NCBI RefSeq assembly: GCF_002979915.1
Contig: NZ_PCQA01000003.1
Location: forward strand, 434,001 to 498,000
DNA: 64,000 nucleotides
Origin: Arthrobacter sp. MYb213
Lineage (GTDB): Bacteria > Actinomycetota > Actinomycetes > Actinomycetales > Micrococcaceae
Direction of reading: 5' to 3'
Below are positions 1 to 64,000 of this stretch, piece by piece; position 1 is the first letter of the stretch; each line of letters begins with the position of its first letter. The notes beneath the pieces were generated by a model. The model was not told the DNA's origin. It was given only the letters and a program-made list of their open reading frames with translations, and ran no database searches. The position numbers and the translations under genes were made by a program.

Positions 1-1589
1 CGCTGACTAAGTATGGTCAGGCTGGTATCGATCCCAAGGGACTTATTTTCTGTTCTCGCAAAGTCGAAGCTGCTGCGCTGTCGGCAGCGATGAACCAGCA
101 GAAGCTGCATGGAAAAACATTGCGGACAGTGAGCCTGAGCGGTGACGATCCGGTAGAGCAGCGAGAACAAGTAGTTGGGCAGCTGGAGCGCGGAGAACTC
201 GACTATATCCTCACCGTCGACATCTTCAACGAGGGGGTGGACATCCCGACCGTGAATCAGGTCGTGATGCTTCGCCAAACTCAATCGGCAATAGTTTTCG
301 TACAGCAGCTTGGGCGCGGTTTACGTAAGGCACCGATGAAGGATTACTTGGTGGTAATCGACTTCATTGGAAACTACGCGAACAACTATATGATTCCTAT
401 TGCGCTCTTTGGTGATGAGTCATTGAACAAAGAGTCGCTGAAAGAGAAACTCATTTCCACTGAACAGGCAGGCGTGCTTGCCGGTTTGTCCAGTGTTCGT
501 TTCGATAAGATCTCGCAGCAGCGTGTACTTGATTCCATCCGCACGACTGCCCTGGACAGCATTCAAAAACTGCGCGGTGCAATGCAAGCTATGCAGAATA
601 GGGTTGGGCAAGCCCCAAAGTTGTTTGACTTCTATCGTTTTGAATCAGTTGATCCTGTGTTGCTAGCGACCAAGAAAGAGAACTACCCGGTACTCGTGAA
701 GAGCCTCTTGCGTATCGATCATGACCTCAGCCAAGATGAGCTCCGAGCGCTTTCCTTGCTATCGCATGAAGTTTTAACAGCGAAGCGTTTACATGAGTTC
801 GTACTCGTTCGAGAACTAACTTCGCGTGGTTCTGTTACTTTAGACGAATTCTCGGATGCCCTCAGCAAATTTGGCATCAACGCGACCGAGCGTGAGTTGT
901 TCAGCGCGATCGAAACTTTGACTCTTACTAATCACTCGCAAGTCGACCTGACCCGCTACGGCGTTCAGCTGGCGGCCCTTGAAGGTCGGAATATCATAGC
1001 GAATGCCGAGTTCTTAAACTCCTACCGCATGCATGACTCGTTTGCCGCCGAAGTAGAAGACATTCTGCAAACTGGTATAGCGCTCGTGAGCGACCGCTAT
1101 GACGGTGGGCAACCGTTCATCGTTGGTGGTCAGTACTCACGCAAGGAAGTTACGAGGCTTCTGGGCCTTCCTCGCAAATGGACATCAACACTTTACGGGT
1201 ACAAAGTTGACGCAAATTCAAAGACTTGCCCGATTTTCGTGACCCTTCATAAATCGGACGATATTTCGGCCAGTACCGCGTACCAGGACGAACTCGTCGA
1301 CTCAGCACATCTGCGCTGGTTCACTAGGTCTAGGCGCACCTTGCGAAGTGACGAAGTGCGACGCATCGTTGCCAACGAAGTAGATCTACACATTTTCGTT
1401 AAGAAAGACGACGCAGAGGGAACTGAATTCTTCTATCTGGGCCAGGCAGACGCACGCAATCCTGAACAAACCCACATGCTTGGAAAAGACAATGAACAGC
1501 TAGACGTTGTCACCATGGATCTGCATTTTGATAAGCCCATTGATAACGCGTTGTACGACTACCTGAACCCGAATGAGGATCTCACTTAG
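1..1589 (+). CDS. DUF3427-type superfamily II DNA/RNA helicase, 5' end cut off by the window
   Basis: The reading frame is already open at the left edge and runs about 529 codons to a TAG; the true start lies outside the window. The first ~110 visible residues are a helicase C-terminal (RecA2) domain: GLIFCSRK near residue 14, then a DIFNEGVDIP stretch (motif V region) and the arginine-finger motif VI QQLGRGLR. The long remainder fits the DUF3427 region that follows SF2 helicase cores in this family, whose full-length members often begin with a phospholipase-D-like nuclease domain (not visible here). Expected role: ATP-dependent DNA or RNA remodelling, sometimes in defence contexts. It is followed by an HNH nuclease gene after 291 bp. 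The helicase call is firm; DUF3427 is from recalled sequence features, not a search. Confidence 0.85.
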   Translation, partial: LTKYGQAGIDPKGLIFCSRKVEAAALSAAMNQQKLHGKTLRTVSLSGDDPVEQREQVVGQLERGELDYILTVDIFNEGVDIPTVNQVVMLRQTQSAIVFVQQLGRGLRKAPMKDYLVVIDFIGNYANNYMIPIALFGDESLNKESLKEKLISTEQAGVLAGLSSVRFDKISQQRVLDSIRTTALDSIQKLRGAMQAMQNRVGQAPKLFDFYRFESVDPVLLATKKENYPVLVKSLLRIDHDLSQDELRALSLLSHEVLTAKRLHEFVLVRELTSRGSVTLDEFSDALSKFGINATERELFSAIETLTLTNHSQVDLTRYGVQLAALEGRNIIANAEFLNSYRMHDSFAAEVEDILQTGIALVSDRYDGGQPFIVGGQYSRKEVTRLLGLPRKWTSTLYGYKVDANSKTCPIFVTLHKSDDISASTAYQDELVDSAHLRWFTRSRRTLRSDEVRRIVANEVDLHIFVKKDDAEGTEFFYLGQADARNPEQTHMLGKDNEQLDVVTMDLHFDKPIDNALYDYLNPNEDLT

Positions 1590-1880
1590 AACCGACGGCT
1601 CTATATGAATTCTCCACTCGCGGTTAGCTGCTGTCCGTTCAGATGCGGCTGTCACCCTCTGCTCAAACGTTTCGACGATGAAAATATTCTTCTCGGATGC
1701 GAGCAAACCATGTTTGACGAAAAGACATTTAAGTTTCCGACAATGGGCTGGGGTCCCATAAAGTAGGGTATTTCTGGAATGGCGTTAATTCCCCGATGAG
1801 GCGCATCGGCCCGGGTTCTCATTGGCTACTCCGATATGCTGTAACTACTTAAGATTATTCGGTGGCAGGAGAAAATATCC

Positions 1881-2828
1881 GTGGAAGGTGACCATTGGAC
1901 TCCTGATCGTGATCGGCGGTTGCGTGAGGAAGCGATAAGATGGCTCAAAATCAGAACTAATGATGGGGCCGTACCACTGACTCGGGAAGAAATTAAAGAT
2001 TTCCAGTTTGATGGTGAATATTTCGCTCTACAAGCAACACAGCAAGGAATTCGAAAACCCCGACAACTCTCAGCGGCATTGTCTGTTCAAACGGTCTATC
2101 GCAAAGTTGGACAGCCCCGTCCGTATGAGGATTCCGTTGGACCAGACGGACTTCTTCGGTATATGTGGCAGGGCGATGATCCTGAACATCGAGATAACCG
2201 TGCTCTACGTGCCGCTATGAACGCCGATCTTCCCATTATTTGGTTTATCGGCGTAGGGATGGGGCCAGCATTATTCCAAATCATCTGCCCGGTCTACATA
2301 ATTGCAGAGGAGCCCGAGCAGAAGCGATTTGTCATTGTGCCACACGATGAAGAAGCCTCGGCGCTTAGAGGCGCAGGCAAGATCACTGTTATGCAAGATA
2401 CGGTTAGAAAGTATCTAACCGCCGAAACCAAAATTAGACTTCACCAGCCGGTTTTTAGATCCACAGTATTGCGAGCTTATGAAGACCGATGCGCGGTATG
2501 CAATCTGGGGCATCGTGTACTTTTGGACGCCGCGCATATTGTGCCGGACTCTCATGAGTTGGGAATAGCGTCGGTCGTGAACGGTCTGGCCCTGTGCAAG
2601 ATTCACCATGCTGCTTTTGACTCCGGACTTCTCGGCATTCGACCCGATTTAGTTGTTCAAATTCGGCCTGACTTAATGCTTGAACGCGACGGGCCAATGC
2701 TGCAATATGGACTTCAGGAGCGTCACGGTCAGAAACTGATGATGTTACCGGGGAAAAAAGCAGAACAGCCACGAACGGATCTTCTCGAAATCTCATACGA
2801 GAGATTCCTGAATCCGAAAAGCGCCTGA
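1881..2828 (+). CDS. HNH endonuclease (putative restriction-type nuclease)
   Basis: 315 aa, GTG start preceded by GGCAGGAG. The N-terminal ~190 residues are a variable domain with a YDJ-like character (VYRKVGQPRPYEDSV). The C-terminal part is an HNH nuclease: zinc-type CAVC near residues 204-207, the LLDAAHIVPD histidine motif near 215-224, and NGLALCKIHHAAFD near 234-247, which supplies the second cysteine/histidine set. Such proteins are annotated as putative restriction endonucleases; the DNA target and modification dependence cannot be read from the sequence. The gene and the upstream gap are visibly more A+T-rich than later genes, hinting at transfer. It lies 3' of a helicase gene on the same strand, but the 291-bp gap argues against tight operon coupling. 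Confidence 0.85.
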   Translation: MEGDHWTPDRDRRLREEAIRWLKIRTNDGAVPLTREEIKDFQFDGEYFALQATQQGIRKPRQLSAALSVQTVYRKVGQPRPYEDSVGPDGLLRYMWQGDDPEHRDNRALRAAMNADLPIIWFIGVGMGPALFQIICPVYIIAEEPEQKRFVIVPHDEEASALRGAGKITVMQDTVRKYLTAETKIRLHQPVFRSTVLRAYEDRCAVCNLGHRVLLDAAHIVPDSHELGIASVVNGLALCKIHHAAFDSGLLGIRPDLVVQIRPDLMLERDGPMLQYGLQERHGQKLMMLPGKKAEQPRTDLLEISYERFLNPKSA

Positions 2829-3147
2829 GACAACTCGTATTGCCAATTAAGTCATTGTGTTTTGAAAATTTATAGGAGTGGCAGAATAGAGCGCATGGTC
2901 GTGGCGTGCAGCAAGAGAAGATTAACTGCATAGTAAGTGGCATCTTGTCTTGGATATGAGTCATCAGATTCGTCGCTAAAGTCAACGTTAGTCAGAGGCT
3001 AAATGCCGAAGCCGCGCTCTTGCAAGCGGGACTTTCCATGATTTTCCCATGTCTGCGACAAACACTGGTCTGACTTTAGGCGTGCATAAATGATTCTCCT
3101 GTAGTGCGAACAAAACTCAGTATTCCCAGACCGATTTAGGATTAATA
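2829..3147. other. Intergenic stretch without a supported gene
   Basis: 319 bp between the HNH nuclease gene and the nucleoside hydrolase gene. Reading both strands gives only short unconvincing ORFs and no tRNA-like fold or strong hairpin. The A+T-rich piece TGCATAAATGAT near 3083-3094 could belong to the promoter of the downstream gene, but no convincing -35/-10 pair was found. Confidence 0.5.
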
Positions 3148-4245
3148 GTGAAAAAATCTGAGACCGGCTGTCAACAAATTATTCAAGAACCCCAAGTTCG
3201 CCTGCTCATCGACAACGACACAGGCATCGATGATGCGCTTGCCCTGGCATACCTCTGCGCGTGCGATCATGTACGGATTAAGGCCATCACCAGCACGCCT
3301 GGCAACGTCGACGTTGATCAAGTCGTGGTCAACAACCGTGCCTTGTTATCGCTCTGCGGCCTGCCTGATTTTCCGGTTCTCATAGGTGCCCGCGAACCCC
3401 TAGAAGTTCCGTTGGTCACGACACCTGAAACTCATGGACCACAGGGAGTCGGGTATGCGACGCTACCGACTCCAGAGACCGCAGTGGCGCACAAAGAAGA
3501 CGCTGTGAATTACTGGATCGAAGCCGCACGAGCTAACCCTGGCGAGTTAACAGTTTTGCTTACCGCACCGCTCACCAACTTCGCCTTGGCGCTACGCCGC
3601 GAACCAAAGCTGCCATGGCTTTTGCGGAAAGTGGTCATCATGGGTGGGGCTTTCTACTATCAAGGCAACACAACCCCTACGGCCGAGTGGAACACCCACG
3701 TGGATCCACACGCTGCTAAGGAAGTCTTTGCTGCCTATACAACAGCAGCTGAACAAGGATTAGAGGAGGATAAGCTTCCGATTATCTGTTCCTTAGACAC
3801 CACGGAACGATTCGAGATGCAGCCAGAGTTTCTTACCCGATTGGCTGAAGAAGCTGGATGCACCGAGCCTGAACTCGTCTTGGCTACTGATCCCGAAGGG
3901 ATGCTCAGTACCGCATCCAATCCGCTAGTGCGCTACCTTTCAGACGCACTACGTTTCTACTTCGAGTTCCACCGTCACTACGATCAGGGCTACATTGCCC
4001 ATGTACATGACTTCTTTGCCGCAGGTGTCGCTGCTGGAACTCTTGAATACCAAACTCGACTCGCAACCGTTGATGTGGAAACCGAATCAAAGCTCCTCTT
4101 CGGAACCACCGTGGCTGATTACCGAGGTCTGTGGGGTAAACCGGCAAATGCTCGCATAGTGTCCAGCAACGATCCCGAATCAGGGTTTGCAGAGCTACTA
4201 ACCCGCCTTGGTGTACTAGCCCGAAAACTCGACACGAATTCCTGA
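3148..4245 (+). CDS. Nucleoside hydrolase (IunH/inosine-uridine family)
   Basis: 365 aa, GTG start with weak TAGGA upstream. Residues ~19-30 carry the calcium-binding family signature DNDTGIDDALAL. VNNRALLSLCG and the downstream HVHDFFAAG (equivalent of the late conserved His-Asp) also match the fold. The family cleaves the N-glycosidic bond of ribonucleosides to ribose plus base in the cytosol. A few members act on modified nucleosides such as queuosine. The gene lies 119 bp upstream of a complete ECF-type uptake transporter on the same strand. This suggests that the transporter brings in a nucleoside or nucleoside-containing vitamin-like compound that this enzyme then splits. The exact base is unknown; the length is slightly above the ~310-aa norm. 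Confidence 0.88.
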   Translation: MKKSETGCQQIIQEPQVRLLIDNDTGIDDALALAYLCACDHVRIKAITSTPGNVDVDQVVVNNRALLSLCGLPDFPVLIGAREPLEVPLVTTPETHGPQGVGYATLPTPETAVAHKEDAVNYWIEAARANPGELTVLLTAPLTNFALALRREPKLPWLLRKVVIMGGAFYYQGNTTPTAEWNTHVDPHAAKEVFAAYTTAAEQGLEEDKLPIICSLDTTERFEMQPEFLTRLAEEAGCTEPELVLATDPEGMLSTASNPLVRYLSDALRFYFEFHRHYDQGYIAHVHDFFAAGVAAGTLEYQTRLATVDVETESKLLFGTTVADYRGLWGKPANARIVSSNDPESGFAELLTRLGVLARKLDTNS

Positions 4246-4364
4246 GCCGTAACCTTGGTGAGCTAGACTCATCTACCGGGTCGAGGTGACATTAGATCCA
4301 GCATTCGAGCGTACCCGTGAGGACTACGGTGCGCACTCGTACTCGTATACAGGATTGCCTCTCT

Positions 4365-5171
4365 ATGTCACCGAACCTGCTCTTGCCCGAAGAATCGGCC
4401 ACGCGCGTTATGCGCCGCCGACTACTGGCCATCACCGGAACCCTGCTCCTTGTAGGAACGTACCTAACTTTGGTCATCACCCAGCCCATGGGAATCGTTG
4501 AGGGCCTTGGACGGGGAGTCGCGCTAGCTACCTTTGCAGCCTACTTAGCTGCTGCCGTTTTGTTACTGCTTGCGGTGCTTCCAGACCTGCCAGTATCCAC
4601 GCTTACGCTGATTCCGGTTGCGCTGGCCCTGAACATCATCTTGGGCCAGTTTGTGGGCTCAGTGATGGTCCCGCTTTACCTGGATTCCATTGGCACGGTG
4701 CTAGTTGGTTTCCTAGCCGGCCGCCGAGCAGGCGCCGCCACTGGTGTGCTCAGCACGCTGATCTGGTCGCTCTTTGCTCCCACGGTATTGCCCTTCGCAG
4801 CAGGTGCCGCGTTGGTTGGTTTCCTTGCCGGAACCGCTGCACGTTTCGGCGCACTGCGCCGTCCATACTTTGCTCCGGTGGCAGGTCTAGTTGCCGGTGT
4901 GCTGGTTGGAGTAGTTTCATCTCCCGTCGCTGCGTTTGTTTATGGAGGAACCTCAGGAGTCGGCACCGGCGCAGTCGTTGCTGCCTTCCGCTCCATGGGG
5001 GACTCGCTACTCTCAGCAGTCACCAAACAAGCTTTGATCTCAGACCCGGGGGACAAGGCTATCGTCTTCCTGATTGCGGCCCTTCTGGTCTACGCACTGC
5101 CTAAGCGCTTGAGCGGTAGCTTTGAATTTATCCGCCGTCACCGTGTTCTGGGCCAGCGCGGACCCAAGTAG
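4365..5171 (+). CDS. ECF transporter substrate-binding (S) component
   Basis: 268 aa from ATG 4365, with AGGA about 10 nt upstream; a GTG at 4317 would add 16 residues but has a poorer site. The protein has six or more hydrophobic segments. Its pattern of LDSIGTVLVGFLAG followed by Gly/Ala-rich helices and a polar cytoplasmic tail is typical of ECF S components, the integral membrane proteins that capture a vitamin or base. It is followed after 11 bp by a CbiQ-like T component and then a double ATPase, making a full ECF set. The substrate is not identifiable from sequence; the upstream nucleoside hydrolase argues for a nucleoside-like ligand. No riboswitch was recognised ahead of it. Confidence 0.75.
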   Translation: MSPNLLLPEESATRVMRRRLLAITGTLLLVGTYLTLVITQPMGIVEGLGRGVALATFAAYLAAAVLLLLAVLPDLPVSTLTLIPVALALNIILGQFVGSVMVPLYLDSIGTVLVGFLAGRRAGAATGVLSTLIWSLFAPTVLPFAAGAALVGFLAGTAARFGALRRPYFAPVAGLVAGVLVGVVSSPVAAFVYGGTSGVGTGAVVAAFRSMGDSLLSAVTKQALISDPGDKAIVFLIAALLVYALPKRLSGSFEFIRRHRVLGQRGPK

Positions 5172-5182
5172 ATTTCAACTCC

Positions 5183-5938
5183 ATGTCCCGCTCCATTAGC
5201 TTGCATCCATTCACCGTGCTGTCACTGGCGGTGGCCACCGTTACGATAACCACCGCTGCTGGCAGCTGGCTGCTGGGTTGCGCGGTCATCACTGCCTGTT
5301 TGGTGCTGGCCGGATGGGTTGGACGGTTACAACGGTTGGTGGTCATGGCGGTTGCTATCTTGCTTCCTACTTTTGCTTCCCTGCTGTTGATCCACGGGCT
5401 CGTTGCCACGGATGCCTCAGCATTGATTGCTGCGGCAGGACCGTTCAGGGTGACTACCGGCGGTTTGGAAACAGCCATGACTTTGGGGCTGCGCACCGCG
5501 GTACTGGTGGTGGTGGGTCTGCTCTGTACTCTGCTGATAGACACGCACCAGCTGGTGGCTGCCATAGATCTATCTCCTGCACCGCCGCAGGTTGGGTACT
5601 TACTTGCAGCCTCACTCTTTCTCCTGCCACAAATGGCAGAGAAACAGCGTGCCATTGGTCAGGCGCAGACCCTGCGCAAGGCTGGCACCGGACGCGGCCT
5701 TACTGGTTGGTTAAAACGTGTCCGGTTGCGAGCAGTGCCATTGGTACTTGCCTCGCTACAAGATGCTCACGACAGGTCTGTGCATTTAGCTGCCCGAGGT
5801 TTTCCCGCGGCCGGTGCCCACACCAGATTGCGCGCAGTCCAAGATTCACTTATCCAACGCCGAATTCGCTGGGTTGCCTTGTTCTGTGCGGTAATGGGTC
5901 CTTTGGTTATCTTGGCCCCTCTTTGGGGGAGTAAATGA
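5183..5938 (+). CDS. ECF transporter transmembrane (T) component, CbiQ family
   Basis: 251 aa. N-terminal hydrophobic helices (residues ~9-120) are followed by the amphipathic coupling region with conserved Ala-Arg motifs (QAQTLRKAGTG near 158-168 and LAARGFPAAG near 196-205) that in EcfT contact the two ATPases. A C-terminal transmembrane helix ends the protein. In the complex, EcfT links the S component to the ATPase pair and transmits ATP-driven motion. It lies 11 bp after the S component gene. Its TGA stop overlaps the ATG of the ATPase gene (ATGA at 5935-5938), indicating translational coupling. Confidence 0.85.
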   Translation: MSRSISLHPFTVLSLAVATVTITTAAGSWLLGCAVITACLVLAGWVGRLQRLVVMAVAILLPTFASLLLIHGLVATDASALIAAAGPFRVTTGGLETAMTLGLRTAVLVVVGLLCTLLIDTHQLVAAIDLSPAPPQVGYLLAASLFLLPQMAEKQRAIGQAQTLRKAGTGRGLTGWLKRVRLRAVPLVLASLQDAHDRSVHLAARGFPAAGAHTRLRAVQDSLIQRRIRWVALFCAVMGPLVILAPLWGSK

Positions 5939-7329
5939 TGGAGATTCAAAAGAATTCTTTCACCGGAAAATCTACGGTGCTTGCTCTGGAAATTGAGCGA
6001 TTTCGATACTCTGGCGCAGAATCTGATACCTTGCAAAGCGTTGATTTGGAACTGGCTCCGGGTTCGCTGACGGTCATCGTGGGGGATTCTGGTTCTGGAA
6101 AATCCACCTTGGGCGCGCTGCTGGCAGGTATGCTGCCACGACCAGCCGCGGATGAGTGCCGGGGATCAATCAACCTAGCTGGACAGCGGGTCCAATACTC
6201 TGCACAGGATTCTCCACGGATTGACGTAGCTGGTTGGGCCAAGCATGTGGGCCTGCTCCCGCAAGAAGCTGGCCACTACCTTTCGCGGATTCGTGAAATC
6301 GTGGCCGAGGAACTCGTCTTCTCGCTTGAAAACGAGGGCGCAACACGTGAACAGATGCACCAGCAGATCTCCACACTGTCGCAGCGATTCTCCTTGGGGC
6401 ATCTGCTCAAACGGGATCCCGCTAAACTGTCGGGCGGGCAGGAACGTCTGGTTGCTCTGGCAGCCTTGTCGGTTTCTGATCCTTCGGTGATGGTTCTAGA
6501 TGAGCCGCTTGCTGGCTTGGATGCCGAAGCTACAGTCACGGTGACCGAGATGATTGCCCGGCTGCGCTCTGGTGGTACGGCATTGTTAGTGCTAAGTCGA
6601 ACGGCCGGGCCATGGACTGCTAGCGCGGATGCTGTCTGGACCTTAGCGAACGGGCATCTCCACAAAGCCAATGGCGCAAGTATCGAACGCAATGCTGCTG
6701 CGACAGCAGTACAGCGAAGTCCTATCGCTACAGATGGCCGGACTCTACTGGAATTTTCTGGGGTCAAATTGGGCTATCCGAAATCCGAAGAACCGGCGGT
6801 ACAGGGCCTGGACCTGCAAGTACGTGCCGGAGAGTGCGTGGCGCTGGCCGGCGCTAACGGATCCGGAAAAACGACGGTACTCAAAGCCGCTGCTGGACTG
6901 CTCAAACCATCTTCCGGGACTATCCAAGTGTCGGCGGAAACTGGCCTGCTGTTGCAGAATCCTTCGGATCAGCTCTTTGAACGGACCGTGCTGCGCGAGG
7001 TCACTTTTGGACTGCCCAAAAAGAGTGCTGCACGAGCAAAGGTTCCAGAAATACTCGCTCAACTTGGTCTATCTTCGGATGCAGATAGCCACCCTTACGA
7101 ATTACCGGCGTCCGCACGCCGGCTCGTGGCACTGGCTACCGTTCTTGTCCGCGAACCCAAAATTTTGCTATTGGACGAGCCAACCGAAGCCTTGGACATT
7201 TGGGGTGTTGCCGCGTTGCGTCGAGTCATCGACTCGGTGTTAGCCCACGGGGGAGCAGTACTTTTCTCTTCTCATGATCAAAATTTCATGGATCAAATTG
7301 CAGACCGAGTTCAGCTGATGTCTGGGTAA
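5935..7329 (+). CDS. ECF transporter ATPase, two nucleotide-binding domains fused
   Basis: 464 aa with two ABC ATPase domains in one chain, so it can replace the usual EcfA/EcfA' pair. Domain 1 (~10-230): Walker A GDSGSGKST, signature LSGGQERL, Walker B VMVLDEPLAGLD. Domain 2 (~265-464): Walker A ANGSGKTT, Q-loop region LLLQNPSDQLFE (typical of EcfA), Walker B ILLLDEPTEALD. The second signature reads ELPASARRL instead of LSGGQ, so one composite ATP site is probably degenerate. The start overlaps the T component stop. It energises uptake by the S component encoded two genes upstream. Fused ECF ATPases are common in actinobacteria; the altered second signature is what stands out. Confidence 0.9.
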   Translation: MMEIQKNSFTGKSTVLALEIERFRYSGAESDTLQSVDLELAPGSLTVIVGDSGSGKSTLGALLAGMLPRPAADECRGSINLAGQRVQYSAQDSPRIDVAGWAKHVGLLPQEAGHYLSRIREIVAEELVFSLENEGATREQMHQQISTLSQRFSLGHLLKRDPAKLSGGQERLVALAALSVSDPSVMVLDEPLAGLDAEATVTVTEMIARLRSGGTALLVLSRTAGPWTASADAVWTLANGHLHKANGASIERNAAATAVQRSPIATDGRTLLEFSGVKLGYPKSEEPAVQGLDLQVRAGECVALAGANGSGKTTVLKAAAGLLKPSSGTIQVSAETGLLLQNPSDQLFERTVLREVTFGLPKKSAARAKVPEILAQLGLSSDADSHPYELPASARRLVALATVLVREPKILLLDEPTEALDIWGVAALRRVIDSVLAHGGAVLFSSHDQNFMDQIADRVQLMSG

Positions 7330-7449
7330 AAAGGTACGCGGGGAGCCATCCGACCGAACGTTAGCCGACTCACTATCGGCGCCTGGGCGGAATAGGTAAA
7401 CGGTCTAGCTCGTTGGATGAGGTACCAACAATCTTCAGGAGCTTTACCT

Positions 7450-8523
7450 ATGGATCTGTTCTCCCCGATTACCCTCGGCGATCTCAATCTTTCAAATCGT
7501 CTCGTCATGGCCCCGTTAACTAGGTCCCGTTCGGATGAAGACGGTGTGCCCAACGAACAAGTTGTCGAGTACTACCGGCAGCGTGCTTCCATGGGTTTGA
7601 TTGTCAGCGAAGGCGTTTACCCCAGCGCTATCGGCCAAGGATTTGTTCGCCAGCCAGGTCTGGTCACCGAAGAGCAGATTGCCGGATGGCAGAAGGTCAC
7701 CGACGCGGTGCACGCCGAAGGCGGGCTGATTGTGGCACAGGTGATGCACGCAGGACGCGTAACGCACCCCGAAACTACTGGCGTTGACCATGTAGTTGCG
7801 CCCAGTGCCATCGCAGTAGAAGGACAGACACGCACCTACACCGGAAAGCACGACTTCCCGGTTCCGCATGCGCTGGGCGCCGACGAGTTGCCGGGAGTCA
7901 TTGAAGAATTTGTTCAAGGCTCGCGCAATGCCATTGCCGCCGGGTTTGACGGTGTAGAACTGCACGGTGCCAATGGCTACCTGCTCCATGAGTTCCTTGC
8001 TCCTAGTTCCAATACCCGAACCGACGTCTATGGTGGATCGCCACAGAACCGTGCACGTTTTGTCATTGAGGTAGTCACCGCGGTGGCTAATGAAATTGGT
8101 GCAGGGAAAACCGGTCTGCGCATTTCGCCAGAGCACAATGTCCAGGGCGCTGTAGAAAGTGATTCTGCGGATGTTGCCGCTACCTACAAGGCTCTGCTGG
8201 AAGGCATTGCGCCCTTGGGCTTGGCCGCGTTGAGCGTCTTGCACAAGGATCCAGCTGGTGAATTGGTTCAGTCCTTGCGCACTGCTTTTGGTGGTCCGCT
8301 GTTGCTCAACACCGGATTCCAGACAATAACCACATTTGAAGATGCGGCTACCGTGGCCGCCGGTGGCTGGGGTGACGCAGTAGTTGTGGGCCGTCCAGCG
8401 ATTTCGAATCCAGACTTGGTACGTCGCTGGCGAGAAGAACTGCCACTAAACGAACCTGACGCTTCCACGTTCTACACTCCAGGGGAACGTGGCTACACGG
8501 ATTACCCGTTCTGGCAGAACTAG
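7450..8523 (+). CDS. Old Yellow Enzyme-family FMN ene-reductase (NemA-like)
   Basis: 357 aa from ATG 7450, with CAGGAG about 9 nt upstream; an in-frame ATG at 7417 is ignored. TIM-barrel OYE: N-terminal PITLGDLNLSNRLVMAPLTR (FMN-binding strand), substrate-binding pair His172/Asn175 in LHGANGYLLHEF, the NTRTDVYGGSPQNRARF motif and the late phosphate-binding region VGRPAISNP. It reduces activated C=C bonds of enones, or nitro compounds and nitrate esters, with NAD(P)H in the cytosol. It stands alone, 120 bp after the ECF operon and ahead of a strong bidirectional hairpin, so it is probably monocistronic. OYEs can reduce steroid enones, but nothing links it to the steroid-like cluster 18 kb away. 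Confidence 0.92.
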   Translation: MDLFSPITLGDLNLSNRLVMAPLTRSRSDEDGVPNEQVVEYYRQRASMGLIVSEGVYPSAIGQGFVRQPGLVTEEQIAGWQKVTDAVHAEGGLIVAQVMHAGRVTHPETTGVDHVVAPSAIAVEGQTRTYTGKHDFPVPHALGADELPGVIEEFVQGSRNAIAAGFDGVELHGANGYLLHEFLAPSSNTRTDVYGGSPQNRARFVIEVVTAVANEIGAGKTGLRISPEHNVQGAVESDSADVAATYKALLEGIAPLGLAALSVLHKDPAGELVQSLRTAFGGPLLLNTGFQTITTFEDAATVAAGGWGDAVVVGRPAISNPDLVRRWREELPLNEPDASTFYTPGERGYTDYPFWQN

Positions 8524-8539
8524 CAGTAACTCTCAAGAC

Positions 8540-8585
8540 CATTCAGCCCCACTCGCCGAGAAATATCGGAGAGTGGGGCTGAATG
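8540..8585. terminator. Bidirectional hairpin terminator between OYE and PheC-like genes
   Basis: Perfect 15-bp stem CATTCAGCCCCACTC (8540-8554) with GAGTGGGGCTGAATG (8571-8585); the 16-nt loop holds a further CCGA/TCGG pairing. It sits between convergent genes and is followed by TTTAA on the plus strand. Confidence 0.85.
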
Positions 8586-8617
8586 TTTAACCGTTGGTTA
8601 TGGGCCATCATTCGCAG

Positions 8618-9469
8618 CTACCCGAACCATGGTTTCTCGGCCGTTTTGAGCGTCCCATCATTTTTGGACATGTTCAGCCACTGATCAACGTACTCTTGGA
8701 ATTCATCGTCGCCTAGTGGCAAAAGATAGGCCTTTTGAGAGAAATTGAATGGCTTATCAGGATGTACCGCGCACAGCTCTGGATGCTCATTGGCGACCCA
8801 CCGAGTTTCAGAAGCATCGGTGGTCATCACGTCAGCGCGTCCTGCGATGATCTCATCAAAGATCTTGTTGTTGTCTTCAAAACGAATGATCTCTGCGTCC
8901 GGGTAGTGCTCGTCAGCGAACTTCTCGTTGGTTCCACCAATAGGAGTAATTGACCGGACCCCGGGCTTGTTGATTTCCTTGATGGTGTCGTATTTCTCCA
9001 CGTTTTCACACAGCGTGATGGGAGTCTTTCCCTCGTCCAAGGTGGCTTCACTGAAGTAGGCCTGCTGGGAACGCTCCAAGGAAATCGAAACACCGCCCAC
9101 GGCGAGATCACACTTGGATTTGAAATCTGGCATCAAATCCTTCCACGTGGTCTGAATGAACTCGGGTTCGGCGCCCAGTGACTGGGCAAGATTCTTGGCC
9201 ATCGTGATATCGATACCTGACCAGTCACCGGACTTGGGATCCAGATATGTGAATGGCCGGTAATCGCCGGTCGTGCAGACCTTGAGTGTTCCCGAGTCGC
9301 TGATGGCAGTCAGCCGACTGTCCTGAGCTACTGGGTCTTTGTCATCGCCGGCGCCGGCGCCGGGGTCCTGGGCGGGAGCGGAACACCCGGAGAGGAGTAG
9401 GGTGGCGCCGAGTGCTAGCAATGGCAACTGGCGGGTGATGGATGGCTTCTTCTGTGGCTTGTCGCTCAT
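8618..9469 (-). CDS. pheC: PheC-like cyclohexadienyl (arogenate/prephenate) dehydratase, secreted lipoprotein
   Basis: 283 aa with a lipoprotein signal (LLSGC, lipidated Cys29) and a periplasmic-binding-protein fold (SBP family 3). It would ordinarily be called an amino-acid ABC binding protein. However, the mature part follows the PheC enzyme pattern unusually closely: CTTGDYRPFTY, GGVSISLERSQQAYFS, EGKTPITLC, GGTNEKFA, MTTDASE and HPELCAVHP, ending in YVDQWLNM. The acidic residue in TDASE aligns with the catalytic glutamate of Pseudomonas PheC. Such enzymes convert arogenate or prephenate to phenylalanine or phenylpyruvate outside the cytoplasm. It lies 68 bp after a double ABC ATPase gene with no cognate permease, which fits an enzyme better than a transporter part. 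The assignment rests on recalled similarity. Confidence 0.75.
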   Translation of the reverse strand: MSDKPQKKPSITRQLPLLALGATLLLSGCSAPAQDPGAGAGDDKDPVAQDSRLTAISDSGTLKVCTTGDYRPFTYLDPKSGDWSGIDITMAKNLAQSLGAEPEFIQTTWKDLMPDFKSKCDLAVGGVSISLERSQQAYFSEATLDEGKTPITLCENVEKYDTIKEINKPGVRSITPIGGTNEKFADEHYPDAEIIRFEDNNKIFDEIIAGRADVMTTDASETRWVANEHPELCAVHPDKPFNFSQKAYLLPLGDDEFQEYVDQWLNMSKNDGTLKTAEKPWFG

Positions 9470-9537
9470 AACCCATCAACCTATAAGGGCGGAAGGCAGG
9501 GGCACAAGAATTCTGGCTTTTCTTACGCGCAGAAAAA

Positions 9538-11076
9538 TTATCCGTGTGCAGCCGTCACCGCTGTGAGGTCCAGTGCTGCCACTAGATCCTTACTGTGTTG
9601 GTGGGTAGCGGAGGTCAAGAATTCAGCCAGCGGCCTGCGTTCCACGAGCTCACCTTCAAAGAACACCGCGACATCATCACTGACATAACGGATCACATCC
9701 ATGTCATGGGAAATGACCACAAGGCTTAGTCCCATCTGGTCACGTAAACGAAGCAACAGATCAAGGATATGGCGCTGGGCTACCGAATCCAGTGCAGAGG
9801 TTGATTCATCACAGATCAAAACCTGTGGCTCGGTCAGCAAAGCTCTGGCGATAGCCACTCGCTGCAGTTGTCCACCGGAGCACTGTCCGGGTCTGCGGTC
9901 CAGTAGTTCTTCGGGCAATCCCACCTGAACCATGACCTGCGCTATGCGCGCGCTTGCCTGAGATTCTGGCAAACGATGCACCGCTGCGCTGACGGAAGTG
10001 CGCAGAGAAAGTCGGGGGTCAAAGGATGAGTAGGGCTCCTGGGCAATGACCTGCACCCGCGTTGCCTTCTCGCTTTGTTGCCTGTCAATAATCTGCCCGG
10101 TCGTTGGCTGTTCTAGCCCGGCAAGGAGCCTGGCAAAGGTGCTTTTGCCGGAACCAGAACGGCCCACCACGCCTAATACTTGCCCGCCGTGAATGCTTAG
10201 TGTGGTGGGCTTTAATGCGGCTGGACCTTTGGCCCGGCGTGTGTAGTTCTTGCTCGCGTCCACTGCTTCAAGCAAACAGGCCGAACTATCTGTGCGGGGT
10301 CCGCGTACCGAGGGCAGGCTAGCTTCCACGAGCTCCCGCGTTTTGGCGTGACGGTCCTTGGAAAAGATCTGCGCGGTAGGGCACTGATCAACAATCTGAC
10401 CATCGCTGACCACCACGATGCGGTCAGCGATGTGCTGCACGCTGGCAATGTCATGGGTAATGAAAAGAACTCCCACACCACGTTCTTGTTGCTTTCGGCG
10501 CAGTAGCTGCAACACCTCTGACTTGAGGATTGAATCCAGTGAGGACGTTGGCTCATCGGCCAGGATGAACTCCGGGTCAGCGGCCAAAGCAATGGCCAGC
10601 ATGGCACGCTGGGCCATACCTCCGGAGAGCTGATCTGGACGCTTTGAGGCAATATCAGCGGCAGGGGATAAACCCACTTCTTCCAGCAAAGAGAGGACCT
10701 GCTCTTCATGCTTACGGGCTTTGTTCCACCCACGGACACCCATGGCTTCGAGCAGGTGCGCGCGGACAGTCAAGCGCGGGTTCATCACGCGCTTGGGCTG
10801 CTGGAAAAGCATGCTGATGCGCCGCCCGCGCACAGCATCCAACTCCTTGTCGCTGAGCTGATCAAGGCGCTGACCGTCTAAGAGAATCTGCCCTTCGGCG
10901 TGCAGTCGCTGCGGCAGTAAGCCAATAATCGCCTTGGTGAGCAGCGTCTTTCCGGACCCGGAGCGTCCAACCACTGCCACCAATTCGCCAGCTCGCAGTG
11001 CGCCGCGGGCTTTGAAGAGCAGAGACTTTTCACCAGCGCTGACCGACAGGTCGGTGAATTCAAGTTCTTTAGTCAT
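9538..11076 (-). CDS. Peptide/opine/nickel-type ABC transporter ATPase, DppD-DppF fusion
   Basis: 512 aa from ATG 11076; upstream TTG/GTG options would overlap the permease further. It has two ABC domains. Domain 1 (~1-245): Walker A GRSGSGKTLL, LSGGMAQRAM signature, Walker B FILADEPTSSLD. Domain 2 (~270-512): Walker A GRSGSGKSTF, signature CSGGQLQRV, Walker B VLICDESTSALD. Both carry the ISHD/ITHD switch histidine. The fusion supplies both ATPases of an oligopeptide/nickel-class importer. The start lies inside the end of the permease gene (8-nt overlap), so the two are translationally coupled. DESTSALD is common in the DppF/NikE branch. Confidence 0.92.
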   Translation of the reverse strand: MTKELEFTDLSVSAGEKSLLFKARGALRAGELVAVVGRSGSGKTLLTKAIIGLLPQRLHAEGQILLDGQRLDQLSDKELDAVRGRRISMLFQQPKRVMNPRLTVRAHLLEAMGVRGWNKARKHEEQVLSLLEEVGLSPAADIASKRPDQLSGGMAQRAMLAIALAADPEFILADEPTSSLDSILKSEVLQLLRRKQQERGVGVLFITHDIASVQHIADRIVVVSDGQIVDQCPTAQIFSKDRHAKTRELVEASLPSVRGPRTDSSACLLEAVDASKNYTRRAKGPAALKPTTLSIHGGQVLGVVGRSGSGKSTFARLLAGLEQPTTGQIIDRQQSEKATRVQVIAQEPYSSFDPRLSLRTSVSAAVHRLPESQASARIAQVMVQVGLPEELLDRRPGQCSGGQLQRVAIARALLTEPQVLICDESTSALDSVAQRHILDLLLRLRDQMGLSLVVISHDMDVIRYVSDDVAVFFEGELVERRPLAEFLTSATHQHSKDLVAALDLTAVTAAHG

Positions 11077-11920
11077 GGGTGCCGGCCTTGGTCTCGGTAG
11101 CAAGAACATCTTGTCCGCCCAACACGTGGGTAATTCGATTACCCAATAGGGTGACGCAGAAGCTCACCAGGAAGATTGCGGCGCCCGGCGCAAGTAAACC
11201 CCAGGGGGAGCGAATTGCATGAGGTTGCGCTTCTGCCAGCATGGAACCCCAGTCAGACTGTGGTGGCTGAACTCCAATGCCTAGGTAAGACAGCGAGCCG
11301 AGCAATACGAGCAATAGTCCGAAGCGCAATGCGGCTTGGGCCAGCACCGGTCCGGCGACAAAAGGCAGCACATGATGGCGCAAGATAAACCACCGTGAAG
11401 CGCCCACATGTTTTGAGGCTTCCACGTGGTGGGTCGATAGTGCTTGAGCCGCCATTGAGCGCACCAGCCGGGCGGTAGGTGTCCACGCGACCACGCCTAC
11501 GGATAGGACCATGGTGAAGAATCCTGGCCCCATCACGGCAATGATCAACAGCGCGATGACAATTTCTGGCAGGGCGAGCAGCAAATCATTGACGCGTAAG
11601 AAGAGTTCATCCAGCCACCCACCACGCACCGCACTGAGCAGTCCCAGTACCGTGCCCACGAGTAGGGCGAACAAGGTGGTGATCAGTGCTACCGACAGCG
11701 AGAACTGGCCTCCGTGCAACACCCGGCTCAAGGTGTCGCGGCCCAACGAGTCCGTCCCCAAAAGATGGGCCAGGCTAGGTCCTTGAAGGCGGTTCAGTAA
11801 ATCTTGGGAGTCAGGATCATAAGGAGAAATCCATGGGGCCGCGATAGTCACGATCACCACTGCCAGCAAGAAGAATGCGGGTGCAGAAATCAGGATCTTT
11901 TTGGATATATTCTTAGCCAT
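11069..11920 (-). CDS. ABC importer permease, DppC/NikC-like
   Basis: 283 aa from ATG 11920; a TTG at 11932 is in frame, but the ATG has the better distance to GAGGA. Six predicted membrane helices. An N-terminal OppC-type segment leads into ISPYDPDSQD and the LGTDSLGRDTLSRVLHG motif typical of DppC-class permeases. The inner-membrane BPD domain carries the coupling-helix region AQALSTHHVEASKHVGAS. It forms the pore with the DppB-like protein. It overlaps the preceding permease gene by 8 nt and the following ATPase gene by 8 nt. Confidence 0.9.
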   Translation of the reverse strand: MAKNISKKILISAPAFFLLAVVIVTIAAPWISPYDPDSQDLLNRLQGPSLAHLLGTDSLGRDTLSRVLHGGQFSLSVALITTLFALLVGTVLGLLSAVRGGWLDELFLRVNDLLLALPEIVIALLIIAVMGPGFFTMVLSVGVVAWTPTARLVRSMAAQALSTHHVEASKHVGASRWFILRHHVLPFVAGPVLAQAALRFGLLLVLLGSLSYLGIGVQPPQSDWGSMLAEAQPHAIRSPWGLLAPGAAIFLVSFCVTLLGNRITHVLGGQDVLATETKAGTHD

Positions 11921-12866
11921 GTCGGACACCAATCCTCACGTTGGGATCGCTGAGCTTATGCACTAGATCAATGATTCCGGTAGTTAGCACGGCACAGGCC
12001 ACAACCACCACTACGCCGCCTTGGGCTACCGGGATATCGGCATCAATAATCGCGTCAAAGATCAGTCGACCCATTCCGGGAATGGCAAAGATGACTTCTA
12101 CAATCACTGATCCACCAAGCAAACCGGCAAACCAGACACCAACCATGGTCCACAAGGGAAGCAACCCGTGGGGAACCACGTGACGCATCAATGCCTGCGT
12201 GCTGCTCAAGCCGCGCGCACGAGCCGCGAGCACATGTTCTGAATCCAAGGCCTGCCGTACACCTGAGCGCACTGCGACGGTAAAGAAGCTAATCGGACGC
12301 AAGGCCAAGACGAATACCGGAAGCACCAGTGCGGCGGGGGATTCAAAACCTGCTGAGGGAAGCAGCGACCAGCGCACAGCGAATAGCAGTACTAAGAGTG
12401 GTGCCAGTGCGTACTCGGGGATGGCGATGAGCGCATGGGTCACCGAGGTGATCAGCTTATCTGGCCATGACCCGGCGCGGGTGGCGGAGATGACGCCAAG
12501 AACTATGGATACGGCGATAGCCACCAGCAGTGCGCTGCCAGCCAGGGAGAGCGTCACCCCGATTGCTGGCATTACTTGGTCAGCTACCGGGGTGCCACTG
12601 ATATGGGAGATGCCCATATCGCCGGTGACAAACCTTCCGAGCCAACGGCCAAACTGCACCAGCATTGGATCATGCAGACCGAACTGCTGTGCGTAGGCCT
12701 GTACGGTGGCTTCATCTGCGGCGCCGATGTCCATCCGGGCGCGCAACAGGGAGCGCACCGGGTCCCCGGGGGAAACAAAGGGGACCAGGAACACCGCGAA
12801 GGATGAAAGCAACACCGCTGCGCAGAGTCCTAGGGCTCTGCGCAGCAAGGTGGACAGTGATAACAA
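11913..12866 (-). CDS. ABC importer permease, DppB/NikB-like
   Basis: 317 aa with six hydrophobic segments. N-terminal LLRRALGLCAAVLLSSF and FVSPGDPVRSLL match the OppB/DppB N-terminal domain (usually LxxxPGDP). The coupling region SGVRQALDSEHVLAARARG is the EAA-type loop contacting the ATPase, and FAIPGMGRLIFDAI is a family hallmark. The start is probably TTG at 12866, one nt after the binding-protein stop codon, so coupled translation is likely. Substrate class: peptides, opines or metal chelates, not distinguishable here. Confidence 0.88.
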   Translation of the reverse strand: MLSLSTLLRRALGLCAAVLLSSFAVFLVPFVSPGDPVRSLLRARMDIGAADEATVQAYAQQFGLHDPMLVQFGRWLGRFVTGDMGISHISGTPVADQVMPAIGVTLSLAGSALLVAIAVSIVLGVISATRAGSWPDKLITSVTHALIAIPEYALAPLLVLLFAVRWSLLPSAGFESPAALVLPVFVLALRPISFFTVAVRSGVRQALDSEHVLAARARGLSSTQALMRHVVPHGLLPLWTMVGVWFAGLLGGSVIVEVIFAIPGMGRLIFDAIIDADIPVAQGGVVVVVACAVLTTGIIDLVHKLSDPNVRIGVRHG

Positions 12867-12867
12867 C

Positions 12868-14412
12868 TTACTGAGTCTTTGCCAGATCCTTGGTCAGCAC
12901 GTAGCGGGTCAGTGGATCCTGAACATAGCCCTGTACTGAATTGCCCACCGCGTCGATGGCCTGCTCATTGACTAGCCACACGTTGGCCGCGTCAGCGGCG
13001 AGGATATCGCCGGCCTGACGGTAGAGATCATGGCGTTTGGTCTCATCGGTCTCGGTGGTGGCCTGAGCGATGAGCTTGTCGTAGTCCTTATTGCAGTAGT
13101 GGCTCAGGTTGTAGCCACCCTCACAGGTGTAATCGGCCTGCAAGAAGCCAATCGGATCAGCAATATCAATCATGCGGTTGCGCTGGCTGAGGATCATGTC
13201 GTAGTTGCCCGCCAGGACATCAGGTTCGGCTGCCCCATAGGATTTGGTGACCACATTGGCGGTCAAACCGATCTGTTTGAACTGTTCCTGGATGATGGCA
13301 GCGACTCCGGCGAACTCGGCACGTTCGGTGATCGCAATGATCTCCAATGGCTTCTGTTGCTTGTAACCGGAGGCTTCCACCAGCTTCTTGGCTTCGTCAA
13401 CGTTGAGTTGTGGAACACCAAGCTCCGGGTTCGCCCAGCTTTCACTTGGGGCAAAGGGGCCGGTGGCAGGCTGCGCGGCACCTTCATAGATGCTGGCTGC
13501 CATTGCTGGCAGGTCCAAGGCCATGGTGGCGGCCTTGCGCAGGTTGACGTCGTCAAAGGGTGCGCGCGAGTTGTTCAGGTACAAGGTTGAGGTGCGTGGT
13601 GAATCTGTTTTCAGCACGCTGATCTTGTCATCGGCTTCCAACGTGGCCAGGCTGGTGGCCGGGATGGACATGGAGATGTCCGCTTCGCCGGTCTGCACCT
13701 GAGTGGCGCGGGTGGCGCCTTCGCTGATGTAGCGGATTTCGCCGCCAGCCAGCTTAACCTCACCGTCCCAGTAATTCTCATTGCGGTCCAAGGTTAAGGA
13801 CTGGCCGGCTTTTTCTGACACCGGGGCAAAGGGGCCGGTGCAATGTTTCATCGGATCGATACCCTTGGCGGTGTATGCGGCAGGGGAAAGGACCCCGGCG
13901 TTCACGCTGGCCATACGGTAAGGCAACAACGGATCAGCAGCTGGGGTGGTCACGCGCACGGTATCGGCATCTGCTGCTTCAACCTTGCTGATGGTCTTAG
14001 GATTTACTGCACGTGCCGGAGCAGTGGCTTTAAGGACGTGGTTCAGTGAGCCAGCGACTGCCTTGGCATCAAAAGCGGTGCCGTCCTGGAACTTCACGTT
14101 CTTGCGCAGGTCGAATTCCCATACGGTGTCCGAGGCCTGCTTCCACGAAGTGGCGAGCATGGGCTCAACCTTCTTGGTGGTCTGGTCATACTTGGTCAGA
14201 GTTTCCAAGCAACCGGCAATAGAGAGCACATAGGCGTCATCGCTTTCCAGGGCCCAGTTGGAAACTGGAGCACGGAAGTTTGCCACAACTGCTCGCGCGT
14301 CCGGATTCGCAGCTGCCTCAGGGGCTGGGCTGGAGGGGGTGGAGCTGCAGGCGGTGAGGGCCAGAGCAATGACCGCAAATCCTGCGGCTGCGCTGAGTCG
14401 TCCAAAGTTCAT
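12868..14412 (-). CDS. ABC transporter substrate-binding lipoprotein, SBP family 5
   Basis: 514 aa lipoprotein; signal with LALTAC, lipidated Cys22. It has the family-5 (DppA/OppA/NikA) architecture: ETLTKYDQ and EPMLATSWKQ near the N-terminus, WEFDLRKNVKFQDGTAF as the family signature, and YNLSHYCNKDYDKLI with DLYRQAGDIL near the C-terminus. It captures the ligand on the outer face of the membrane and delivers it to the DppBC-like permeases encoded directly downstream (1-nt spacing). No metal-binding cluster is obvious, so peptide, opine or metallophore ligands remain possible. Confidence 0.9.
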   Translation of the reverse strand: MNFGRLSAAAGFAVIALALTACSSTPSSPAPEAAANPDARAVVANFRAPVSNWALESDDAYVLSIAGCLETLTKYDQTTKKVEPMLATSWKQASDTVWEFDLRKNVKFQDGTAFDAKAVAGSLNHVLKATAPARAVNPKTISKVEAADADTVRVTTPAADPLLPYRMASVNAGVLSPAAYTAKGIDPMKHCTGPFAPVSEKAGQSLTLDRNENYWDGEVKLAGGEIRYISEGATRATQVQTGEADISMSIPATSLATLEADDKISVLKTDSPRTSTLYLNNSRAPFDDVNLRKAATMALDLPAMAASIYEGAAQPATGPFAPSESWANPELGVPQLNVDEAKKLVEASGYKQQKPLEIIAITERAEFAGVAAIIQEQFKQIGLTANVVTKSYGAAEPDVLAGNYDMILSQRNRMIDIADPIGFLQADYTCEGGYNLSHYCNKDYDKLIAQATTETDETKRHDLYRQAGDILAADAANVWLVNEQAIDAVGNSVQGYVQDPLTRYVLTKDLAKTQ

Positions 14413-14628
14413 GGAAATCCTTCGGCATTACGTGATGAAATGGCTTCTAATGCGATAGCGCCTTGGTTAGCTTATCCTAAATTCAATGTTTCCCTTGAGG
14501 CTTCTTAACGCAGTGCGACATCCGCTGAAATGCAACTTTAATGAGGCGCGCAAGAGTGCAAGTTGAGTAGTGCAAAGTTGGTGTGAGAATTGGAAGATTC
14601 GCCCGTGATTTACTGAACATGTCTCAGC

Positions 14629-15912
14629 TCACATGCGTGTAGTCAACGTCCGCGGGAACCGGACGAGCGGTGCAGCAAGCCAGGATGCTAGAAGCAAAGG
14701 AACTATCAAGACCATCCAAGGCAGGAATCCAGGCAAGGTTCCATTCCCGGACTGCGTCAAGAGCCAGCCAATGAGCAAATTACCCAGGAGTACCGCCAGT
14801 CCTCCGCAGCTGGCAAGTAAGCCGAAGTAGGAACCCGTGGGGCGTCCGCCGGCAAACTTGGGAACGAGCGATAACGCAGTGGGGTGCACGCTCATATGTC
14901 CCAATGTCAGCAGAGTTACCGCGCAGAAGATACGAGCCGGACCGGTGTCATTTCCAAAGGCTAAGTCCGGGACGAAGGCAAGTGCCCCGAAGCCCAGCGC
15001 GCTACACAGGTATCCGAACCGCAAGGTTGCCGCTGCTCCGATACGTCCGGCAAGCCGCGCGAGCGGCAGCTGCAGGGTCAGCGTCAAAACGGAGATCCAC
15101 GCAAAGATCAGCCCTACCCATTGGGTCGGAAGTCCCAGACGTTCCAACTCCAAGGGGATAGCTAAGTAGAGCTGGTTGTAGGCCAGTAGATCTGAAGCGT
15201 GCAACCCGCAAAAGGCGACAAAGCGACGGTCAGTTAGACACCTGCGCAAGCCACCAGGCCGAACTTCTTGTTTGGAGACATCGCTTGTCCGTCCCGTAGA
15301 AGTTTCCGCAGAGTTGGGCCGTCGCAAAGCAACTGCCAGAAACACACCAATGAGCACAAAGAACCCAGCCCCAAAACCTGCAACGGTGGCGAAACCCCAG
15401 CCCCAAAGTGCAGCGCCAACCAGCGGGCCGGTGACCGCACCAATTTCTCCGGTAATGCTCAACCATGCGAAGAGTGTGGACTGTTTGGCTTTGGAATGTT
15501 CGTTGTTCTCGCGGGCAACTTGTGCTGCTGCCACCAGGATGTTCAAGCCTGGGGAAAAGAGTGCTCCGCCAAAACCCGTGAGCAACGTTCCAAGGATAAA
15601 CATCCAGAGCGTCGGGGTGCCGGTCCACAAGGATGCGGAGAGCGTGATGAACCCTGCCGCACGTACCGCACAACCAATGAGAATGACGCTCCGAGCGCCG
15701 AAACGGTCTGCAAGGATTCCGCCGGCAAGGAACAAACCTTGCTGAGCGAAGGTTCTGATTCCCAGAATGAGACCTACTGCGGTTCCAGCCAAGAGGAAAT
15801 CGTTGGTCAGGACAATCGCAAGAAAAGGCACCACGGCGTAGAAGCCGATATTGAACAGGGTTTGGGTTCCGAGGAGGACTGGAACTTCAAATCGTGGCGA
15901 GCTAGTTTTCAT
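14629..15912 (-). CDS. MFS transporter (12-TM, drug/solute:H+ antiporter type)
   Basis: 427 aa with about 12 hydrophobic segments. Loop 2-3 carries the MFS motif A-like GILADRFGARSVILIG, and SPGLNILVAAAQVAR follows helix 4. The start ATG 15912 has GAGG just upstream. It is transcribed toward the SBP-permease-ATPase operon, but a 216-bp gap separates them and could hold a separate promoter. An MFS exporter beside an SBP5-type importer recalls metallophore export/import loci, but no metallophore synthase gene is present, so this stays a thought only. The substrate is unknown. Confidence 0.85.
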   Translation of the reverse strand: MKTSSPRFEVPVLLGTQTLFNIGFYAVVPFLAIVLTNDFLLAGTAVGLILGIRTFAQQGLFLAGGILADRFGARSVILIGCAVRAAGFITLSASLWTGTPTLWMFILGTLLTGFGGALFSPGLNILVAAAQVARENNEHSKAKQSTLFAWLSITGEIGAVTGPLVGAALWGWGFATVAGFGAGFFVLIGVFLAVALRRPNSAETSTGRTSDVSKQEVRPGGLRRCLTDRRFVAFCGLHASDLLAYNQLYLAIPLELERLGLPTQWVGLIFAWISVLTLTLQLPLARLAGRIGAAATLRFGYLCSALGFGALAFVPDLAFGNDTGPARIFCAVTLLTLGHMSVHPTALSLVPKFAGGRPTGSYFGLLASCGGLAVLLGNLLIGWLLTQSGNGTLPGFLPWMVLIVPLLLASWLAAPLVRFPRTLTTRM

Positions 15913-16138
15913 GGACCTCGGGAATGCTTTGAGTTAGGACGAATCGTGGGGTAGACCTATCCGACTTTAGCGCCAGTCGCTCCTTTGGAGCAGTTTTGCG
16001 TACGTGGGGGGCTTCATCGATTAATCTCCTGATAGCTCTTCAAAGCTCTCCGCCATGGTGAGACACTGTGCGTAGGGCGAGGCATAATCCTCTTCGCCTA
16101 CGCCAGCGAAACATCGGACGCACAAGGGGCGAAATTCC

Positions 16139-16792
16139 ATGACTGAGAAAGAAGTTCTGAAGCAAGCTGACCGTGAAAGTCAGATGACCCACTTGTCACA
16201 CTGGCGCTACGTGCTCGGATCGCTACGCACCGCCTTCAAATGTTCTTCCTCAGCCGTAGCCTTGGAACTCTTTGCAGAAATTGGTGCGCTAGCGCAGGAA
16301 GCCAACCATCACCCGGATGTGGACTGGCGGTACGACACCTTGTTTGTGACGCTGGTGTCCCATGATGTCGGGGGAGTGTCGCTTCGAGATACTCAGCTGG
16401 CCGGGAAAATCTCTGATCTGGCACAAGAACATGGTGCCCAAGCAAACCTGAACCTGACCCGCACGGTGGAAATAGCCATTGATACCGATGACCGGGATCA
16501 GATTGCCGACACCTGGCGCGCAGCCCTAGGTTACAAGGAACAAGCCGATGGTAGCCTGACGGATCCTTATGGGCGTGGGCCTGCCATTTGGTTCCAGAAG
16601 ACCGAGACTCCAAGCGACAATCGTTTCCATCTGGACATCTCGGTGCCCCACTCGCACCACGTGGATATTCTCGATGGTTTGAAAGAGGCCGGTGCACGGT
16701 TGAACTATGCTGATGCGCCGTCATTTACCGTGGCCACGGATCCACAAGGAAACCGCCTGTGCATCTGTACCGAGGCAGGGCGTACCGACTAA
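16139..16792 (+). CDS. Pterin-4a-carbinolamine dehydratase fused to a VOC domain
   Basis: 217 aa. The N-terminal ~105 residues are a PCD/DCoH-type fold: EANHHPDVDWRYDTL (His57-His58-Pro59, the catalytic EHHPD-like motif), then VSLRDTQLAGKISDLA. The remaining ~110 residues are a glyoxalase-like VOC domain (VEIAIDTDD..., DPYGRGPAIWFQ, FHLDISVPHSHH, ATDPQGNRLCIC). Classical PCD dehydrates 4a-hydroxytetrahydrobiopterin during aromatic amino acid hydroxylation. The VOC part could bind a metal and a second substrate. This fusion is recurrent in actinobacteria, and its true reaction is not established from sequence. It is monocistronic and ends at a strong palindromic terminator. Confidence 0.85.
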   Translation: MTEKEVLKQADRESQMTHLSHWRYVLGSLRTAFKCSSSAVALELFAEIGALAQEANHHPDVDWRYDTLFVTLVSHDVGGVSLRDTQLAGKISDLAQEHGAQANLNLTRTVEIAIDTDDRDQIADTWRAALGYKEQADGSLTDPYGRGPAIWFQKTETPSDNRFHLDISVPHSHHVDILDGLKEAGARLNYADAPSFTVATDPQGNRLCICTEAGRTD

Positions 16793-16804
16793 GCCTTGAG
16801 CAAG

Positions 16805-16838
16805 GGCAGGCCGCGTCCAGTACTGGACGCGGCCTGCC
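16805..16838. terminator. Palindromic bidirectional terminator
   Basis: A perfect 34-nt palindrome between convergent genes: GGCAGGCCGCGTCCA on the left and its exact complement on the right around a central GTAC, followed by TTTACTC. It probably ends both the PCD-VOC gene and the minus-strand peroxiredoxin gene. Confidence 0.85.
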
Positions 16839-16878
16839 TTTACTCATTCATATTCTTCGACTAGCGGTCTGCTAAACC

Positions 16879-17355
16879 TTAGACACCCAGGGTCTCGCGC
16901 AGGCGAGTTACGTGACCGCGCGCTTCCACGCCGTATTCCACATGGCTGATCTTGCCTTCTGGATCAACTATCGCGGTGGAACGCAGGGTACCGGTGAAGG
17001 TGTTTCCGTTCTTGGTGCGTTCTCCGTAGGAGCCGTACGCGGTGGCCACGGCGTAATCGGTATCGGAGAGCAGATCAAAGGTCAGCGATTCATCGGCTGC
17101 GAACTGAGCTAAGGCTTCTGGCTCGTCAGGAGAAATTCCAAGAACAATGTAACCCGCGCTCTTGAGCGAATTCAGGTTGTCACGGAAATCGCAGGCCTCG
17201 ATGGTGCATCCAGGGGTGGCAGCTTTCGGGTAGAAGTACACCACAACATTCTTTCCACGGTAATCGCTGAGCGAAATCGTTTCGCCCTGTGCGTTGCGTA
17301 GTGAAAACTCTGGTGCGCTATCGCCGACATTGAGCGGGATTGGCTGTGCAGTCAT
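16879..17355 (-). CDS. bcp: Thioredoxin-dependent peroxiredoxin, Bcp/PrxQ type (copy 1)
   Basis: 158 aa from ATG 17355, preceded by AAGGAC; a longer in-frame extension lacks a binding site. PrxQ signature YFYPKAATPGCT with peroxidatic Cys50 and resolving Cys55 (C-x4-C), the atypical 2-Cys arrangement of Bcp. LGISPDEPEAL and GSYGERTKNG are also typical. It reduces H2O2 and organic or lipid hydroperoxides in the cytosol using thioredoxin. A near-duplicate of identical length lies at 20069-20545. Divergent from the SSADH gene, with a 27-bp palindrome in the shared upstream region. Confidence 0.93.
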   Translation of the reverse strand: MTAQPIPLNVGDSAPEFSLRNAQGETISLSDYRGKNVVVYFYPKAATPGCTIEACDFRDNLNSLKSAGYIVLGISPDEPEALAQFAADESLTFDLLSDTDYAVATAYGSYGERTKNGNTFTGTLRSTAIVDPEGKISHVEYGVEARGHVTRLRETLGV

Positions 17356-17473
17356 GTTTAGTCCTTGTTGATCAAGTGATTTTCTTGCCTTACTACGAAC
17401 ATACTGGGCTGAGCACGAGGGTGGAAACTCGTGATCAACTGTCATGGATTGTCTTCTATCCCAAGTCTGCAGA

Positions 17474-17500
17474 ATTATGAATAACTCAATTACTCATAAT
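17474..17500. promoter_or_regulatory. Operator-like palindrome between bcp copy 1 and the aldehyde dehydrogenase gene
   Basis: Arms ATTATGAATAA (17474-17484) and TTACTCATAAT (17490-17500) pair at 10 of 11 positions around CTCAA. It lies in the 328-bp divergent gap (17356-17683), otherwise empty of genes. It is the size and symmetry expected of a dimeric repressor site (TetR/MarR/GntR class), but the binding protein is unknown. Confidence 0.5.
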
Positions 17501-17683
17501 CTTGAGGGAATTCGTTATGGGCAATGGTGCCTCCATCGTGGGTGGACGTCACCCCAGAATTTAAGCCAGCTGTGAAGAATGCGCGGATTCCCTGACTTCT
17601 CACGCGATATCCTTGCCTGCCGGTGGGGGATAGCTGGCAGACTGGGCTAAACACAGTCAATCAATGAATCTTCAAGGAGCAAC

Positions 17684-19060
17684 ATGAGCATGTACGCGGT
17701 TACCAACCCTGCCACCGGTGTAGTGGAAGCTACCTACCCAACCGCCACCGATGAGCAGATCCAATCCGCCATCTCCTCGGCACATGAGGCTTACACCAGC
17801 TGGTCGGTATCCGAGCTAGATGAGCGTGTGGCCCTGCTTGAACGTGTTGCTGACATTTACGAGGCACGCGCCGAAGAACTAGCAGCAATCATTACCCGTG
17901 AAATGGGTAAGCCGGTCAAGCAGGCGCAGGGCGAAATTGGAATCGTCGTGGCAATCTACCGCTACTACGCGAAGAACGGTCCAAAGTTCTTGGCAGACGA
18001 AGAGCTAGAGATCGCCTCGGGTGGCAAGGCCTTGGTACGCAAGCAAGCGGTGGGTGCCATTTTGGGCATCATGCCGTGGAACTTCCCGTACTACCAGGTA
18101 GCCCGTTTTGCTGGTCCTAACCTCATGAACGGCAACACTGTACTGCTCAAGCACGCCCCGCAGTGCCCTGAATCCGCATTAGCTATCGAGGAAATTTTCC
18201 GTGAGGCTGGTGCTCCGGCAGGAGCCTACGTAAATATCTTCGCCACCAACGAGCAGGTTGCGGACGTTATTGCAGACCGCCGAGTGCAGGGTGTTTCGCT
18301 GACCGGTTCCGAACGTGCCGGCGCCGCGGTAGCCGAGATTGCCGGCCGCAACCTGAAGAAGGTTGTGCTCGAGCTTGGTGGCTCGGATCCATTCGTGGTC
18401 TTTGACGACGCTGATGTAGCAAGAAGTGCCAAGCTGGGTATGCGCGCCCGCTTTGGCAATACCGGTCAGGCATGTAATGCCGCTAAGCGTTTCATCGTCG
18501 ATGCCTCGGTATACGAGGAATTCTCGCAGGCATTCACCGAGCAGGTCGCTGGAATCAAAGTTGGAGACCCGACGCAGGGTGAAAACTTCCTAGGCCCACT
18601 TTCCTCGGCTGCGGCTCGTGATGGATTGGCAGCTCAGGTACAGGACGCCATCGATAAGGGTGCAACCGTTCTAACGGGTGGCAAATCGATTGACGGGAAT
18701 GGTGCTTTCTACGAGCCAACAGTCCTTGCCGGGGTGACCGAGGAGATGCGGGCATTCAAAGAAGAGCTCTTTGGACCAGTTGCCGTGCTGTACAAGGTCG
18801 AAGGCGAAGAAGAAGCGGTTGCGTTGGCTAACAACACCGATTATGGATTGGGAGCTTCGATCCATACGAAGGATCTGGAGCGCGCCGAGCGGGTTTCCGT
18901 ACGTTTACAGGCGGGCATGGTGGCCATTAATGAGCCTTCGGCCTCGTTCCCAGAGCTGCCATTTGGCGGCGTGAAGCGTTCGGGTATCGGACGTGAACTG
19001 GGCAAGTACGGCATGGATGAATTCATCAACCACAAACTGGTGAAGGTCGCCGGCCGCTAG
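17684..19060 (+). CDS. Succinate-semialdehyde dehydrogenase (Sad/YneI-type), NAD(P)-dependent
   Basis: 458 aa, ATG with AAGGAG at ideal distance. Aldehyde dehydrogenase fold: IMPWNFPYYQVAR, the catalytic glutamate in LELGGSDPF (~residue 229) and the nucleophilic cysteine in NTGQACNAAKRF (~residue 263). The short N-terminus (YAVTNPATGVV) and the GQACNAAKRF form are typical of the Sad/YneI branch, which oxidises succinate semialdehyde to succinate (GABA or putrescine breakdown) and accepts other small aldehydes. No GABA transaminase is next to it. Monocistronic, with its own hairpin downstream. Confidence 0.88.
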   Translation: MSMYAVTNPATGVVEATYPTATDEQIQSAISSAHEAYTSWSVSELDERVALLERVADIYEARAEELAAIITREMGKPVKQAQGEIGIVVAIYRYYAKNGPKFLADEELEIASGGKALVRKQAVGAILGIMPWNFPYYQVARFAGPNLMNGNTVLLKHAPQCPESALAIEEIFREAGAPAGAYVNIFATNEQVADVIADRRVQGVSLTGSERAGAAVAEIAGRNLKKVVLELGGSDPFVVFDDADVARSAKLGMRARFGNTGQACNAAKRFIVDASVYEEFSQAFTEQVAGIKVGDPTQGENFLGPLSSAAARDGLAAQVQDAIDKGATVLTGGKSIDGNGAFYEPTVLAGVTEEMRAFKEELFGPVAVLYKVEGEEEAVALANNTDYGLGASIHTKDLERAERVSVRLQAGMVAINEPSASFPELPFGGVKRSGIGRELGKYGMDEFINHKLVKVAGR

Positions 19061-19080
19061 ATTCCTAGTGAGCCCGACCT

Positions 19081-19120
19081 CGTAGGCCGTCGGAAAAGCA
19101 GTTGTATCCGGCGGCCTACG
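19081..19120. terminator. Hairpin after the aldehyde dehydrogenase gene
   Basis: CGTAGGCCGTCGG (19081-19093) pairs with CCGGCGGCCTACG (19108-19120) with one mismatch. It lacks a T-tract but lies between convergent genes. Confidence 0.6.
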
Positions 19121-19214
19121 GCGCTTGGTCACGTGACCACGCGAAATCGGGGCCACAGTGTGCGGGTGCTGCGGGAAATACTCAATTACACATGGATGGA
19201 TCGCTTTGGCCAGT

Positions 19215-19955
19215 TCAGGAATTCCGGAGCGGAATTCTTGCCAGAAGTCGGTCAATGAGCAACAGCAGGTAGCCCACGATAAGTAACGCTACCCCCATGA
19301 AAAGGGCATTGACGATGACTCTAGGATAACCATGCTGCGAGACATCCATGAATGGGTACGGATAATGAACGGCGGGGAAAAACTCGGCCCCGAGTCCTCC
19401 TGCCACCAGAGCAAAGATCACGTAGACCAGCGGAATCAGTAGCCACAGTGCCGGGTCACGTGGCCGCAATGTCCCCTTGGGGACGAAGAATAGCCAGTCA
19501 AGAATGAGCAGGGCCGGAGTTACCACGTGGACCAGGGTATCGGTCAAGGAAAATGGCACGTAATCCCCGGACTGCACGAAGTCGGACGGCGCAAGCACCA
19601 ATACGTAGATCAGCAAGGTCACCGTAATGGACATCGTCACCGCCGCGGCCCAGCGCGTCGAAGGCACCGACGCGCCTCGCGGACCTGCCTGGCGGAGATC
19701 TCGAAGCGTGCGGCTAATCAAGATCATGAGCCAGATCAGGCACAGCAGGTTGCTTTGCACGGTGTAGAACAGGAAACTGTTCCACACCGGTTCGGCGCTA
19801 AAGACCTTGGAGATTCGTATAATCCCCATTCCGACAATAATTAACGCAACGATTCGATAAGTTAGCGCAACCCAGCGATGCGACAGAAACACACCGGGCA
19901 GTCCCGACAGAGTGGCTTCGTCGGTTGCGGTCCTGCGTAAGAGGTGATCGCTCAT
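19215..19955 (-). CDS. Pr6Pr-family integral membrane protein
   Basis: 246 aa with about six transmembrane helices spread over residues 25-240. The pattern RIVALIIVGMGIIR, FYTVQSNLLCLIW, HVVTPALLILDWLFF and HYPYPFMDVSQHGYPRV is typical of the Pr6Pr (formerly FAR-17a/AIG1-like) membrane proteins found in many actinobacteria. No enzymatic function is established for bacterial members. It lies between the SSADH gene (convergent) and the second bcp gene (same strand, downstream of it after 113 bp). Confidence 0.75.
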   Translation of the reverse strand: MSDHLLRRTATDEATLSGLPGVFLSHRWVALTYRIVALIIVGMGIIRISKVFSAEPVWNSFLFYTVQSNLLCLIWLMILISRTLRDLRQAGPRGASVPSTRWAAAVTMSITVTLLIYVLVLAPSDFVQSGDYVPFSLTDTLVHVVTPALLILDWLFFVPKGTLRPRDPALWLLIPLVYVIFALVAGGLGAEFFPAVHYPYPFMDVSQHGYPRVIVNALFMGVALLIVGYLLLLIDRLLARIPLRNS

Positions 19956-20068
19956 AATTGAACGATACGTTACCCGCGTCTAGGCTGTCACTCGGGTGCA
20001 GGGCATGCTGTGCACCCTAGCTTGGCCTAGAGCTCTGTGCTTGGTGCCAGCCGCGGAAAGGCGCCGGA

Positions 20069-20545
20069 CTAGATTCCGAGCTTCTCACGCAGTCGTGAAA
20101 CGTGACCGCTAGCGTCCACGGAGTATTCGGCGAGGGCAATCTTTTGTTCCGGAGAAACCACCACGGTGGAGCGCAGTGTGCCGACAAAAGTCTTTTCGCC
20201 AAAGCTCTTCTCTCCGTAGGATCCGTAGGCCTTGGCGACCTGATTGTCTGGATCAGATAGTAGTGGGAAGTTCAGCGATTCATCGGCAGCGAACTGCGCA
20301 ATTTCTGCCGGCTCATCCGGAGAGATGCCTAGCACCGAGTAGCCAGAGCTTTGGAGTGAGTTCAGATTGTCTCGGAAGTCGCAGGCTTCGGTGGTGCATC
20401 CTGGGGTGGCTGCTTTCGGGTAAAAATACACGATAACGTTTTTGCCCGCGTAGTCCGAAAGCGACACCGGGTTGGATTGTGCATCTCGCAAGGTAAATTC
20501 TGGAGCTGGTTGTCCCACGGTGAGTGCCGTGCTGCTGTCAGCCAT
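20069..20545 (-). CDS. bcp: Thioredoxin-dependent peroxiredoxin, Bcp/PrxQ type (copy 2)
   Basis: 158 aa from the second ATG of an ATGATG pair, 7 nt after AGGA. It has Cys50 and Cys55 in PKAATPGCTTEACDFRD, positions identical to copy 1. Its sequence matches copy 1 over long stretches (for example LGISPDEP and AQFAADESL). It differs mainly at the N-terminus and in the loop near KSFGEKTFVG. It probably has the same peroxide-reducing activity with a different expression pattern or substrate preference. The 284-bp gap to the divergent ABC exporter holds a small GATTG/CAATC inverted repeat (20691-20708). Confidence 0.93.
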   Translation of the reverse strand: MADSSTALTVGQPAPEFTLRDAQSNPVSLSDYAGKNVIVYFYPKAATPGCTTEACDFRDNLNSLQSSGYSVLGISPDEPAEIAQFAADESLNFPLLSDPDNQVAKAYGSYGEKSFGEKTFVGTLRSTVVVSPEQKIALAEYSVDASGHVSRLREKLGI

Positions 20546-20829
20546 CATTCCTACTTTCGTATAGCGGTAATTTCTTTCCATTGTATGGTTTTTGAGTGAC
20601 CATGGCTAGGGTGAGATTTTCGTTGCAGATCTGGCTTCCAAGAAGCGGCCGTTGAGGCAAAAATTTACCGCCAGTTCGGAAAAAATTAATGATTGGTAAA
20701 AATCAATCGCAAGGATGATTTCCACTGTCGGTAGCAAGGGTTAGACTGACAATCGCTTCGGAATCTCCCTGCCCTAAATCCGAAGGTGCAGGAGAGTTCT
20801 GGAGTAGATGGAGTGAGGACACCAATCAC

Positions 20830-22563
20830 ATGCTTCTGAAGCTCATTCTCAGACACAGCAAACCCTACGCAGGCTGGATAACTGCCGTAGTGATCTTGCA
20901 GCTGGCCACCACCATTGCCACGCTGTATCTTCCAAGCCTGAACGCAAAAATCATCGATGTCGGTGTGGTTGAAGCGGACATTGGCTATATCTGGCGTACC
21001 GGCGGCATCATGCTCGTCGTAGCTTTCGTGCAGATCATCACCGCCATTGGCGCGGTGTATTTCGGTGCGAAAACCTCTATGAGTATTGGCCGCGACATTC
21101 GTCAGTCGGTTTTTGTGAAGGTATCTACCTTCTCCGCTCAAGACGTGAATAAATTTGGCGCTGCCACACTGATTACTCGTGGCACCAATGACGTGCAACA
21201 AGTTCAGATGCTTACGCTGATGGCGCTGAACTTCATGATTACCGCACCGATCATGTCTATCGGTGGCGTGATCATGGCTATCCGTGAAGATCCAGGACTG
21301 TCCTGGCTCGTCTGGGTATCCGTACCATTAGTGCTTATTGTGGTTGGCATCCTTGTGATCAAGTTGATGCCACTCTTCCGCGACATGCAAGGACGTATCG
21401 ACGGGATCAACGGTGTGCTGCGTGAGCAGATCACCGGTATCCGCGTGGTCCGCGCCTTTGTCCGCGAAAAGCACGAGACCGAACGCTACGCCGACGCCAA
21501 CCAGGAGCTCACTAAGCTCGGCGTTAGGGTCGGTAACCTGTTCGTGCTGATGTTCCCTGCCATTTCCATGATCTTGCACCTGTCCACTGCGGCCGTGCTG
21601 TGGTTTGGTGGACACCGTGTTGATAGCGGAGTAGTTGAGGTCGGAGCATTGACTGCCTTCCTGCAGTACATGCTCCAGATCCTCATGGCGGTCATGATGG
21701 GAACCTTTATGGCCATGATGGTTCCGCGCGCGATGGTCTCCGCGGACCGTATCGGCGAGGTGCTTGAAAGCGACCCAAGCATGACAGATACCCACAACGT
21801 GGCAGTCAATTTGCCTACCCCAGGCACCGTGGAATTCCGTAATGTCAGCTTCGGTTACCCCGGTGCTGACGCACCGGTACTTTCGGATGTTTCTTTCGTG
21901 GCCGAGCCGGGGCAAACCACGGCAATTATCGGTTCAACCGGTGCCGGCAAGACGACATTGCTCAATCTGATCCCACGTCTCTACGACGCCACCGAGGGAG
22001 AAATCCTTATTGGTGGAGTCCCGGTGCGTGATATCGGTCGAGAACAACTGTCGCAGAATATTTCCGCGGTTCCGCAACGTCCTTACCTGTTCTCAGGAAC
22101 CGTGGCCAGTAACCTGCGCTTCGGGGCAAAAGATGCCACAGAAGAAGAACTCTGGGAGGCGCTGCGCATCGCGCAAGCAGATGACTTTGTCTCCGAGCGT
22201 GAGAACCAGCTGGATTCCAAGATTGCTCAGGGCGGCACCAACGTTTCCGGTGGACAGCGCCAACGACTGTGCATTGCTCGTGCCCTGGCAGCCAAACCAA
22301 ACACTTACCTGTTTGATGACTCTTTCTCCGCCTTGGACGTAAGTACGGATGCTAAGTTGCGTGCGGCGCTCGATGAACCAACCAAGGACGCGGCGGTCAT
22401 TATTGTGGCCCAGCGCGTCTCAACAATTACCGGTGCAGACCAGATCCTGGTGTTGGAGCACGGGGTGATTGTTGCCCGGGGTACTCACGAAGAACTTCTT
22501 GAAACCTCGGAAACCTATCAAGAAATTGTTTCATCCCAGCTCAGTGCCGAGGAGGTGGCCTAA
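20830..22563 (+). CDS. ABC exporter half-transporter, subunit with non-catalytic Walker B
   Basis: 577 aa: six-helix transmembrane domain (residues ~15-305) then a nucleotide-binding domain with Walker A GSTGAGKTT, canonical signature NVSGGQRQRL and Walker B YLFDDSFSALD. In that Walker B, aspartate replaces the catalytic glutamate. This is the mark of the degenerate-site subunit in heterodimeric type IV exporters (TM287/288, BmrCD style). The partner gene starts at the next nucleotide after its stop codon. Such pumps export drugs, lipids or peptides; the substrate is unknown. Confidence 0.92.
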   Translation: MLLKLILRHSKPYAGWITAVVILQLATTIATLYLPSLNAKIIDVGVVEADIGYIWRTGGIMLVVAFVQIITAIGAVYFGAKTSMSIGRDIRQSVFVKVSTFSAQDVNKFGAATLITRGTNDVQQVQMLTLMALNFMITAPIMSIGGVIMAIREDPGLSWLVWVSVPLVLIVVGILVIKLMPLFRDMQGRIDGINGVLREQITGIRVVRAFVREKHETERYADANQELTKLGVRVGNLFVLMFPAISMILHLSTAAVLWFGGHRVDSGVVEVGALTAFLQYMLQILMAVMMGTFMAMMVPRAMVSADRIGEVLESDPSMTDTHNVAVNLPTPGTVEFRNVSFGYPGADAPVLSDVSFVAEPGQTTAIIGSTGAGKTTLLNLIPRLYDATEGEILIGGVPVRDIGREQLSQNISAVPQRPYLFSGTVASNLRFGAKDATEEELWEALRIAQADDFVSERENQLDSKIAQGGTNVSGGQRQRLCIARALAAKPNTYLFDDSFSALDVSTDAKLRAALDEPTKDAAVIIVAQRVSTITGADQILVLEHGVIVARGTHEELLETSETYQEIVSSQLSAEEVA

Positions 22564-24651
22564 ATGGCAGCGAAGAAAAAAGGCAGCGACAAGCAAGCCC
22601 CAGTTGATACCACCCTCGCGGAGGTAGACGAGTTCGAAGTGGCCGCGGCTTCCGGTGGCTGGGAGGAAACTCCGGTCCGTAAGGCCGAGCACTTCTGGCC
22701 TTCGGCCAAGCGACTAATCGGTCTGATGGGACCATACAAGGTCGGAATGAGCGTTGTCTTTGCTCTGATCACCGTGTATGTGGTGCTCTCAGTTATTGCG
22801 CCGCGAATTCTTGGCCGTGCCATGGACGTCATCTTTGCGGGCATGATCGGTAAGAACATGCAGGTGCCACCGGGCACCACCGCAGACCAAATTGTTCAGG
22901 GAATGCGTGATGCCGGGGAAACCACCCAGGCTGACATGCTTTCTCGGGTTGATTTTGTCCCCGGACAGGGCATCGATTTTGCTCAGCTCTCGCAGTACAT
23001 CCTGTTGGTGCTGGCCATGTACTTCGTGGCATCGATCTTCTCCTGGGTATCGGGCTGGTTGCTGAACAAACTGGTTATGCGAGTCGTCTACAACCTGCGT
23101 AAGGATGTGGAAGACAAGATCAACCGCCTTCCGCTGAACTACTTCGACACCCGTCAGCGCGGAGACATCCTCTCCCGCGTGACCAACGACGTAGACAACA
23201 TTCAGAATGCTTTGCAGCAGGCATTGAGCCAGCTGGTTCAGTCGATTATGACCGTTATCGGCATTGTGATCATGATGTTTGTGGTCTCTTGGCAGTTGGC
23301 GCTGATCGCTTTGATCGCATTGCCACTCTCCGGAGTAGGTGCCGGCATCATTGGTTCTAAGGCACAGAAGCTATTCACCGCGCAGTGGAAGAATACCGGT
23401 GCGCTCAACGGGCAGATCGAAGAGTCCTTCTCCGGCCACGAGCTCATGAAGGTCTTCGGTCGCGAAGACGACATGGTGGAACGCTTCACCGAACGCAACG
23501 AGGAACTCTACAAGGCAAGCTTCGGCGCACAGTTCGTCTCTGGCATGATCATGCCGGTAATGAACTTCGTGTCCTACCTGTCTTACGTGGGTATCGCAGT
23601 CGTTGGTGGCCTGCGTGTAGCTTCTGGCACGATGAGCCTTGGTGATGCGACAGCATTCATCCAGTACTCGCGCGAGTTCACCCAGCCGTTGGGGCAGATT
23701 GCCGGTGTAGCGAATATGCTGCAGTCCGGTGTCGCCTCCGCAGAGCGTACCTTTGAACTGTTGGATGCCGAGGAACAGGAACCGGAAGAGGCCAAACAGC
23801 AACTTCCGGCACGCACCGACGGGCACGTGTCCTTCGAAAACGTGAGCTTCTCCTATAACCCGGAGCAGCCACTGATTGAGGACCTGTCATTTGATGCAGA
23901 TCCTGGGCACACGGTGGCCATCGTAGGTCCTACCGGCGCGGGTAAAACCACGTTGGTGAACCTGGTGATGCGTTTCTACGAGTTGAACTCGGGACGCATC
24001 ATGTTGGACAACGCGAACATCACCGACCTGTCCCGCGCAGACCTGCGCTCCAAGGTCGGCATGGTGTTGCAAGATGCGTGGCTCTTTGGTGGATCCATCA
24101 TGGAGAACATCCGGTACGGCCGGCTCGACGCCACGGATGAGGAAGTATACGAGGCCGCGAAGGCGACCTTCGTTGACCGCTTCGTGCGGGCACTTCCAGA
24201 TGGTTACGACACCATTATTGATGAGGAAGGCACCAACGTATCGGCCGGTGAAAAGCAGCTGATCACCATTGCCCGTGCGTTCGTGGCTAACCCTTCTTTG
24301 CTGATCTTGGATGAAGCGACCAGCTCGGTGGATACGCGTACCGAAGTTTTGGTACAGCATGCCATGGCGGCGTTGCGTAGTGACCGAACTAGCTTCGTGA
24401 TTGCACACCGCTTGTCCACGATTCGTGATGCCGACACCATTTTGGTGATGGAGTCAGGCAAAATCGTGGAGCAGGGCAATCATGAGGAACTGTTAACTAC
24501 TCAGGGCGCCTACTACAACCTGTACCAGTCACAGTTTGCTGGGCCGGCTGAGGATGTGGATGCAAATCCCGATACCTCAGCAGTTCCGGTAGCCGCTGGC
24601 ACTCCGGTTGCTGGCGCGGAGACCCCTGATACGGTCACTGAAACCGAGTAA
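22564..24651 (+). CDS. ABC exporter half-transporter, catalytic partner subunit
   Basis: 695 aa. A ~50-residue charged N-terminal extension precedes the six-helix membrane domain (~55-390), then a nucleotide-binding domain with Walker A GPTGAGKTT and Walker B LLILDEATSSVD (catalytic glutamate present). Its own signature is altered (NVSAGEKQL). Combined with the upstream subunit's DD Walker B, this gives exactly one competent and one degenerate ATP site, as in heterodimeric exporters. The C-terminal ~45 residues are Ala/Pro/Thr/Glu-rich and probably disordered. Starts directly after the upstream TAA. A T-rich hairpin terminator follows. Confidence 0.92.
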   Translation: MAAKKKGSDKQAPVDTTLAEVDEFEVAAASGGWEETPVRKAEHFWPSAKRLIGLMGPYKVGMSVVFALITVYVVLSVIAPRILGRAMDVIFAGMIGKNMQVPPGTTADQIVQGMRDAGETTQADMLSRVDFVPGQGIDFAQLSQYILLVLAMYFVASIFSWVSGWLLNKLVMRVVYNLRKDVEDKINRLPLNYFDTRQRGDILSRVTNDVDNIQNALQQALSQLVQSIMTVIGIVIMMFVVSWQLALIALIALPLSGVGAGIIGSKAQKLFTAQWKNTGALNGQIEESFSGHELMKVFGREDDMVERFTERNEELYKASFGAQFVSGMIMPVMNFVSYLSYVGIAVVGGLRVASGTMSLGDATAFIQYSREFTQPLGQIAGVANMLQSGVASAERTFELLDAEEQEPEEAKQQLPARTDGHVSFENVSFSYNPEQPLIEDLSFDADPGHTVAIVGPTGAGKTTLVNLVMRFYELNSGRIMLDNANITDLSRADLRSKVGMVLQDAWLFGGSIMENIRYGRLDATDEEVYEAAKATFVDRFVRALPDGYDTIIDEEGTNVSAGEKQLITIARAFVANPSLLILDEATSSVDTRTEVLVQHAMAALRSDRTSFVIAHRLSTIRDADTILVMESGKIVEQGNHEELLTTQGAYYNLYQSQFAGPAEDVDANPDTSAVPVAAGTPVAGAETPDTVTETE

Positions 24652-24670
24652 TACTAGCTAGGCACAGAGT

Positions 24671-24720
24671 CATGCCGCGGCGGATGGGAACTTTTCCCAG
24701 CTGTCGCGGCATGTCTGTTT
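24671..24720 (+). terminator. Rho-independent terminator after the ABC exporter operon
   Basis: Outer stem CATGCCGCG (24671-24679) with CGCGGCATG (24705-24713), inner stem TGGGAA/TTCCCA around CTT, followed by TCTGTTTTC. Confidence 0.85.
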
Positions 24721-24809
24721 TCTGGCTGGGTTTTCTTGGTCGGGACTCGCCTTCAGCCGGGGGAGGGCGAGTGAACCAAGTGATTGACCGAATTCAGGTC
24801 TCCGGTTCG

Positions 24810-24846
24810 CAAAGTGATAGTAAGGAACTTTCTTACTATCACTTTG
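24810..24846. repeat. Perfect A+T-rich inverted repeat in an intergenic region
   Basis: CAAAGTGATAGTAAG (24810-24824) pairs perfectly with CTTACTATCACTTTG (24832-24846); further weak pairing continues into the loop. Outside it, CAGGT (24795-24799) and a matching ACCTG (24860-24864) suggest an imperfect 70-nt palindrome. No T-tract follows, and a separate terminator already lies 100 bp upstream, so termination is not the obvious role. Confidence 0.7.
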
Positions 24847-25134
24847 TTGTCTGTCCGAAACCTGTTTATTGGGTATACCGACCTGTGAACGTGTGTGAGA
24901 GTGCGTCAACAAATGATGTGAGTTGGTGGCGCGTCACCATTTATTCTCGTGAATCGAACGATTTTTTCAAGAATTTTTCGTCACATTTGCTCTTGGTTTG
25001 TGCAAGATTTTTGTGGGGTGGCACCTCCGGGTTGTGACCGCGCCGAGTAAATATGGGGCCTACTTCGTGCGACTCGTTCGCCAGTTCCTTTCGCAGGTGT
25101 TTGTAACAGCAGAAACATGCCTGTAGACGCAATT

Positions 25135-25159
25135 ACTGAAGTCAGATTCTAGTTCTAGA
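25135..25159. promoter_or_regulatory. Putative TetR operator, site 1 (upstream of operon A)
   Basis: Centred on T25147, with right half TCTAGTTC and left half ACTGAAGTCAGA. It matches the perfect site at 34284-34308 at about 17 of 24 non-central positions, including the outer ACT and the AGA-TCTAGTT core. It is 245 bp before the first start codon, farther than at the other two operons. A role in repression is inferred from recurrence, not tested. Confidence 0.55.
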
Positions 25160-25228
25160 AATATTCTTGTTGAGAAAATACTTGAAACTGCCAACTTTCG
25201 CCCGCATCGGCAAGGTCCAATTTCACAT

Positions 25229-25256
25229 AGTTCAGTTAATTTTCATTAACTGAACT
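25229..25256. promoter_or_regulatory. Second perfect inverted repeat upstream of operon A
   Basis: AGTTCAGTTAAT (25229-25240) and ATTAACTGAACT (25245-25256) pair perfectly around TTTC. The piece TTCAGTTAAT recurs at 34303-34312, directly beside the operon B operator. It could be a second regulator site or an mRNA leader hairpin. Confidence 0.55.
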
Positions 25257-25403
25257 GAGGCATTGGGAACACTTGCCTGCGACTCGAAAGGCGTCGAAAT
25301 CTTTCGAATAGTGATCTTGTTCACTTTTGATTCCGCTGATAGTCTCGACCCCACTTACCGTGGTTCAACGGTAAACGCCTAGTCAAAGACGAAAGGCAAA
25401 GTT

Positions 25404-26585
25404 GTGCATTTAAAAACTTCCGCCGAAATTTCCGAGCTTCGTGCTGAGTTGCGCTCATACTTCGCGACGCTTCTGACCGATGACATCCGCAAAAAACTTC
25501 GCGCCGAAGGCGAGGGGGGTGGGCAGACTCTGCGATCAATCATGGCCCAGATGGGCAAGGATGGATGGCTAGGAATCGGCTGGCCAACCGAGTACGGGGG
25601 ACAGGGGCGGGGGGCAGACGCGCAGTACGTTTTCTATGATGAGGCTTACCGTGCCGAAGCGCCGATTCCAATGATCACACTGACTACCGTGGGGCCAACA
25701 CTCATCGCTCACGGAACCAAAGCACAGAAAGATTACTTCCTTCCCAAGATCTTGGCCGGAGAATGCATCTTCTCCATTGGCTATACCGAACCCGAGGCCG
25801 GCACCGACTTGGCATCGTTGAGCACTCGGGCAATTCGCGAGGGCAACGAGTACGTGATCAACGGCAGTAAGGTTTTCACCTCCGGCGGCGATGGCGCTGA
25901 CTGGATCTGGCTTGCTGCCCGTACTGATGCCGAAGCACCCAAACATAAAGGCATCTCGCTGATACTCGTTCCCACCAGTGACCCGGGCTACTCCGCCACC
26001 CCCATTCACACCGTGGGAGGAGTGACAACCACCGCCTCGTATTACGACAATGTACGCGTTCCGGCCAGCAACATAGTGGGTGAAGAGAACAAGGGGTGGC
26101 AGATGATCACCACCCAGCTCAACCATGAACGTGTAGGGCTCGCGGCCTACAGCGGCATCTGTGAAGGCATGCTTGATAACGTGCGTGACTGGGTGGTGGG
26201 TCAGAAAACCGCGGAAGGTACGCCGCTGGCCCACGAACCATGGGTGCGCCAGTTGTTAGCCTCGTCCACTGCGAGATTGCGCGCCATGCGCTTGATGAAC
26301 TGGCAGCTAGTGGAGACCGTGGAACGCGGTGAGCTCAGCCCCGGTATTGCCTCTGCCGCAAAGGTCTTCGCCACCGAAACGGTGATTGATGTCTACCGCG
26401 CGTTGCTAGAAATCGTTGGCCCCAGCGCCTTGCGAGTCAGTGATTCTCCATGGCGCTTCGACTCAGGGCGATTGGCGCTGATGAACCTCAGCGCTCAAAT
26501 TAACACCTTTGGCGGCGGAGTCGCCGAAATCCAGCGTGAAATCGTCGCCTGGACCACTCTCGGAATGGCAAGGAAGTCACGATGA
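25404..26585 (+). CDS. Acyl-CoA dehydrogenase, ChsE2/FadE29-like catalytic subunit
   Basis: 393 aa, GTG start with GAAAGG 7 nt upstream. Full acyl-CoA dehydrogenase fold: YTEPEAGTDLASLSTRA (FAD/substrate loop), NGSKVFTSGGDGADW, NHERVGLAAYSG and the C-terminal GGGVAEIQREIVA. In Mycobacterium tuberculosis, ChsE2 (FadE29) and ChsE1 (FadE28) form an alpha2beta2 enzyme that desaturates the three-carbon steroid side-chain CoA ester. Here the next gene is a shorter, motif-poor partner overlapping by 4 nt, and split ChsH2, ChsH1 and Ltp2-like genes follow. That order closely parallels the mycobacterial side-chain (igr) operon. Membership in that clade is inferred from context and size. Confidence 0.82.
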   Translation: MHLKTSAEISELRAELRSYFATLLTDDIRKKLRAEGEGGGQTLRSIMAQMGKDGWLGIGWPTEYGGQGRGADAQYVFYDEAYRAEAPIPMITLTTVGPTLIAHGTKAQKDYFLPKILAGECIFSIGYTEPEAGTDLASLSTRAIREGNEYVINGSKVFTSGGDGADWIWLAARTDAEAPKHKGISLILVPTSDPGYSATPIHTVGGVTTTASYYDNVRVPASNIVGEENKGWQMITTQLNHERVGLAAYSGICEGMLDNVRDWVVGQKTAEGTPLAHEPWVRQLLASSTARLRAMRLMNWQLVETVERGELSPGIASAAKVFATETVIDVYRALLEIVGPSALRVSDSPWRFDSGRLALMNLSAQINTFGGGVAEIQREIVAWTTLGMARKSR

Positions 26586-27706
26586 ACACGCTCAGCATCA
26601 CCGAACCAAGTATGGAATTTTTGCTTGATGAAGCCCAACAGTCCATAGTGCAGCTGGCCGGTGAGATCTTCTCCAGCTTATCCAACGATGAAAATAATGT
26701 GGTCAATCAACGTTCAGGACGAAGCTTTGATGAAAATCTTTGGACGGAACTCATTGAAGCAGGGCTCCTTGAAGCCTTGCTGCCAGATGATGTTGGGCCA
26801 GGATTAGGTACTGTCGGATTGGCTCTTCTGGCGAAGGAACAAGGACGGAGCTTGGCGCGAATCCCACTGATTCCCACTGCTGTCGCAGCCCTGGCGCTGG
26901 CCCAGTTCCAAGGACATTCGCAGCTACTTGAAAAAATTGGCTCGGGAACAGCACGCGTGGGGATTTTGCTTCCCGAAGTTCAGCACCGCATTGACGCTCA
27001 GCGCACGGAAAATGGTTGGCAACTTCACGGACGTATCCAATATGGATATATGGTTCCGGCGATGACCCACCTGCTCGTTCAGTTCACCGACCAGGGTGTT
27101 GAGCACATGGTAATTATTGAGACGGAACGTGCCGGGCTCGGAATTGAGACTTTTGAGGGCATCTCCTATCTGCAACACGCAGAACTGAACTTCAAAGCAG
27201 TGCAGATCCAAGACCGTGACCTGCTCGGAGCACACGCCGCCCCGGGCGAGGTTGCCAGCTGGGTGCGCCATCGCCTCGTAGTGACCGCCGCGGCCAGCAT
27301 TGCCGGTGCCTGCGAAGAAGCAGTGCGCCGCACGGCGCTTTATACCTCGGAACGAGAGCAATTCGGGCGTCCGCTGTCCACCAATCAAGGTGTGGCCCTG
27401 CGTGCAGCGGATGCCTACATTGACACGCAAACCACGTGGCTTAGCACCATTGATGCGGCGTGGCAGCTGGATGCCGGGACCGCCGATGGTACTGAAGCCG
27501 CACTGGGTGCTTCTTGGTTTGCCAGGGAAGCCGGATTTCGTACGGTTCATGCCACACAGCACCTTCATGGCGGCATGGGTGCCGACAAGGACAATCACAT
27601 CCATCGCTTCTTTGTCTGGGTTCGGGAACTGGACCAAATGTGGGGTACCGCAACGCAGCTGTTAGAAGAACTAGCGGATACACTCCTGCCGCGGAGCAGT
27701 AAGTGA
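26582..27706 (+). CDS. Acyl-CoA dehydrogenase, ChsE1/FadE28-like partner subunit
   Basis: 374 aa. Recognisable as an acyl-CoA dehydrogenase by RREQFG-like SEREQFGRPLSTNQG, ATQHLHGGMGADKDNHIHRFF and the helical C-terminus. It lacks the TEPGAGSD-type FAD loop; the equivalent region reads VGILLPEVQHRIDAQ. This fits the role of a structural half in a heteromeric dehydrogenase, as ChsE1 is to ChsE2, where one active site forms per dimer. The ATG overlaps the upstream TGA by 4 nt (ATGA), giving equal translation of both subunits. Confidence 0.8.
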   Translation: MNTLSITEPSMEFLLDEAQQSIVQLAGEIFSSLSNDENNVVNQRSGRSFDENLWTELIEAGLLEALLPDDVGPGLGTVGLALLAKEQGRSLARIPLIPTAVAALALAQFQGHSQLLEKIGSGTARVGILLPEVQHRIDAQRTENGWQLHGRIQYGYMVPAMTHLLVQFTDQGVEHMVIIETERAGLGIETFEGISYLQHAELNFKAVQIQDRDLLGAHAAPGEVASWVRHRLVVTAAASIAGACEEAVRRTALYTSEREQFGRPLSTNQGVALRAADAYIDTQTTWLSTIDAAWQLDAGTADGTEAALGASWFAREAGFRTVHATQHLHGGMGADKDNHIHRFFVWVRELDQMWGTATQLLEELADTLLPRSSK

Positions 27707-29202
27707 CCTCCGGAACTTCAGCGCGAACGCACTCTGGACAAAAAGTTGGCTTTGTTCTTGCCATTTTGGTGATCGCTGAAGTGGTAGCGGCCTTTGAAAC
27801 ATCCATGGCCGTGCAGTTACTTTATGCACCGGGGGACTTTTTCACATCTGATCTTTCACAGTTGGTCTGGGTGGTGACTTCCTATTCACTGGTGGCTGCG
27901 TTGGCCACAGGCTTTGTTGGACGATTGGGTGACCAATTCGGCAGGCGCAAAATCCTCGTGGTCGTGTTGTTGATTTCTGCGGTGGGCTCGGTCATCAGTG
28001 CTATGGCTCCGACATTTGGGGTACTACTGGTTGGGAGAGCGCTCCAAGGGGTTTCCGGGGCCGTGTTGCCGCTAGCTATTGGCATGGTTCGCACCACTTT
28101 CCCCCGAGGGAAAATTGGCACTGGTATTGCGGTGGTATCCACCTCGGCGCTGATTGCAGGTGCTGCCGGAATGCTTGGCGGCGGCCTATTTTTGGACTAC
28201 GCAAGTTGGCATTGGATCTTCGTCAGCGCTGCGGTTTTCGCCGTTGTGGCAGCCGTGCTGGTGCATTTATTCCTTGCCAAGGAACCTCAAAGTACGCTGG
28301 CCGCCTCGGGGCGTGTGGATTGGAACGGTGGTCTGATGTTTGGCGCGGGCATTGCCGCGGTGCTCTATGGTTTGACACTGAGCAAAGACCAAGGCTTTAC
28401 CGCGGTGCCGGTCCTCGGATTCCTCGGTGGCGGATTGCTCTTGTTGGCTTTATGGGTGCGCTGGGAACTACGAGTTTCCGAGCCAATGATCGATGTGCGA
28501 ATGTTTAAACAGCGCAAGTTTGCCCTGGGCATGCTGGCTACGGCGCTGATCGCCTTAGGGCCGATTGGCACGATGAGCATTCTGAGCGTCTCCATTTACC
28601 GCAATCCCTCCAGCGTTGCGTTGGGTGATGGAACAGTGATGGATCTTCCGGTAGGCCTTGGGCTAAGCGCAACTATGACCGGTTTGCTAGGTTTCATTAC
28701 CGCTGCCGCGGCCTTCACTATTTCTCCGCTGATTGGCCGAGTTTCGTCTAAATACGGTGCGCGGACCGGACTGATGATCGGGTCGGCACTGACCATTATC
28801 GGGTTGGTGATCGTGTGCACCGCACCAACCAACCTAACTGTCGTCATCAGCGGACTCGTCGTGGTGATCTTTGGCACCGGATTTCTCTACTCCGGGATGC
28901 CCACCATCATCGTTGAATGCGTCTTGCCGGCGCAGACCAGCACGGCCACTGGCATTAACGCCGTGACCCGAACTGCATTCCAGGCGGTCGCGTCCTCTGT
29001 GATGGGTCTGTTATTGGTAATTTCACCGGTGTTTGCCGGGGAGAGCAGTTTCGTCTCGATGACCGGCTTTCTCACGGTAGTAGGGGTGCTGATCGCCACC
29101 TGCATTCTGACCATCCTGGTGGTGTTCTTCATTCCTGCCAACACCGCCGAACCATTAGCCGATGCCGCCCAGCATCCGAGCAACTTGACCCGAAAGGATT
29201 AG
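27703..29202 (+). CDS. MFS transporter, DHA2-like (14-TM), cluster copy 1
   Basis: 499 aa, GTG start overlapping the upstream stop by 4 nt. About 14 hydrophobic segments; GRLGDQFGRRKILVVVLL is motif A, and GRALQGVSGAVLPLAIG is the helix-4 motif B region. It shares architecture and local sequence (for example ELSMMYV/ETSMAVQ after EVVAAF/EIVSAF at the N-terminus, RMFKQRKFAL/RMFKNKQIAL) with the carrier at 43739-45226, so the two are paralogues within one pathway. Probable role: uptake of the acidic substrate or export of a pathway product; direction cannot be told from sequence. Confidence 0.88.
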   Translation: MTSGTSARTHSGQKVGFVLAILVIAEVVAAFETSMAVQLLYAPGDFFTSDLSQLVWVVTSYSLVAALATGFVGRLGDQFGRRKILVVVLLISAVGSVISAMAPTFGVLLVGRALQGVSGAVLPLAIGMVRTTFPRGKIGTGIAVVSTSALIAGAAGMLGGGLFLDYASWHWIFVSAAVFAVVAAVLVHLFLAKEPQSTLAASGRVDWNGGLMFGAGIAAVLYGLTLSKDQGFTAVPVLGFLGGGLLLLALWVRWELRVSEPMIDVRMFKQRKFALGMLATALIALGPIGTMSILSVSIYRNPSSVALGDGTVMDLPVGLGLSATMTGLLGFITAAAAFTISPLIGRVSSKYGARTGLMIGSALTIIGLVIVCTAPTNLTVVISGLVVVIFGTGFLYSGMPTIIVECVLPAQTSTATGINAVTRTAFQAVASSVMGLLLVISPVFAGESSFVSMTGFLTVVGVLIATCILTILVVFFIPANTAEPLADAAQHPSNLTRKD

Positions 29203-29204
29203 CA

Positions 29205-30905
29205 ATGAACATAGTTTCCCCGCCGTCAATTGCAAAAACCACCAGAGACCTGTTGGAGCTACGAGCCAAGGATGAACATCCTGGCCTGTTGTTCGAAGGC
29301 CGCATCTGGACTTGGGCCGAAGTAGTTGATGAGTGTAAAGTTCGCGCCCACGCATTGTTGGCCTTACACCAGCCAGGCGTCGCCTTCCACGTGGGGGTGA
29401 TGTTGGAAAACGACCCGGAATACGTATTTGCCATCGGTGCGGCAGCCTACGCTGGAGCCACCGTGGTGGGTATCAACCTCACCCGCCGTGGTGAAGAGCT
29501 GACCCGCGATATTGCCTACACCGATGTGGAAATCCTAATCACTTCCAAAGAATTGGAAAGTTACTTCAACTCGGCGCCTTCCGGAATTCCCACACAGCGG
29601 ACCTTGTATATTGGAACCGAAGAATTTGAACGGATCTTAGCCCCGTTTCGCGGCTTGCCGGCACCCCAAATCCCGGCAGCTAATAATCCGGAAACCAAGC
29701 TGCTCTTGCTGTTTACTTCGGGCTCTACGGGGGATCCGAAAGCGGTGATCTGCACCACCGGCCGCCTATGTCGCACCGCAGTTTATCGGCATATGGGCTT
29801 GGGGCGGCGCGATGTCAGCTACAACGCGATGCCGTTGTTTCATGGCAACGGCATCTTCGCCTGTTGGGCCAACCCGCTGGCAACCGGTGGCACCTTCGCT
29901 TTGGCCCGAAAATTCTCCGCCTCGAAGTTTCTACGAGATGTGATGCGTTACAAGGCCACCTACTTCAATTATGTTGGCCGTTCCCTCTCTTATCTGCTGG
30001 CCCAGCCAGAACGTCAAGAAGAATCCGGAACGTATTTGGAGTCCTGTTTTGGGACCGAAGCGAGCGAATTTGACCTAGCAGAGTTCAAACGTCGCTACGG
30101 GGTGGGGCCCACAGAAAGTTATGGTGCTTCGGAAGGCGGGCTGACCCTTGCGCGTACCGCAGATACTCCCAAGAACGCGTTGGGTGCGGCTCCGACCGGT
30201 ATGGATGCCGCGGTAGTTGATCCGGCGACGATGGAAGAATGTCCACGAGCTCAGCTAAGTGACGACGGACGAATCCTGAACGCAGAAGAAGCCATCGGTG
30301 AATTGGTGAACCTCACCGGGGCGGCCCTATTTGAGGGTTACTATAAAAATCCTGCGGCCACCGCAGCGCGAGTACGTGGGACCGCATTTTTCACTGGAGA
30401 CCTAGGCTACCGCGACGAGGACGGCTTCTTTTACTTCGCCGGACGAGATGCAGATCGGTTACGCGTCGATAGTGAAAACTTTTCCGCCGCTCCTATCGAA
30501 CGTGTTCTCTCACGTTTTCCGGGAGCCACACTAGCTGCGGTTTACCCGGTGCCTGATGTGCGAACCGGTGACCAGGTGATGGCCACCATTCAGGTGGAAG
30601 ATCCTTCTACATTCGATGTGCAAGAGTTTGCCCAGTTTTTGGATGCCCAGCCTGATCTCGGCACCAAATGGGCTCCGAAATTTCTGCGCGTGGTGACCGA
30701 TGTCCCGGTGACCGCAACCCAAAAGATTAACAAACCACAATTGCGCAAAGACGCATGGTTGGCTGATGACTTGATCTTTTATCGACCCGCCCGGCAATTC
30801 GACTATGAAGTTCTCGACTCAGCAGTTGTGGCTGAACTGAAATCCGCATTCGCGAGGAACCGACGTAGTCACCTCTTGCCGATGCTAACGGCCGAAGCCA
30901 AATAG
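29205..30905 (+). CDS. AMP-forming acyl-CoA synthetase, FadD17-like
   Basis: 566 aa, ATG with AAAGGA upstream. ANL superfamily: P-loop LLLLFTSGSTGDPKAV (~residues 165-180), the A5-type region ESYGASEGG, GDLGYRDEDGFFYFAGRDADRLR (A7-A8) and the C-terminal catalytic lysine in ATQKINKPQLRK. Overall it resembles FadD17/FATP-type ligases of the actinobacterial steroid regulons, which activate side-chain carboxylates of sterols or bile acids as CoA thioesters. Placed between the dehydrogenase and hydratase genes, it probably activates either the imported acid or the acid made by the aldehyde dehydrogenase of operon B. Confidence 0.85.
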   Translation: MNIVSPPSIAKTTRDLLELRAKDEHPGLLFEGRIWTWAEVVDECKVRAHALLALHQPGVAFHVGVMLENDPEYVFAIGAAAYAGATVVGINLTRRGEELTRDIAYTDVEILITSKELESYFNSAPSGIPTQRTLYIGTEEFERILAPFRGLPAPQIPAANNPETKLLLLFTSGSTGDPKAVICTTGRLCRTAVYRHMGLGRRDVSYNAMPLFHGNGIFACWANPLATGGTFALARKFSASKFLRDVMRYKATYFNYVGRSLSYLLAQPERQEESGTYLESCFGTEASEFDLAEFKRRYGVGPTESYGASEGGLTLARTADTPKNALGAAPTGMDAAVVDPATMEECPRAQLSDDGRILNAEEAIGELVNLTGAALFEGYYKNPAATAARVRGTAFFTGDLGYRDEDGFFYFAGRDADRLRVDSENFSAAPIERVLSRFPGATLAAVYPVPDVRTGDQVMATIQVEDPSTFDVQEFAQFLDAQPDLGTKWAPKFLRVVTDVPVTATQKINKPQLRKDAWLADDLIFYRPARQFDYEVLDSAVVAELKSAFARNRRSHLLPMLTAEAK

Positions 30906-30931
30906 ACCCAACGAAGTTCCAAGGAGAGCAG

Positions 30932-31462
30932 ATGAGTGTAGATCCCAGCCTCGAAATCAACGAGCTGATTAGTGCTAGCCATGAACGAGTGAGTATTGCC
31001 CGGGACCCGGTTAACCGCCCCATGATTCATCACCTGTGCGACGCAATGGGGGATGCCAACCCTATCTATTTGGATCCCGAGGTAGCACGCAATGCCGGGC
31101 ACAGTGATGTGGTTGCACCACCAGCGGCCTTACAGGTTTGGAACATGACTAACCCTAGCGACCCGGAAATTTCCAGCGACGTTGACCGGGCCTATGGAAT
31201 CCTCGAAGCCAGCGGCTACCCGAAGGTCGTTGCTGTGAACAGCGAACAAGAATATGAACGCCATCTCGTTCCCGGCGACGTATTGACGGCCTATGAAAAA
31301 GTCGAGTCACTCAAGGGCCCTAAGCAGACCGGATTAGGCGAAGGGTATTTCATTACCACCCTGACCGAATACAAGGACCAGAACGACCAGCTGGTGGGAA
31401 CTATGCGTTTCCGCACCCTCTGGTACACCCCAGCCGTAGGACAGGAGCAGGACAATGACTGA
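30932..31462 (+). CDS. MaoC-like hydratase subunit equal to the N-terminal half of ChsH2
   Basis: 176 aa, ATG with AAGGAG. FAS1-type dehydratase/MaoC N-domain: PMIHHLCDAMGDANPIYLD (~30-48) and VVAPPAALQVWNM, with the C-terminal strand FITTLTEYKDQNDQLVG. In M. tuberculosis, ChsH2 is a single chain of a MaoC-like domain followed by DUF35. Here this gene stops and a separate DUF35 gene begins 8 nt earlier in another frame. With ChsH1 (next but one gene) it should form the enoyl-CoA hydratase for the shortened side chain. The 8-nt overlap keeps stoichiometry close to a fusion. Confidence 0.82.
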   Translation: MSVDPSLEINELISASHERVSIARDPVNRPMIHHLCDAMGDANPIYLDPEVARNAGHSDVVAPPAALQVWNMTNPSDPEISSDVDRAYGILEASGYPKVVAVNSEQEYERHLVPGDVLTAYEKVESLKGPKQTGLGEGYFITTLTEYKDQNDQLVGTMRFRTLWYTPAVGQEQDND

Positions 31463-31895
31463 AACCATCAGTGAAAAGAAGCAGCGCACCGCAGTGCGTC
31501 CGCGCCCGGCCATCAACTTCGACAACAAATTTTACTTTGACGCACTGAACCAGGGCGAACTGGCCATCCAAAAATGCCTTGAATGTAGCCAGCTGCGTCA
31601 TCCGCCAACCCCAATGTGTCCTAGTTGCCACTGCCTAGATTGGAGACCGGGGGTGATGAGTGGGCGTGGTGAGGTCTTTAGTTTTGTGGTGATGCATCAC
31701 CCCATCGTCCCGCCTTTCGAAGCTGGCTACGTTGTCGCCGTGATCGAGTTGGAGGAAGGTCCCCGGGTTGTGATGAATATTGAAGGCATTAAGGCAGAAC
31801 AAGTCGTAGTGGGTATGCCAGTGCTCGTCAGTGCAGAACGCATGGATGAGGATCTTGTGCTTCCCGTTGCCCGTCCGATAGGAGCACGATCATGA
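31455..31895 (+). CDS. DUF35 OB-fold protein with zinc ribbon, equal to the C-terminal half of ChsH2
   Basis: 146 aa. N-terminal rubredoxin-like zinc ribbon CLECSQLRHPPTPMCPSCHC (CxxC...CxxC, ~37-56), then the OB-fold with GRGEVFSFVVMHHP and VVAVIELEEGPRVVMNIEG. In ChsH2, the DUF35 domain docks the thiolase-fold aldolase Ltp2 and is required for retro-aldol cleavage. Here it is an independent protein encoded between the two hydratase halves and just upstream of the aldolase gene. It overlaps both neighbours (8 nt and 4 nt). Confidence 0.85.
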   Translation: MTETISEKKQRTAVRPRPAINFDNKFYFDALNQGELAIQKCLECSQLRHPPTPMCPSCHCLDWRPGVMSGRGEVFSFVVMHHPIVPPFEAGYVVAVIELEEGPRVVMNIEGIKAEQVVVGMPVLVSAERMDEDLVLPVARPIGARS

Positions 31896-32332
31896 CCGCA
31901 ATCGCCAAGACACAGCTATTGGTTGCACCGGTGATCACCGAAGGGCAACAGCTGCCGGAGCTGAAGATTCCAGTCACCGCAACGCTCATTGCTACTGGTG
32001 CTGTTGCCACCCGTGATTTCCAGAAGGTACATCATGACAAGTCGGTGGCTCAAGCTGCCGGAACCCCAGATATCTTCATGAATATCCTGACCACAAACTG
32101 CCTTGTCAACAGGTACGTCAGTGAATTCTCTGGCCCGCTGGGGCGGATTAAAAAGATTAATATCCGTCTTGGTGCACCGAACTATCCCGGTGATGAGATG
32201 ACGTTTACTGGCACGGTGCAGGCTGTCCAAGGCGAACGTATTGTCCTGGCGATCAACGGGACTAACTCGCTTGGTCCGCATGTCACCGGAACCGTAGAAC
32301 TGACCTTTGAATCTCAGGAGGAAACGCGATGA
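31892..32332 (+). CDS. MaoC-family hydratase subunit, ChsH1-like
   Basis: 146 aa single hot-dog domain. The motif RDFQKVHHDKSVAQAAG followed by TPDIFMNILTTNCLVNRYV contains the Asp/His hydratase pair of R-specific enoyl-CoA hydratases and is characteristic of ChsH1. Starts and stops overlap both neighbours by 4 nt. Predicted to pair with the MaoC-like protein at 30932-31462 and add water across the steroid-type 17(20)-enoyl-CoA double bond. Confidence 0.85.
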   Translation: MTAIAKTQLLVAPVITEGQQLPELKIPVTATLIATGAVATRDFQKVHHDKSVAQAAGTPDIFMNILTTNCLVNRYVSEFSGPLGRIKKINIRLGAPNYPGDEMTFTGTVQAVQGERIVLAINGTNSLGPHVTGTVELTFESQEETR

Positions 32333-33504
32333 GCAACCTTGCTAATAAAGCCGCAATTGTTGGTATCGGCGCCACTGAGTTCTCCAAAAATTCCGGACGG
32401 TCTGAACTGCAGCTCGCCCAAGAAGCAGCGCTCGCCGCTTGTCTTGACGCAGGTGTGGATCCGCATGAAGTTGATGGAATGGTTACCTATTCCATGGACA
32501 CTAATCCGGCTATTGATGTGGCCCGTGGCCTCGGCTGTAAGGAGCTGAATTTCTTCAGCCATGTTGATTACGGGGGAGGCGCGGCAGCCGGCACCTTGCT
32601 GCACGCAGCGATGGCCGTGGCCACCGGTGTGGCCAAGACCGTAGTCTGCTACCGCGCCTTCAATGAGCGCTCTGGTGCCAGGTTTGGTGCGGCGATGAGC
32701 ACTAACGGTATGGCTCCGGACGCCCGGGCAGCCAACTACTCCTGGTATCTGCCCTCGGGATTGATGACGCCAGCATCCTGGGTTGGCATGTTCGCACGTC
32801 GCTATATGCACTTGTATGGGGCAACCAGCGAAGACTTTGGCAGGGTAGCGGTGGCCGACCGTAAACACGCCGCCACCAACCCGAAGGCGTGGTTCTATGA
32901 AAAGCCCATAACCCTCGAAGAACACCAGGCTTCACGCTTCATCGCCGATCCCTTGCACCTTTTGGACTGCTGTCAAGAATCAGATGGCGGTCAGGCGTTT
33001 GTTGTCACCAGCGTAGAACGCGCCAAGGATCTAAAGGGTAAGGCGGTAACCATTAAGTCCGCCGCCCAGGGCACCAGCTATGACCAGCACTCCATGACGA
33101 GCTACTACCGTGCTGATGGTAACCGTGCACTGCCAGAAATGGGTAACGTCGCAAATCAGCTCTGGCGGGATACCGGGTTGGCTCCGCAAGACATCGATAC
33201 CGCGGTGCTCTATGACCACTTCACTCCGTTCGTGCTGGCACAACTAGAAGAGTTTGGTTTCTGCGGTCGTGGCGAGGCAAAAGACTTCATTAAGAATGGA
33301 GCCATAGAACTCGGTGGTCGCCTACCGATCAACACCAACGGTGGTCAGCTGGGCGAAGCCTATATTCATGGAATGAATGGCATTGCCGAGGGCGTTCGAC
33401 AGATTCGTGGTACCGCAGTTAACCAGGTGGCAAACGCCCGCAACGTGCTGGTCACCGCAGGAACGGGCGTCCCTACCAGTGCATTGATCTTAGGCAATGA
33501 CTAA
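32329..33504 (+). CDS. Thiolase-fold retro-aldolase, Ltp2-like
   Basis: 391 aa. Thiolase fold without the thiolase nucleophilic cysteine: the equivalent region reads HVDYGGGAAAGTLLHAA, and the GHPxGATG end motif is replaced. Instead it has Tyr295 in LYDHFTP and Tyr345 in GGQLGEAYIHGMNG. Their 50-residue spacing matches the two catalytic tyrosines reported for Ltp2 (about 294 and 344). Ltp2 cleaves the hydroxylated side-chain CoA ester to a 17-ketosteroid plus propionyl-CoA, bound to the DUF35 domain of ChsH2. The two genes immediately upstream encode the expected partners. Confidence 0.87.
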   Translation: MSNLANKAAIVGIGATEFSKNSGRSELQLAQEAALAACLDAGVDPHEVDGMVTYSMDTNPAIDVARGLGCKELNFFSHVDYGGGAAAGTLLHAAMAVATGVAKTVVCYRAFNERSGARFGAAMSTNGMAPDARAANYSWYLPSGLMTPASWVGMFARRYMHLYGATSEDFGRVAVADRKHAATNPKAWFYEKPITLEEHQASRFIADPLHLLDCCQESDGGQAFVVTSVERAKDLKGKAVTIKSAAQGTSYDQHSMTSYYRADGNRALPEMGNVANQLWRDTGLAPQDIDTAVLYDHFTPFVLAQLEEFGFCGRGEAKDFIKNGAIELGGRLPINTNGGQLGEAYIHGMNGIAEGVRQIRGTAVNQVANARNVLVTAGTGVPTSALILGND

Positions 33505-34138
33505 GTCCTTTACGTGGCAACCAGCGCAAGAAAGCCACCGAGAAAACGATGACCGAAGGCTGGGCCTTTTGGAGGCTGCTGAGCATACTCGTCGGATCAT
33601 CGATGCGTTAGTTCGCGTGGATCCACATGATCCGATGGTGAGTGAGGTGGCTGAAAAGTTGGCTAATGTGGCACAGCTATTGGCCGACCGGCAGCTAGTG
33701 GACCCGCCGATTGTTGAATCGAAAGACTCGATGCGTAGTGCCGAGTATTTGGACCGTTCGCCGGTGACGGGGTTGTGTAACCCGCTTTCACCGCCACTGG
33801 AAGTTGTTCCTGACGGTCAGCACGGCGCTAAAGCTCGGGTGACCATGGGGTTGGCCTATCAAGGACCGCCGGGGCGGGTGCATGGCGGGTATGTCGCGAC
33901 GTTACTGGATCATGTCATGGGATATGCAGCTGGCACTTCGGGGCAATGGGTGTTCACCAGAACTCTCACCGTGGACTATGACTTAGCGGTTCCATTGTTT
34001 CAAGAGCTAGAAATCACTGGGACGATTGACCGGTTTGATGGTCGAAAAGTTTGGATGGTAGGGCAAATCAGCGCGGGTGGACGGGTTGTGGCTAAGGCCC
34101 ATGGCATGTGGGTAGGGCCTCGCGGTAGCGCGGAATAA
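33497..34138 (+). CDS. PaaI/4HBT-type acyl-CoA thioesterase
   Basis: 213 aa; hot-dog domain in the C-terminal ~120 residues with GPPGRVHGGYVATLLDHVMG, the HGG motif of PaaI-like thioesterases. The N-terminal ~80 residues are helical and charged. It overlaps the Ltp2-like stop by 8 nt and is the last gene of operon A; a hairpin follows after 22 bp. Likely role: hydrolysing stalled CoA intermediates to recycle CoA, possibly allowing release of partially shortened acids. Confidence 0.82.
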   Translation: MTKSFTWQPAQESHRENDDRRLGLLEAAEHTRRIIDALVRVDPHDPMVSEVAEKLANVAQLLADRQLVDPPIVESKDSMRSAEYLDRSPVTGLCNPLSPPLEVVPDGQHGAKARVTMGLAYQGPPGRVHGGYVATLLDHVMGYAAGTSGQWVFTRTLTVDYDLAVPLFQELEITGTIDRFDGRKVWMVGQISAGGRVVAKAHGMWVGPRGSAE

Positions 34139-34160
34139 AACAAGAACAACATCGTGAAGT

Positions 34161-34193
34161 GAAAGCCGGGCACCTGTGAGGTGTCCGGCTTTC
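34161..34193 (+). terminator. Hairpin terminator after operon A
   Basis: GAAAGCCGGGCACCT (34161-34175) pairs with AGGTGTCCGGCTTTC (34179-34193) with one G-T wobble around GTG. No long T-run follows. Confidence 0.75.
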
Positions 34194-34268
34194 GCCTGTT
34201 GATGAGTACTGCGCTGAGCGGGAGCAAAAATACGGAAAAAAGTTGAAGTGATTTATTCGGAAAAACTG

Positions 34269-34308
34269 TTGCCTACATCACAAACTTAAACTAGAGTCTA
34301 GTTTCAGT
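34269..34308 (+). promoter_or_regulatory. Promoter with overlapping perfect palindromic operator (site 2, operon B)
   Basis: AAACTAGAGTCTAGTTT at 34288-34304 is a perfect palindrome; symmetry extends through ACT (34284-34286) and AGT (34306-34308). A possible -35 TTGCCT (34269-34274) is 17 bp from TAGAGT (34292-34297). A bound repressor would therefore cover the -10 region. It is 71 bp before the fused dehydrogenase start. Related sites precede operons A and C. The TetR gene in this operon is the natural candidate regulator. Confidence 0.7.
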
Positions 34309-34378
34309 TAATCATTTTATTCATCTCGTCAGATGCAGAGCGTGTTGGCGGGACGTTCCCGGAAATGGAGCACCAGGC

Positions 34379-36586
34379 ATGGCCCTATCGCTGACTGAAG
34401 AGCAAGTTGACCTCGCAGCTGCAGTAGCTGATTTCACTCGTAGCGCCGTTGATTTGCTCGCTACCCGCCAGGAGCAGGAGTCCCTCGCCGCCGGACAACT
34501 TCCGAGTTACTGGGATGAGCTACTAGATAACGGGTTGCACGCCTTGCACCTGAGCGAAGAACTCGGTGGACAAGGCGGAACGCTGGTTGAAACCGCCATC
34601 GTGCTTGAAGAGTTCGGGCACCGTCATGTAAGCGGCCCATTTTTGTCCACCGTGCTCGCCAGCGCGGCGGTGAACCTGGCCGAGAACCGCGAGGCGCACA
34701 CCACGGTACTTGAAGACTTCGCAGCCGGAGCCACCGGCAGTTTGATCCTTGCCTCCGCGAATCTTTCGGCACTAAAAATTTCTGATGGCTGGGCGATCAC
34801 CGGAGCGGTGCCAGCACTCTCGGCTATAGCCGCCAAGTACCTAGTGGTCGGCTTTGATTTAGCGAGCACCGTTCACTATGCCATAGTCGAATCCGCTACT
34901 GCCGGCCTCTCGCGGGTACCAGCAGTCGGCGCCGATTTAGGCAGGGACGCCTCGACCGTGGTCTTTGAAAACGTTGTGATCGGTGAGACTGCGGTGCTCA
35001 CTGGCGTCACCGCGAGTCAGATTAATGCATTGCATACAGGATTTTGTGGTTCTGAGGCCGCTGGAATCATGCGTTGGGCAAGCGTAGCGTCTAGCGACTA
35101 CGCCAAAATCCGCGAGCAGTTCTCCACGCCCATCGGATCCTTTCAAGCTATCAAGCACAAGTGCGCGCAGCTGCTGATTAACGCCGAAATGGCTACGGCA
35201 GCCGCGTGGTCTGCGGTAGTTTCCGTCACTCAGGACCAAACACAGCAACGACTTGCGGCTGCCAGCGCGCTGGAAGCGGCGATTGTCCCATCCATTGAAG
35301 CAATTACCGAAGCGATCACCGTCTTCGGTGGTATTGGTTTCACCTGGGAACATGATGCACACCTTTACTGGCGTCGAGCTATCAGCCTGAATGCACTCAG
35401 TTCCCCACACGAACAGTTGCTAATCGACGCCGGTGAAGCGGCGCTCGGCGCGCAACGCTCCATCGATGTGGAGCTAGCCGACGAGGACGCAAGCTTCCGT
35501 CGACGGGTCGCGGAACTCTTGAATTCAGCACTGGCTTTGGAAGACGAACATCAAGCCGGGCGCTGGCATACTCGCGGATCAAGGCGTAATTTCCTCGCCG
35601 ACAACGGTCTGGCCGCACCGCACTGGCCAGCACCCTACGGACTGGGTGCCACTCCGGCACAACAAGTCATCATTGCCCAAGAATATGCACGGCACAACCT
35701 GACTCAACCATCTAGCGTGATTGGCGAATGGGCGATGCCCACCATTTTGGCCTTCGGCAGCGATGCCCTCAAGGAACAGTTCACCTTACCTACGCTCCGT
35801 GGCGAACTGATCTGGTGTCAGTTGTTCTCCGAACCGGGTGCCGGCTCGGACTTAGCAGGGTTGAGCACACGCGCTATCAAGGTCGAGGACGGCTGGAAGC
35901 TTTCGGGGCAGAAAGTCTGGACATCCGGTGCACATGAGGCGCACTGGGGAATCTGCCTAGCACGCACCGACCCTACCGTGGCCAAACATCGGGGTCTGAG
36001 CTACTTCTTAGTGGATATGTCCGCCGCGGGAGTAGACGTTCGCCCCTTGCGCCAAGCTACGGGGGAGTCAGAGTTTAACGAGGTCTTCCTCGATGATGTA
36101 TTCGTTGCCGATGAGTATTTGTTGGGGGAGCCCGGTCAAGGCTGGCGAATTACCGCCACCACCTTGCAAAATGAACGCACACAGATTTCATCCGGTGTCT
36201 CTATCGGCACCGAAGACGGATTGCGTCAGTTGATCAATGAGCAGAGCTACATCGGCTGCCGGGAAAATGCGCTTGAGGTGTTAGGACGTTCGGCAGCGAT
36301 TAGCGGTGCCATCGGTGCGATGAATCTGCGCGAAACTCTCAAGCAGGTCAACGGCCTGCAGCCTGGGGCCGGGTCTTCATTGGCCAAGGTGGCCCATGCC
36401 CGATTGTCGCGGCAGACCGCCGGCCAATTGCTCAAACTGGCCGGACCGTCAGCAATCTTCGCCCATGCCCCAGCCGATGCGGTGACCGCTCAGCTGGCTG
36501 TACCGCAGGTACTCATTGGCGGGGGCACCACTGAAATTCAGCTGAACGTAATCGCTGAACGGATTATCGGACTGCCGCGCGGTTAG
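34379..36586 (+). CDS. Fused double-domain acyl-CoA dehydrogenase, FadE34/ChsE3-like
   Basis: 735 aa containing two acyl-CoA dehydrogenase folds. The N-half (~1-360) lacks the FAD-loop motif and ends with VFGGIGFTWEHDAHLYWRR, like ChsE1-type partner subunits. The C-half (~375-735) has SEPGAGSDLAGLSTRA, GQKVWTSGAHEAHW and the terminal GGGTTEIQLNVIAERI of catalytic subunits. This matches FadE34 (ChsE3) of mycobacteria, a fused enzyme acting on five-carbon steroid side chains (C24 CoA esters). It is the first gene after the operator at 34288, so it likely starts operon B and the first round of side-chain oxidation. Confidence 0.85.
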   Translation: MALSLTEEQVDLAAAVADFTRSAVDLLATRQEQESLAAGQLPSYWDELLDNGLHALHLSEELGGQGGTLVETAIVLEEFGHRHVSGPFLSTVLASAAVNLAENREAHTTVLEDFAAGATGSLILASANLSALKISDGWAITGAVPALSAIAAKYLVVGFDLASTVHYAIVESATAGLSRVPAVGADLGRDASTVVFENVVIGETAVLTGVTASQINALHTGFCGSEAAGIMRWASVASSDYAKIREQFSTPIGSFQAIKHKCAQLLINAEMATAAAWSAVVSVTQDQTQQRLAAASALEAAIVPSIEAITEAITVFGGIGFTWEHDAHLYWRRAISLNALSSPHEQLLIDAGEAALGAQRSIDVELADEDASFRRRVAELLNSALALEDEHQAGRWHTRGSRRNFLADNGLAAPHWPAPYGLGATPAQQVIIAQEYARHNLTQPSSVIGEWAMPTILAFGSDALKEQFTLPTLRGELIWCQLFSEPGAGSDLAGLSTRAIKVEDGWKLSGQKVWTSGAHEAHWGICLARTDPTVAKHRGLSYFLVDMSAAGVDVRPLRQATGESEFNEVFLDDVFVADEYLLGEPGQGWRITATTLQNERTQISSGVSIGTEDGLRQLINEQSYIGCRENALEVLGRSAAISGAIGAMNLRETLKQVNGLQPGAGSSLAKVAHARLSRQTAGQLLKLAGPSAIFAHAPADAVTAQLAVPQVLIGGGTTEIQLNVIAERIIGLPRG

Positions 36587-36679
36587 ACGGCAGACGCGTA
36601 TTTCCTGATTTGCTTCCGGGCCACCGCGCCCGACATAAAGCCACGCTGATGTGGCGCACCGTGAAAGGACCTTCTGGGC

Positions 36680-38836
36680 ATGACTGCACTAACCATTGCG
36701 ACGCCGAGCAGCAATAACTTGGCACCCTCCCGACTGCGTGAACTGCTTGAACCAAGCAGCATCGTCATCGTCGGGGCCAACACCACGAACACTTGGTCAA
36801 GTTTCACCCATTCAAATCTCGGTGCAGCCGGATTTGAGGGAACCGTGTATCTGGTAAACCGCCGCGGCGAAGAATGCCACGGCCAAGCCTCCTATACAAG
36901 CATTGCTGACCTGCCCGAAACCCCGGACTTGGCAGTGGTGCTGACCGGAACCAACTCGCTGCCAGAGATTCAACAGCAGTGCATCGCCAAAGGCATCCGC
37001 AACTTGATCGTGTTGGCCAGTGGATTGGGTGAGGCAGGTGCAGAAGGCCAGGCCCTGCAACAGTTGCTGGTGGATCGCGCACGCTCAGCCGATCAGCTGA
37101 TCCTCGGACCAAATAATCTAGGTTTTATTAATGCCCATGCGAAGGTGGCGGCTTTTGGGCATATGACCCAACTGCCTTTGGTGACCGGATCGGTTGGCAT
37201 TGCCAGCCAATCCGGAGCTCTAGCCATATATCTGCTGCCCTATATGGCCAGTCGCGGTGTCGGTGTTTCCTATGCCGTCACGGTGGGCAACGAGGCGATG
37301 GTTTCAGCCATTGATGTCATGAATTTGCTCATCGATGATCCGAACACGAAGGTCATTGCCGCCTATCTAGAACAGATCACCAACACGCAACAGTTCTTGG
37401 ACGTGGCCCGCCGGGCTCGAGAAGCTGGCAAACCCATCGTCATCTTTAAGGCTGGTGCCTCCGAAGCTTCAGCTATGGCCGCCGCAGCGCATACTGGCTC
37501 GCTAGCAGGCGATGACAATGTCATCGACGCGATCTGCAAACAGTTCGGGGTGATCCGCGTGTCCAATATTGAAGAGCTTGTCGCCACCGCTGGCATCTTG
37601 GAATCCTATGGTGCCCTACCGGGCCCGCGCTTTGGAGTGGTTACCGGCTCCGGTGCCATGTGCGCGCTGATTGCTGACAAAGCTCAAGACGCGGGGCTGG
37701 AACTACCAGCCCCGCTGGAATCCACCGTGCAGCGGCTGCGGGAAGAGGGTTTGCCCGAATTCGCCGCGGTCAACAACCCCATGGATACCACCGGTTACAT
37801 CTCGGTTGACCCCTCGATTTTGACCAAAGCCGGGGATGCATTCATCGATGATGAAAGTTTTGACTTCGTTGTGCTCAACACCTCATGGCCCACCAACCAG
37901 TTCATGGTGGATCTTGGTAAACCCACGGAACCTGGATTGCACCGGCAGCTGAAAGAGGCCGGCAAGCCGGTGGTAGCGATGAGCTTCTTGCCAACGGAAG
38001 TTAACGAATTCGCGCGCAACTTCGCGGCCGAGCATGGATTGCCACATGCCTCGGATTCCTTTGAACGCGGTATTGAAGCCGCCGGTCACAGCGTCTGGTG
38101 GGGACAGCGTTGCGCACAGTTGGAGGACGAACTGGAGCTTAAGACACCGGCAATAATTCAAAAGCCGGATGCGGCAGAGCATTTCAGCGAGATTGAAACC
38201 GGAGATTTTCTGCGAAGCCACGGCGTGCCATATGTGCCCGGGAAGGTGACTTCCACCGTCGCCCATGCAGTTCAAACGGCAGAAACCATCGGGTATCCCG
38301 TGGTGCTAAAGATTGCCAGTGAAGACATTGCACACAAAACCGAGGTAGGCGGCGTACGCCTCGCGTTGAAAGATGCTACGGAAGTAGCGCAAGCATATGA
38401 ATTCATCATGGATTCCGTGGCCCGGCTTGCCCCAGAAGCCTGCATCCAAGGGGTCGCGGTCTCACCCATGCGCCCTGCGGGCAATGAACTTTTGGTCGGC
38501 ATCATCACCGACCCGCAGTGGGGTAAGGTGCTGGCCGTTGGCTTCGGTGGAGTGATGGTGGAGATCCTCAAAGACTCGGCCCTGCGCCTGCTACCGGTCA
38601 GCCCCGTTGAAATCCGCCGAATGCTTGAATCCCTCAAGGGTATTGAACTCCTCACCGGGTTCCGCGGTTCGCAGGCTACCGACCTAGATGACCTGGCCCA
38701 GAGGATCTTTGAAATAACCGAAGTGGCGCTGGGGTTGGGAGATCAGCTCGAAGAATTGGAGATCAACCCACTGCGTGTGGCAGGCAATCAGATCGAGGCT
38801 TTGGACGCCCTCGTGCGGTGGAAGGAGCAATCATGA
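36680..38836 (+). CDS. ADP-forming acyl-CoA synthetase (fused alpha-beta, NDP-forming)
   Basis: 718 aa, ATG with AAAGGA upstream. Domains in order: CoA-binding Rossmann domain (~15-140), succinyl-CoA ligase-like domains (~150-460) with the phosphohistidine motif AHTGSLAG, and a C-terminal ATP-grasp domain (~490-715) with VVLKIASEDIAHKTEVGGV. The family interconverts acyl-CoA + ADP + Pi with acid + ATP + CoA. In the cluster it could activate a side-chain acid cheaply or harvest ATP from a released short acyl-CoA. It is a mechanistically different second CoA-acylating enzyme beside the FadD17-like ligase. Confidence 0.88.
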   Translation: MTALTIATPSSNNLAPSRLRELLEPSSIVIVGANTTNTWSSFTHSNLGAAGFEGTVYLVNRRGEECHGQASYTSIADLPETPDLAVVLTGTNSLPEIQQQCIAKGIRNLIVLASGLGEAGAEGQALQQLLVDRARSADQLILGPNNLGFINAHAKVAAFGHMTQLPLVTGSVGIASQSGALAIYLLPYMASRGVGVSYAVTVGNEAMVSAIDVMNLLIDDPNTKVIAAYLEQITNTQQFLDVARRAREAGKPIVIFKAGASEASAMAAAAHTGSLAGDDNVIDAICKQFGVIRVSNIEELVATAGILESYGALPGPRFGVVTGSGAMCALIADKAQDAGLELPAPLESTVQRLREEGLPEFAAVNNPMDTTGYISVDPSILTKAGDAFIDDESFDFVVLNTSWPTNQFMVDLGKPTEPGLHRQLKEAGKPVVAMSFLPTEVNEFARNFAAEHGLPHASDSFERGIEAAGHSVWWGQRCAQLEDELELKTPAIIQKPDAAEHFSEIETGDFLRSHGVPYVPGKVTSTVAHAVQTAETIGYPVVLKIASEDIAHKTEVGGVRLALKDATEVAQAYEFIMDSVARLAPEACIQGVAVSPMRPAGNELLVGIITDPQWGKVLAVGFGGVMVEILKDSALRLLPVSPVEIRRMLESLKGIELLTGFRGSQATDLDDLAQRIFEITEVALGLGDQLEELEINPLRVAGNQIEALDALVRWKEQS

Positions 38837-38914
38837 GTCGTTTCTCATTGCAAATTCGTGAAAACAAGGTGGTAGCGTGGGAAATCCACAAGTTCACCGA
38901 ACACGAGGCACGGC

Positions 38915-39520
38915 ATGACAGGACAATCCATCTCGCCAACGAGCGAGTTACCGGCCTATCAGGTCGTCCGGCGCCAGCGAATCATCGATGCCGCCAAGGA
39001 CATGCTAAGAGTCACCGACTACGAATCCATCCAGATCCGCGACGTGGCGACTTCTGCCAACGTCGCGCTGGGCACACTGTACCGCTATTTCAGCTCCAAG
39101 GACCATCTTTACGCAGAAGTGGTCTTCGACTGGGCGACACCCTTCTCCCAGACGAGGCTGCCCAACGACGAATTGATGGGCACCACCGAACGCATCAGTT
39201 TCAGGCTCCGCGGGGCTTTGGCTTCGTTCGAGAAGCACCCGTACTTCTACAAGGCGATTTTGCAGTTGCGCAGCAGCTCGGTCGCGGATGTGGGGCCGGT
39301 AATGGTGCGCCTGGGCGAAATTTTGGAAGAACCCATCCGGGTAGAAATGAGTGCCTTGGACGAGGCAGAAGCCGCAGATATTACGGTTATGGTTTGGGCC
39401 TTGTTGATGGACGTCGTCAGTCGCGTCATTTCCAAGGACAAAACCATTCAGGAAGCCTACCGGATCCTGGACCGGTTCGTTGTACTGGTCAAGCACCGTT
39501 TGGAGCCCGTCGCCTCGTAG
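38915..39520 (+). CDS. TetR/AcrR-family transcriptional regulator, probable regulator of the cluster
   Basis: 201 aa. N-terminal TetR DNA-binding domain (~17-70) with RRQRIIDAAKDML, IQIRDVATSANVALGTLYRYFSSK split over helix-turn-helix residues 40-63, then an all-helical ligand-binding domain. The fold is the one used by KstR and KstR2, which repress steroid genes and are released by CoA-ester ligands. It lies inside operon B, 78 bp after the synthetase. A related palindrome precedes all three operons, so autoregulated repression is a reasonable inference. The start ATG has GAGG upstream. Confidence 0.88.
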   Translation: MTGQSISPTSELPAYQVVRRQRIIDAAKDMLRVTDYESIQIRDVATSANVALGTLYRYFSSKDHLYAEVVFDWATPFSQTRLPNDELMGTTERISFRLRGALASFEKHPYFYKAILQLRSSSVADVGPVMVRLGEILEEPIRVEMSALDEAEAADITVMVWALLMDVVSRVISKDKTIQEAYRILDRFVVLVKHRLEPVAS

Positions 39521-39560
39521 TCACGGTTCGGGCACATGTCAATGACGTAGCCGGTGTCCG

Positions 39561-40388
39561 ATGAGCGCCTACGAACTAGACCACGTAGCCTTTGCTGTAC
39601 CTAGCTGGACTAGTGCCGGACCGGCCCTGAGTCAACAATTTGGTGCCCGCTGGGTTTCCGGCTTCACACAAGAAGTTTTTAGCCCCAGTCAGCTTGAACT
39701 CGTCGATGGCATGCGTCTGGAACTGCTGGAACCGGGTAGCGCGGGTCACGGATTCATCACCGATTATCTTCACACCACACAAGGCCGTCCCAAAGCGCAT
39801 CACATCACCTTTAAGGTGGCCGATATCCGTGCCGCCTTAGAGACGGCCCGGGCTGCTGGAGTGCGCACTATCTTGGAGAATATTGAAAATCCGTGGTGGC
39901 GAGAGGCCTTCTTGCATCCAAAGGACACTGGACTAGGTTTCTTAGTCCAGTTGGTGGAAACCAGCCTGAGCCTGGATTCCGAGGACCCGATTATCTCACC
40001 AGGCCAGGTACCCTGCCCGTGGGAAAACAGCAATCAGTTCCCCGCTCAAACACAGTTACCTAGCGCCCGACTCGACGCCATCTACGGTCTTGTTCGCGAT
40101 GAATCGTTGGCCCGCCGTGCCTTGTGCACGGTGCTCGGCGGAAAATTGGAGTTCATCAAGGGGGCCACGGCCTCTGCCATGGTGTTCTCCTGGGCGCAAG
40201 GTGCGCATTTGGTGTTAGAAGCAACAGGTACCAGCACTCCGGCGCTCCAAGCCTTGGTTTTTTCGCAGGCTTGCGCACCACCGCTGGTGTTCGACCACCA
40301 CTTGATCCAAGCGCTGCACTGCGATACGCAACCCTACGGTCCCTTAGGTATCGATGTGCTGGACTACCGGTATCAACCGGCCAACTAA
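39561..40388 (+). CDS. VOC (glyoxalase-like) protein
   Basis: 275 aa. The N-terminal ~135 residues have a glyoxalase-like module: LDHVAFAVPSW at the start, DGMRLELLEP, KAHHITFKVADI and GFLVQLVE, giving possible metal-binding His and Glu residues. The remaining half repeats the fold less clearly (AIYGLVRDE, LVLEATG). No specific activity is assignable; isomerase, hydratase or epimerase roles on CoA esters occur in this superfamily (methylmalonyl-CoA epimerase is one). Epimerising a side-chain stereocentre before dehydrogenation would fit the pathway but is speculative. Confidence 0.75.
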   Translation: MSAYELDHVAFAVPSWTSAGPALSQQFGARWVSGFTQEVFSPSQLELVDGMRLELLEPGSAGHGFITDYLHTTQGRPKAHHITFKVADIRAALETARAAGVRTILENIENPWWREAFLHPKDTGLGFLVQLVETSLSLDSEDPIISPGQVPCPWENSNQFPAQTQLPSARLDAIYGLVRDESLARRALCTVLGGKLEFIKGATASAMVFSWAQGAHLVLEATGTSTPALQALVFSQACAPPLVFDHHLIQALHCDTQPYGPLGIDVLDYRYQPAN

Positions 40389-40479
40389 GCACCATCACTT
40401 TGAAATTACCTGGTCACCGCCGCACCCAAAAACTGCGGTGAACCATCACCACACCACCCCGAATCTAAGGAGCATCCGA

Positions 40480-41685
40480 ATGGGACTCAAAGGTCAAGCA
40501 GCCATCCTGGGCTATTGCGAACTTCCACCACAACGCAAGCTCACTCGTGAACCAACCTTCAGCTTGGAACAGTGGGCCAGATTGTCTAAGGCTGCCCTGG
40601 ATGACGCAGGACTAGACGCCACCGACATCAACGGCATCGTAACCCCGATGATCGGTGAAGCTGAATTCTTTGTCCCTTCTACCGTCACCGAATACTTGGG
40701 TATCGATGCGAACTTCGCAGAAATCGTGGACTTAGGTGGAGCTGGCTCGGCCGCCGGAATTTGGCGTGCTGCGGCCGCGGTGGAGCTGGGATTATGCGAT
40801 GCGGTGCTGGTGACCTTCCCTGGCACCCACATCGTGCCAACCGATGAGCGCAAGCCCTTCGTCATGGACGACAAGATGTACTTCGGGGCCTCCTCCAATG
40901 CCTATGGGTCCCCCCAAGCGGAGTTCGAGATCCCGTTTGGCAACCTAGGACAGAACGGACCGTACGGACAGATCGCTAAACGTTACGGGCACGAATTCGG
41001 CTATGACGAACGTGCCATGGCCAAGATAGCGGTGGACCAGCGGACCAACGCCTGCGCCACCCCGGGAGCGGTCTTCCACGGCCAGCCGATTACCGTCAAT
41101 GATGTGTTGAATTCTCCGATGATCGCCGACCCGTTGCACATGCTGGAAATAGTTATGCCGTGCCAAGGCGGAGCAGCCGTCGTAGTAGGCAACGCAAACA
41201 TGGCTAAAAAGTCCAAGAATCGTCCGGTATGGATTACCGGTTTCGGTGAGCGAGTGCCCTACAAGACTCCCACCTACGCCCGAGACTTGATGACCTCTCC
41301 GATGGTTCATGCTGCAGAGCAGGCGTTCTCTATGGCTGGGATTACCCGTACAGACGTGGACATGGTCTCAATATACGACTGCTATTCGATTACCGTCTTG
41401 ATGAGCCTCGAAGATGCCGGATTTGCGCCCAAGGGAAAGGGCATGGATTTTGTGGCCAACCATGACCTGACCTTCCGGGGGGACTTCCCGATGAACACCG
41501 CGGGCGGACAACTTTCCTTCGGTCAGTCCGGCGTCGCTGGCGGAATGCACCATGTCATTGATGGGGCCAGACAAATTATGGGCCGCGCCAATGCTGCTCA
41601 GGTCTCCGATTGTAACCGTGCCTTCGTCAGCGGCAACGGCGGCATTATGAGTGAACAAACCGCCCTGATCCTGCAAGGCGATTAG
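40480..41685 (+). CDS. Second thiolase-fold (SCP2-like) protein, putative side-chain aldolase
   Basis: 401 aa from ATG 40480, with AAGGAG at ideal spacing. Thiolase fold lacking the nucleophilic cysteine (VDLGGAGSAAGIWRAA). It keeps the first Ltp2-type tyrosine (Tyr299 in IYDCYSI). At the second tyrosine position it has GGQLSFGQSGVAGG, placing Gln where Ltp2 has Tyr. A DUF35 gene follows after 38 bp, the standard aldolase-partner arrangement, and then an aldehyde dehydrogenase. This fits a Sal1-type aldolase that cleaves a C24 hydroxyacyl-CoA to an aldehyde plus acetyl-CoA. Function inferred from order. Confidence 0.8.
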   Translation: MGLKGQAAILGYCELPPQRKLTREPTFSLEQWARLSKAALDDAGLDATDINGIVTPMIGEAEFFVPSTVTEYLGIDANFAEIVDLGGAGSAAGIWRAAAAVELGLCDAVLVTFPGTHIVPTDERKPFVMDDKMYFGASSNAYGSPQAEFEIPFGNLGQNGPYGQIAKRYGHEFGYDERAMAKIAVDQRTNACATPGAVFHGQPITVNDVLNSPMIADPLHMLEIVMPCQGGAAVVVGNANMAKKSKNRPVWITGFGERVPYKTPTYARDLMTSPMVHAAEQAFSMAGITRTDVDMVSIYDCYSITVLMSLEDAGFAPKGKGMDFVANHDLTFRGDFPMNTAGGQLSFGQSGVAGGMHHVIDGARQIMGRANAAQVSDCNRAFVSGNGGIMSEQTALILQGD

Positions 41686-41723
41686 CTTCCGCGCGTTACC
41701 CGTTTCTCGAAAGGAATACTCTC

Positions 41724-42158
41724 ATGTCTACATATGCACTGCCCAAGCTGTCTCGACCATTGCCGGTGCCGACCCCGCTGACCCGCCCCTTCTGGGACGC
41801 GTTGGCCGAACGTAAGGTCCGTATCCAGTATTCTCCGTCCCTTGACGAATACATCTTTTATCCGCGCCCGTTGGCTCCGCGCACGCTGGCCGATGACCTG
41901 CAGTGGCGTGAGATCTCGGGAAACGGAACCCTCTACTCCTATACGGTCGCCACGCGTCCGCCAGCCCCTCACTTTGCGGCTGAAGGCGAAATGATTTTGG
42001 CTATTGTTCAGTGGGATGAAGGACCTAAGTTCTCTACCGAGATCGTTAATGTCAAACCCGAGAATCTGCATCTGGGAATGGAGCTTTCCCCGGTGTTTAC
42101 CGATTATCCGGAAGGAAATATCACGATGCTGCGCTATGAGCCAAGGAGTGGGGTATGA
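41724..42158 (+). CDS. DUF35 OB-fold protein without zinc-ribbon cysteines
   Basis: 144 aa, ATG with AAAGGA. The OB-fold part is clear (SGNGTLYSYTVATRPP, MILAIVQWDEGPKFSTEIV). The N-terminal ribbon, however, reads VRIQYSPSLDEYIFYPRPLA, with no cysteine anywhere in the protein, whereas usual members have four zinc-ligand cysteines there. The spacing of the ribbon is preserved, so the metal was lost without deleting the region. It probably partners the thiolase-fold protein encoded 38 bp upstream. Its stop overlaps the aldehyde dehydrogenase start by 4 nt. Confidence 0.85.
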   Translation: MSTYALPKLSRPLPVPTPLTRPFWDALAERKVRIQYSPSLDEYIFYPRPLAPRTLADDLQWREISGNGTLYSYTVATRPPAPHFAAEGEMILAIVQWDEGPKFSTEIVNVKPENLHLGMELSPVFTDYPEGNITMLRYEPRSGV

Positions 42159-43621
42159 GTTTGGAAACCGTAGTAGGACTGCCAACACCGGCGCTGGTGG
42201 TTGACGGGCAACAAATCCGCGAGGGGCAGCAGCTCTTCGAACACCTAGACCCGGCCACTGGCAAACCCAATGGCATGGTACCGATGGCTAGTATTGAGCA
42301 GGTCGATGCCGCGGTGCTCGCCGCGCACCAAGCTTTCGATTCTTGGCGCAGGCTTCCTGGAGCTCAACGTGCTCGCTTACTCTTTAGGCTCGCTGAACTG
42401 ATGGAGGAACGCGCACCGCTGTTGGCTGAAGCGAACCGTGCAGATAACGGCGCTCCCAAGAGTACCGCCAGCAATATGGTGGCCGCAGCTGTGGATTGGG
42501 TCCGTTATTACGCTGGCTGGGCGGATAAACTTCCGTTGGGCCGAGTGAGCAGCAATGGTGGCGCAGGCGGTTCCTTGGGACACACATTAAGACAGCCCTA
42601 TGGGGTGATCGGGGCGGTGATCACTTGGAACGCACCTGTCATGTCATTGGCAATGAAAGTGCCTGCAGCTCTAGCCGCTGGCAACACGATGGTGATCAAG
42701 CCTAGCGAACTCACCCCCTTCACCCCAACAGTATTTGCTCAGCTGGTACAGGAAGCAGGGATCCCTGATGGGGTGATCAATATTGTTACTGGTGGGGCCG
42801 AAGCAGGCGCTGCCTTGGTGGAACATCCGCTGGTAAAAAAGATCACTTTCACCGGTGGACCAGTTACCGCACGCGCCATTGCGCGCAGCTGTGCCGAAAC
42901 CTTCAAACCGATGATCTTAGAACTGGGCGGAAAATCCGCCAACATCGTCTTTGACGATGCTGATCTTGAAAAAGCAGCCGGACACGCTGCATTCCTGGCC
43001 TTCGGGATGATGAGTGGCCAAGCCTGTGCGTTGCCTACTCGATTACTGGTCCAGCGCGGGGTCTATGAGCAGTTCATTAGGATGGTTCAGAGCATCGCCG
43101 AGTCTTTCCCCCTCGGTGACCCTGCTGGCGACTACACACTGTGTGGTCCGGTGGTTAGCCAGCAGGCCATCGACCGGATCCAGTCCATGGTTGCTCAGGC
43201 CCACACCGACGGGGCCCGGCTGGTGACCGGGGGGAAGCGGGCCGAAGGAGAACTGGCCGAGGGATATTTCTACCCACCGACGATTTTTGCCGATGTAGAT
43301 CCCGCCTCTCAGCTAGCGCAGGAAGAAGTTTTTGGACCCGTGCTGGCAGTGATTCCCTTCGAGGATGAAGCAGAAGCACTGGCTTTGGCCAATGACACCC
43401 AGTATGGGCTTTCGGGGTATGTCTGGACCGCAGATTTAGGTCGCGGGCTACGCCTCAGTGAAGAGTTGGTCACCGGCGAGGTGGCGGTTAACGGGGCATT
43501 TAACGCCACTGCAGAACGTCCTTTTGGCGGCATCGGACATTCGGGCATTGGCAATGAAGGTGGGCTTGAAGGCCTAGAAGAGTTCTTCTGGACCAAGTCT
43601 GTGGGCATCTCAACCCACTAA
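42155..43621 (+). CDS. NAD(P)-dependent aldehyde dehydrogenase, putative side-chain aldehyde oxidase (Sad-like role)
   Basis: 488 aa. Complete ALDH: WNAPVMSLAMKVPAALAAG (NAD site), FTGGPVTARAIA, catalytic Glu in LELGGKSANIVF and nucleophilic Cys in MSGQACALPTRLL, plus GYVWTADLGRG and the C-terminal oligomerisation strands. Oxidises aldehydes to acids. Directly after the aldolase and DUF35 genes (ATGA overlap), it is well placed to oxidise the aldehyde made by a first retro-aldol step, as Sad does in the Pseudomonas bile-acid pathway. No short-chain aldehyde source is otherwise encoded nearby. Confidence 0.87.
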   Translation: MSLETVVGLPTPALVVDGQQIREGQQLFEHLDPATGKPNGMVPMASIEQVDAAVLAAHQAFDSWRRLPGAQRARLLFRLAELMEERAPLLAEANRADNGAPKSTASNMVAAAVDWVRYYAGWADKLPLGRVSSNGGAGGSLGHTLRQPYGVIGAVITWNAPVMSLAMKVPAALAAGNTMVIKPSELTPFTPTVFAQLVQEAGIPDGVINIVTGGAEAGAALVEHPLVKKITFTGGPVTARAIARSCAETFKPMILELGGKSANIVFDDADLEKAAGHAAFLAFGMMSGQACALPTRLLVQRGVYEQFIRMVQSIAESFPLGDPAGDYTLCGPVVSQQAIDRIQSMVAQAHTDGARLVTGGKRAEGELAEGYFYPPTIFADVDPASQLAQEEVFGPVLAVIPFEDEAEALALANDTQYGLSGYVWTADLGRGLRLSEELVTGEVAVNGAFNATAERPFGGIGHSGIGNEGGLEGLEEFFWTKSVGISTH

Positions 43622-43675
43622 TGCGCCCGCTCGGGCAAGATTCATCACCGTATGGCCTTGCCTGGGTTACTGCCT

Positions 43676-43700
43676 GGATGCACCGGCCACCGGTGCATCC
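43676..43700 (+). terminator. Hairpin between aldehyde dehydrogenase and MFS genes
   Basis: Perfect 11-bp stem GGATGCACCGG (43676-43686) and CCGGTGCATCC (43690-43700) with a 3-nt loop. Without a T-tract; may attenuate read-through into the MFS gene or protect the upstream mRNA end. Confidence 0.5.
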
Positions 43701-43738
43701 ACTGTGCGCTATGACGGCGCAGAAATGGCAGGACTAAG

Positions 43739-45226
43739 ATGAATGAACCACAGACAAGGCCTGCAGCACCCATAGTGCGCAACGCAGTCCCGGGATTCGC
43801 CGCGGTAGTCGCGGTATTGGTGCTCGCGGAAATCGTTTCGGCTTTTGAACTGTCCATGATGTACGTGACCCTGCCCACCCTGATGGCAGATTTCCAGAAG
43901 GATGCCAGCACCGTGGCCTGGGTAGTCACCATCTACCTATTGGTCTCGGCGTCCGCCGCGTTGCTCGGTGGGCGTCTGGGAGATATGTATGGCCGTCGTA
44001 AGGTCATGCTGGTCGTACTCATATTGGCCGGTATTGGCTCCTTCATTTCGTTAATCGGTGGCAGCCTAGAAATGATCATCATAGGCCGAGGCATCCAAGG
44101 TACCGCCGGTGCGGTCATGGGACTGGCCTTTGGATTGGCCCGTGAGCACCTACAGGAAAAGAAATTGCCGGTAGGAGTTTCCATGATTGGCGCTTCAGCG
44201 CTGATCGCTGGCGCTGGCGGGGCGCTCATTGCCGGTCTGATGATTGATGTTTATTCCTGGCATGGAATTTTCCTCTTTGCTGGGGTGCTGGCTGCCATTG
44301 CAGCTATCGCTGTGTTGCTGGTGATCCCCAAAGACCAGCCACGGCCGAACATTCGCAACCGACAGGACTTGTTTGGCGCTTTGTTGCTACCCATTGGCGC
44401 CTCGGGTCTACTACTAGGATTGTCTAACAGCTCCAAAACTGGTTTTTTCACCGTGCAAGCTGGCGGAATCATCCTTGCCGGTGCCATCGCGGTTGCCGTT
44501 TGGATTTGGTGGGAGCTGCACACCCCTAGCCCGATCGTGAACCTAAGGATGTTCAAAAATAAGCAGATTGCGCTGGTGATGACGGCAACTTTTCTGGCCG
44601 CCGTCGGTCCTATTGGGGGTCTTGCGGTACCCAGTCAGATGGTGCTGCAATATCCACCTGAACTCGGTTTTGGTCTGGGATTCACTGCCACCGCCGCTGG
44701 GACCTTCAGCTGTGTGACAGCACTGGTTGGCTACTTCTTCTCACCTTTAGGTGGCAGGCTTGCCCAAATGTTTGGTGCTCGAATCGTGTTCATAACCGGT
44801 TTGCTGTTGATGACCTGCGCGGTCATTCCGATCGTGTTGTTACTTGGAAACTTGCCGGTGTTTTTGGTGGCTATGACTGTGAACGCGGTGGGTGTTTCCC
44901 TGACCTTCGGGGCCCTACCCAATGTGCTTATCGAGGCTGTGCCAGCATCTCATACCTCGGAGAGTACCGGGACAAACACGATGGTGCGAAATATCGGGCA
45001 ATCCGTGGCGACCGCGATTGGTGCGTTCTTGCTTGCGCGTCGGCAGGATCCGGCGACTTCCTTGGTGGCCGAACAGGGGGTCGGTGACGCCTTCATATTC
45101 GTGGCAGTGTTCGGAGCGCTGTCCTTGATCGTCGCCTGCTTCCTTAACCGCCGTCCGGTGGTGTGGAACCCGGAAAACACGGGTTCTGTAGCTAATGCGC
45201 CGAAATTGGTGCAGGGACGTTCCTAG
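43739..45226 (+). CDS. MFS transporter, DHA2-like (14-TM), cluster copy 2
   Basis: 495 aa, ATG with AGGA upstream. Roughly 14 hydrophobic segments with motif A GRLGDMYGRRKVMLVVLI and GRGIQGTAGAVMGLAFG. Clear paralogue of the carrier at 27703-29202, with the same N-terminal FE(L/T)SM segment and mid-protein RMFK loop. Two related carriers in one catabolic cluster suggest separate uptake and export duties, or carriers for substrate and a shortened product. It is the last gene of operon B and is followed by a hairpin. Confidence 0.88.
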   Translation: MNEPQTRPAAPIVRNAVPGFAAVVAVLVLAEIVSAFELSMMYVTLPTLMADFQKDASTVAWVVTIYLLVSASAALLGGRLGDMYGRRKVMLVVLILAGIGSFISLIGGSLEMIIIGRGIQGTAGAVMGLAFGLAREHLQEKKLPVGVSMIGASALIAGAGGALIAGLMIDVYSWHGIFLFAGVLAAIAAIAVLLVIPKDQPRPNIRNRQDLFGALLLPIGASGLLLGLSNSSKTGFFTVQAGGIILAGAIAVAVWIWWELHTPSPIVNLRMFKNKQIALVMTATFLAAVGPIGGLAVPSQMVLQYPPELGFGLGFTATAAGTFSCVTALVGYFFSPLGGRLAQMFGARIVFITGLLLMTCAVIPIVLLLGNLPVFLVAMTVNAVGVSLTFGALPNVLIEAVPASHTSESTGTNTMVRNIGQSVATAIGAFLLARRQDPATSLVAEQGVGDAFIFVAVFGALSLIVACFLNRRPVVWNPENTGSVANAPKLVQGRS

Positions 45227-45254
45227 CCCGCCGTGCGGCTGCAATTCATGGAAT

Positions 45255-45287
45255 AGGTGCCTTGCGCAAGTACTGCGCCGGGCACCT
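45255..45287 (+). terminator. Hairpin terminator after operon B
   Basis: Outer stem AGGTGCC/GGCACCT (45255-45261, 45281-45287) and inner stem GCGCA/TGCGC around AGTAC, followed by TCC; weak T content. Confidence 0.65.
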
Positions 45288-45344
45288 TCCTGCAGTTAAA
45301 GGGTTATTGCAGGACGCTTGGCATATTCGGCAAGACAACTATAG

Positions 45345-45369
45345 ACAAAAACTAGAATCTAATTATAGT
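45345..45369 (+). promoter_or_regulatory. Putative TetR operator, site 3 (operon C)
   Basis: The left half AAACTAGA (45349-45356) is identical to the operon B site; the right half TCTAATTA (45358-45365) matches at 6 of 8. Outer AC (45345-45346) and AGT (45367-45369) also agree. About 19 of 24 non-central bases match overall. A TAGACA (45342-45347) and TATAGT (45364-45369) with 16-bp spacing could form a promoter with the operator in the spacer. It is 57 bp before the hydratase start. Confidence 0.65.
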
Positions 45370-45425
45370 ATTTAGTAGTTGGTGATCTAACCCACACTCC
45401 CACGACAATCAACGGAAGGCATTTA

Positions 45426-46316
45426 ATGGCCATCTATACCCAGAACATCGGCAAAGTCGTCGAAGGTGAACCGGTGACCTGGACCGGTGACCAAGCATTG
45501 CTCTATGCGTTGAGCATTGGAGTGGGCCGGCCCGACTCTACCGACCGGATCGCATACACCACGGAGAATTCTGCTGGCATCGAGCAACGAGCCTTCCCGA
45601 CCTTTGCTGTAGTTTTGGGGGGAAGCTCAGGCTCGCTTGCAGACTTAGGGGACTTCAGACTTCATCAGATTTTACATGGAGGTCAGTCACTGACCTTGCA
45701 TCAAGAACTACAACCGGCAGGCACCGCTACACCTCGCCACTTTATGAGCGCGGTCTACGACCAGGGCCAAAACGCAATCATCGAGTTGACGACAGAACTG
45801 GTGGACCCGGCCGGACAACTAATGGCCACCAGTATTACCTCAATGGTGATTCGCGGGGAGAACGGCTACGGTCCACGACCTCCGATCGCCTTGGGCTGGG
45901 TGGACCGACAAGAGCCAGCGGACAAGATTGTCCAGAGCCCAACCAGTACCGACCAAGCTTTGCTCTATCGGCTGAACGGCGATAAGAACCCGCTGCACTC
46001 CGACCCGGCGATGGCCCAGAAGATCGGATTCGAACGTCCAATTCTGCATGGGCTTTGCACCTACGCTATGGCCGCCGAAGCGTTGCTGCGCTCGGTAGAC
46101 CAGCTAGCTGAAAAGGGTCTGGGTTCAATTTCAGCTCGTTTCGCCGCTCCTGTCATCCCCGGGCAGACCTTGACCACACATATCTGGAACACGACTGAAG
46201 GCGCAAACTTTCAGGTCCTATGTGAAGGCAAAGTGGTGCTTGACCGCGGTGTCGCTATCGCTATCGGGAACCGAGCAGCATCAACCACACCGGCTTTGGA
46301 TAACGCGAAAGTCTAA
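45426..46316 (+). CDS. Two-domain MaoC hydratase (ChsH3/hydratase-2-like)
   Basis: 296 aa, ATG with GGAAGG. N-terminal MaoC_N-type half with WTGDQALLYALSIGVG and RAFPTFAVVLGG. C-terminal MaoC half with the hydratase-2 signature YRLNGDKNPLHSDPAMAQKIGFERPILHGLCTYA (~178-211), carrying the catalytic Asp and His. R-specific enoyl-CoA hydratase or dehydratase. By length and order it resembles ChsH3 (Rv3538), assigned to an earlier turn of steroid side-chain beta-oxidation. It could therefore hydrate the C24 enoyl-CoA made by the fused dehydrogenase. First gene of operon C. Confidence 0.85.
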   Translation: MAIYTQNIGKVVEGEPVTWTGDQALLYALSIGVGRPDSTDRIAYTTENSAGIEQRAFPTFAVVLGGSSGSLADLGDFRLHQILHGGQSLTLHQELQPAGTATPRHFMSAVYDQGQNAIIELTTELVDPAGQLMATSITSMVIRGENGYGPRPPIALGWVDRQEPADKIVQSPTSTDQALLYRLNGDKNPLHSDPAMAQKIGFERPILHGLCTYAMAAEALLRSVDQLAEKGLGSISARFAAPVIPGQTLTTHIWNTTEGANFQVLCEGKVVLDRGVAIAIGNRAASTTPALDNAKV

Positions 46317-46344
46317 GACTACCTACCTGAGAGAGGTCAAAGTA

Positions 46345-47112
46345 ATGAAAATTGCAGTACTGATCAAACAGGTTCCAGACACCGAGGAACCGCGCAAGCT
46401 TGCCGCAAGCGGCCATTTAGACCGCAACGAAGCTGAATTAATTGCTGACGAAATTACAGAACGTGCACTGGAAGTAGCGCTGAAAGTCAAAGATGGTGAT
46501 AAGAAGACCGAAATTATCGCTGTGACCCTAGGCCCTGGTTCCGCAACCGACGCACTGCGTAAAGCGCTGTCATTGGGGGCAGACTCGGCGATGCACATTC
46601 AAGATGAGTCTCTGGCTGGATCCGACGCGGTGAGCACCGCCCGCGCGCTAGCCGAAGCGTTGCGCAAGATAGACGCCGACGCGATCCTCGCCGGAGGTGA
46701 GTCTACCGACGGTCGCGGTGGCGTCGTACCGGCCATGGTGGCCGAACTGCTGGGACTGCCCTTTGCCGGGCCACTGGCAGCAGTGGATTTCGAAGGCAGC
46801 AAAGTAACCGGTCAACGTCCTGTAGCCGGAGGCAATCAACAGGTCAGCGTCGGGTTGCCTGCGGTCCTCACCGTGACCGAGAGCGTGGGAGAAGCACGTT
46901 TTCCGAAGTTCAAGGGCATCATGACTGCCAAACGCAAACCTATTAATGCAGAAGACGCGGCCTCACTTGGACTGACCGTAGATCATGCGACCGGCAACCG
47001 CGTGCTTTCTTCCGCTGTCCGTCCGCCACGCAGCTCAGGACAGATCATCCAAGATGAAGGCGATGCCGTCCAGCGACTTATCGCCTACCTCGAATCCGAA
47101 CAGCTCATCTGA
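46345..47112 (+). CDS. etfB: Electron transfer flavoprotein beta subunit
   Basis: 255 aa from ATG 46345, GAGAGG upstream. EtfB fold: [14 protein letters not shown] start, [60 protein letters not shown] (AMP-binding region) and the recognition loop region [22 protein letters not shown]. With EtfA it accepts electrons from the acyl-CoA dehydrogenases of operons A and B in the cytosol. It lies 28 bp after the hydratase gene. Confidence 0.95.
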
Positions 47113-47125
47113 AAGGCACATACAC

Positions 47126-48109
47126 ATGACTGACATCTTGATTCACGTGGAGATTTCTCCCGACGGCACTCCTGCTTCGAACACTGGACACCTGCTGGCA
47201 CTGGCAAGGGGTTTAGGGAGGCCGGTAGCGGTTGCCGCAGTTGGGCCAGATGATGGTGCTGTCCCGCTAGGGCAAGCGCTGGGAGCGCTCGGCGCACAGG
47301 TGTGCTTTATTGCGCAGACCGAGGCAGCAACGAATACAATTGCCGGCGGCGGCACTGAAGCACTGCAAGCGGCCTTAGAGCGTTTTGATGCTTCGACCGT
47401 ATTATGCGCCAGTACCCCTGACGGCCGAGAAGTGTTGGCCCGGCTAGCAATCCGCACTGACGCTCGATTGTTGCTTGAAGCTCAGACGCTACGCCTGGCC
47501 GGAGAGCAGCTGATCGCCAGCCACTCCGTCTTCGGCGGAAACTACACCACCGAATCCACCCTTGGCTCATCCTTAGCATTGGTGACAGTGGCATCCTCAG
47601 GTACCCAACCTCCCGCGGCAATTGATGCTCCGGAAATCATCATCGAGACGTTGGCTGTAAACGAAACTGGCTGCAGCCTGCAAGATTTCACGCAGGCACA
47701 GTCCCGTGCTGAGCGTCCAGAATTGCGTGGAGCACAGATCGTAGTCTCCGGTGGTCGTGGTCTAGCGTCCCAAGAGAACTTCAGTCTTATTGAAGACTTG
47801 GCCGACTCACTTAAGGCTGGGCTAGGGGCTTCGCGAGCAGCGGTCGACGCAGGCTATGTAGAGCAATCACATCAGGTTGGACAGACCGGCGTGAGCGTTT
47901 CGCCTCAGCTGTATCTAGCGGTCGGTATATCTGGAGCCATTCAGCACTTGGCTGGTATGCAGACAGCAAAGCGCATTGTTGCGATTAACAGAGATGAAAA
48001 CGCACCAATTTTCTCCATTGCTGATTTTGGCATTGTTGGGGATCTATTCCAGATCCTTCCGCAACTGACTGAACAGATCCAAGCCAAGCGATCAGTATCC
48101 GCCGGTTAG
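47126..48109 (+). CDS. etfA: Electron transfer flavoprotein alpha subunit
   Basis: 327 aa from ATG 47126, GAAAGG upstream. The C-terminal FAD domain has [49 protein letters not shown] and [18 protein letters not shown], all hallmarks of EtfA. The N-terminal domain is more divergent and short. Forms the ETF heterodimer with EtfB (13-bp spacing). A dedicated ETF inside a catabolic cluster suggests a specialised electron route; it is followed 16 bp later by a b-type cytochrome gene. Confidence 0.95.
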
Positions 48110-48125
48110 GCAGGGAGAACCTACC

Positions 48126-49073
48126 ATGACGATGACTATGAAAAACGGAACTACGCCGCAGAATAAGAACCCGGGAAACCAGGTCTTGAAAAAAACAAAG
48201 TTTGTTGTCGGACTGGTGGTGATCTTGGCTGCTCTGGTGTTGCTGGCTCGCTGGTGGAGCGGCACCGCGACGGGAACGCAGTTCATCGCCAGCTACTCGG
48301 GACATTCGAACCTGCCACAAAATGCTCCGACAGGTATTCCTGCATGGCTGGGCTGGCAGCACTTCTTGAACGCCTTTTTCTTGATTCTGATCATTCGTTC
48401 AGGCTGGTTGATCCGCACTACAACCCGGCCCAAAGCATATTGGAGCAGAAATAATACGGGTCTGTTCAAAACCAAAGGCAAGGCAAAGAAGATCAGCCTG
48501 GAAATTTGGGTGCACTTGTGCTTTGACGTGTTGTGGCTGGCAAATGGTGTGGTTTTTATTGCGATGCTTTTCGCGACCGGTGCGTGGATGCGCATAGTCC
48601 CGACAAGTTGGGATGTATTTCCTAACGCGTTTAGCTCCGGTATCCAGTACTTATCTTTGGAATGGCCGCAGGAGAACGGATGGTTGTACTATAACGCCCT
48701 GCAGCTGCTGGCTTACTTTGTGGTGGTCTTCATTGCCGCGCCGCTAGCGGCCATAACTGGCTTGCGTATGTCGCCGGTCTGGAACGAAAAATGGGCAGTG
48801 GCAAACAAGATCTTGCCGATAGAAGCTGCACGCAAACTACACTTTCCGGTCATGCTGTTCTTCGCTTCATTTATACTCATGCATGTGTTGTTGGTGATGC
48901 TCACCGGAGTCCGGTCAAACCTCAACCACATGTTTGCTGCGAGGAGTGATGACGGATGGCTAGGGGTAATTCTCTTCAGTATTGCGGTATTTTTAACGGC
49001 TTTGGCCTGGCTGGCCTGCCGGCCGATTATCGTCCGCAGCGTGGCAGGGTTAACCGGGAAAATCTCCAAATAG
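48126..49073 (+). CDS. Cytochrome b561-type membrane protein, putative electron acceptor of ETF
   Basis: 315 aa with about five or six transmembrane helices. Histidines positioned for heme binding occur in LGWQHFLNAFF, EIWVHLCFDVLWLANG and KLHFPVMLFFASFILMHVLL, the pattern of di-heme cytochrome b/b561-like proteins of the molybdoenzyme and thiosulfate-reductase membrane subunit type. No partner dehydrogenase is encoded here; its neighbours are EtfB and EtfA (16-bp spacing). ETF-derived electrons could therefore enter the menaquinone pool through it instead of classical ETF-quinone oxidoreductase. That role is inference only. Ends operon C. Confidence 0.75.
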   Translation: MTMTMKNGTTPQNKNPGNQVLKKTKFVVGLVVILAALVLLARWWSGTATGTQFIASYSGHSNLPQNAPTGIPAWLGWQHFLNAFFLILIIRSGWLIRTTTRPKAYWSRNNTGLFKTKGKAKKISLEIWVHLCFDVLWLANGVVFIAMLFATGAWMRIVPTSWDVFPNAFSSGIQYLSLEWPQENGWLYYNALQLLAYFVVVFIAAPLAAITGLRMSPVWNEKWAVANKILPIEAARKLHFPVMLFFASFILMHVLLVMLTGVRSNLNHMFAARSDDGWLGVILFSIAVFLTALAWLACRPIIVRSVAGLTGKISK

Positions 49074-49129
49074 CCATAGACCGCCCGGACCCATAACTTT
49101 GGATCTGGAAACTTAGTCGAGTTACCAAT

Positions 49130-49158
49130 GTGGCGCGTACATTTTATGTACGCGCCAC
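49130..49158. terminator. Bidirectional hairpin terminator after operon C
   Basis: Perfect 12-bp stem GTGGCGCGTACA (49130-49141) and TGTACGCGCCAC (49147-49158) with loop TTTTA, between operon C and the minus-strand ligase remnant. Confidence 0.8.
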
Positions 49159-49207
49159 CTCTGCAGAACAGTTCACCCCAAAACTATCGCGCTGATTCAG
49201 TCAGGAC

Positions 49208-49372
49208 TCAGGCCTTAGTATCGCGCAAAACCTTTTTCGAAATCTTCCCGGTTGGAGTCTTAGGAATGTTCTCCACAAAATGGATGATCAGTCCGAGGAC
49301 AAATTCCAGGATATGGCGGAGGGCGTTGTAGCTCTCGTCATTGGTGGAGTTCAAACACACTGAGGCGTGCAT
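49208..49372 (-). pseudogene. Remnant of the C-terminus of an AMP-forming acyl-CoA synthetase
   Basis: On the minus strand a 54-codon frame ends with HFVENIPKTPTGKISKKVLR, the A10 motif of ANL ligases that contains the catalytic lysine, then a stop codon. A recognisable ILEFVLGLIIHFVE precedes it; upstream (higher coordinates) similarity fades within about 20 codons. No adenylation core or P-loop is found in the 130 bp beyond. It is therefore the eroded tail of a ligase gene, with the rest deleted. It sits convergent to the side-chain cluster and may be a relic of a once larger cluster. Confidence 0.75.
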
Positions 49373-49500
49373 GGTGACGTTCGTAGTGCGAATCTTTCTG
49401 CACTGTGAAACAATTCGGGTTCATGCATTTGAAATACATGTCAGATGCTATTACTGACCGAATTACGAGTCACCGCTAACGCGCCCCAAGATGGAGCAAA

Positions 49501-50811
49501 ATGTCGCCGAAACATCGGTCCTTCCTGTCCAAGACCCTGACCGCTATTGCGGTGGCGACATTTCTGATCTCGGGCAGCACCCTCCCAGCACAGGCGGTCC
49601 CGTCTACCGCCCACGTTAGCGTCGCGGTACCGGCCGCAAAGACCAACGTTGCCAAGGTCAAAACCACAGCGAACCTGAATATGCGCTCCGGGACAAGTAC
49701 CAAGCACAAGGTACTGAGAACTATCCCAAAGGGAAAAGTCGTCCCAGTTTCGGCAGTGGCCTCCAATGGTTGGTATCAAGTGAAATACCAAAACAAAACC
49801 GGCTGGGTCTCCAACAAGTACGTCACCGTTGTCGCTAAACGTTCGGCGCCAAAGGCCCCTGTTCCTAAAAATACCAAGACTAAAAAGGTCAATCTGTGGG
49901 TGGCCACCAAATCCACGGTCAACCTGCGCAAAGGCGCAGGCACCTCTCACGCGGTAGTTCGAAGTATTCCAAAGCATTCGGCTGCAAAGGCCACCGCCCA
50001 GGCACCCAATGGCTGGTACAAAGTTACCTATAAGAAAAAATCCGGTTGGATCTCAAATAAGTACGTCATTACCTGCACTAAAGGCTGTCAGGAAGATACG
50101 GGAAATTACACCACCAACCGCGCAGGGCTCAACGACAGGTACTTCACCAAGTCAAATGGTGCCGATCTTTACTCTGCCGCGGGCAAGAGGCTGCGCATTG
50201 GCGACATTCCCAAAAATTCAGTCGTGTATCGCGACATCAAGTGGGAGAAGGCCGGTGGCCAGATAACTGGCTGGTACCTTGTGCGCACCCAGGGTATGGA
50301 TGGCTGGATGAAAGCATCGGCGCTTACCCGTAAGAACACCGCCGCAACCTCAAACAGCAAAGGCATCACCCGGAAGCAAGCGCTCAAACAACGCAACGGA
50401 AAGCTCCCAGCAACGATGCTGGTAGCGATTCCTTGGGATAAAGAGAAAACGCTGATCGCAGCCCCGGCGGTCAAAGATCTGACTCGGCTGAATACAGCGT
50501 TCAAGAAGAAGTTTGGCAAGAACCTCGACATTGACTTGGCTTACCGAACGTTGGACACGCAAAACTACTATTACAACGAGTTGGGCCCCTACATTGCGGC
50601 GAAACCAGGCACCTCAAATCATGGCTGGGGTCTGGCCATCGATGTTCCTGAGTCCTACAACTATTCGTTCAAAGGCAAGTACTACAAATGGTTAAAAACC
50701 AATTCGAAAAAGTACAACTGGACGCACCGAAAAAACCTTGAGGAATTCCGCTCAAATGGCACACGCAACCCCTACGCGGAAGCATGGCACTTTGAATACA
50801 ACGGAAAATAG
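49501..50811 (+). CDS. Secreted SH3b-repeat protein with VanY-like D,D-carboxypeptidase domain
   Basis: 436 aa. Signal peptide of ~32 residues (cleavage near AQA). Two clear SH3b modules (~58-115 TTANLNMRSGTSTKHKVLRT... and ~135-195 KSTVNLRKGAGTSHAVVRS...) are followed by a third, divergent one (~215-275). The C-terminal M15B peptidase domain (~310-436) has the zinc motif SNHGWGLAID and the final EAWHFEY. The SH3b modules bind peptidoglycan and the M15 domain trims D-Ala-D-Ala stem peptides outside the cell. The lysine-rich composition suits cell-wall binding. Ends 16 bp from the convergent zwf gene. Confidence 0.88.
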   Translation: MSPKHRSFLSKTLTAIAVATFLISGSTLPAQAVPSTAHVSVAVPAAKTNVAKVKTTANLNMRSGTSTKHKVLRTIPKGKVVPVSAVASNGWYQVKYQNKTGWVSNKYVTVVAKRSAPKAPVPKNTKTKKVNLWVATKSTVNLRKGAGTSHAVVRSIPKHSAAKATAQAPNGWYKVTYKKKSGWISNKYVITCTKGCQEDTGNYTTNRAGLNDRYFTKSNGADLYSAAGKRLRIGDIPKNSVVYRDIKWEKAGGQITGWYLVRTQGMDGWMKASALTRKNTAATSNSKGITRKQALKQRNGKLPATMLVAIPWDKEKTLIAAPAVKDLTRLNTAFKKKFGKNLDIDLAYRTLDTQNYYYNELGPYIAAKPGTSNHGWGLAIDVPESYNYSFKGKYYKWLKTNSKKYNWTHRKNLEEFRSNGTRNPYAEAWHFEYNGK

Positions 50812-50827
50812 TAGGTAAAAATGCTGC

Positions 50828-52198
50828 TTAGGATTGCTCAGGCAGCTGGGGGCCTTCGCTGCCGGCGGGGTAGTCCTGCAACGGTACCGAACCGTCGTCG
50901 AATCCACGCTGAATTTCTCCAATAAGCCGCCAACATTCCTCTGACGCATCTCCGCGGACACTGAAGGTGGCATCGGCATCTAGGATGCCGCGCAAAACGT
51001 TTCCGTATGAGGACAGGATCGGATCAGCGGTATCGGTTTGCGCGGTCACCCGGTTCATTCCGCGCGCATCAAAAGGCCCACCAACGTTCAGCTCGAACCC
51101 AAGCTGCCCGGACTTGAGCAACAACCGTAACCTGTCTCCGGCAACGCGCCCCCGGTGTGGGAATTGCGGATATTCGTGGGCAGGCCTGCGGAAGTTGATC
51201 ACCAACTCCTTGCAGGGTTCACCGATTGCCTTACCCGAACGCAACGTCACCGGAACTCCGGTCCAGCGCCAACTATCGACTTCCAAGGTGACCTGTGCGA
51301 AGGTCTCGGTATTTCTTGCTGGGTCTACTCCCGGTTCAGAAATGTAATCGGGGAACTTCTTACCGTCGATTTCACCTGCAGTGTATCGACCGCGCACCAC
51401 ACATCGTGCCGGGTCCTCATCCCAGAGCCGGGTTGAGCGCAACACGTGCGCGGTTAGCGCAGGAAGCTCCACCGCATCGATGCGAGAAGGCGGTTCCATC
51501 ATCACCAGTGCCATCACCTGCAGTAGGTGAGATTGGATCATGTCGCGCAACGCGCCACTGGAATCATAAAACCCGGCACGTCCCTCCAGACCCAGAGTTT
51601 CATCGTAATTAATCTCAATGGATTCAACATGCTCACGGTTCAGCAACGGCTCAAGCATCCGATTGGCGAAGCGCAAGCCGGTAAACGAATGTACCGAGGG
51701 CATATTCAGGAAATGATCTACCCTGAAAGTTTGTGATTCGGGGACCAGCTTGCCAACCAAACGATTTAGTTCTCGCGCAGATTCTAGGTCGTGGCCAATT
51801 GGCTTTTCAAGAGCCAAGATCAGATCTTCGGGGAGGTTCAATTCGTTGAGTACTTCTAAAGACTTCATTGTCACCTGTGGTGGCAGCGCAAAGTACAAGC
51901 ACACCGGAGATTCCAACTCATCGAACAGCTTCTGTAGATCGCTGGCACTGGTGGCGTCACAGGCGGTGAAGGTTGTGGTTTTCAGCGAGTAATCAACCGC
52001 CGGGCCACTGGCTTGAACGCTGGCGAACGCGGTAGTTATCGTTTCTTCCCACGCTTCATCGGGTTGCCGGTCCGCGCCAGTGACGGTGACCCGACGCTCT
52101 GGTTGCGCGGTCAGCAAAGTTGCCAGTCCGGGCAAAAGTAATCTTGAGGTGAGATCTCCGGTAGCGCCGAGAATGACAAGATTTTTGATGCTGTCCAT
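50828..52198 (-). CDS. zwf: Glucose-6-phosphate dehydrogenase, divergent form
   Basis: 456 aa. NADP site GATGDLTSRLLLP at the N-terminus, EKPIGHDL (~128-135) and the active-site region RVDHFLNMPSV (~158-168). The catalytic His in DHF is kept, but the usual RIDHYLGKE lysine/glutamate is replaced by NMP, which places it in a divergent actinobacterial branch. It oxidises glucose 6-phosphate to 6-phosphogluconolactone, the entry to the pentose phosphate pathway, giving NADPH. It stands apart from tal/opcA/pgl genes, so it may be a second isozyme. Divergent from the GH15 gene with a 73-bp shared upstream region. Confidence 0.87.
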   Translation of the reverse strand: MDSIKNLVILGATGDLTSRLLLPGLATLLTAQPERRVTVTGADRQPDEAWEETITTAFASVQASGPAVDYSLKTTTFTACDATSASDLQKLFDELESPVCLYFALPPQVTMKSLEVLNELNLPEDLILALEKPIGHDLESARELNRLVGKLVPESQTFRVDHFLNMPSVHSFTGLRFANRMLEPLLNREHVESIEINYDETLGLEGRAGFYDSSGALRDMIQSHLLQVMALVMMEPPSRIDAVELPALTAHVLRSTRLWDEDPARCVVRGRYTAGEIDGKKFPDYISEPGVDPARNTETFAQVTLEVDSWRWTGVPVTLRSGKAIGEPCKELVINFRRPAHEYPQFPHRGRVAGDRLRLLLKSGQLGFELNVGGPFDARGMNRVTAQTDTADPILSSYGNVLRGILDADATFSVRGDASEECWRLIGEIQRGFDDGSVPLQDYPAGSEGPQLPEQS

Positions 52199-52271
52199 AT
52201 TCGCACCCTACTCCTTGTCTTCGCGGAACTGTACCCTTTCAATGAACCGCACATGCTGTTTGAATGAAGCT

Positions 52272-54170
52272 ATGGAAACACCGGCTGCAGGTACCAGATC
52301 CACCCCACTTGAAGACTATGCGTTGCTTTCCGATTTACGCACTGGAGCACTGGTATCGCGTGAGGGAAGCATCGACTGGTTATGTTTTCCGCGCTTCGAT
52401 TCGCCCTCGGTTTTTGCAGCGTTGATCGGCACCGAAGACGACGGCAGATGGCGACTCTGGGCACCGGGTGGGCACGTTGTTTCTCGCAGATATTTGCCAC
52501 GGACCTTTGTACTGGAGACCATCTGGGGCACCGATACCGGGACCGCCCAAGTGCTGGACTTCTTACCACCGCGCTCGGAACAAGCCGATGTCATGCGTAA
52601 GGTCAGCGTCTTGGAAGGACGGGTCGAGATCGCTCATGATCTGCGTATCCGATTCGACTACAACCGGTCCAAGCCGTGGACTCGCAAAATTAGCCTCGAC
52701 GATGCGGGCACCACCGGATTGCTCTCCGTAGCAGGACCAGACGCACTACTACTGACCGGACCACAGCTTCATCCGGACGTTCCAGCCGATGAAGACCAGA
52801 CGTCTTCCGCCGAACACTCGGGCCCCAACCGTCCCGATGATTACAGTGGCGCGGTCTCGGATCGTCTCGCAGGACGATTCACGCTGAATGCCGGGGAGTC
52901 TCAAACCTGGGCATTAACCTGGCATCAGTCCCATCTTCCTGCCCCGTCTCCACTAGATCCTGAAGAAGCCCTCGAAAAGACCATCAGTTACTGGCAGGAC
53001 TGGTCCTCCAAGGTGCAGGTGCGGGACCGGTACGATGACATGACGCTGCGATCCCTGATGGTGCTGAGGGCCTTAACCGATCATGAGACCGGTGGTCTGG
53101 TGGCAGCTCCGACAACCTCGCTGCCTGAGGATTTTGGCGGCCAACGCAACTGGGACTACCGGTACACGTGGTTGCGTGATGCCTCGTTGACCATTGAAAC
53201 TTTGGTGAACCATGATTTTACCGACGGTGCATTACATTGGCGGGACTGGCTGTTGCGCGCGGTTGCCGGAGACCCCGATGACTTACAGATCATGTACGGT
53301 ATCGCCGGGGAACGTGTACTGACCGAATTTGAATTGGACCATCTGTCCGGATATGCGGACTCCAAACCAGTGCGAATTGGTAACGGTGCCTATGGGCAGT
53401 ACCAAGCAGATGTGGTGGGTGAGGTCATGTTGGCCTTGGCGAAACTACGCGATGCCGGACATGAGGAAGATGAGTATTCCTGGGCGTTACAACAGAACAT
53501 GCTTGGATTCCTTGAACGGAATATGGACCGTAAGGGCCACGGGATCTGGGAAATGCGCGGTAAAGCGGATCAATTCACCCATGGTCGGGCCATGATGTTT
53601 GCCGCCTTTGATCAAGGGATCAAGGCCATTGAGAAATACGGCCTGCCAGGACCAATCAAGTCTTGGACGAAGCTTCGCGAGCAACTGCGTCAAGAGATCT
53701 TTGAGCACGGATATAACAAGGAACTGAACTCTTTTACCCAGGCCTACTCCAATAACGAAGTGGACGCCTCGTTATTGCAGCTGCCTAATACCGGTCTGAT
53801 TGATCCACAAGACCCACGCATGCTGGGCACCGTGAAACGCATTGAAGAAGACCTATTAGATGACGCCGGACTGTTGCTAAGGTATCGAACCCAAGCCGGC
53901 AAAGACGGGCTACCCGGTAACGAATACTCGTTCTTGATGTGTTCGTTTTGGTTGGTTGAGCAATACGCGCGCTCAGGGCGGTTGGAGGAAGCCAAAAAAT
54001 TATTGGACCGGCTGTCCTCTTTTGCTACTGATTTGGGACTTTTTGCAGAGGAATATGATTCTGCCGGTGGCCGACTGGCTGGGAACTTTCCGCAAGCCTT
54101 CAGTCATCTAGGGTTTGTGCGCGCGGTTGATGCCGTGGAAGGTGCAGAGCCCGCCAGCAGGACACAGTAA
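52272..54170 (+). CDS. Glycoside hydrolase family 15 protein (glucoamylase/trehalase type)
   Basis: 632 aa from ATG 52272; the earlier in-frame start would run into zwf. The N-terminal beta-domain starts LEDYALLSDLRTGALVSREG and SIDWLCFPRFDSPSVFAALI. The (alpha/alpha)6 barrel has QRNWDYRYTWLRDASLTIET (first catalytic region), GHGIWEMRG...FTHGRAM and the late EEYDSAGGRLAGNFPQAFSHL supplying the second acid. No signal peptide: cytosolic. Actinobacterial members of this type are often trehalases or act on alpha-glucans. Next to zwf, it could feed glucose into the pentose phosphate route. Confidence 0.9.
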   Translation: METPAAGTRSTPLEDYALLSDLRTGALVSREGSIDWLCFPRFDSPSVFAALIGTEDDGRWRLWAPGGHVVSRRYLPRTFVLETIWGTDTGTAQVLDFLPPRSEQADVMRKVSVLEGRVEIAHDLRIRFDYNRSKPWTRKISLDDAGTTGLLSVAGPDALLLTGPQLHPDVPADEDQTSSAEHSGPNRPDDYSGAVSDRLAGRFTLNAGESQTWALTWHQSHLPAPSPLDPEEALEKTISYWQDWSSKVQVRDRYDDMTLRSLMVLRALTDHETGGLVAAPTTSLPEDFGGQRNWDYRYTWLRDASLTIETLVNHDFTDGALHWRDWLLRAVAGDPDDLQIMYGIAGERVLTEFELDHLSGYADSKPVRIGNGAYGQYQADVVGEVMLALAKLRDAGHEEDEYSWALQQNMLGFLERNMDRKGHGIWEMRGKADQFTHGRAMMFAAFDQGIKAIEKYGLPGPIKSWTKLREQLRQEIFEHGYNKELNSFTQAYSNNEVDASLLQLPNTGLIDPQDPRMLGTVKRIEEDLLDDAGLLLRYRTQAGKDGLPGNEYSFLMCSFWLVEQYARSGRLEEAKKLLDRLSSFATDLGLFAEEYDSAGGRLAGNFPQAFSHLGFVRAVDAVEGAEPASRTQ

Positions 54171-54246
54171 CCTACCTCCGGATTTTCTTGGCATTCACAG
54201 GCGAGCAATGAAAGGAATGAAGGGATAGTCAACTAACGTTAGGCGA

Positions 54247-56442
54247 GTGAATGTACTTGCCCGCGCGCAGAAACCAACGAACAAAACCAAAGATTCATCG
54301 GATCCGGCGGGGCAGTCCAGCGGTTCGTCTATGGGTTTTCGCCCGGAACTTCAGGGTCTGCGCGCTATCGCGGTACTTCTTGTCATCATTCATCATCTGC
54401 GCCCCGGTGCGCTCAGTGGTGGCTTTATCGGTGTCGATATTTTCTTCGTTATTTCCGGCTATCTCATCACCGCACACCTTTATCGTGAACTACACGGCAC
54501 CGGCAAAATATCGCTCCTGAACTTCTGGGCGCGACGGGTTCGAAGGCTTCTGCCGCTGGCATTCACGGTGCTCCTCGCGACCGCTGTGCTGGTATACGTG
54601 TGGATTCCCGCGACCGAGCACGGAACGATGTTTATACATCTTGCCGCTGCCGGACTTTACGTGGAGAACTGGGCGTTGGTATCGGATGCTACCGATTACG
54701 CAGCCGCAGGACAGATGTCCACCGCGGTTCAACACTATTGGTCACTGTCGGTGGAAGAGCAGTTTTACCTCTTCTGGCCGTTACTGCTGTTGGTAGGCGT
54801 ATGGCTTATCCCCAAAGCTCTCCGGCAAAAGAAGACAACCCCCAGCACAATACGCACCAGTGCAGTTTCGGTGCACCGCATCATGTTGATGACCATCGCG
54901 CTGATTGCAGTATTCAGTTTCATTTATGGTCTGTGGATCACCGCCGCGAATCCGGCCGGCGCCTACTTTGATACCGCGGCGCGAGCTTGGCAGTTTGCCG
55001 TGGGCGGTTTAGTAGCTCTGCTATGCATCAACCGCGGTATCCGTGGTTGGGCCGGCACGCTCCTAGGGTGGGCAGGGCTCGTGACCTTGCTCGTCGGAGC
55101 GGTGATGATTCCTACGCTGACGCGCTTTCCCGGGACTATGGCGTTGGTGCCAACCTTGGGAACCGCAGCAGTCCTGGCTTCCGGAAGTATCACCCGTGGA
55201 TACGGGCGCTGGTTTTCACACGGCACGTGGCTTTCAATCCCGCCGGCACGTTGGATGGGGGACATCAGCTACGGTGCATATCTCTGGCACTGGCCGTTGA
55301 TTATCGTGGCACCCTTTGTACTGAACACCGAGCCTAAGTGGTACCACGAGGCCGGAATTGTCGCTTTAACTCTGTTGCTGGCATGGCTTTGTCAGCTATT
55401 GATTGAAAACCCACTGCGTTTTGGAACGCTACTTAAACCGGTGAAGAACTCGTTCATTTTTGCACTAGTGGGAATGCTCATCCTTGGTGGTGTGAGTTGG
55501 GCTGGAACGACGGCCTCGGCGCAAAGCGCCAACCTGCCACGGATGAGCCACGAGGATCCTTGTTATGGTGCTCGGACACTGCTTGATCCGGTGAACTGCC
55601 AGCCGGTGGAATCAAATTTTGCCCCGTATCCTTCAGCCGTTGCAGTTTCTCAGCAGGTCCGGGCGCCCCTATTCCCGGGATGCGAAACCGACACCTTAGA
55701 GGTTGGCGATAAGAGTTGTCTGCTGGGAGACACCGAGAATCCAAAGCTTCGAATTGCCGTGGTAGGGGACTCACACGCCACCGCTTGGCTTCCAGCCCTT
55801 GAGGTCCTGGCGAAGCAGCGTCATTGGCAGTTAGAAACCCATATTCGTTCGGGATGTTCTCCTTCGCTGGCATCCCTCAAACAGGCCGAGCAGCTCAGCG
55901 GGCAAGCCGAAAGGCTATGCACCGAATCGATTCGCGCGCTGGGTCCGAAGCTGGCAAACGATAAGGGTCTAGACGCAGTGATTGTGGCTGCACAGGGCAA
56001 CAAACGTCAATGGGTCTCCTCTGCCGGTTATGAGTTCACCGATCCAAAAACCGAAGGGTTCACCGCCCTATGGGAGTCGTGGACTCAGCGCGGCAAGAAA
56101 GTTGTAGTGCTCCAAGAAGTTCCACGACTAGGTAACAAGAATGTGCCGACCTGTGTGGCTACAAATCCAGAAGATCCTCAGGCTTGCTCGGTTACCCGGG
56201 AGAAGGGGCTATCTATTCGGCATAATTTGCACAAGGCACTGGAAAGCAAGACTGCTCCCAAAGGTATCGTTCACGCAGACCTCACCAATAGCATCTGCTC
56301 TGCAGACCGATGCTTCGCAGTGCTGGGATCGCTGATCACCTACTACGACCAATCGCATCTCTCCCATGACTTTGCGCGCTCCTTGGCACCAGAACTTGGA
56401 AAACAGCTAGCTAAAGATCCGTTCTTCGCCGCCGCAAAATAG
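54247..56442 (+). CDS. OafA/YrhL-type acyltransferase with C-terminal SGNH domain
   Basis: 731 aa, GTG start. The acyltransferase-3 membrane domain (~30-400; ten-plus helices) begins FRPELQGLRAIAVLLVIIHH with the catalytic-type histidine pair. It continues with GGFIGVDIFFVISGYLI, FWARRVRRLLPL and WSLSVEEQFYLFWPLLL. The extracytoplasmic C-half (~430-731) is SGNH-like with VVGDSHATAWLPAL (catalytic Ser block GDSH) and a late DQSHLSHDFAR (Asp-x-x-His). Such fusions O-acetylate cell-surface polysaccharide, peptidoglycan or lipid. Monocistronic, 76 bp after GH15. Confidence 0.92.
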   Translation: MNVLARAQKPTNKTKDSSDPAGQSSGSSMGFRPELQGLRAIAVLLVIIHHLRPGALSGGFIGVDIFFVISGYLITAHLYRELHGTGKISLLNFWARRVRRLLPLAFTVLLATAVLVYVWIPATEHGTMFIHLAAAGLYVENWALVSDATDYAAAGQMSTAVQHYWSLSVEEQFYLFWPLLLLVGVWLIPKALRQKKTTPSTIRTSAVSVHRIMLMTIALIAVFSFIYGLWITAANPAGAYFDTAARAWQFAVGGLVALLCINRGIRGWAGTLLGWAGLVTLLVGAVMIPTLTRFPGTMALVPTLGTAAVLASGSITRGYGRWFSHGTWLSIPPARWMGDISYGAYLWHWPLIIVAPFVLNTEPKWYHEAGIVALTLLLAWLCQLLIENPLRFGTLLKPVKNSFIFALVGMLILGGVSWAGTTASAQSANLPRMSHEDPCYGARTLLDPVNCQPVESNFAPYPSAVAVSQQVRAPLFPGCETDTLEVGDKSCLLGDTENPKLRIAVVGDSHATAWLPALEVLAKQRHWQLETHIRSGCSPSLASLKQAEQLSGQAERLCTESIRALGPKLANDKGLDAVIVAAQGNKRQWVSSAGYEFTDPKTEGFTALWESWTQRGKKVVVLQEVPRLGNKNVPTCVATNPEDPQACSVTREKGLSIRHNLHKALESKTAPKGIVHADLTNSICSADRCFAVLGSLITYYDQSHLSHDFARSLAPELGKQLAKDPFFAAAK

Positions 56443-56475
56443 TCTGGTCTGTTCGGTTTGGTGAAGCTCGCCGAG

Positions 56476-56769
56476 CTAGCCAGCGTGGGGATTTGTTGCT
56501 TTTCCGTCGAGCCATAGCTCGTTGCTTGCATCGCTATGAGTTCCGCCGCTGCCAACGTGCTTGTCGCTAATCTGTGGACCTTTGGTGATGACGTGAACCA
56601 TGGCCATGGCGTGACCACGGCCTAAACCGTATTCGTCTTTGAGCCATTCAACAATTGGTGTGGCTTTGGTGCCGGAGTCAAAGCCACGCTCGGTTGCTTT
56701 GGCAAGTAGCTGGCGCGGGGTGAGACCGGTTTTGCTTTCGATGGTGTCCAGATAGGCCTGAAAAGACAT
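56476..56769 (-). CDS. DUF4287 family small protein
   Basis: 97 aa. SFQAYLDTIESKTGLTPRQLLA at the N-terminus and EWLKDEYGLGRGHAMAMVHVI in the middle are the hallmarks of DUF4287, a small helical domain widespread in actinobacteria. No enzymatic function is known. Convergent to the acyltransferase gene (33 bp). The 273-bp gap upstream contains nothing else recognisable apart from the likely aquaporin promoter region. Confidence 0.85.
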   Translation of the reverse strand: MSFQAYLDTIESKTGLTPRQLLAKATERGFDSGTKATPIVEWLKDEYGLGRGHAMAMVHVITKGPQISDKHVGSGGTHSDASNELWLDGKATNPHAG

Positions 56770-57042
56770 GGGGTACTTTCGCCGGAATGATACGGATCGG
56801 GTGATATTTCAACCTATACCCGGACAACATGGACGGCAAGAGTCACCGTGGGATCCCTAAAATATCCGGAATCGTGAGGCGCGTTTTCCCGGCTGCTTGG
56901 TCGCCCTCAGGTACAAAGTCGCGCCTACACGGAGAGGAAATTGAGGAAGAATAACTATTCATTTTTAAATTCCACCAATTTGAACATTCCTAAGCATAGA
57001 CTGTGCCTATCTTGTGGTCCTTGCTTCTAGGAAAGGGAAAGC

Positions 57043-57792
57043 ATGTCACAATCACCATCGCCCACTATGGGCTCACGCTTAGCCGCAGAGTTCCTTGGTA
57101 CTTTCGTTCTTGTCTTCGGTGGTTGTGGTTCAGCCATCTTCGCCGCACAAGTCCTCGACGGCGATACCGTCAACATGGGTATCGGTTTCCTCGGTGTGGC
57201 CCTCGCCTTCGGCCTGACGGTGCTGGTCATGGTCTACACGGTTGGTCATATCTCCGGTGGACACTTCAACCCCGCGGTCACCTTCGGTGCCGCACTTGCC
57301 AAGCGTGTGGAATGGAAAGCCGTTCCCGCCTACATGATCACTCAGGTCGTCGCTGCATCAGTTGCCGGGTTAGTGCTCTTCGCCATCGCCTCAGGTAAAT
57401 CTGGATTTAATGCGGTTGAATCAGGTTTTGCGTCCAACGGTTACGGGGATCGTTCCCCTGACGGTTACTCGTTGCTCTCGGCGTTGATTGTTGAGGTAGT
57501 GCTGACTGCAATCTTCCTGTTTGTGATTCTGGGATCTACCGATGAGCGTGCTCCCATAGGCTTTGCAGGACTGTCCATCGGTCTGTCACTGACCTTGATT
57601 CACTTGGTCGCTATTCCGGTGACCAACACGTCGGTGAACCCGGCTCGTTCCTTGGGCGTTGCGTGGTTTGCAGGTCCCGAAGCACTGGGTCAGGTCTGGC
57701 TGTTCATCCTTGCACCGTTACTCGGTGCAGCGATTGCGGGTCTGAGCTATTCGAAGCTGTTCGCCAAGCCAATGTCTGCCCCGCTGGTGTAG
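57043..57792 (+). CDS. aqpZ: Aquaporin Z-type water channel
   Basis: 249 aa, ATG with GAAAGGG. MIP family with six helices and both half-helix motifs: HFNPAVTFG (~82-90) and SVNPARSLG (~200-208). The [21 protein letters not shown]-terminus and the short loops match AqpZ rather than glycerol facilitators. Conducts water across the cytoplasmic membrane. Monocistronic with a strong terminator. Confidence 0.95.
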
Positions 57793-57808
57793 TAATCCTT
57801 GACTGAAA

Positions 57809-57844
57809 TTCTCTGCCCACCGCGACGATGCGGTGGGCAGAGAA
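57809..57844 (+). terminator. Terminator hairpin after aqpZ
   Basis: Perfect 15-bp stem TTCTCTGCCCACCGC (57809-57823) with GCGGTGGGCAGAGAA (57830-57844), loop GACGAT, followed by CGTTAATT. Confidence 0.85.
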
Positions 57845-57943
57845 CGTTAATTGCAGTACCAGTGACTGATTTGTCATAAGCCACTAATGGCTTTCACAGC
57901 CGGTGGATACAAGATTGGCCAGCTGACTAGATAGGGTAGGAAT

Positions 57944-58717
57944 ATGCAGCAACCCCCGCCTTACTCTCAGCAGTATTTCCTGCCGCGCCGCAAACAACGG
58001 GTCTTTGACCCCGGAGCGATGTCCCGTGGTGACTGGTGGACAGTAGTTGCCTACATTCTCTTTTTCGTGTTGGGTGGGGCTTCGCTGATCGGGTTGATTC
58101 CCGGGTATTTCAGTGCCTTTGATACGCAAGAACAGGCTTTGTTCGGGATCAACCTGATTCTGTACACCACCTTCTTCATCGTGGCGATGGTGCAGTGTGG
58201 GGCGCACTTCTTCGAGTCATTCAAAACCATGAAGTACTACCCGTGGGCCAAATGGTTGATGTTGCCTGGTGGTTGGTTGCTAACGATCTTCTTCTCCGCC
58301 ATCGTCACCACGCTTTTTGGTGGGCCACAGGTCAGCGCAAACCAAGAAGCCCTGCAGGGCATGACCACCGCAGTTCCGTTGCCGATGATGTTTGTAGTGA
58401 CTGCGGTCTTTGGTCCTTTTGTCGAGGAATATCTCTTCCGTCATCTGCTCATTGGCAAGCTGTCACGCAAACTCAATATCTGGGTCTGTGCACTGATCTC
58501 CACTATCGTGTTCGCGTCAATCCATTTCCTCAACGGTGGTGGAATTGCGTCGATCACCCAGATCCTGCCCTATCTAATGCTGGGCGTTTTGATGTCCTTG
58601 GCTTATATTCTTTCGGGTAAGTCGTTGGCCTACGCCTACCTATTGCACTTCATCAATAACGCCATGGCGCTATTGATGCTTTACCTGGTGTATCCGCTAC
58701 TTCCCACTGGGGTCTAG
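57944..58717 (+). CDS. CPBP-family intramembrane metalloprotease (CAAX protease-like)
   Basis: 257 aa. A basic proline-rich N-terminus is followed by about seven helices. CPBP (Abi) motifs in order: FVEEYLFRHLLIG (EExxxR, ~160-167), IVFASIHFL (FxxxH, ~184-188) and LLHFINNAMAL (HxxxN/D, ~231-235), the metal-ligand set of glutamyl intramembrane proteases. Role unknown: members process prenylated or membrane proteins or give immunity to bacteriocins. The following MFS gene starts 2 bp after its stop. Confidence 0.88.
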   Translation: MQQPPPYSQQYFLPRRKQRVFDPGAMSRGDWWTVVAYILFFVLGGASLIGLIPGYFSAFDTQEQALFGINLILYTTFFIVAMVQCGAHFFESFKTMKYYPWAKWLMLPGGWLLTIFFSAIVTTLFGGPQVSANQEALQGMTTAVPLPMMFVVTAVFGPFVEEYLFRHLLIGKLSRKLNIWVCALISTIVFASIHFLNGGGIASITQILPYLMLGVLMSLAYILSGKSLAYAYLLHFINNAMALLMLYLVYPLLPTGV

Positions 58718-58719
58718 GT

Positions 58720-59904
58720 TTGAGTTTTACCGGACACGAACCACACTCGGTTCCTTACCGTGGCATGTTGCTGGCGTTGTTTGCCGGTGGTGTGGCCACC
58801 TTCTCCCAGCTGTATTCGGTACAGGGGCTCTTGCCGAGTATCGCTGAAGACCTGAATATCAGTTCATCTCAAGCCGCATTGACGGTTTCTGCCGCGACCT
58901 TAGGACTGGCTCTGGCCGTTACTCCTTGGGCTATTATTTCGGACCGTATTGGCCGGCGCAGAGTGATCGCTATCGCGCTTATTTCCTCGGTGGTGCTCGG
59001 GTTAACCAGCTCCATGATGACTGGCTTTGAACCGTTGATCGTTGTGCGTTTTCTGGAAGGGATTGCACTGGCCGGAGTTCCGGGTAGTGCGCTGGCTTAT
59101 CTTGCCGATGAGCTAACCCCCCGCGCAGTAGCCTTAGCCAGTGGAACCTACATATCGGGAACCACCCTTGGCGGGTTAGCCGGGCGTCTGGTCGCTAGCT
59201 GGGTTGGTGAACCTGCTGGGTGGCGTTGGGGTGTTGCCTCGGTGAGCCTGATGGCGGCCGGCGCCACGTTATTTTTCCTGCTTAAAGCACCCGCGGCGCA
59301 AGGATTCACCCCGGTAGAGCAACGCGGACTTCGTCCCATTCTCGGCAAGTTCAAACGTGCCCTGCGCGGGCGAATGACGTTGCTTTATCTCCAAGGGTTC
59401 TTGCTGATGGGAGGATTCGTCGCGGTCTATAACTACCTCGCATTTCGCCTCGAAGCCCCACCGTTTTTGGTGCCAGCCTCCTTAGCTTCCTTGGTTTTCA
59501 TTGCCTATCTCTCAGGCACCTGGTCCGCGGTGGCTAGTGGGCGGCTGGTCGCAAAACTAGGCCGGCGAGGAACATTGCTGCTGAGCATCGTGGTGAGCAT
59601 GGCTGGGCTATTGCTGACCTTGTCGGCAAGCTTGATGATGATCATCTTAGGAATGATCATCTTCACCGCAGGATTTTTCGCAGCTCATGCGGTGGCCAGC
59701 GGTTGGGTTCCGTTACTTGCACCGACCACTCGCGCTCAAGCCGCGAGCCTTTACAATCTCTTCTACTATGTAGGGTCTTCGCTACTTGGCTGGCTCATTG
59801 GTGTACCGTTTATGCATTTTGGGTGGTCCACGGTGGTCTTGTGTGTCGTGTTACTTCAAATAATCGCCGTCATCTTTGCCGTTTTTTTGAAACAGAAGAA
59901 GTAA
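58720..59904 (+). CDS. MFS transporter, YnfM/arabinose-efflux-like
   Basis: 394 aa, TTG start 2 bp after the CPBP stop. About 12 helices; SDRIGRRRVIAIALI (motif A) and RFLEGIALAGVPGSALAYLADE (motif B region), with GTYISGTTLGGLAGRL in helix 5 (motif C-like). This resembles YnfM-type putative efflux carriers. The substrate is unknown. Probably cotranscribed with the CPBP protease. Confidence 0.88.
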   Translation: MSFTGHEPHSVPYRGMLLALFAGGVATFSQLYSVQGLLPSIAEDLNISSSQAALTVSAATLGLALAVTPWAIISDRIGRRRVIAIALISSVVLGLTSSMMTGFEPLIVVRFLEGIALAGVPGSALAYLADELTPRAVALASGTYISGTTLGGLAGRLVASWVGEPAGWRWGVASVSLMAAGATLFFLLKAPAAQGFTPVEQRGLRPILGKFKRALRGRMTLLYLQGFLLMGGFVAVYNYLAFRLEAPPFLVPASLASLVFIAYLSGTWSAVASGRLVAKLGRRGTLLLSIVVSMAGLLLTLSASLMMIILGMIIFTAGFFAAHAVASGWVPLLAPTTRAQAASLYNLFYYVGSSLLGWLIGVPFMHFGWSTVVLCVVLLQIIAVIFAVFLKQKK

Positions 59905-60055
59905 TCCAAGACATTAAAACTCCCGCTTGTCGAACTTTTGATACCGCTTACCGTTAAGTGTTACGCCGTTGATGTGAGCTGCGAAATGCACCTCTGTGAC
60001 AGGCCGGACAATAGCTCATGGACTTATTTTCGATCCATCAACACGGAAGTACAAC

Positions 60056-61501
60056 ATGAGTAAAGATCTTGCCGATTCCTCGGCAGCGCCAACAACCTTG
60101 GCCAAGACTTTAGGTAACTGGGATGCCTTAGCCCTGGGCTTTGGTGCCATGATCGGCTTCGGCTGGGTCGTGCTCACCGGAGGCTGGCTAGACAGCGCCG
60201 GCACTATGGGCGCGATCTGCGCCATGCTTGCAGGTGGCGCCATTATGGCCATCGTGGGCTTGACCTATGCCGAACTGACCGCGGCTATGCCGAAGGCAGG
60301 TGGCGAACACAATTTCATTCTTCGCGCACTAGGTGCCCGTCCCTCCTTTATCGGCTCGTGGGGGATTATCGGCGGTTATGTCACCATCGTGGCTTTCGAG
60401 GCGGTGGCATTCCCGCGCACGGTGGAGTACATCTTCCCTGGTATGAGCAAGATTCCGCTCTGGACAGTGGCTGGTTTCGAAGTGAACCTCACCTGGGCAC
60501 TGGTTGGTGTCGCCGCGGGTGTGCTGGTGACTTGGATCAACGTCCGTGGGGTGAAGCAGGCTGGTGTGGTGCAAACCTTCACCGTGCTCTTCCTGCTCCT
60601 GGTTGGTCTGCTAATGATCTTCGGTTCGGTGACAAGTGGCTCCGCGCAGAATATGGAACCGTTCTTTACTCCCGGCATGAGCGGATTCTTTGCCGTGTTG
60701 GTGGCTGTCCCATTCTTGTTCATCGGCTTCGACGTGATCCCGCAGTCTGCCGAAGAGGTGAATATCCCGGCCAAGCAGATCGGTAAGCTGGTTGTAGTCT
60801 CCGTGGTGTTAGCAACGCTTTGGTATGTGATGGTGGTTTTGACTACGTCCTCGGCCATGCCTGCGGATCAGCTGGCTAGCGCGGATATTGCCACGGCTGA
60901 TGCCTTTGGTGCGCTATTCGGTTCGGACATTATGGCTAAGATCCTTATCGCTGGCGGCTTGGCGGGTATTTTGACCTCGTGGAACTCTCTGCTCTTGGGT
61001 GCTTCACGTCTGGTGTTCTCTATGGGGCGCGGCGGAATGCTCCCGGCCTGGTTTGGAAAGCTGCACCCGAAATATCAGACTCCAGCCAACGCGTTGTACT
61101 TTATCGGTGGTATTTCGGTACTTGCACCGTTCTTCGGCGCGGAAATGCTTGGTTGGCTGGTTGACTCTGGCGCACCGAGCATCATCATTGCCTACTTCAT
61201 GGTTTCGGTGACTTTCCTGATTCTGCGACGTCGGGAACCGGCGATGGACCGTCCGCTACGTGTAGCCGGCAAGGGTCGCGGTGGAGAAGTTATCGGGTAT
61301 GCCTCGGTCATTCTTACTGCTGCCCTGTTCTTGCTGTACATGCCGGGTATGCCTGCTTCCTTGAGCTGGGAGCCATGGCTGATTTTCGCGGCCTGGTGGG
61401 TACTCGGTGCGGTGTTCTTCGTCAAGGTTCCCGGTGGTATCAAACCGGGGCCGGAGGCTGACGAAGAAGTTATTGCGCGGGTTAGAGCGCGCAAACGCTA
61501 A
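60056..61501 (+). CDS. APC-family amino acid permease
   Basis: 481 aa from ATG 60056, with GGAAG 9 nt upstream; an in-frame ATG at 59996 lacks a site. About 12-13 helices. The N-terminal LGFGAMIGFGWVVLTGGWL is the unwound helix-1 substrate motif of APC transporters. TYAELTAAMPKAGGEHNFI (helix 2-loop) and FIGFDVIPQSAEEVNIPAKQI (helix 6 region) are strongly typical. Imports an amino acid or amine with protons or by exchange; exact substrate unknown. Monocistronic with a good terminator. Confidence 0.9.
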   Translation: MSKDLADSSAAPTTLAKTLGNWDALALGFGAMIGFGWVVLTGGWLDSAGTMGAICAMLAGGAIMAIVGLTYAELTAAMPKAGGEHNFILRALGARPSFIGSWGIIGGYVTIVAFEAVAFPRTVEYIFPGMSKIPLWTVAGFEVNLTWALVGVAAGVLVTWINVRGVKQAGVVQTFTVLFLLLVGLLMIFGSVTSGSAQNMEPFFTPGMSGFFAVLVAVPFLFIGFDVIPQSAEEVNIPAKQIGKLVVVSVVLATLWYVMVVLTTSSAMPADQLASADIATADAFGALFGSDIMAKILIAGGLAGILTSWNSLLLGASRLVFSMGRGGMLPAWFGKLHPKYQTPANALYFIGGISVLAPFFGAEMLGWLVDSGAPSIIIAYFMVSVTFLILRRREPAMDRPLRVAGKGRGGEVIGYASVILTAALFLLYMPGMPASLSWEPWLIFAAWWVLGAVFFVKVPGGIKPGPEADEEVIARVRARKR

Positions 61502-61517
61502 TTCTCTTCACGTTTCC

Positions 61518-61564
61518 AGAGGCCTAAGGCTTACCCAAATGGGTGACCTTAGGCCTCTTTCGTG
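61518..61564 (+). terminator. Rho-independent terminator after the APC permease gene
   Basis: AGAGGCCTAAGG (61518-61529) pairs with CCTTAGGCCTCT (61547-61558), inner ACCCA/TGGGT, followed by TTTCGTGT. Confidence 0.85.
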
Positions 61565-61675
61565 TCTTAAATGCCGATATTTATTCAAAGTCTGACATTT
61601 CGGACAATTCGAGAGGTCTGGGTCACATGATGGTACGAGTTTCGGGTCTTATTAGATCTTGACCGAGGAAGTGAA

Positions 61676-63031
61676 ATGCTTCCGCCGCCAAAGAGAAGCA
61701 GGTACGCCATGACATCGGAGTCTTTGACGACCCGGCCCGCGAGAGCCTCACATGTCGCCAAATTTATCGTCTTCAGCCTGATCGGTATCGCGATGTTCTT
61801 CATCCCGATTACCTTGAACGGCACCAGCACGATCCCGCTTGATCATCTTGTGACTTTCATTCGCAATGCTTTGGGCCCTGCGGTACCTTTCTACATCCTG
61901 ATTCTGTTGCTCGCCGGAACCATCATGCCTTTTGCTACCGGCGGGTGGAAAGCGTCAAAACTTCGGATGGTCTTCGCCTTCGCTAATGTGGTGGGACTTG
62001 TGGTGGGTGCGGTCTTAATCTTTGGTGGGGGACCGGCATGGCTGACCGAAGACAGTATGGGTCCCTTCCTGCTCAATAAACTAGTGATTCCCGTGGGGCT
62101 GATCGTTCCGATTGGTGCCGTATTCCTGGCGCTTTTGGTCGGTTATGGGCTGATGGAATTTTTGGGCATCTTTTGCCAGCCGGTGATGCGCCCACTGTGG
62201 CGTACCCCGGGACGTTCGGCAGTGGACGCGGTGGCTTCCTTTGTTGGCAGTTATTCGTTAGGCCTGCTGATCACCGACAGAATGTATCGAGGTGGCCGTT
62301 ACACCGGACGTGAAGCGGCAATTATTGCCACCGGGTTCTCCACGGTGTCCGCAAGTTTTATGGTGATTGTGGCGAAGGCTCTGGACTTGATGGCGTACTG
62401 GAGCACGTATTTCTGGCTGGCGTTGGTAGTTACCTTTGCCGTCACGGCTATCACCGTGCGCATCCCACCACTGAGCCGCATCAAGGATGAAACTTACCTA
62501 GGCGTGGAACACCATGCCGAAAAGAAGATCACCGGCCGGCGTGCAGCGACCGCATGGAACGAAGCGCTACTGGCGGTGCACCGTGCGCCGAGCTTTGCGA
62601 AGAACATGCGCGACAATATCTGGGACGGGCTGAAGATGGCCATGGCCATTCTTCCCTCCATCCTTTCGGTGGGTCTAGCGGGATTGTTGCTGGCCAAATA
62701 CACCCCAGTCTTCGACTGGGTAGGCTACCTCTTTGCGCCTTTTGCCTGGGTAGTTGGGCTGGAAGATCCATTGCTGGTCGGCAAGGCTTCGGCCACTGGG
62801 ATTGCCGAAATGTTCCTACCTGCCACGTTGGCCGCCGGACATGAATCAATTGAGCTGCGCATGGTGGTCGCCATTATTTGTGTCTCGGCAATTATCTTCT
62901 TCTCTGCACTGGTCCCATGTTTGCTGGCCACCAGTATCCCGTTGCGTCTCCGCGACATGGTCATTATTTGGTTCATCCGCGTCGCGTTGACGATTCTGAT
63001 CGCTACACCACTGGTTCGCCTGCTGATGTAG
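61676..63031 (+). CDS. YjiH-family transporter (nucleoside-recognition/Gate domain)
   Basis: 451 aa, ATG with GAGGAAG. About ten helices; Gate-domain region SFVGSYSLGLLITDRMYRGGRY and EAAIIATGFSTVSASFMVIV (~175-235), and a late LVGKASATGIAEMFLPATLAAG. This matches YjiH proteins, membrane proteins with nucleoside-recognition domains whose substrate is not established. Tail-to-tail with the minus-strand MBL gene, with only 1 nt between the stop codons. Confidence 0.85.
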   Translation: MLPPPKRSRYAMTSESLTTRPARASHVAKFIVFSLIGIAMFFIPITLNGTSTIPLDHLVTFIRNALGPAVPFYILILLLAGTIMPFATGGWKASKLRMVFAFANVVGLVVGAVLIFGGGPAWLTEDSMGPFLLNKLVIPVGLIVPIGAVFLALLVGYGLMEFLGIFCQPVMRPLWRTPGRSAVDAVASFVGSYSLGLLITDRMYRGGRYTGREAAIIATGFSTVSASFMVIVAKALDLMAYWSTYFWLALVVTFAVTAITVRIPPLSRIKDETYLGVEHHAEKKITGRRAATAWNEALLAVHRAPSFAKNMRDNIWDGLKMAMAILPSILSVGLAGLLLAKYTPVFDWVGYLFAPFAWVVGLEDPLLVGKASATGIAEMFLPATLAAGHESIELRMVVAIICVSAIIFFSALVPCLLATSIPLRLRDMVIIWFIRVALTILIATPLVRLLM

Positions 63032-63032
63032 C

Positions 63033-63857
63033 TCAGGTCAACGAATCGTTACTGCCGCTGGCCCAAGCCGCATAGCGTGCGGCCGAGAACGCTACGATCT
63101 CGCCCGCACGCTCCGGCAGCACGGTGGCGAAATTATTGTAGAGACGCTCAAAGCGCAGGGCTGCTAATTGCGTGGCAATTCGTTGCACTACTGGCCCTGA
63201 TAAGGGAATGCGGTTGGGATAGCTACGCAAGAAAGTGACGTTTCCATCTGCTACCGGAAACACCCCATCCCCGGCTAGAAGGACCCCTTGTGCGTCGGCT
63301 CCAGCTTCCCACAGCGCAACGGTACTTCCGGGGAAGTGCCCGCCAATCTGTTCAAGACGGATTCCGTCAATTGGTTCAAAGGGTTCTGACCAAATCTTCA
63401 CGTTAGGGCTGCTGCGTTGGACCCAGTTTTGATCTGCGGCCGCGACATAGATGGGAGCGTCGCCGAAGGCGCTACTGTAGGCAGATTGCACTCCGTACAT
63501 ATGTGGATGACTCGCCACAATCGCTTGGATGCCGCCCATGTCACCGATAACCTCGAAGGCATGTTGGTCCAATATTCCGGGAACTTCAAAGAGCAGATTT
63601 CCCGCCTTGGATTGCACCAGTAAGGCACTTTGACCGATTCCAATGTTCGAAGCGGTCAATGAGGTCAGACCGGGCTCAAGCTCACGGAATTCTACGCGGT
63701 GACCGGCTTCCAACAATTCGGTGCGATGAGTCCAGCGTTGAAGGCCGTCCGGAACAAACTGCCGTTCATCAACACAGATGGGACAGAAATCTGGTGTTTC
63801 TGCCGAAGGTTCAAATTCCACGGCACAGGCGGAGCACTGCCAATCGATCAGTTCCAT
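63033..63857 (-). CDS. Zinc-ribbon plus metallo-beta-lactamase-fold hydrolase with non-canonical metal motif
   Basis: 274 aa, ATG with GGAAG. N-terminal rubredoxin-like ribbon with CSAC and CPIC (~8-11 and ~25-28), then an MBL fold. The usual HxHxDH appears as SHPHMYG, and later IGGHFPGSTVALW and LLAGDGVFPV supply the remaining metal-ligand-like His and Asp. Loss of the Asp-His pair suggests altered metal content or a non-hydrolytic role. Similar MBL proteins with N-terminal ribbons occur in actinobacteria without known substrate. Convergent with the YjiH gene. Confidence 0.8.
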   Translation of the reverse strand: MELIDWQCSACAVEFEPSAETPDFCPICVDERQFVPDGLQRWTHRTELLEAGHRVEFRELEPGLTSLTASNIGIGQSALLVQSKAGNLLFEVPGILDQHAFEVIGDMGGIQAIVASHPHMYGVQSAYSSAFGDAPIYVAAADQNWVQRSSPNVKIWSEPFEPIDGIRLEQIGGHFPGSTVALWEAGADAQGVLLAGDGVFPVADGNVTFLRSYPNRIPLSGPVVQRIATQLAALRFERLYNNFATVLPERAGEIVAFSAARYAAWASGSNDSLT

Positions 63858-63926
63858 ACTTCTACTTCCAAAAGTTAGGGCGCAGGGGTGTCCCAGCCTA
63901 ACTTGATCCGCACTGCCTGCACAGGG

Positions 63927-64000
63927 TTAGAAGAGCATCCAACCGATGAGCGCACTGGCAACTACAAGTAGCCATGGCGCTACTTTCCACGAATGCAAAG
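63927..64000 (-). CDS. C-terminal end of a membrane protein, running off the right edge
   Basis: The minus strand encodes an open frame entering from the right edge and ending in LHSWKVAPWLLVVASALIGW and MLF before TAA, a typical terminal transmembrane helix. Only 24 residues are visible, so the family cannot be named. It is followed after 69 bp by the MBL-hydrolase gene on the same strand. Confidence 0.6.
   Translation of the reverse strand, partial: LHSWKVAPWLLVVASALIGWMLF

Follow-up and report, generated by a model that had tools for sequence, protein, structure and literature searches.

Predicted aldolytic removal of C24 steroid-acid side chains in two rounds, from a Micrococcaceae genome in which key ring-degradation genes were not found

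Introduction

Can an actinobacterium shorten the side chain of bile acids by aldolysis, and what becomes of the steroid rings if it does? For the C5 side chain of these compounds, the route described for Proteobacteria is aldolytic and that for Actinobacteria thiolytic (PMC8399759 and PMC11321319, cited in part). The question is raised by a 24-kb gene cluster of Arthrobacter sp. MYb213, a soil-type bacterium whose genome, a Glutamicibacter, is 99.93% complete in 14 contigs. The cluster lies within a window of 64,000 nucleotides, the whole stretch of DNA analysed here, and a sequence-only reading had proposed that it encodes both rounds of an aldolytic, bile-acid-type system without ring-degrading genes. 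Arthrobacter has been counted among the putative steroid degraders (PMC4810484, in part), and among the matches listed in our literature search there was no report linking Micrococcaceae or Arthrobacter with bile acids or steroid side chains.

Gene content of the cluster

The 24 kb comprise two modules, operon A (25404-34138), a set for the C3 side chain, and operon B (34379-49073), a set of the bile-acid type for the C5 side chain. All 21 genes are open on the + strand, and the inventory of the sequence-only reading was recovered in full: two single acyl-CoA dehydrogenases and a fused one, three MaoC/hot-dog genes, two thiolase-fold proteins each with a DUF35 gene, two kinds of ligase, an aldehyde dehydrogenase, an ETF and two MFS carriers. 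To these we add a 4HBT thioesterase-like gene, a glyoxalase-like gene and a cytochrome b561-like gene.

Operon A opens with a pair of ChsE-type acyl-CoA dehydrogenases predicted to act on a C3 side chain. The alpha chain (25404-26585) matches Tcur3483 (6wy8_B) best among solved structures with 427 bits, followed by 4x28_A with 394 and the next entry with 142, and its beta partner (26582-27706) matches Tcur3481 (6wy8_A) with 161 bits, 4x28_D with 115 and the next with 51; Tcur3483, Tcur3481 and 4x28 we take to be steroid enzymes. An efflux-like MFS carrier follows (27703-29202; PF07690), for which the best NCBIfam model, TIGR00711, reaches 133 bits where its cut-off is 230. The AMP-forming ligase (29205-30905) is CasI-like, a steroid-22-oyl-CoA type; its top model, NF052587, reaches 589 bits and falls short of the cut-off of 900, yet is the best among all models. 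The single MaoC-DUF35 polypeptide of ChsH2 is absent and is replaced by two overlapping genes. The MaoC half (30932-31462) has only two PDB matches, both from the ChsH1-ChsH2 entries 4w78 and 4wnb (117 bits), while the DUF35 half (31455-31895; 6ok1_B, 134.8 bits, next 47) retains a C4 zinc finger, CxxC-x10-CxxC. ChsH1 (31892-32332) matches 4wnb_B with 117.5 bits and 4w78_B with 117, the next entry scoring 32.

The aldolase of this module, Ltp2 (32329-33504), matches 6ok1_A with 589 bits and 270 identical positions (390 and 391 aa) and exceeds the PRK07855 cut-off (673 vs 469). The equivalents of Ltp2 Tyr294, His296 and Tyr344 are all retained, the catalytic residues of both Ltp2 and Sal being taken for comparison from PMC12329534 (in part). 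The last gene of the module encodes the 4HBT protein (33497-34138; PF03061); a link to a Rhodococcus cluster through the term 'ro05818' was dropped, as the term was not found in the literature searched.

Operon B begins with the fused dehydrogenase (34379-36586), two acyl-CoA dehydrogenase copies in one chain and a candidate for the C5 side chain, which lies beside the ligase and Sal at those Micrococcaceae loci that were read. The ligase (36680-38836; PF13549, PF13607, PF13380) is an ADP-forming ATP-grasp enzyme and occurs at nine of nine named Micrococcaceae loci and, within the flanks fetched, at none of the 71 other Sal loci. It is likely, judging from this association, to be the activator of the C24 acid; among the papers listed for ADP-forming bile-acid ligases, none fits such an enzyme by its title and start of abstract. 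Next stands a TetR-family regulator (38915-39520; PF00440), conserved in the same frame with 54-73% identity in nine of nine named relatives, so that a 248-aa ORF at 38818-39564, which had been considered as an unknown protein, is the wrong frame over this gene. On the question of kinship with KstR3, the regulator gave no match at 1e-8 among the 71 loci from outside Micrococcaceae and best matches of about 22 bits among the ORFs of the 12 loci tried. A glyoxalase-4 fold protein follows (39561-40388; PF13669).

The Sal-type aldolase (40480-41685, start reset from 40354), predicted to cleave a 22-hydroxy bile-acyl-CoA, matches CtSal (PDB entry 9MYR; 9myr_A) with 459 bits and retains both YDCY and the paired Gln (GGQLSFGQ). 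YDCY is present in all 80 fetched Sal loci, the best 80 of 236. The sequence-only reading had called both thiolase-fold proteins cysteine-less, which holds at most for the thiolase nucleophile, since Sal keeps the YDCY cysteine. Its DUF35 partner (41724-42158; 9myr_B, 103 bits) is without zinc ligands: the Cys3His1 finger of the CtShy type is absent and the corresponding segment holds neither Cys nor His. Across the same best 80 loci this segment has no Cys or His in 71 of 78 rows and a single one in the other seven. The word zinc is absent from PMC11321319 and confined to the reference list in PMC10398937, and 12 of the 15 zinc passages of PMC12329534 make no mention of zinc loss in a Sal partner.

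The remainder of operon B comprises an aldehyde dehydrogenase with a putative Sad-like role (42155-43621; PF00171, 511 bits), a second MFS carrier (43739-45226; PF07690), a double-MaoC hydratase of ChsH3/CasD-like layout (45426-46316; PF01575 and PF22622), ETF beta (46345-47112, start reset from 46222; PF01012), ETF alpha (47126-48109, start reset from 46985; PF00766, PF01012) and the cytochrome b561-like membrane protein (48126-49073; PF01292, 33.6 bits against a cut-off of 30.1), which has 61-67% identity to proteins of five named relatives and is a candidate electron outlet for the ETF. A Pfam scan of 50 window ORFs gave no thiolase-fold gene besides Sal and Ltp2, nor was the C5 thiolase CasB found.

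In a tree of 17 of the 80 Sal loci and 26 of 27 further thiolase-like loci (L016 was dropped for its short match), the window Sal joins solved CtSal at a fork of 100/100, apart from Ltp2 and the thiolases, and the window Ltp2 joins solved TcLtp2 (fork 94/98, not starred) and the mycobacterial Ltp2 (97/92). The proposal that both aldolytic rounds are encoded is thus borne out by sequence, both aldolases falling with steroid enzymes and not with non-steroid clades.

The arrangement in three operons that had been proposed is possible. Genes between 25404 and 34138 overlap or are spaced by at most 26 bases, and the gaps after 34138 are, in order, 240, 93, 78, 40, 91, 38, -4, 117, 199, 28, 13 and 16 bases. 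A promoter-like site on the + strand (45342-45369) lies inside the 199-base gap upstream of 45426 and would suit a third unit; promoter-like sites from consensus scans are no commoner than in shuffles (5 vs a mean of 6.4; 4 vs 4.9). Terminator-like sites number 19 against 12.5 (sd 3.2) in shuffles between 24600 and 37000, where one (36640-36658, - strand) falls within a gap between genes, and 12 against 12.2 between 37000 and 49600.

Ring-degradation genes in the host and its relatives

The absence of ring genes, proposed for the 24 kb, holds genome-wide for the three that this negative covers, KshA, KstD and HsaC; HsaD, IpdAB, other C/D-ring genes and hydroxysteroid dehydrogenases lie outside it. 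The genome search for KshA returned no match, nor did PF19298. Of ten Rieske matches four (L037, L038, L040 and L041) were scanned with models. One is a benzoate dioxygenase above its cut-off, L040 is best with HcaE and L041 with GbcA, both below cut-offs, and L038 (C9:317111, 364 aa), which does not match KshA, has as its best model the sterol monooxygenase SdmA, where it reaches 86 bits of the 600 required. The KstD query, compared across nine genomes, scored 19 bits in the host, whereas six relatives, including the query source, reached 849-1216; in G095 and G141, both without strong KshA, the scores were 99 and 176 bits, with other KstD relatives. Of the host's 25 FAD_binding_2 matches, 22 score 35 bits or less; the three above 250 bits were assigned by model scans to SdhA, to NadB and, below cut-offs, to a fumarate-reductase-like protein. 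The HsaC model, with a cut-off of 450, reached 39 and 24 bits. Of two extradiol matches that were rejected, L048 exceeds the HpaD cut-off (450 vs 321 bits) and L047 is HpaD/catechol-dioxygenase-like, below cut-offs.

In three relatives from two genera the ring cluster adjoins the malate synthase operon. The host has its malate synthase operon (C8:202999-207956) within 100 kb of sequence free of gaps, where the ring-cluster proteins gave no orthologue. HsaA, searched in this one region (C8:175001-275000), matched at C8:267717 with 27% identity, which was read as a general acyl-CoA-dehydrogenase relative. On the right-hand side, an apparent synteny of C8:234520-236551 with G. protophormiae C5:110991-112956 failed on its mismatched gene order, and therefore the malate synthase side alone was used; the comparison defines no precise empty site.

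The most serious alternative is that the host degrades the whole steroid, its ring genes being carried by a plasmid, located in a gap or part of an unrelated pathway missed by the models. The ring-gene search was confined to part of the ring genes, steroid clusters may sit on plasmids (PMC4810484, in part), and one missing from the assembly may carry them here. Relatives also keep the ring cluster apart from the side-chain genes, by about 290 kb in G126 and on a separate contig in G. protophormiae and G. soli. Of the two options that the sequence-only reading had offered, distant ring genes or a side-chain-only lifestyle, the first holds for close relatives; in the host, KshA, KstD and HsaC were not found. 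Given the completeness of the assembly, those searches, the malate synthase locus and the seven other Micrococcaceae that carry operon B and likewise show no KshA, we consider full degradation unlikely.

Counts among relatives rest on the best 80 Sal loci, of which 50 entered one count (the 30 left out being mycobacterial by title) and 17 a further comparison, together with G000. Thirteen Micrococcaceae carry operon B; KshA is present in five and shown in none of the other eight. Two of these eight, the host and Paeniglutamicibacter antarcticus, have both rounds, and the other six have round one only, with operon B but neither Ltp2 nor KshA. Two congeners hold both modules at the same site, from an ABC pair to VanY, with the modules ordered differently, and also carry ring genes, as would be expected if the host's modules were decaying remnants of a pathway whose ring cluster was lost. 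That all 21 genes are open, that both aldolases retain their catalytic residues and that P. antarcticus shares the genotype, with both modules present, makes such a relic very improbable.

That the substrate of the modules is instead a branched acid other than a steroid, either polycyclic or isoprenoid, is scarcely credible: the fused dehydrogenase has no special match to steroid enzymes in the PDB and the double-MaoC protein has as its top match the general MaoC protein 3khp_A (195 bits), but eight proteins (Ltp2, Sal, both DUF35s, both ChsE-type chains, ChsH1 and the ChsH2 MaoC half) have steroid side-chain enzymes as their nearest solved relatives, by wide margins. For the dehydrogenases, judged by best solved matches instead of a tree, a steroid assignment stands for the single pair and not for the fused enzyme.

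Discussion

We consider it probable that the cluster encodes the aldolytic breakdown of C24 steroid-acid side chains in two rounds, with bile acids as the most likely substrates. In the first round, the ATP-grasp ligase would form the C24-CoA ester, the fused dehydrogenase would introduce a double bond and the double-MaoC protein would hydrate it at C22, after which Sal and its zinc-less DUF35 partner would release acetyl-CoA to leave a C22 aldehyde that the aldehyde dehydrogenase could turn into the C22 acid. Electrons would pass to the co-encoded ETF and perhaps to the cytochrome b. In the second round, the CasI-like ligase would re-activate the C22 acid, the ChsE pair would dehydrogenate it, ChsH1 with the split ChsH2 would hydrate at C17, and Ltp2 would yield propionyl-CoA and a C19 17-ketosteroid, whose release may involve the carriers. 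CtSal accepts bile acids with unoxidised rings (PMC12329534, in part), and prior ring oxidation would therefore be unnecessary. The Sal orthologue Atf1 of Mycolicibacterium neoaurum acts in sterol side-chain degradation (PMC10398937, in part), so that Sal by itself is no proof of bile acids.

Because KshA, KstD and HsaC were not found, the C19 core should escape 9,10-seco opening, and because KstD is among them, 5-beta-androstan-17-ones of the etiocholanolone type are to be expected rather than androstadienediones. The host may thus remove the side chains of bile acids, with hormone-like steroid cores left over for others.

The enzymes are of known kinds; what is new is their assembly and the side-chain-only genotype. 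Three features appear unusual: the presence in Actinobacteria of an aldolytic route of the bile-acid type, the lack of zinc ligands in the Sal partner and the likely ATP-grasp C24 activator. With the proteobacterial Sal/Shy/Sad route (Pseudomonas Chol1, Comamonas testosteroni) the cluster shares a Sal orthologue with YDCY, a DUF35 partner, an aldehyde dehydrogenase, a second ligase and a second aldolase. However, its DUF35 is a separate gene without the zinc ligands of the Cys3His1 CtShy, its hydratase is a double MaoC instead of Shy, the ligase beside Sal is ADP-forming with no StdA1/CasG-like ligase in the cluster, and key ring genes were not found in the genome. The HBC operon of M. neoaurum (atf1, chsH4, chsE6, kstR3) has in common with it a Sal orthologue, a stand-alone DUF35 gene and a nearby acyl-CoA dehydrogenase gene, and the DUF35 of the fetched mycobacterial and other Sal loci likewise lacks zinc ligands. 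The M. neoaurum version is a side branch of sterol degradation, whereas in the host Sal is joined by a ligase, an aldehyde dehydrogenase, a hydratase, an ETF, a cytochrome and a carrier. Operon A shares its C3 side-chain enzymes with the igr operon, or ChsE1E2-ChsH1H2-Ltp2 system (Mycobacterium, Thermomonospora), but splits ChsH2 into two genes and adds the CasI-like ligase, MFS carrier and 4HBT protein. The cas cluster of Rhodococcus jostii RHA1 likewise serves actinobacterial bile-acid side-chain degradation with a CasI-like ligase and a C3 set, but its C5 round relies on the thiolase CasB, without Sal and Sad (PMC8399759, in part).

The evidence seems evenly poised on a wider proposal, that Micrococcaceae include natural side-chain-only bile-acid trimmers in two grades, namely C22-acid releasers, which would clip off acetyl-CoA only, and releasers of C19 17-ketosteroids of the etiocholanolone type (the host and P. 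antarcticus), which would clip off acetyl- and propionyl-CoA. They would feed ring-degrading neighbours and would use an aldolytic route thought to be proteobacterial, a bile-acid ligase of the ADP-forming type and a Sal complex with a DUF35 that functions in the absence of zinc. Bile-acid degraders release steroid intermediates transiently (PMC6668416, in part); strains without ring genes would do so permanently. A natural set of strains with graded modules would imply that labour is divided in the turnover of steroids and that androstane 17-ketones in manure and guano have a bacterial source. Both the zinc-less DUF35 and the ATP-grasp ligase raise enzyme questions that can be put directly to the test. 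Side-chain-only strains also resemble the industrial mycobacteria from which kshA and kstD have been deliberately deleted for the production of C19 and C22 steroids (PMC10398937, in part).

Two predicted side-chain gene sets in one cluster

The cluster at 25404–49073 comprises 21 genes, all open and all on the + strand. The gene list of the sequence-only reading stands, and to it can be added genes for a thioesterase-like, a glyoxalase-like and a cytochrome b561-like protein and for a TetR regulator. The regulator (38915–39520, + strand) matches PF00440 and is conserved in the same frame at 54–73% identity in all nine named Micrococcaceae relatives; a longer ORF at 38818–39564 masks this conserved frame and was rejected as a real gene.

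Operon A (25404–34138) is a predicted C3 side-chain set. The closest solved structures to its acyl-CoA dehydrogenase pair are Tcur3483/Tcur3481 (427 and 161 bits), followed by 4x28 (394 and 115 bits), entries which we take to be steroid enzymes, and thereafter the scores are 142 and 51 bits. ChsH2 is encoded by two overlapping genes: a MaoC half, which matches only two PDB sequences, both belonging to ChsH1–ChsH2 entries (these label their chains differently from each other), and a DUF35 half, which scores 134.8 bits to its closest structure and 47 to the runner-up. ChsH1 itself reaches 117.5 bits to the ChsH1–ChsH2 entries and 32 to the best outside them. In the PDB search Ltp2 matches TcLtp2 at 589 bits, with the runner-up at 181, and counterparts of Tyr294, His296 and Tyr344 are conserved. 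The AMP-forming ligase has CasI as its top NCBIfam model, at 589 bits and under the cut-off of 900.

Operon B (34379–49073) is a predicted C5 side-chain set. Its Sal aldolase scores 459 bits to CtSal (9MYR) and 178 to the runner-up chain, and the DUF35 partner scores 103 bits to the CtShy DUF35 domain versus 45 to that of ChsH2. CtSal is a bile-acid aldolase with catalytic Tyr302 and Cys304 in a YDCY motif and Gln347 and Gln352 close by, and it has a roughly 260-fold preference for bile acids whose rings are unoxidised over a sterol analogue (PMC12329534). The window Sal carries both YDCY and GGQLSFGQ, and YDCY is present in all 80 fetched Sal loci, the best 80 of 236. The PDB search found no steroid-specific solved match for either the fused dehydrogenase or the double-MaoC protein. 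A free C24 acid needs activation first and the ATP-grasp enzyme is the sole ligase in operon B; we therefore infer that it is a candidate C24 activator. In mycobacteria, the C24-CoA ester arises from longer sterol chains.

The phylogeny that had been proposed alongside the sequence-only reading was run for both aldolases as a maximum-likelihood tree of 48 rows, which included 17 of the 80 Sal loci and 26 of 27 further thiolase-like loci. The window Sal groups with CtSal and actinobacterial Sals at a support of 100/100, in a tree where CtSal is itself flagged as a fairly long row and where long branches occur among the outer thiolase-like rows and at their junction with the Sal group. The window Ltp2 groups with TcLtp2 (94/98, not starred) and with mycobacterial Ltp2 (97/92, starred).

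The DUF35 partner of Sal appears to lack the zinc site. The zinc ligands are four cysteines in TcChsH2 and Cys3His1 in CtShy, where the site shapes the bile-acid pocket (PMC12329534), and none of these ligands remains in the window protein. Across 79 rows, made up of the window and the 78 of the best 80 of 236 Sal loci with a DUF35 match, the finger segment is present in 78, with no Cys or His in 71 and exactly one in seven. Because the segment holds at most one such residue, a CtShy-type zinc site should not form in the fetched actinobacterial Sal partners. The DUF35 domain belonging to Ltp2 in the same cluster retains C-x2-C-x10-C-x2-C.

A predicted two-round pathway

We propose that the steps would run from activation through dehydrogenation, hydration and aldolysis to oxidation, re-activation and a second aldolysis, since known routes run in this order (PMC8399759, PMC11321319). 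The side-chain pathway is described as diverging between Proteobacteria and Actinobacteria (PMC11321319), and one tabulation marks Sal and Sad as missing in R. jostii RHA1 (PMC8399759). The window cluster blends the two versions, pairing a double-MaoC hydratase of actinobacterial type with Sal and an aldehyde dehydrogenase. The interpretation as side-chain degradation is supported as far as sequence can take it, with function predicted.

A precedent is the Mycolicibacterium neoaurum operon atf1-chsH4-chsE6-kstR3, in which a Sal orthologue and a stand-alone DUF35 protein open the C22 branch by which sterol side chains are degraded (PMC10398937). Among the best 80 of 236 Sal loci, 71 lie outside the Micrococcaceae (mycobacteria, one Nocardia and one Pseudonocardiales MAG), and these are consistent with that layout: DUF35 begins 1.15–1.45 kb past the Sal start in 69 of them, and a relative of the fused acyl-CoA dehydrogenase (42–45% identity) lies within 2.4 kb upstream of Sal in 54. 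Compared with the M. neoaurum operon, the Micrococcaceae loci add the rest of a complete pathway. All nine named Micrococcaceae loci contain the ATP-grasp ligase, versus none of the 71 others (16 of them under 20 kb long); the aldehyde dehydrogenase is found at 65–76% identity in the same nine, and near Sal in 11 of the 71 there are relatives at 33–42% identity only.

Ring degradation genes

The sequence-only reading had offered either distant ring genes or a side-chain-only lifestyle, and had suggested a whole-genome search for ring genes; searches for KshA, KstD and HsaC found none of the three in the host assembly (3,785,151 bases, 14 contigs, 99.93% complete). KshA (PF19298) has no match at 0.001. 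The KstD query, a KstD-like protein of the compared genome G126 (its top two 3-ketosteroid models give 451 and 440 bits, under cut-offs of 789 and 788), scores 19 bits in the host versus 849–1216 in six relatives, its source genome among them. The host has 25 FAD_binding_2 matches: the three above 250 bits scan as SdhA, a fumarate-reductase-like protein (under cut-offs) and L-aspartate oxidase, and the remaining 22 score at most 35 bits. The HsaC model reaches 39 and 24 bits against a cut-off of 450, and two host extradiol enzymes considered as HsaC were rejected as HpaD or HpaD-like.

KshA and KstD share a region with a malate synthase operon in three genomes from two genera, namely G126, G. 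protophormiae and G. soli (fetched loci L072 1752–3383, L071 8387–10015 and L075 6113–7744); the region in G126 also has HsaA-like (386 of 450 bits) and HsaD-like (272 of 400) genes. The host's closest malate synthase (85%) and its neighbours lie at 202999–207956 of the contig that holds the window, within 100 kb (175001–275000) free of gaps and unknown bases, and the genes after the operon look rhamnose-related when their translations are read by eye. When these 100 kb, the region in which HsaA was sought, were queried with proteins from the ring regions of G126 and G. protophormiae, the malate synthase side matched; the other matches, at 27–41% identity, are carriers, short-chain dehydrogenases and one acyl-CoA-dehydrogenase relative. 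On this genome search, a side-chain-only lifestyle would be the better of the two options.

A 364-aa Rieske oxygenase on another host contig (C9:317111; L038 1438–2532) has the sterol monooxygenase SdmA as its top model, far under the cut-off.

Distribution in the Micrococcaceae

Among the matches listed, 13 Micrococcaceae carry operon B: the host, the compared genomes G126, G046 and G064, and the nine named loci L105–L113. KshA exceeds 270 bits in five (L105, L106, L107, L113 and G126), all of which have Ltp2, at about 90% identity to the window protein in three and about 60% in L107 and L113; the L113 reading frame seems broken. In this strain, Arthrobacter sp. ATA002, the Ltp2 and fused acyl-CoA dehydrogenase matches are each split across two frames (L208 10217–10220; L113 ~5153–5216), through a frame break or a sequence error. 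A KshA match is absent from the other eight (the host, L108–L112, G046 and G064), most of them drafts and L111 a MAG, the seven besides the host being judged on KshA. Only the host and Paeniglutamicibacter antarcticus W2 (90%, with the entire operon A on a separate contig) have Ltp2 among these eight; the remaining six show just a cross-match to Sal.

Other combinations also occur. G050 carries both Ltp2 and KshA; it is presumably without Sal, because it yields a single thiolase-like match, and G022 and G094 have KshA and KstD with no Ltp2 match, that is, ring degradation genes without this side-chain set. Outside the family, KshA is found in 40 of 41 tested Sal carriers (drawn from the best 80 of 236, with 30 left out that are mycobacterial by title), the exception being the Pseudonocardiales MAG. 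Given 40 of 41 there against five of 13 here, ring-less Sal carriers in this sample belong mainly to the Micrococcaceae.

At 46345–49073 the window has ETF genes and then a b561-like cytochrome, an arrangement found in seven further operon B loci, and possibly an outlet from ETF to quinone that differs from ETF-QO. Operon B ends with ETF and cytochrome b genes in eight of the 13 (the host, G126, L108–L112 and G046), and these genes come instead after operon A in G. protophormiae and G. soli; in G064 ETF alone was found, and in L107 and L113 neither was found within the flank examined.

Other genes of the window

The end of a DUF3427 helicase gene followed by an HNH_2 protein (90–2828) could belong to a restriction or defence island. 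A nucleoside hydrolase (3148–4245) lies close to an ECF-type importer, with a CbiQ-type permease and a double ABC ATPase (5183–7329). Ene-reductases of the Old-yellow-enzyme fold occur in bile-acid metabolism, and a protein of this family (Oxidored_FMN) is encoded at 7417–8523, 17 kb from the side-chain cluster. At 16139–16792, a pterin-4a-carbinolamine dehydratase domain is fused with a glyoxalase-like domain.
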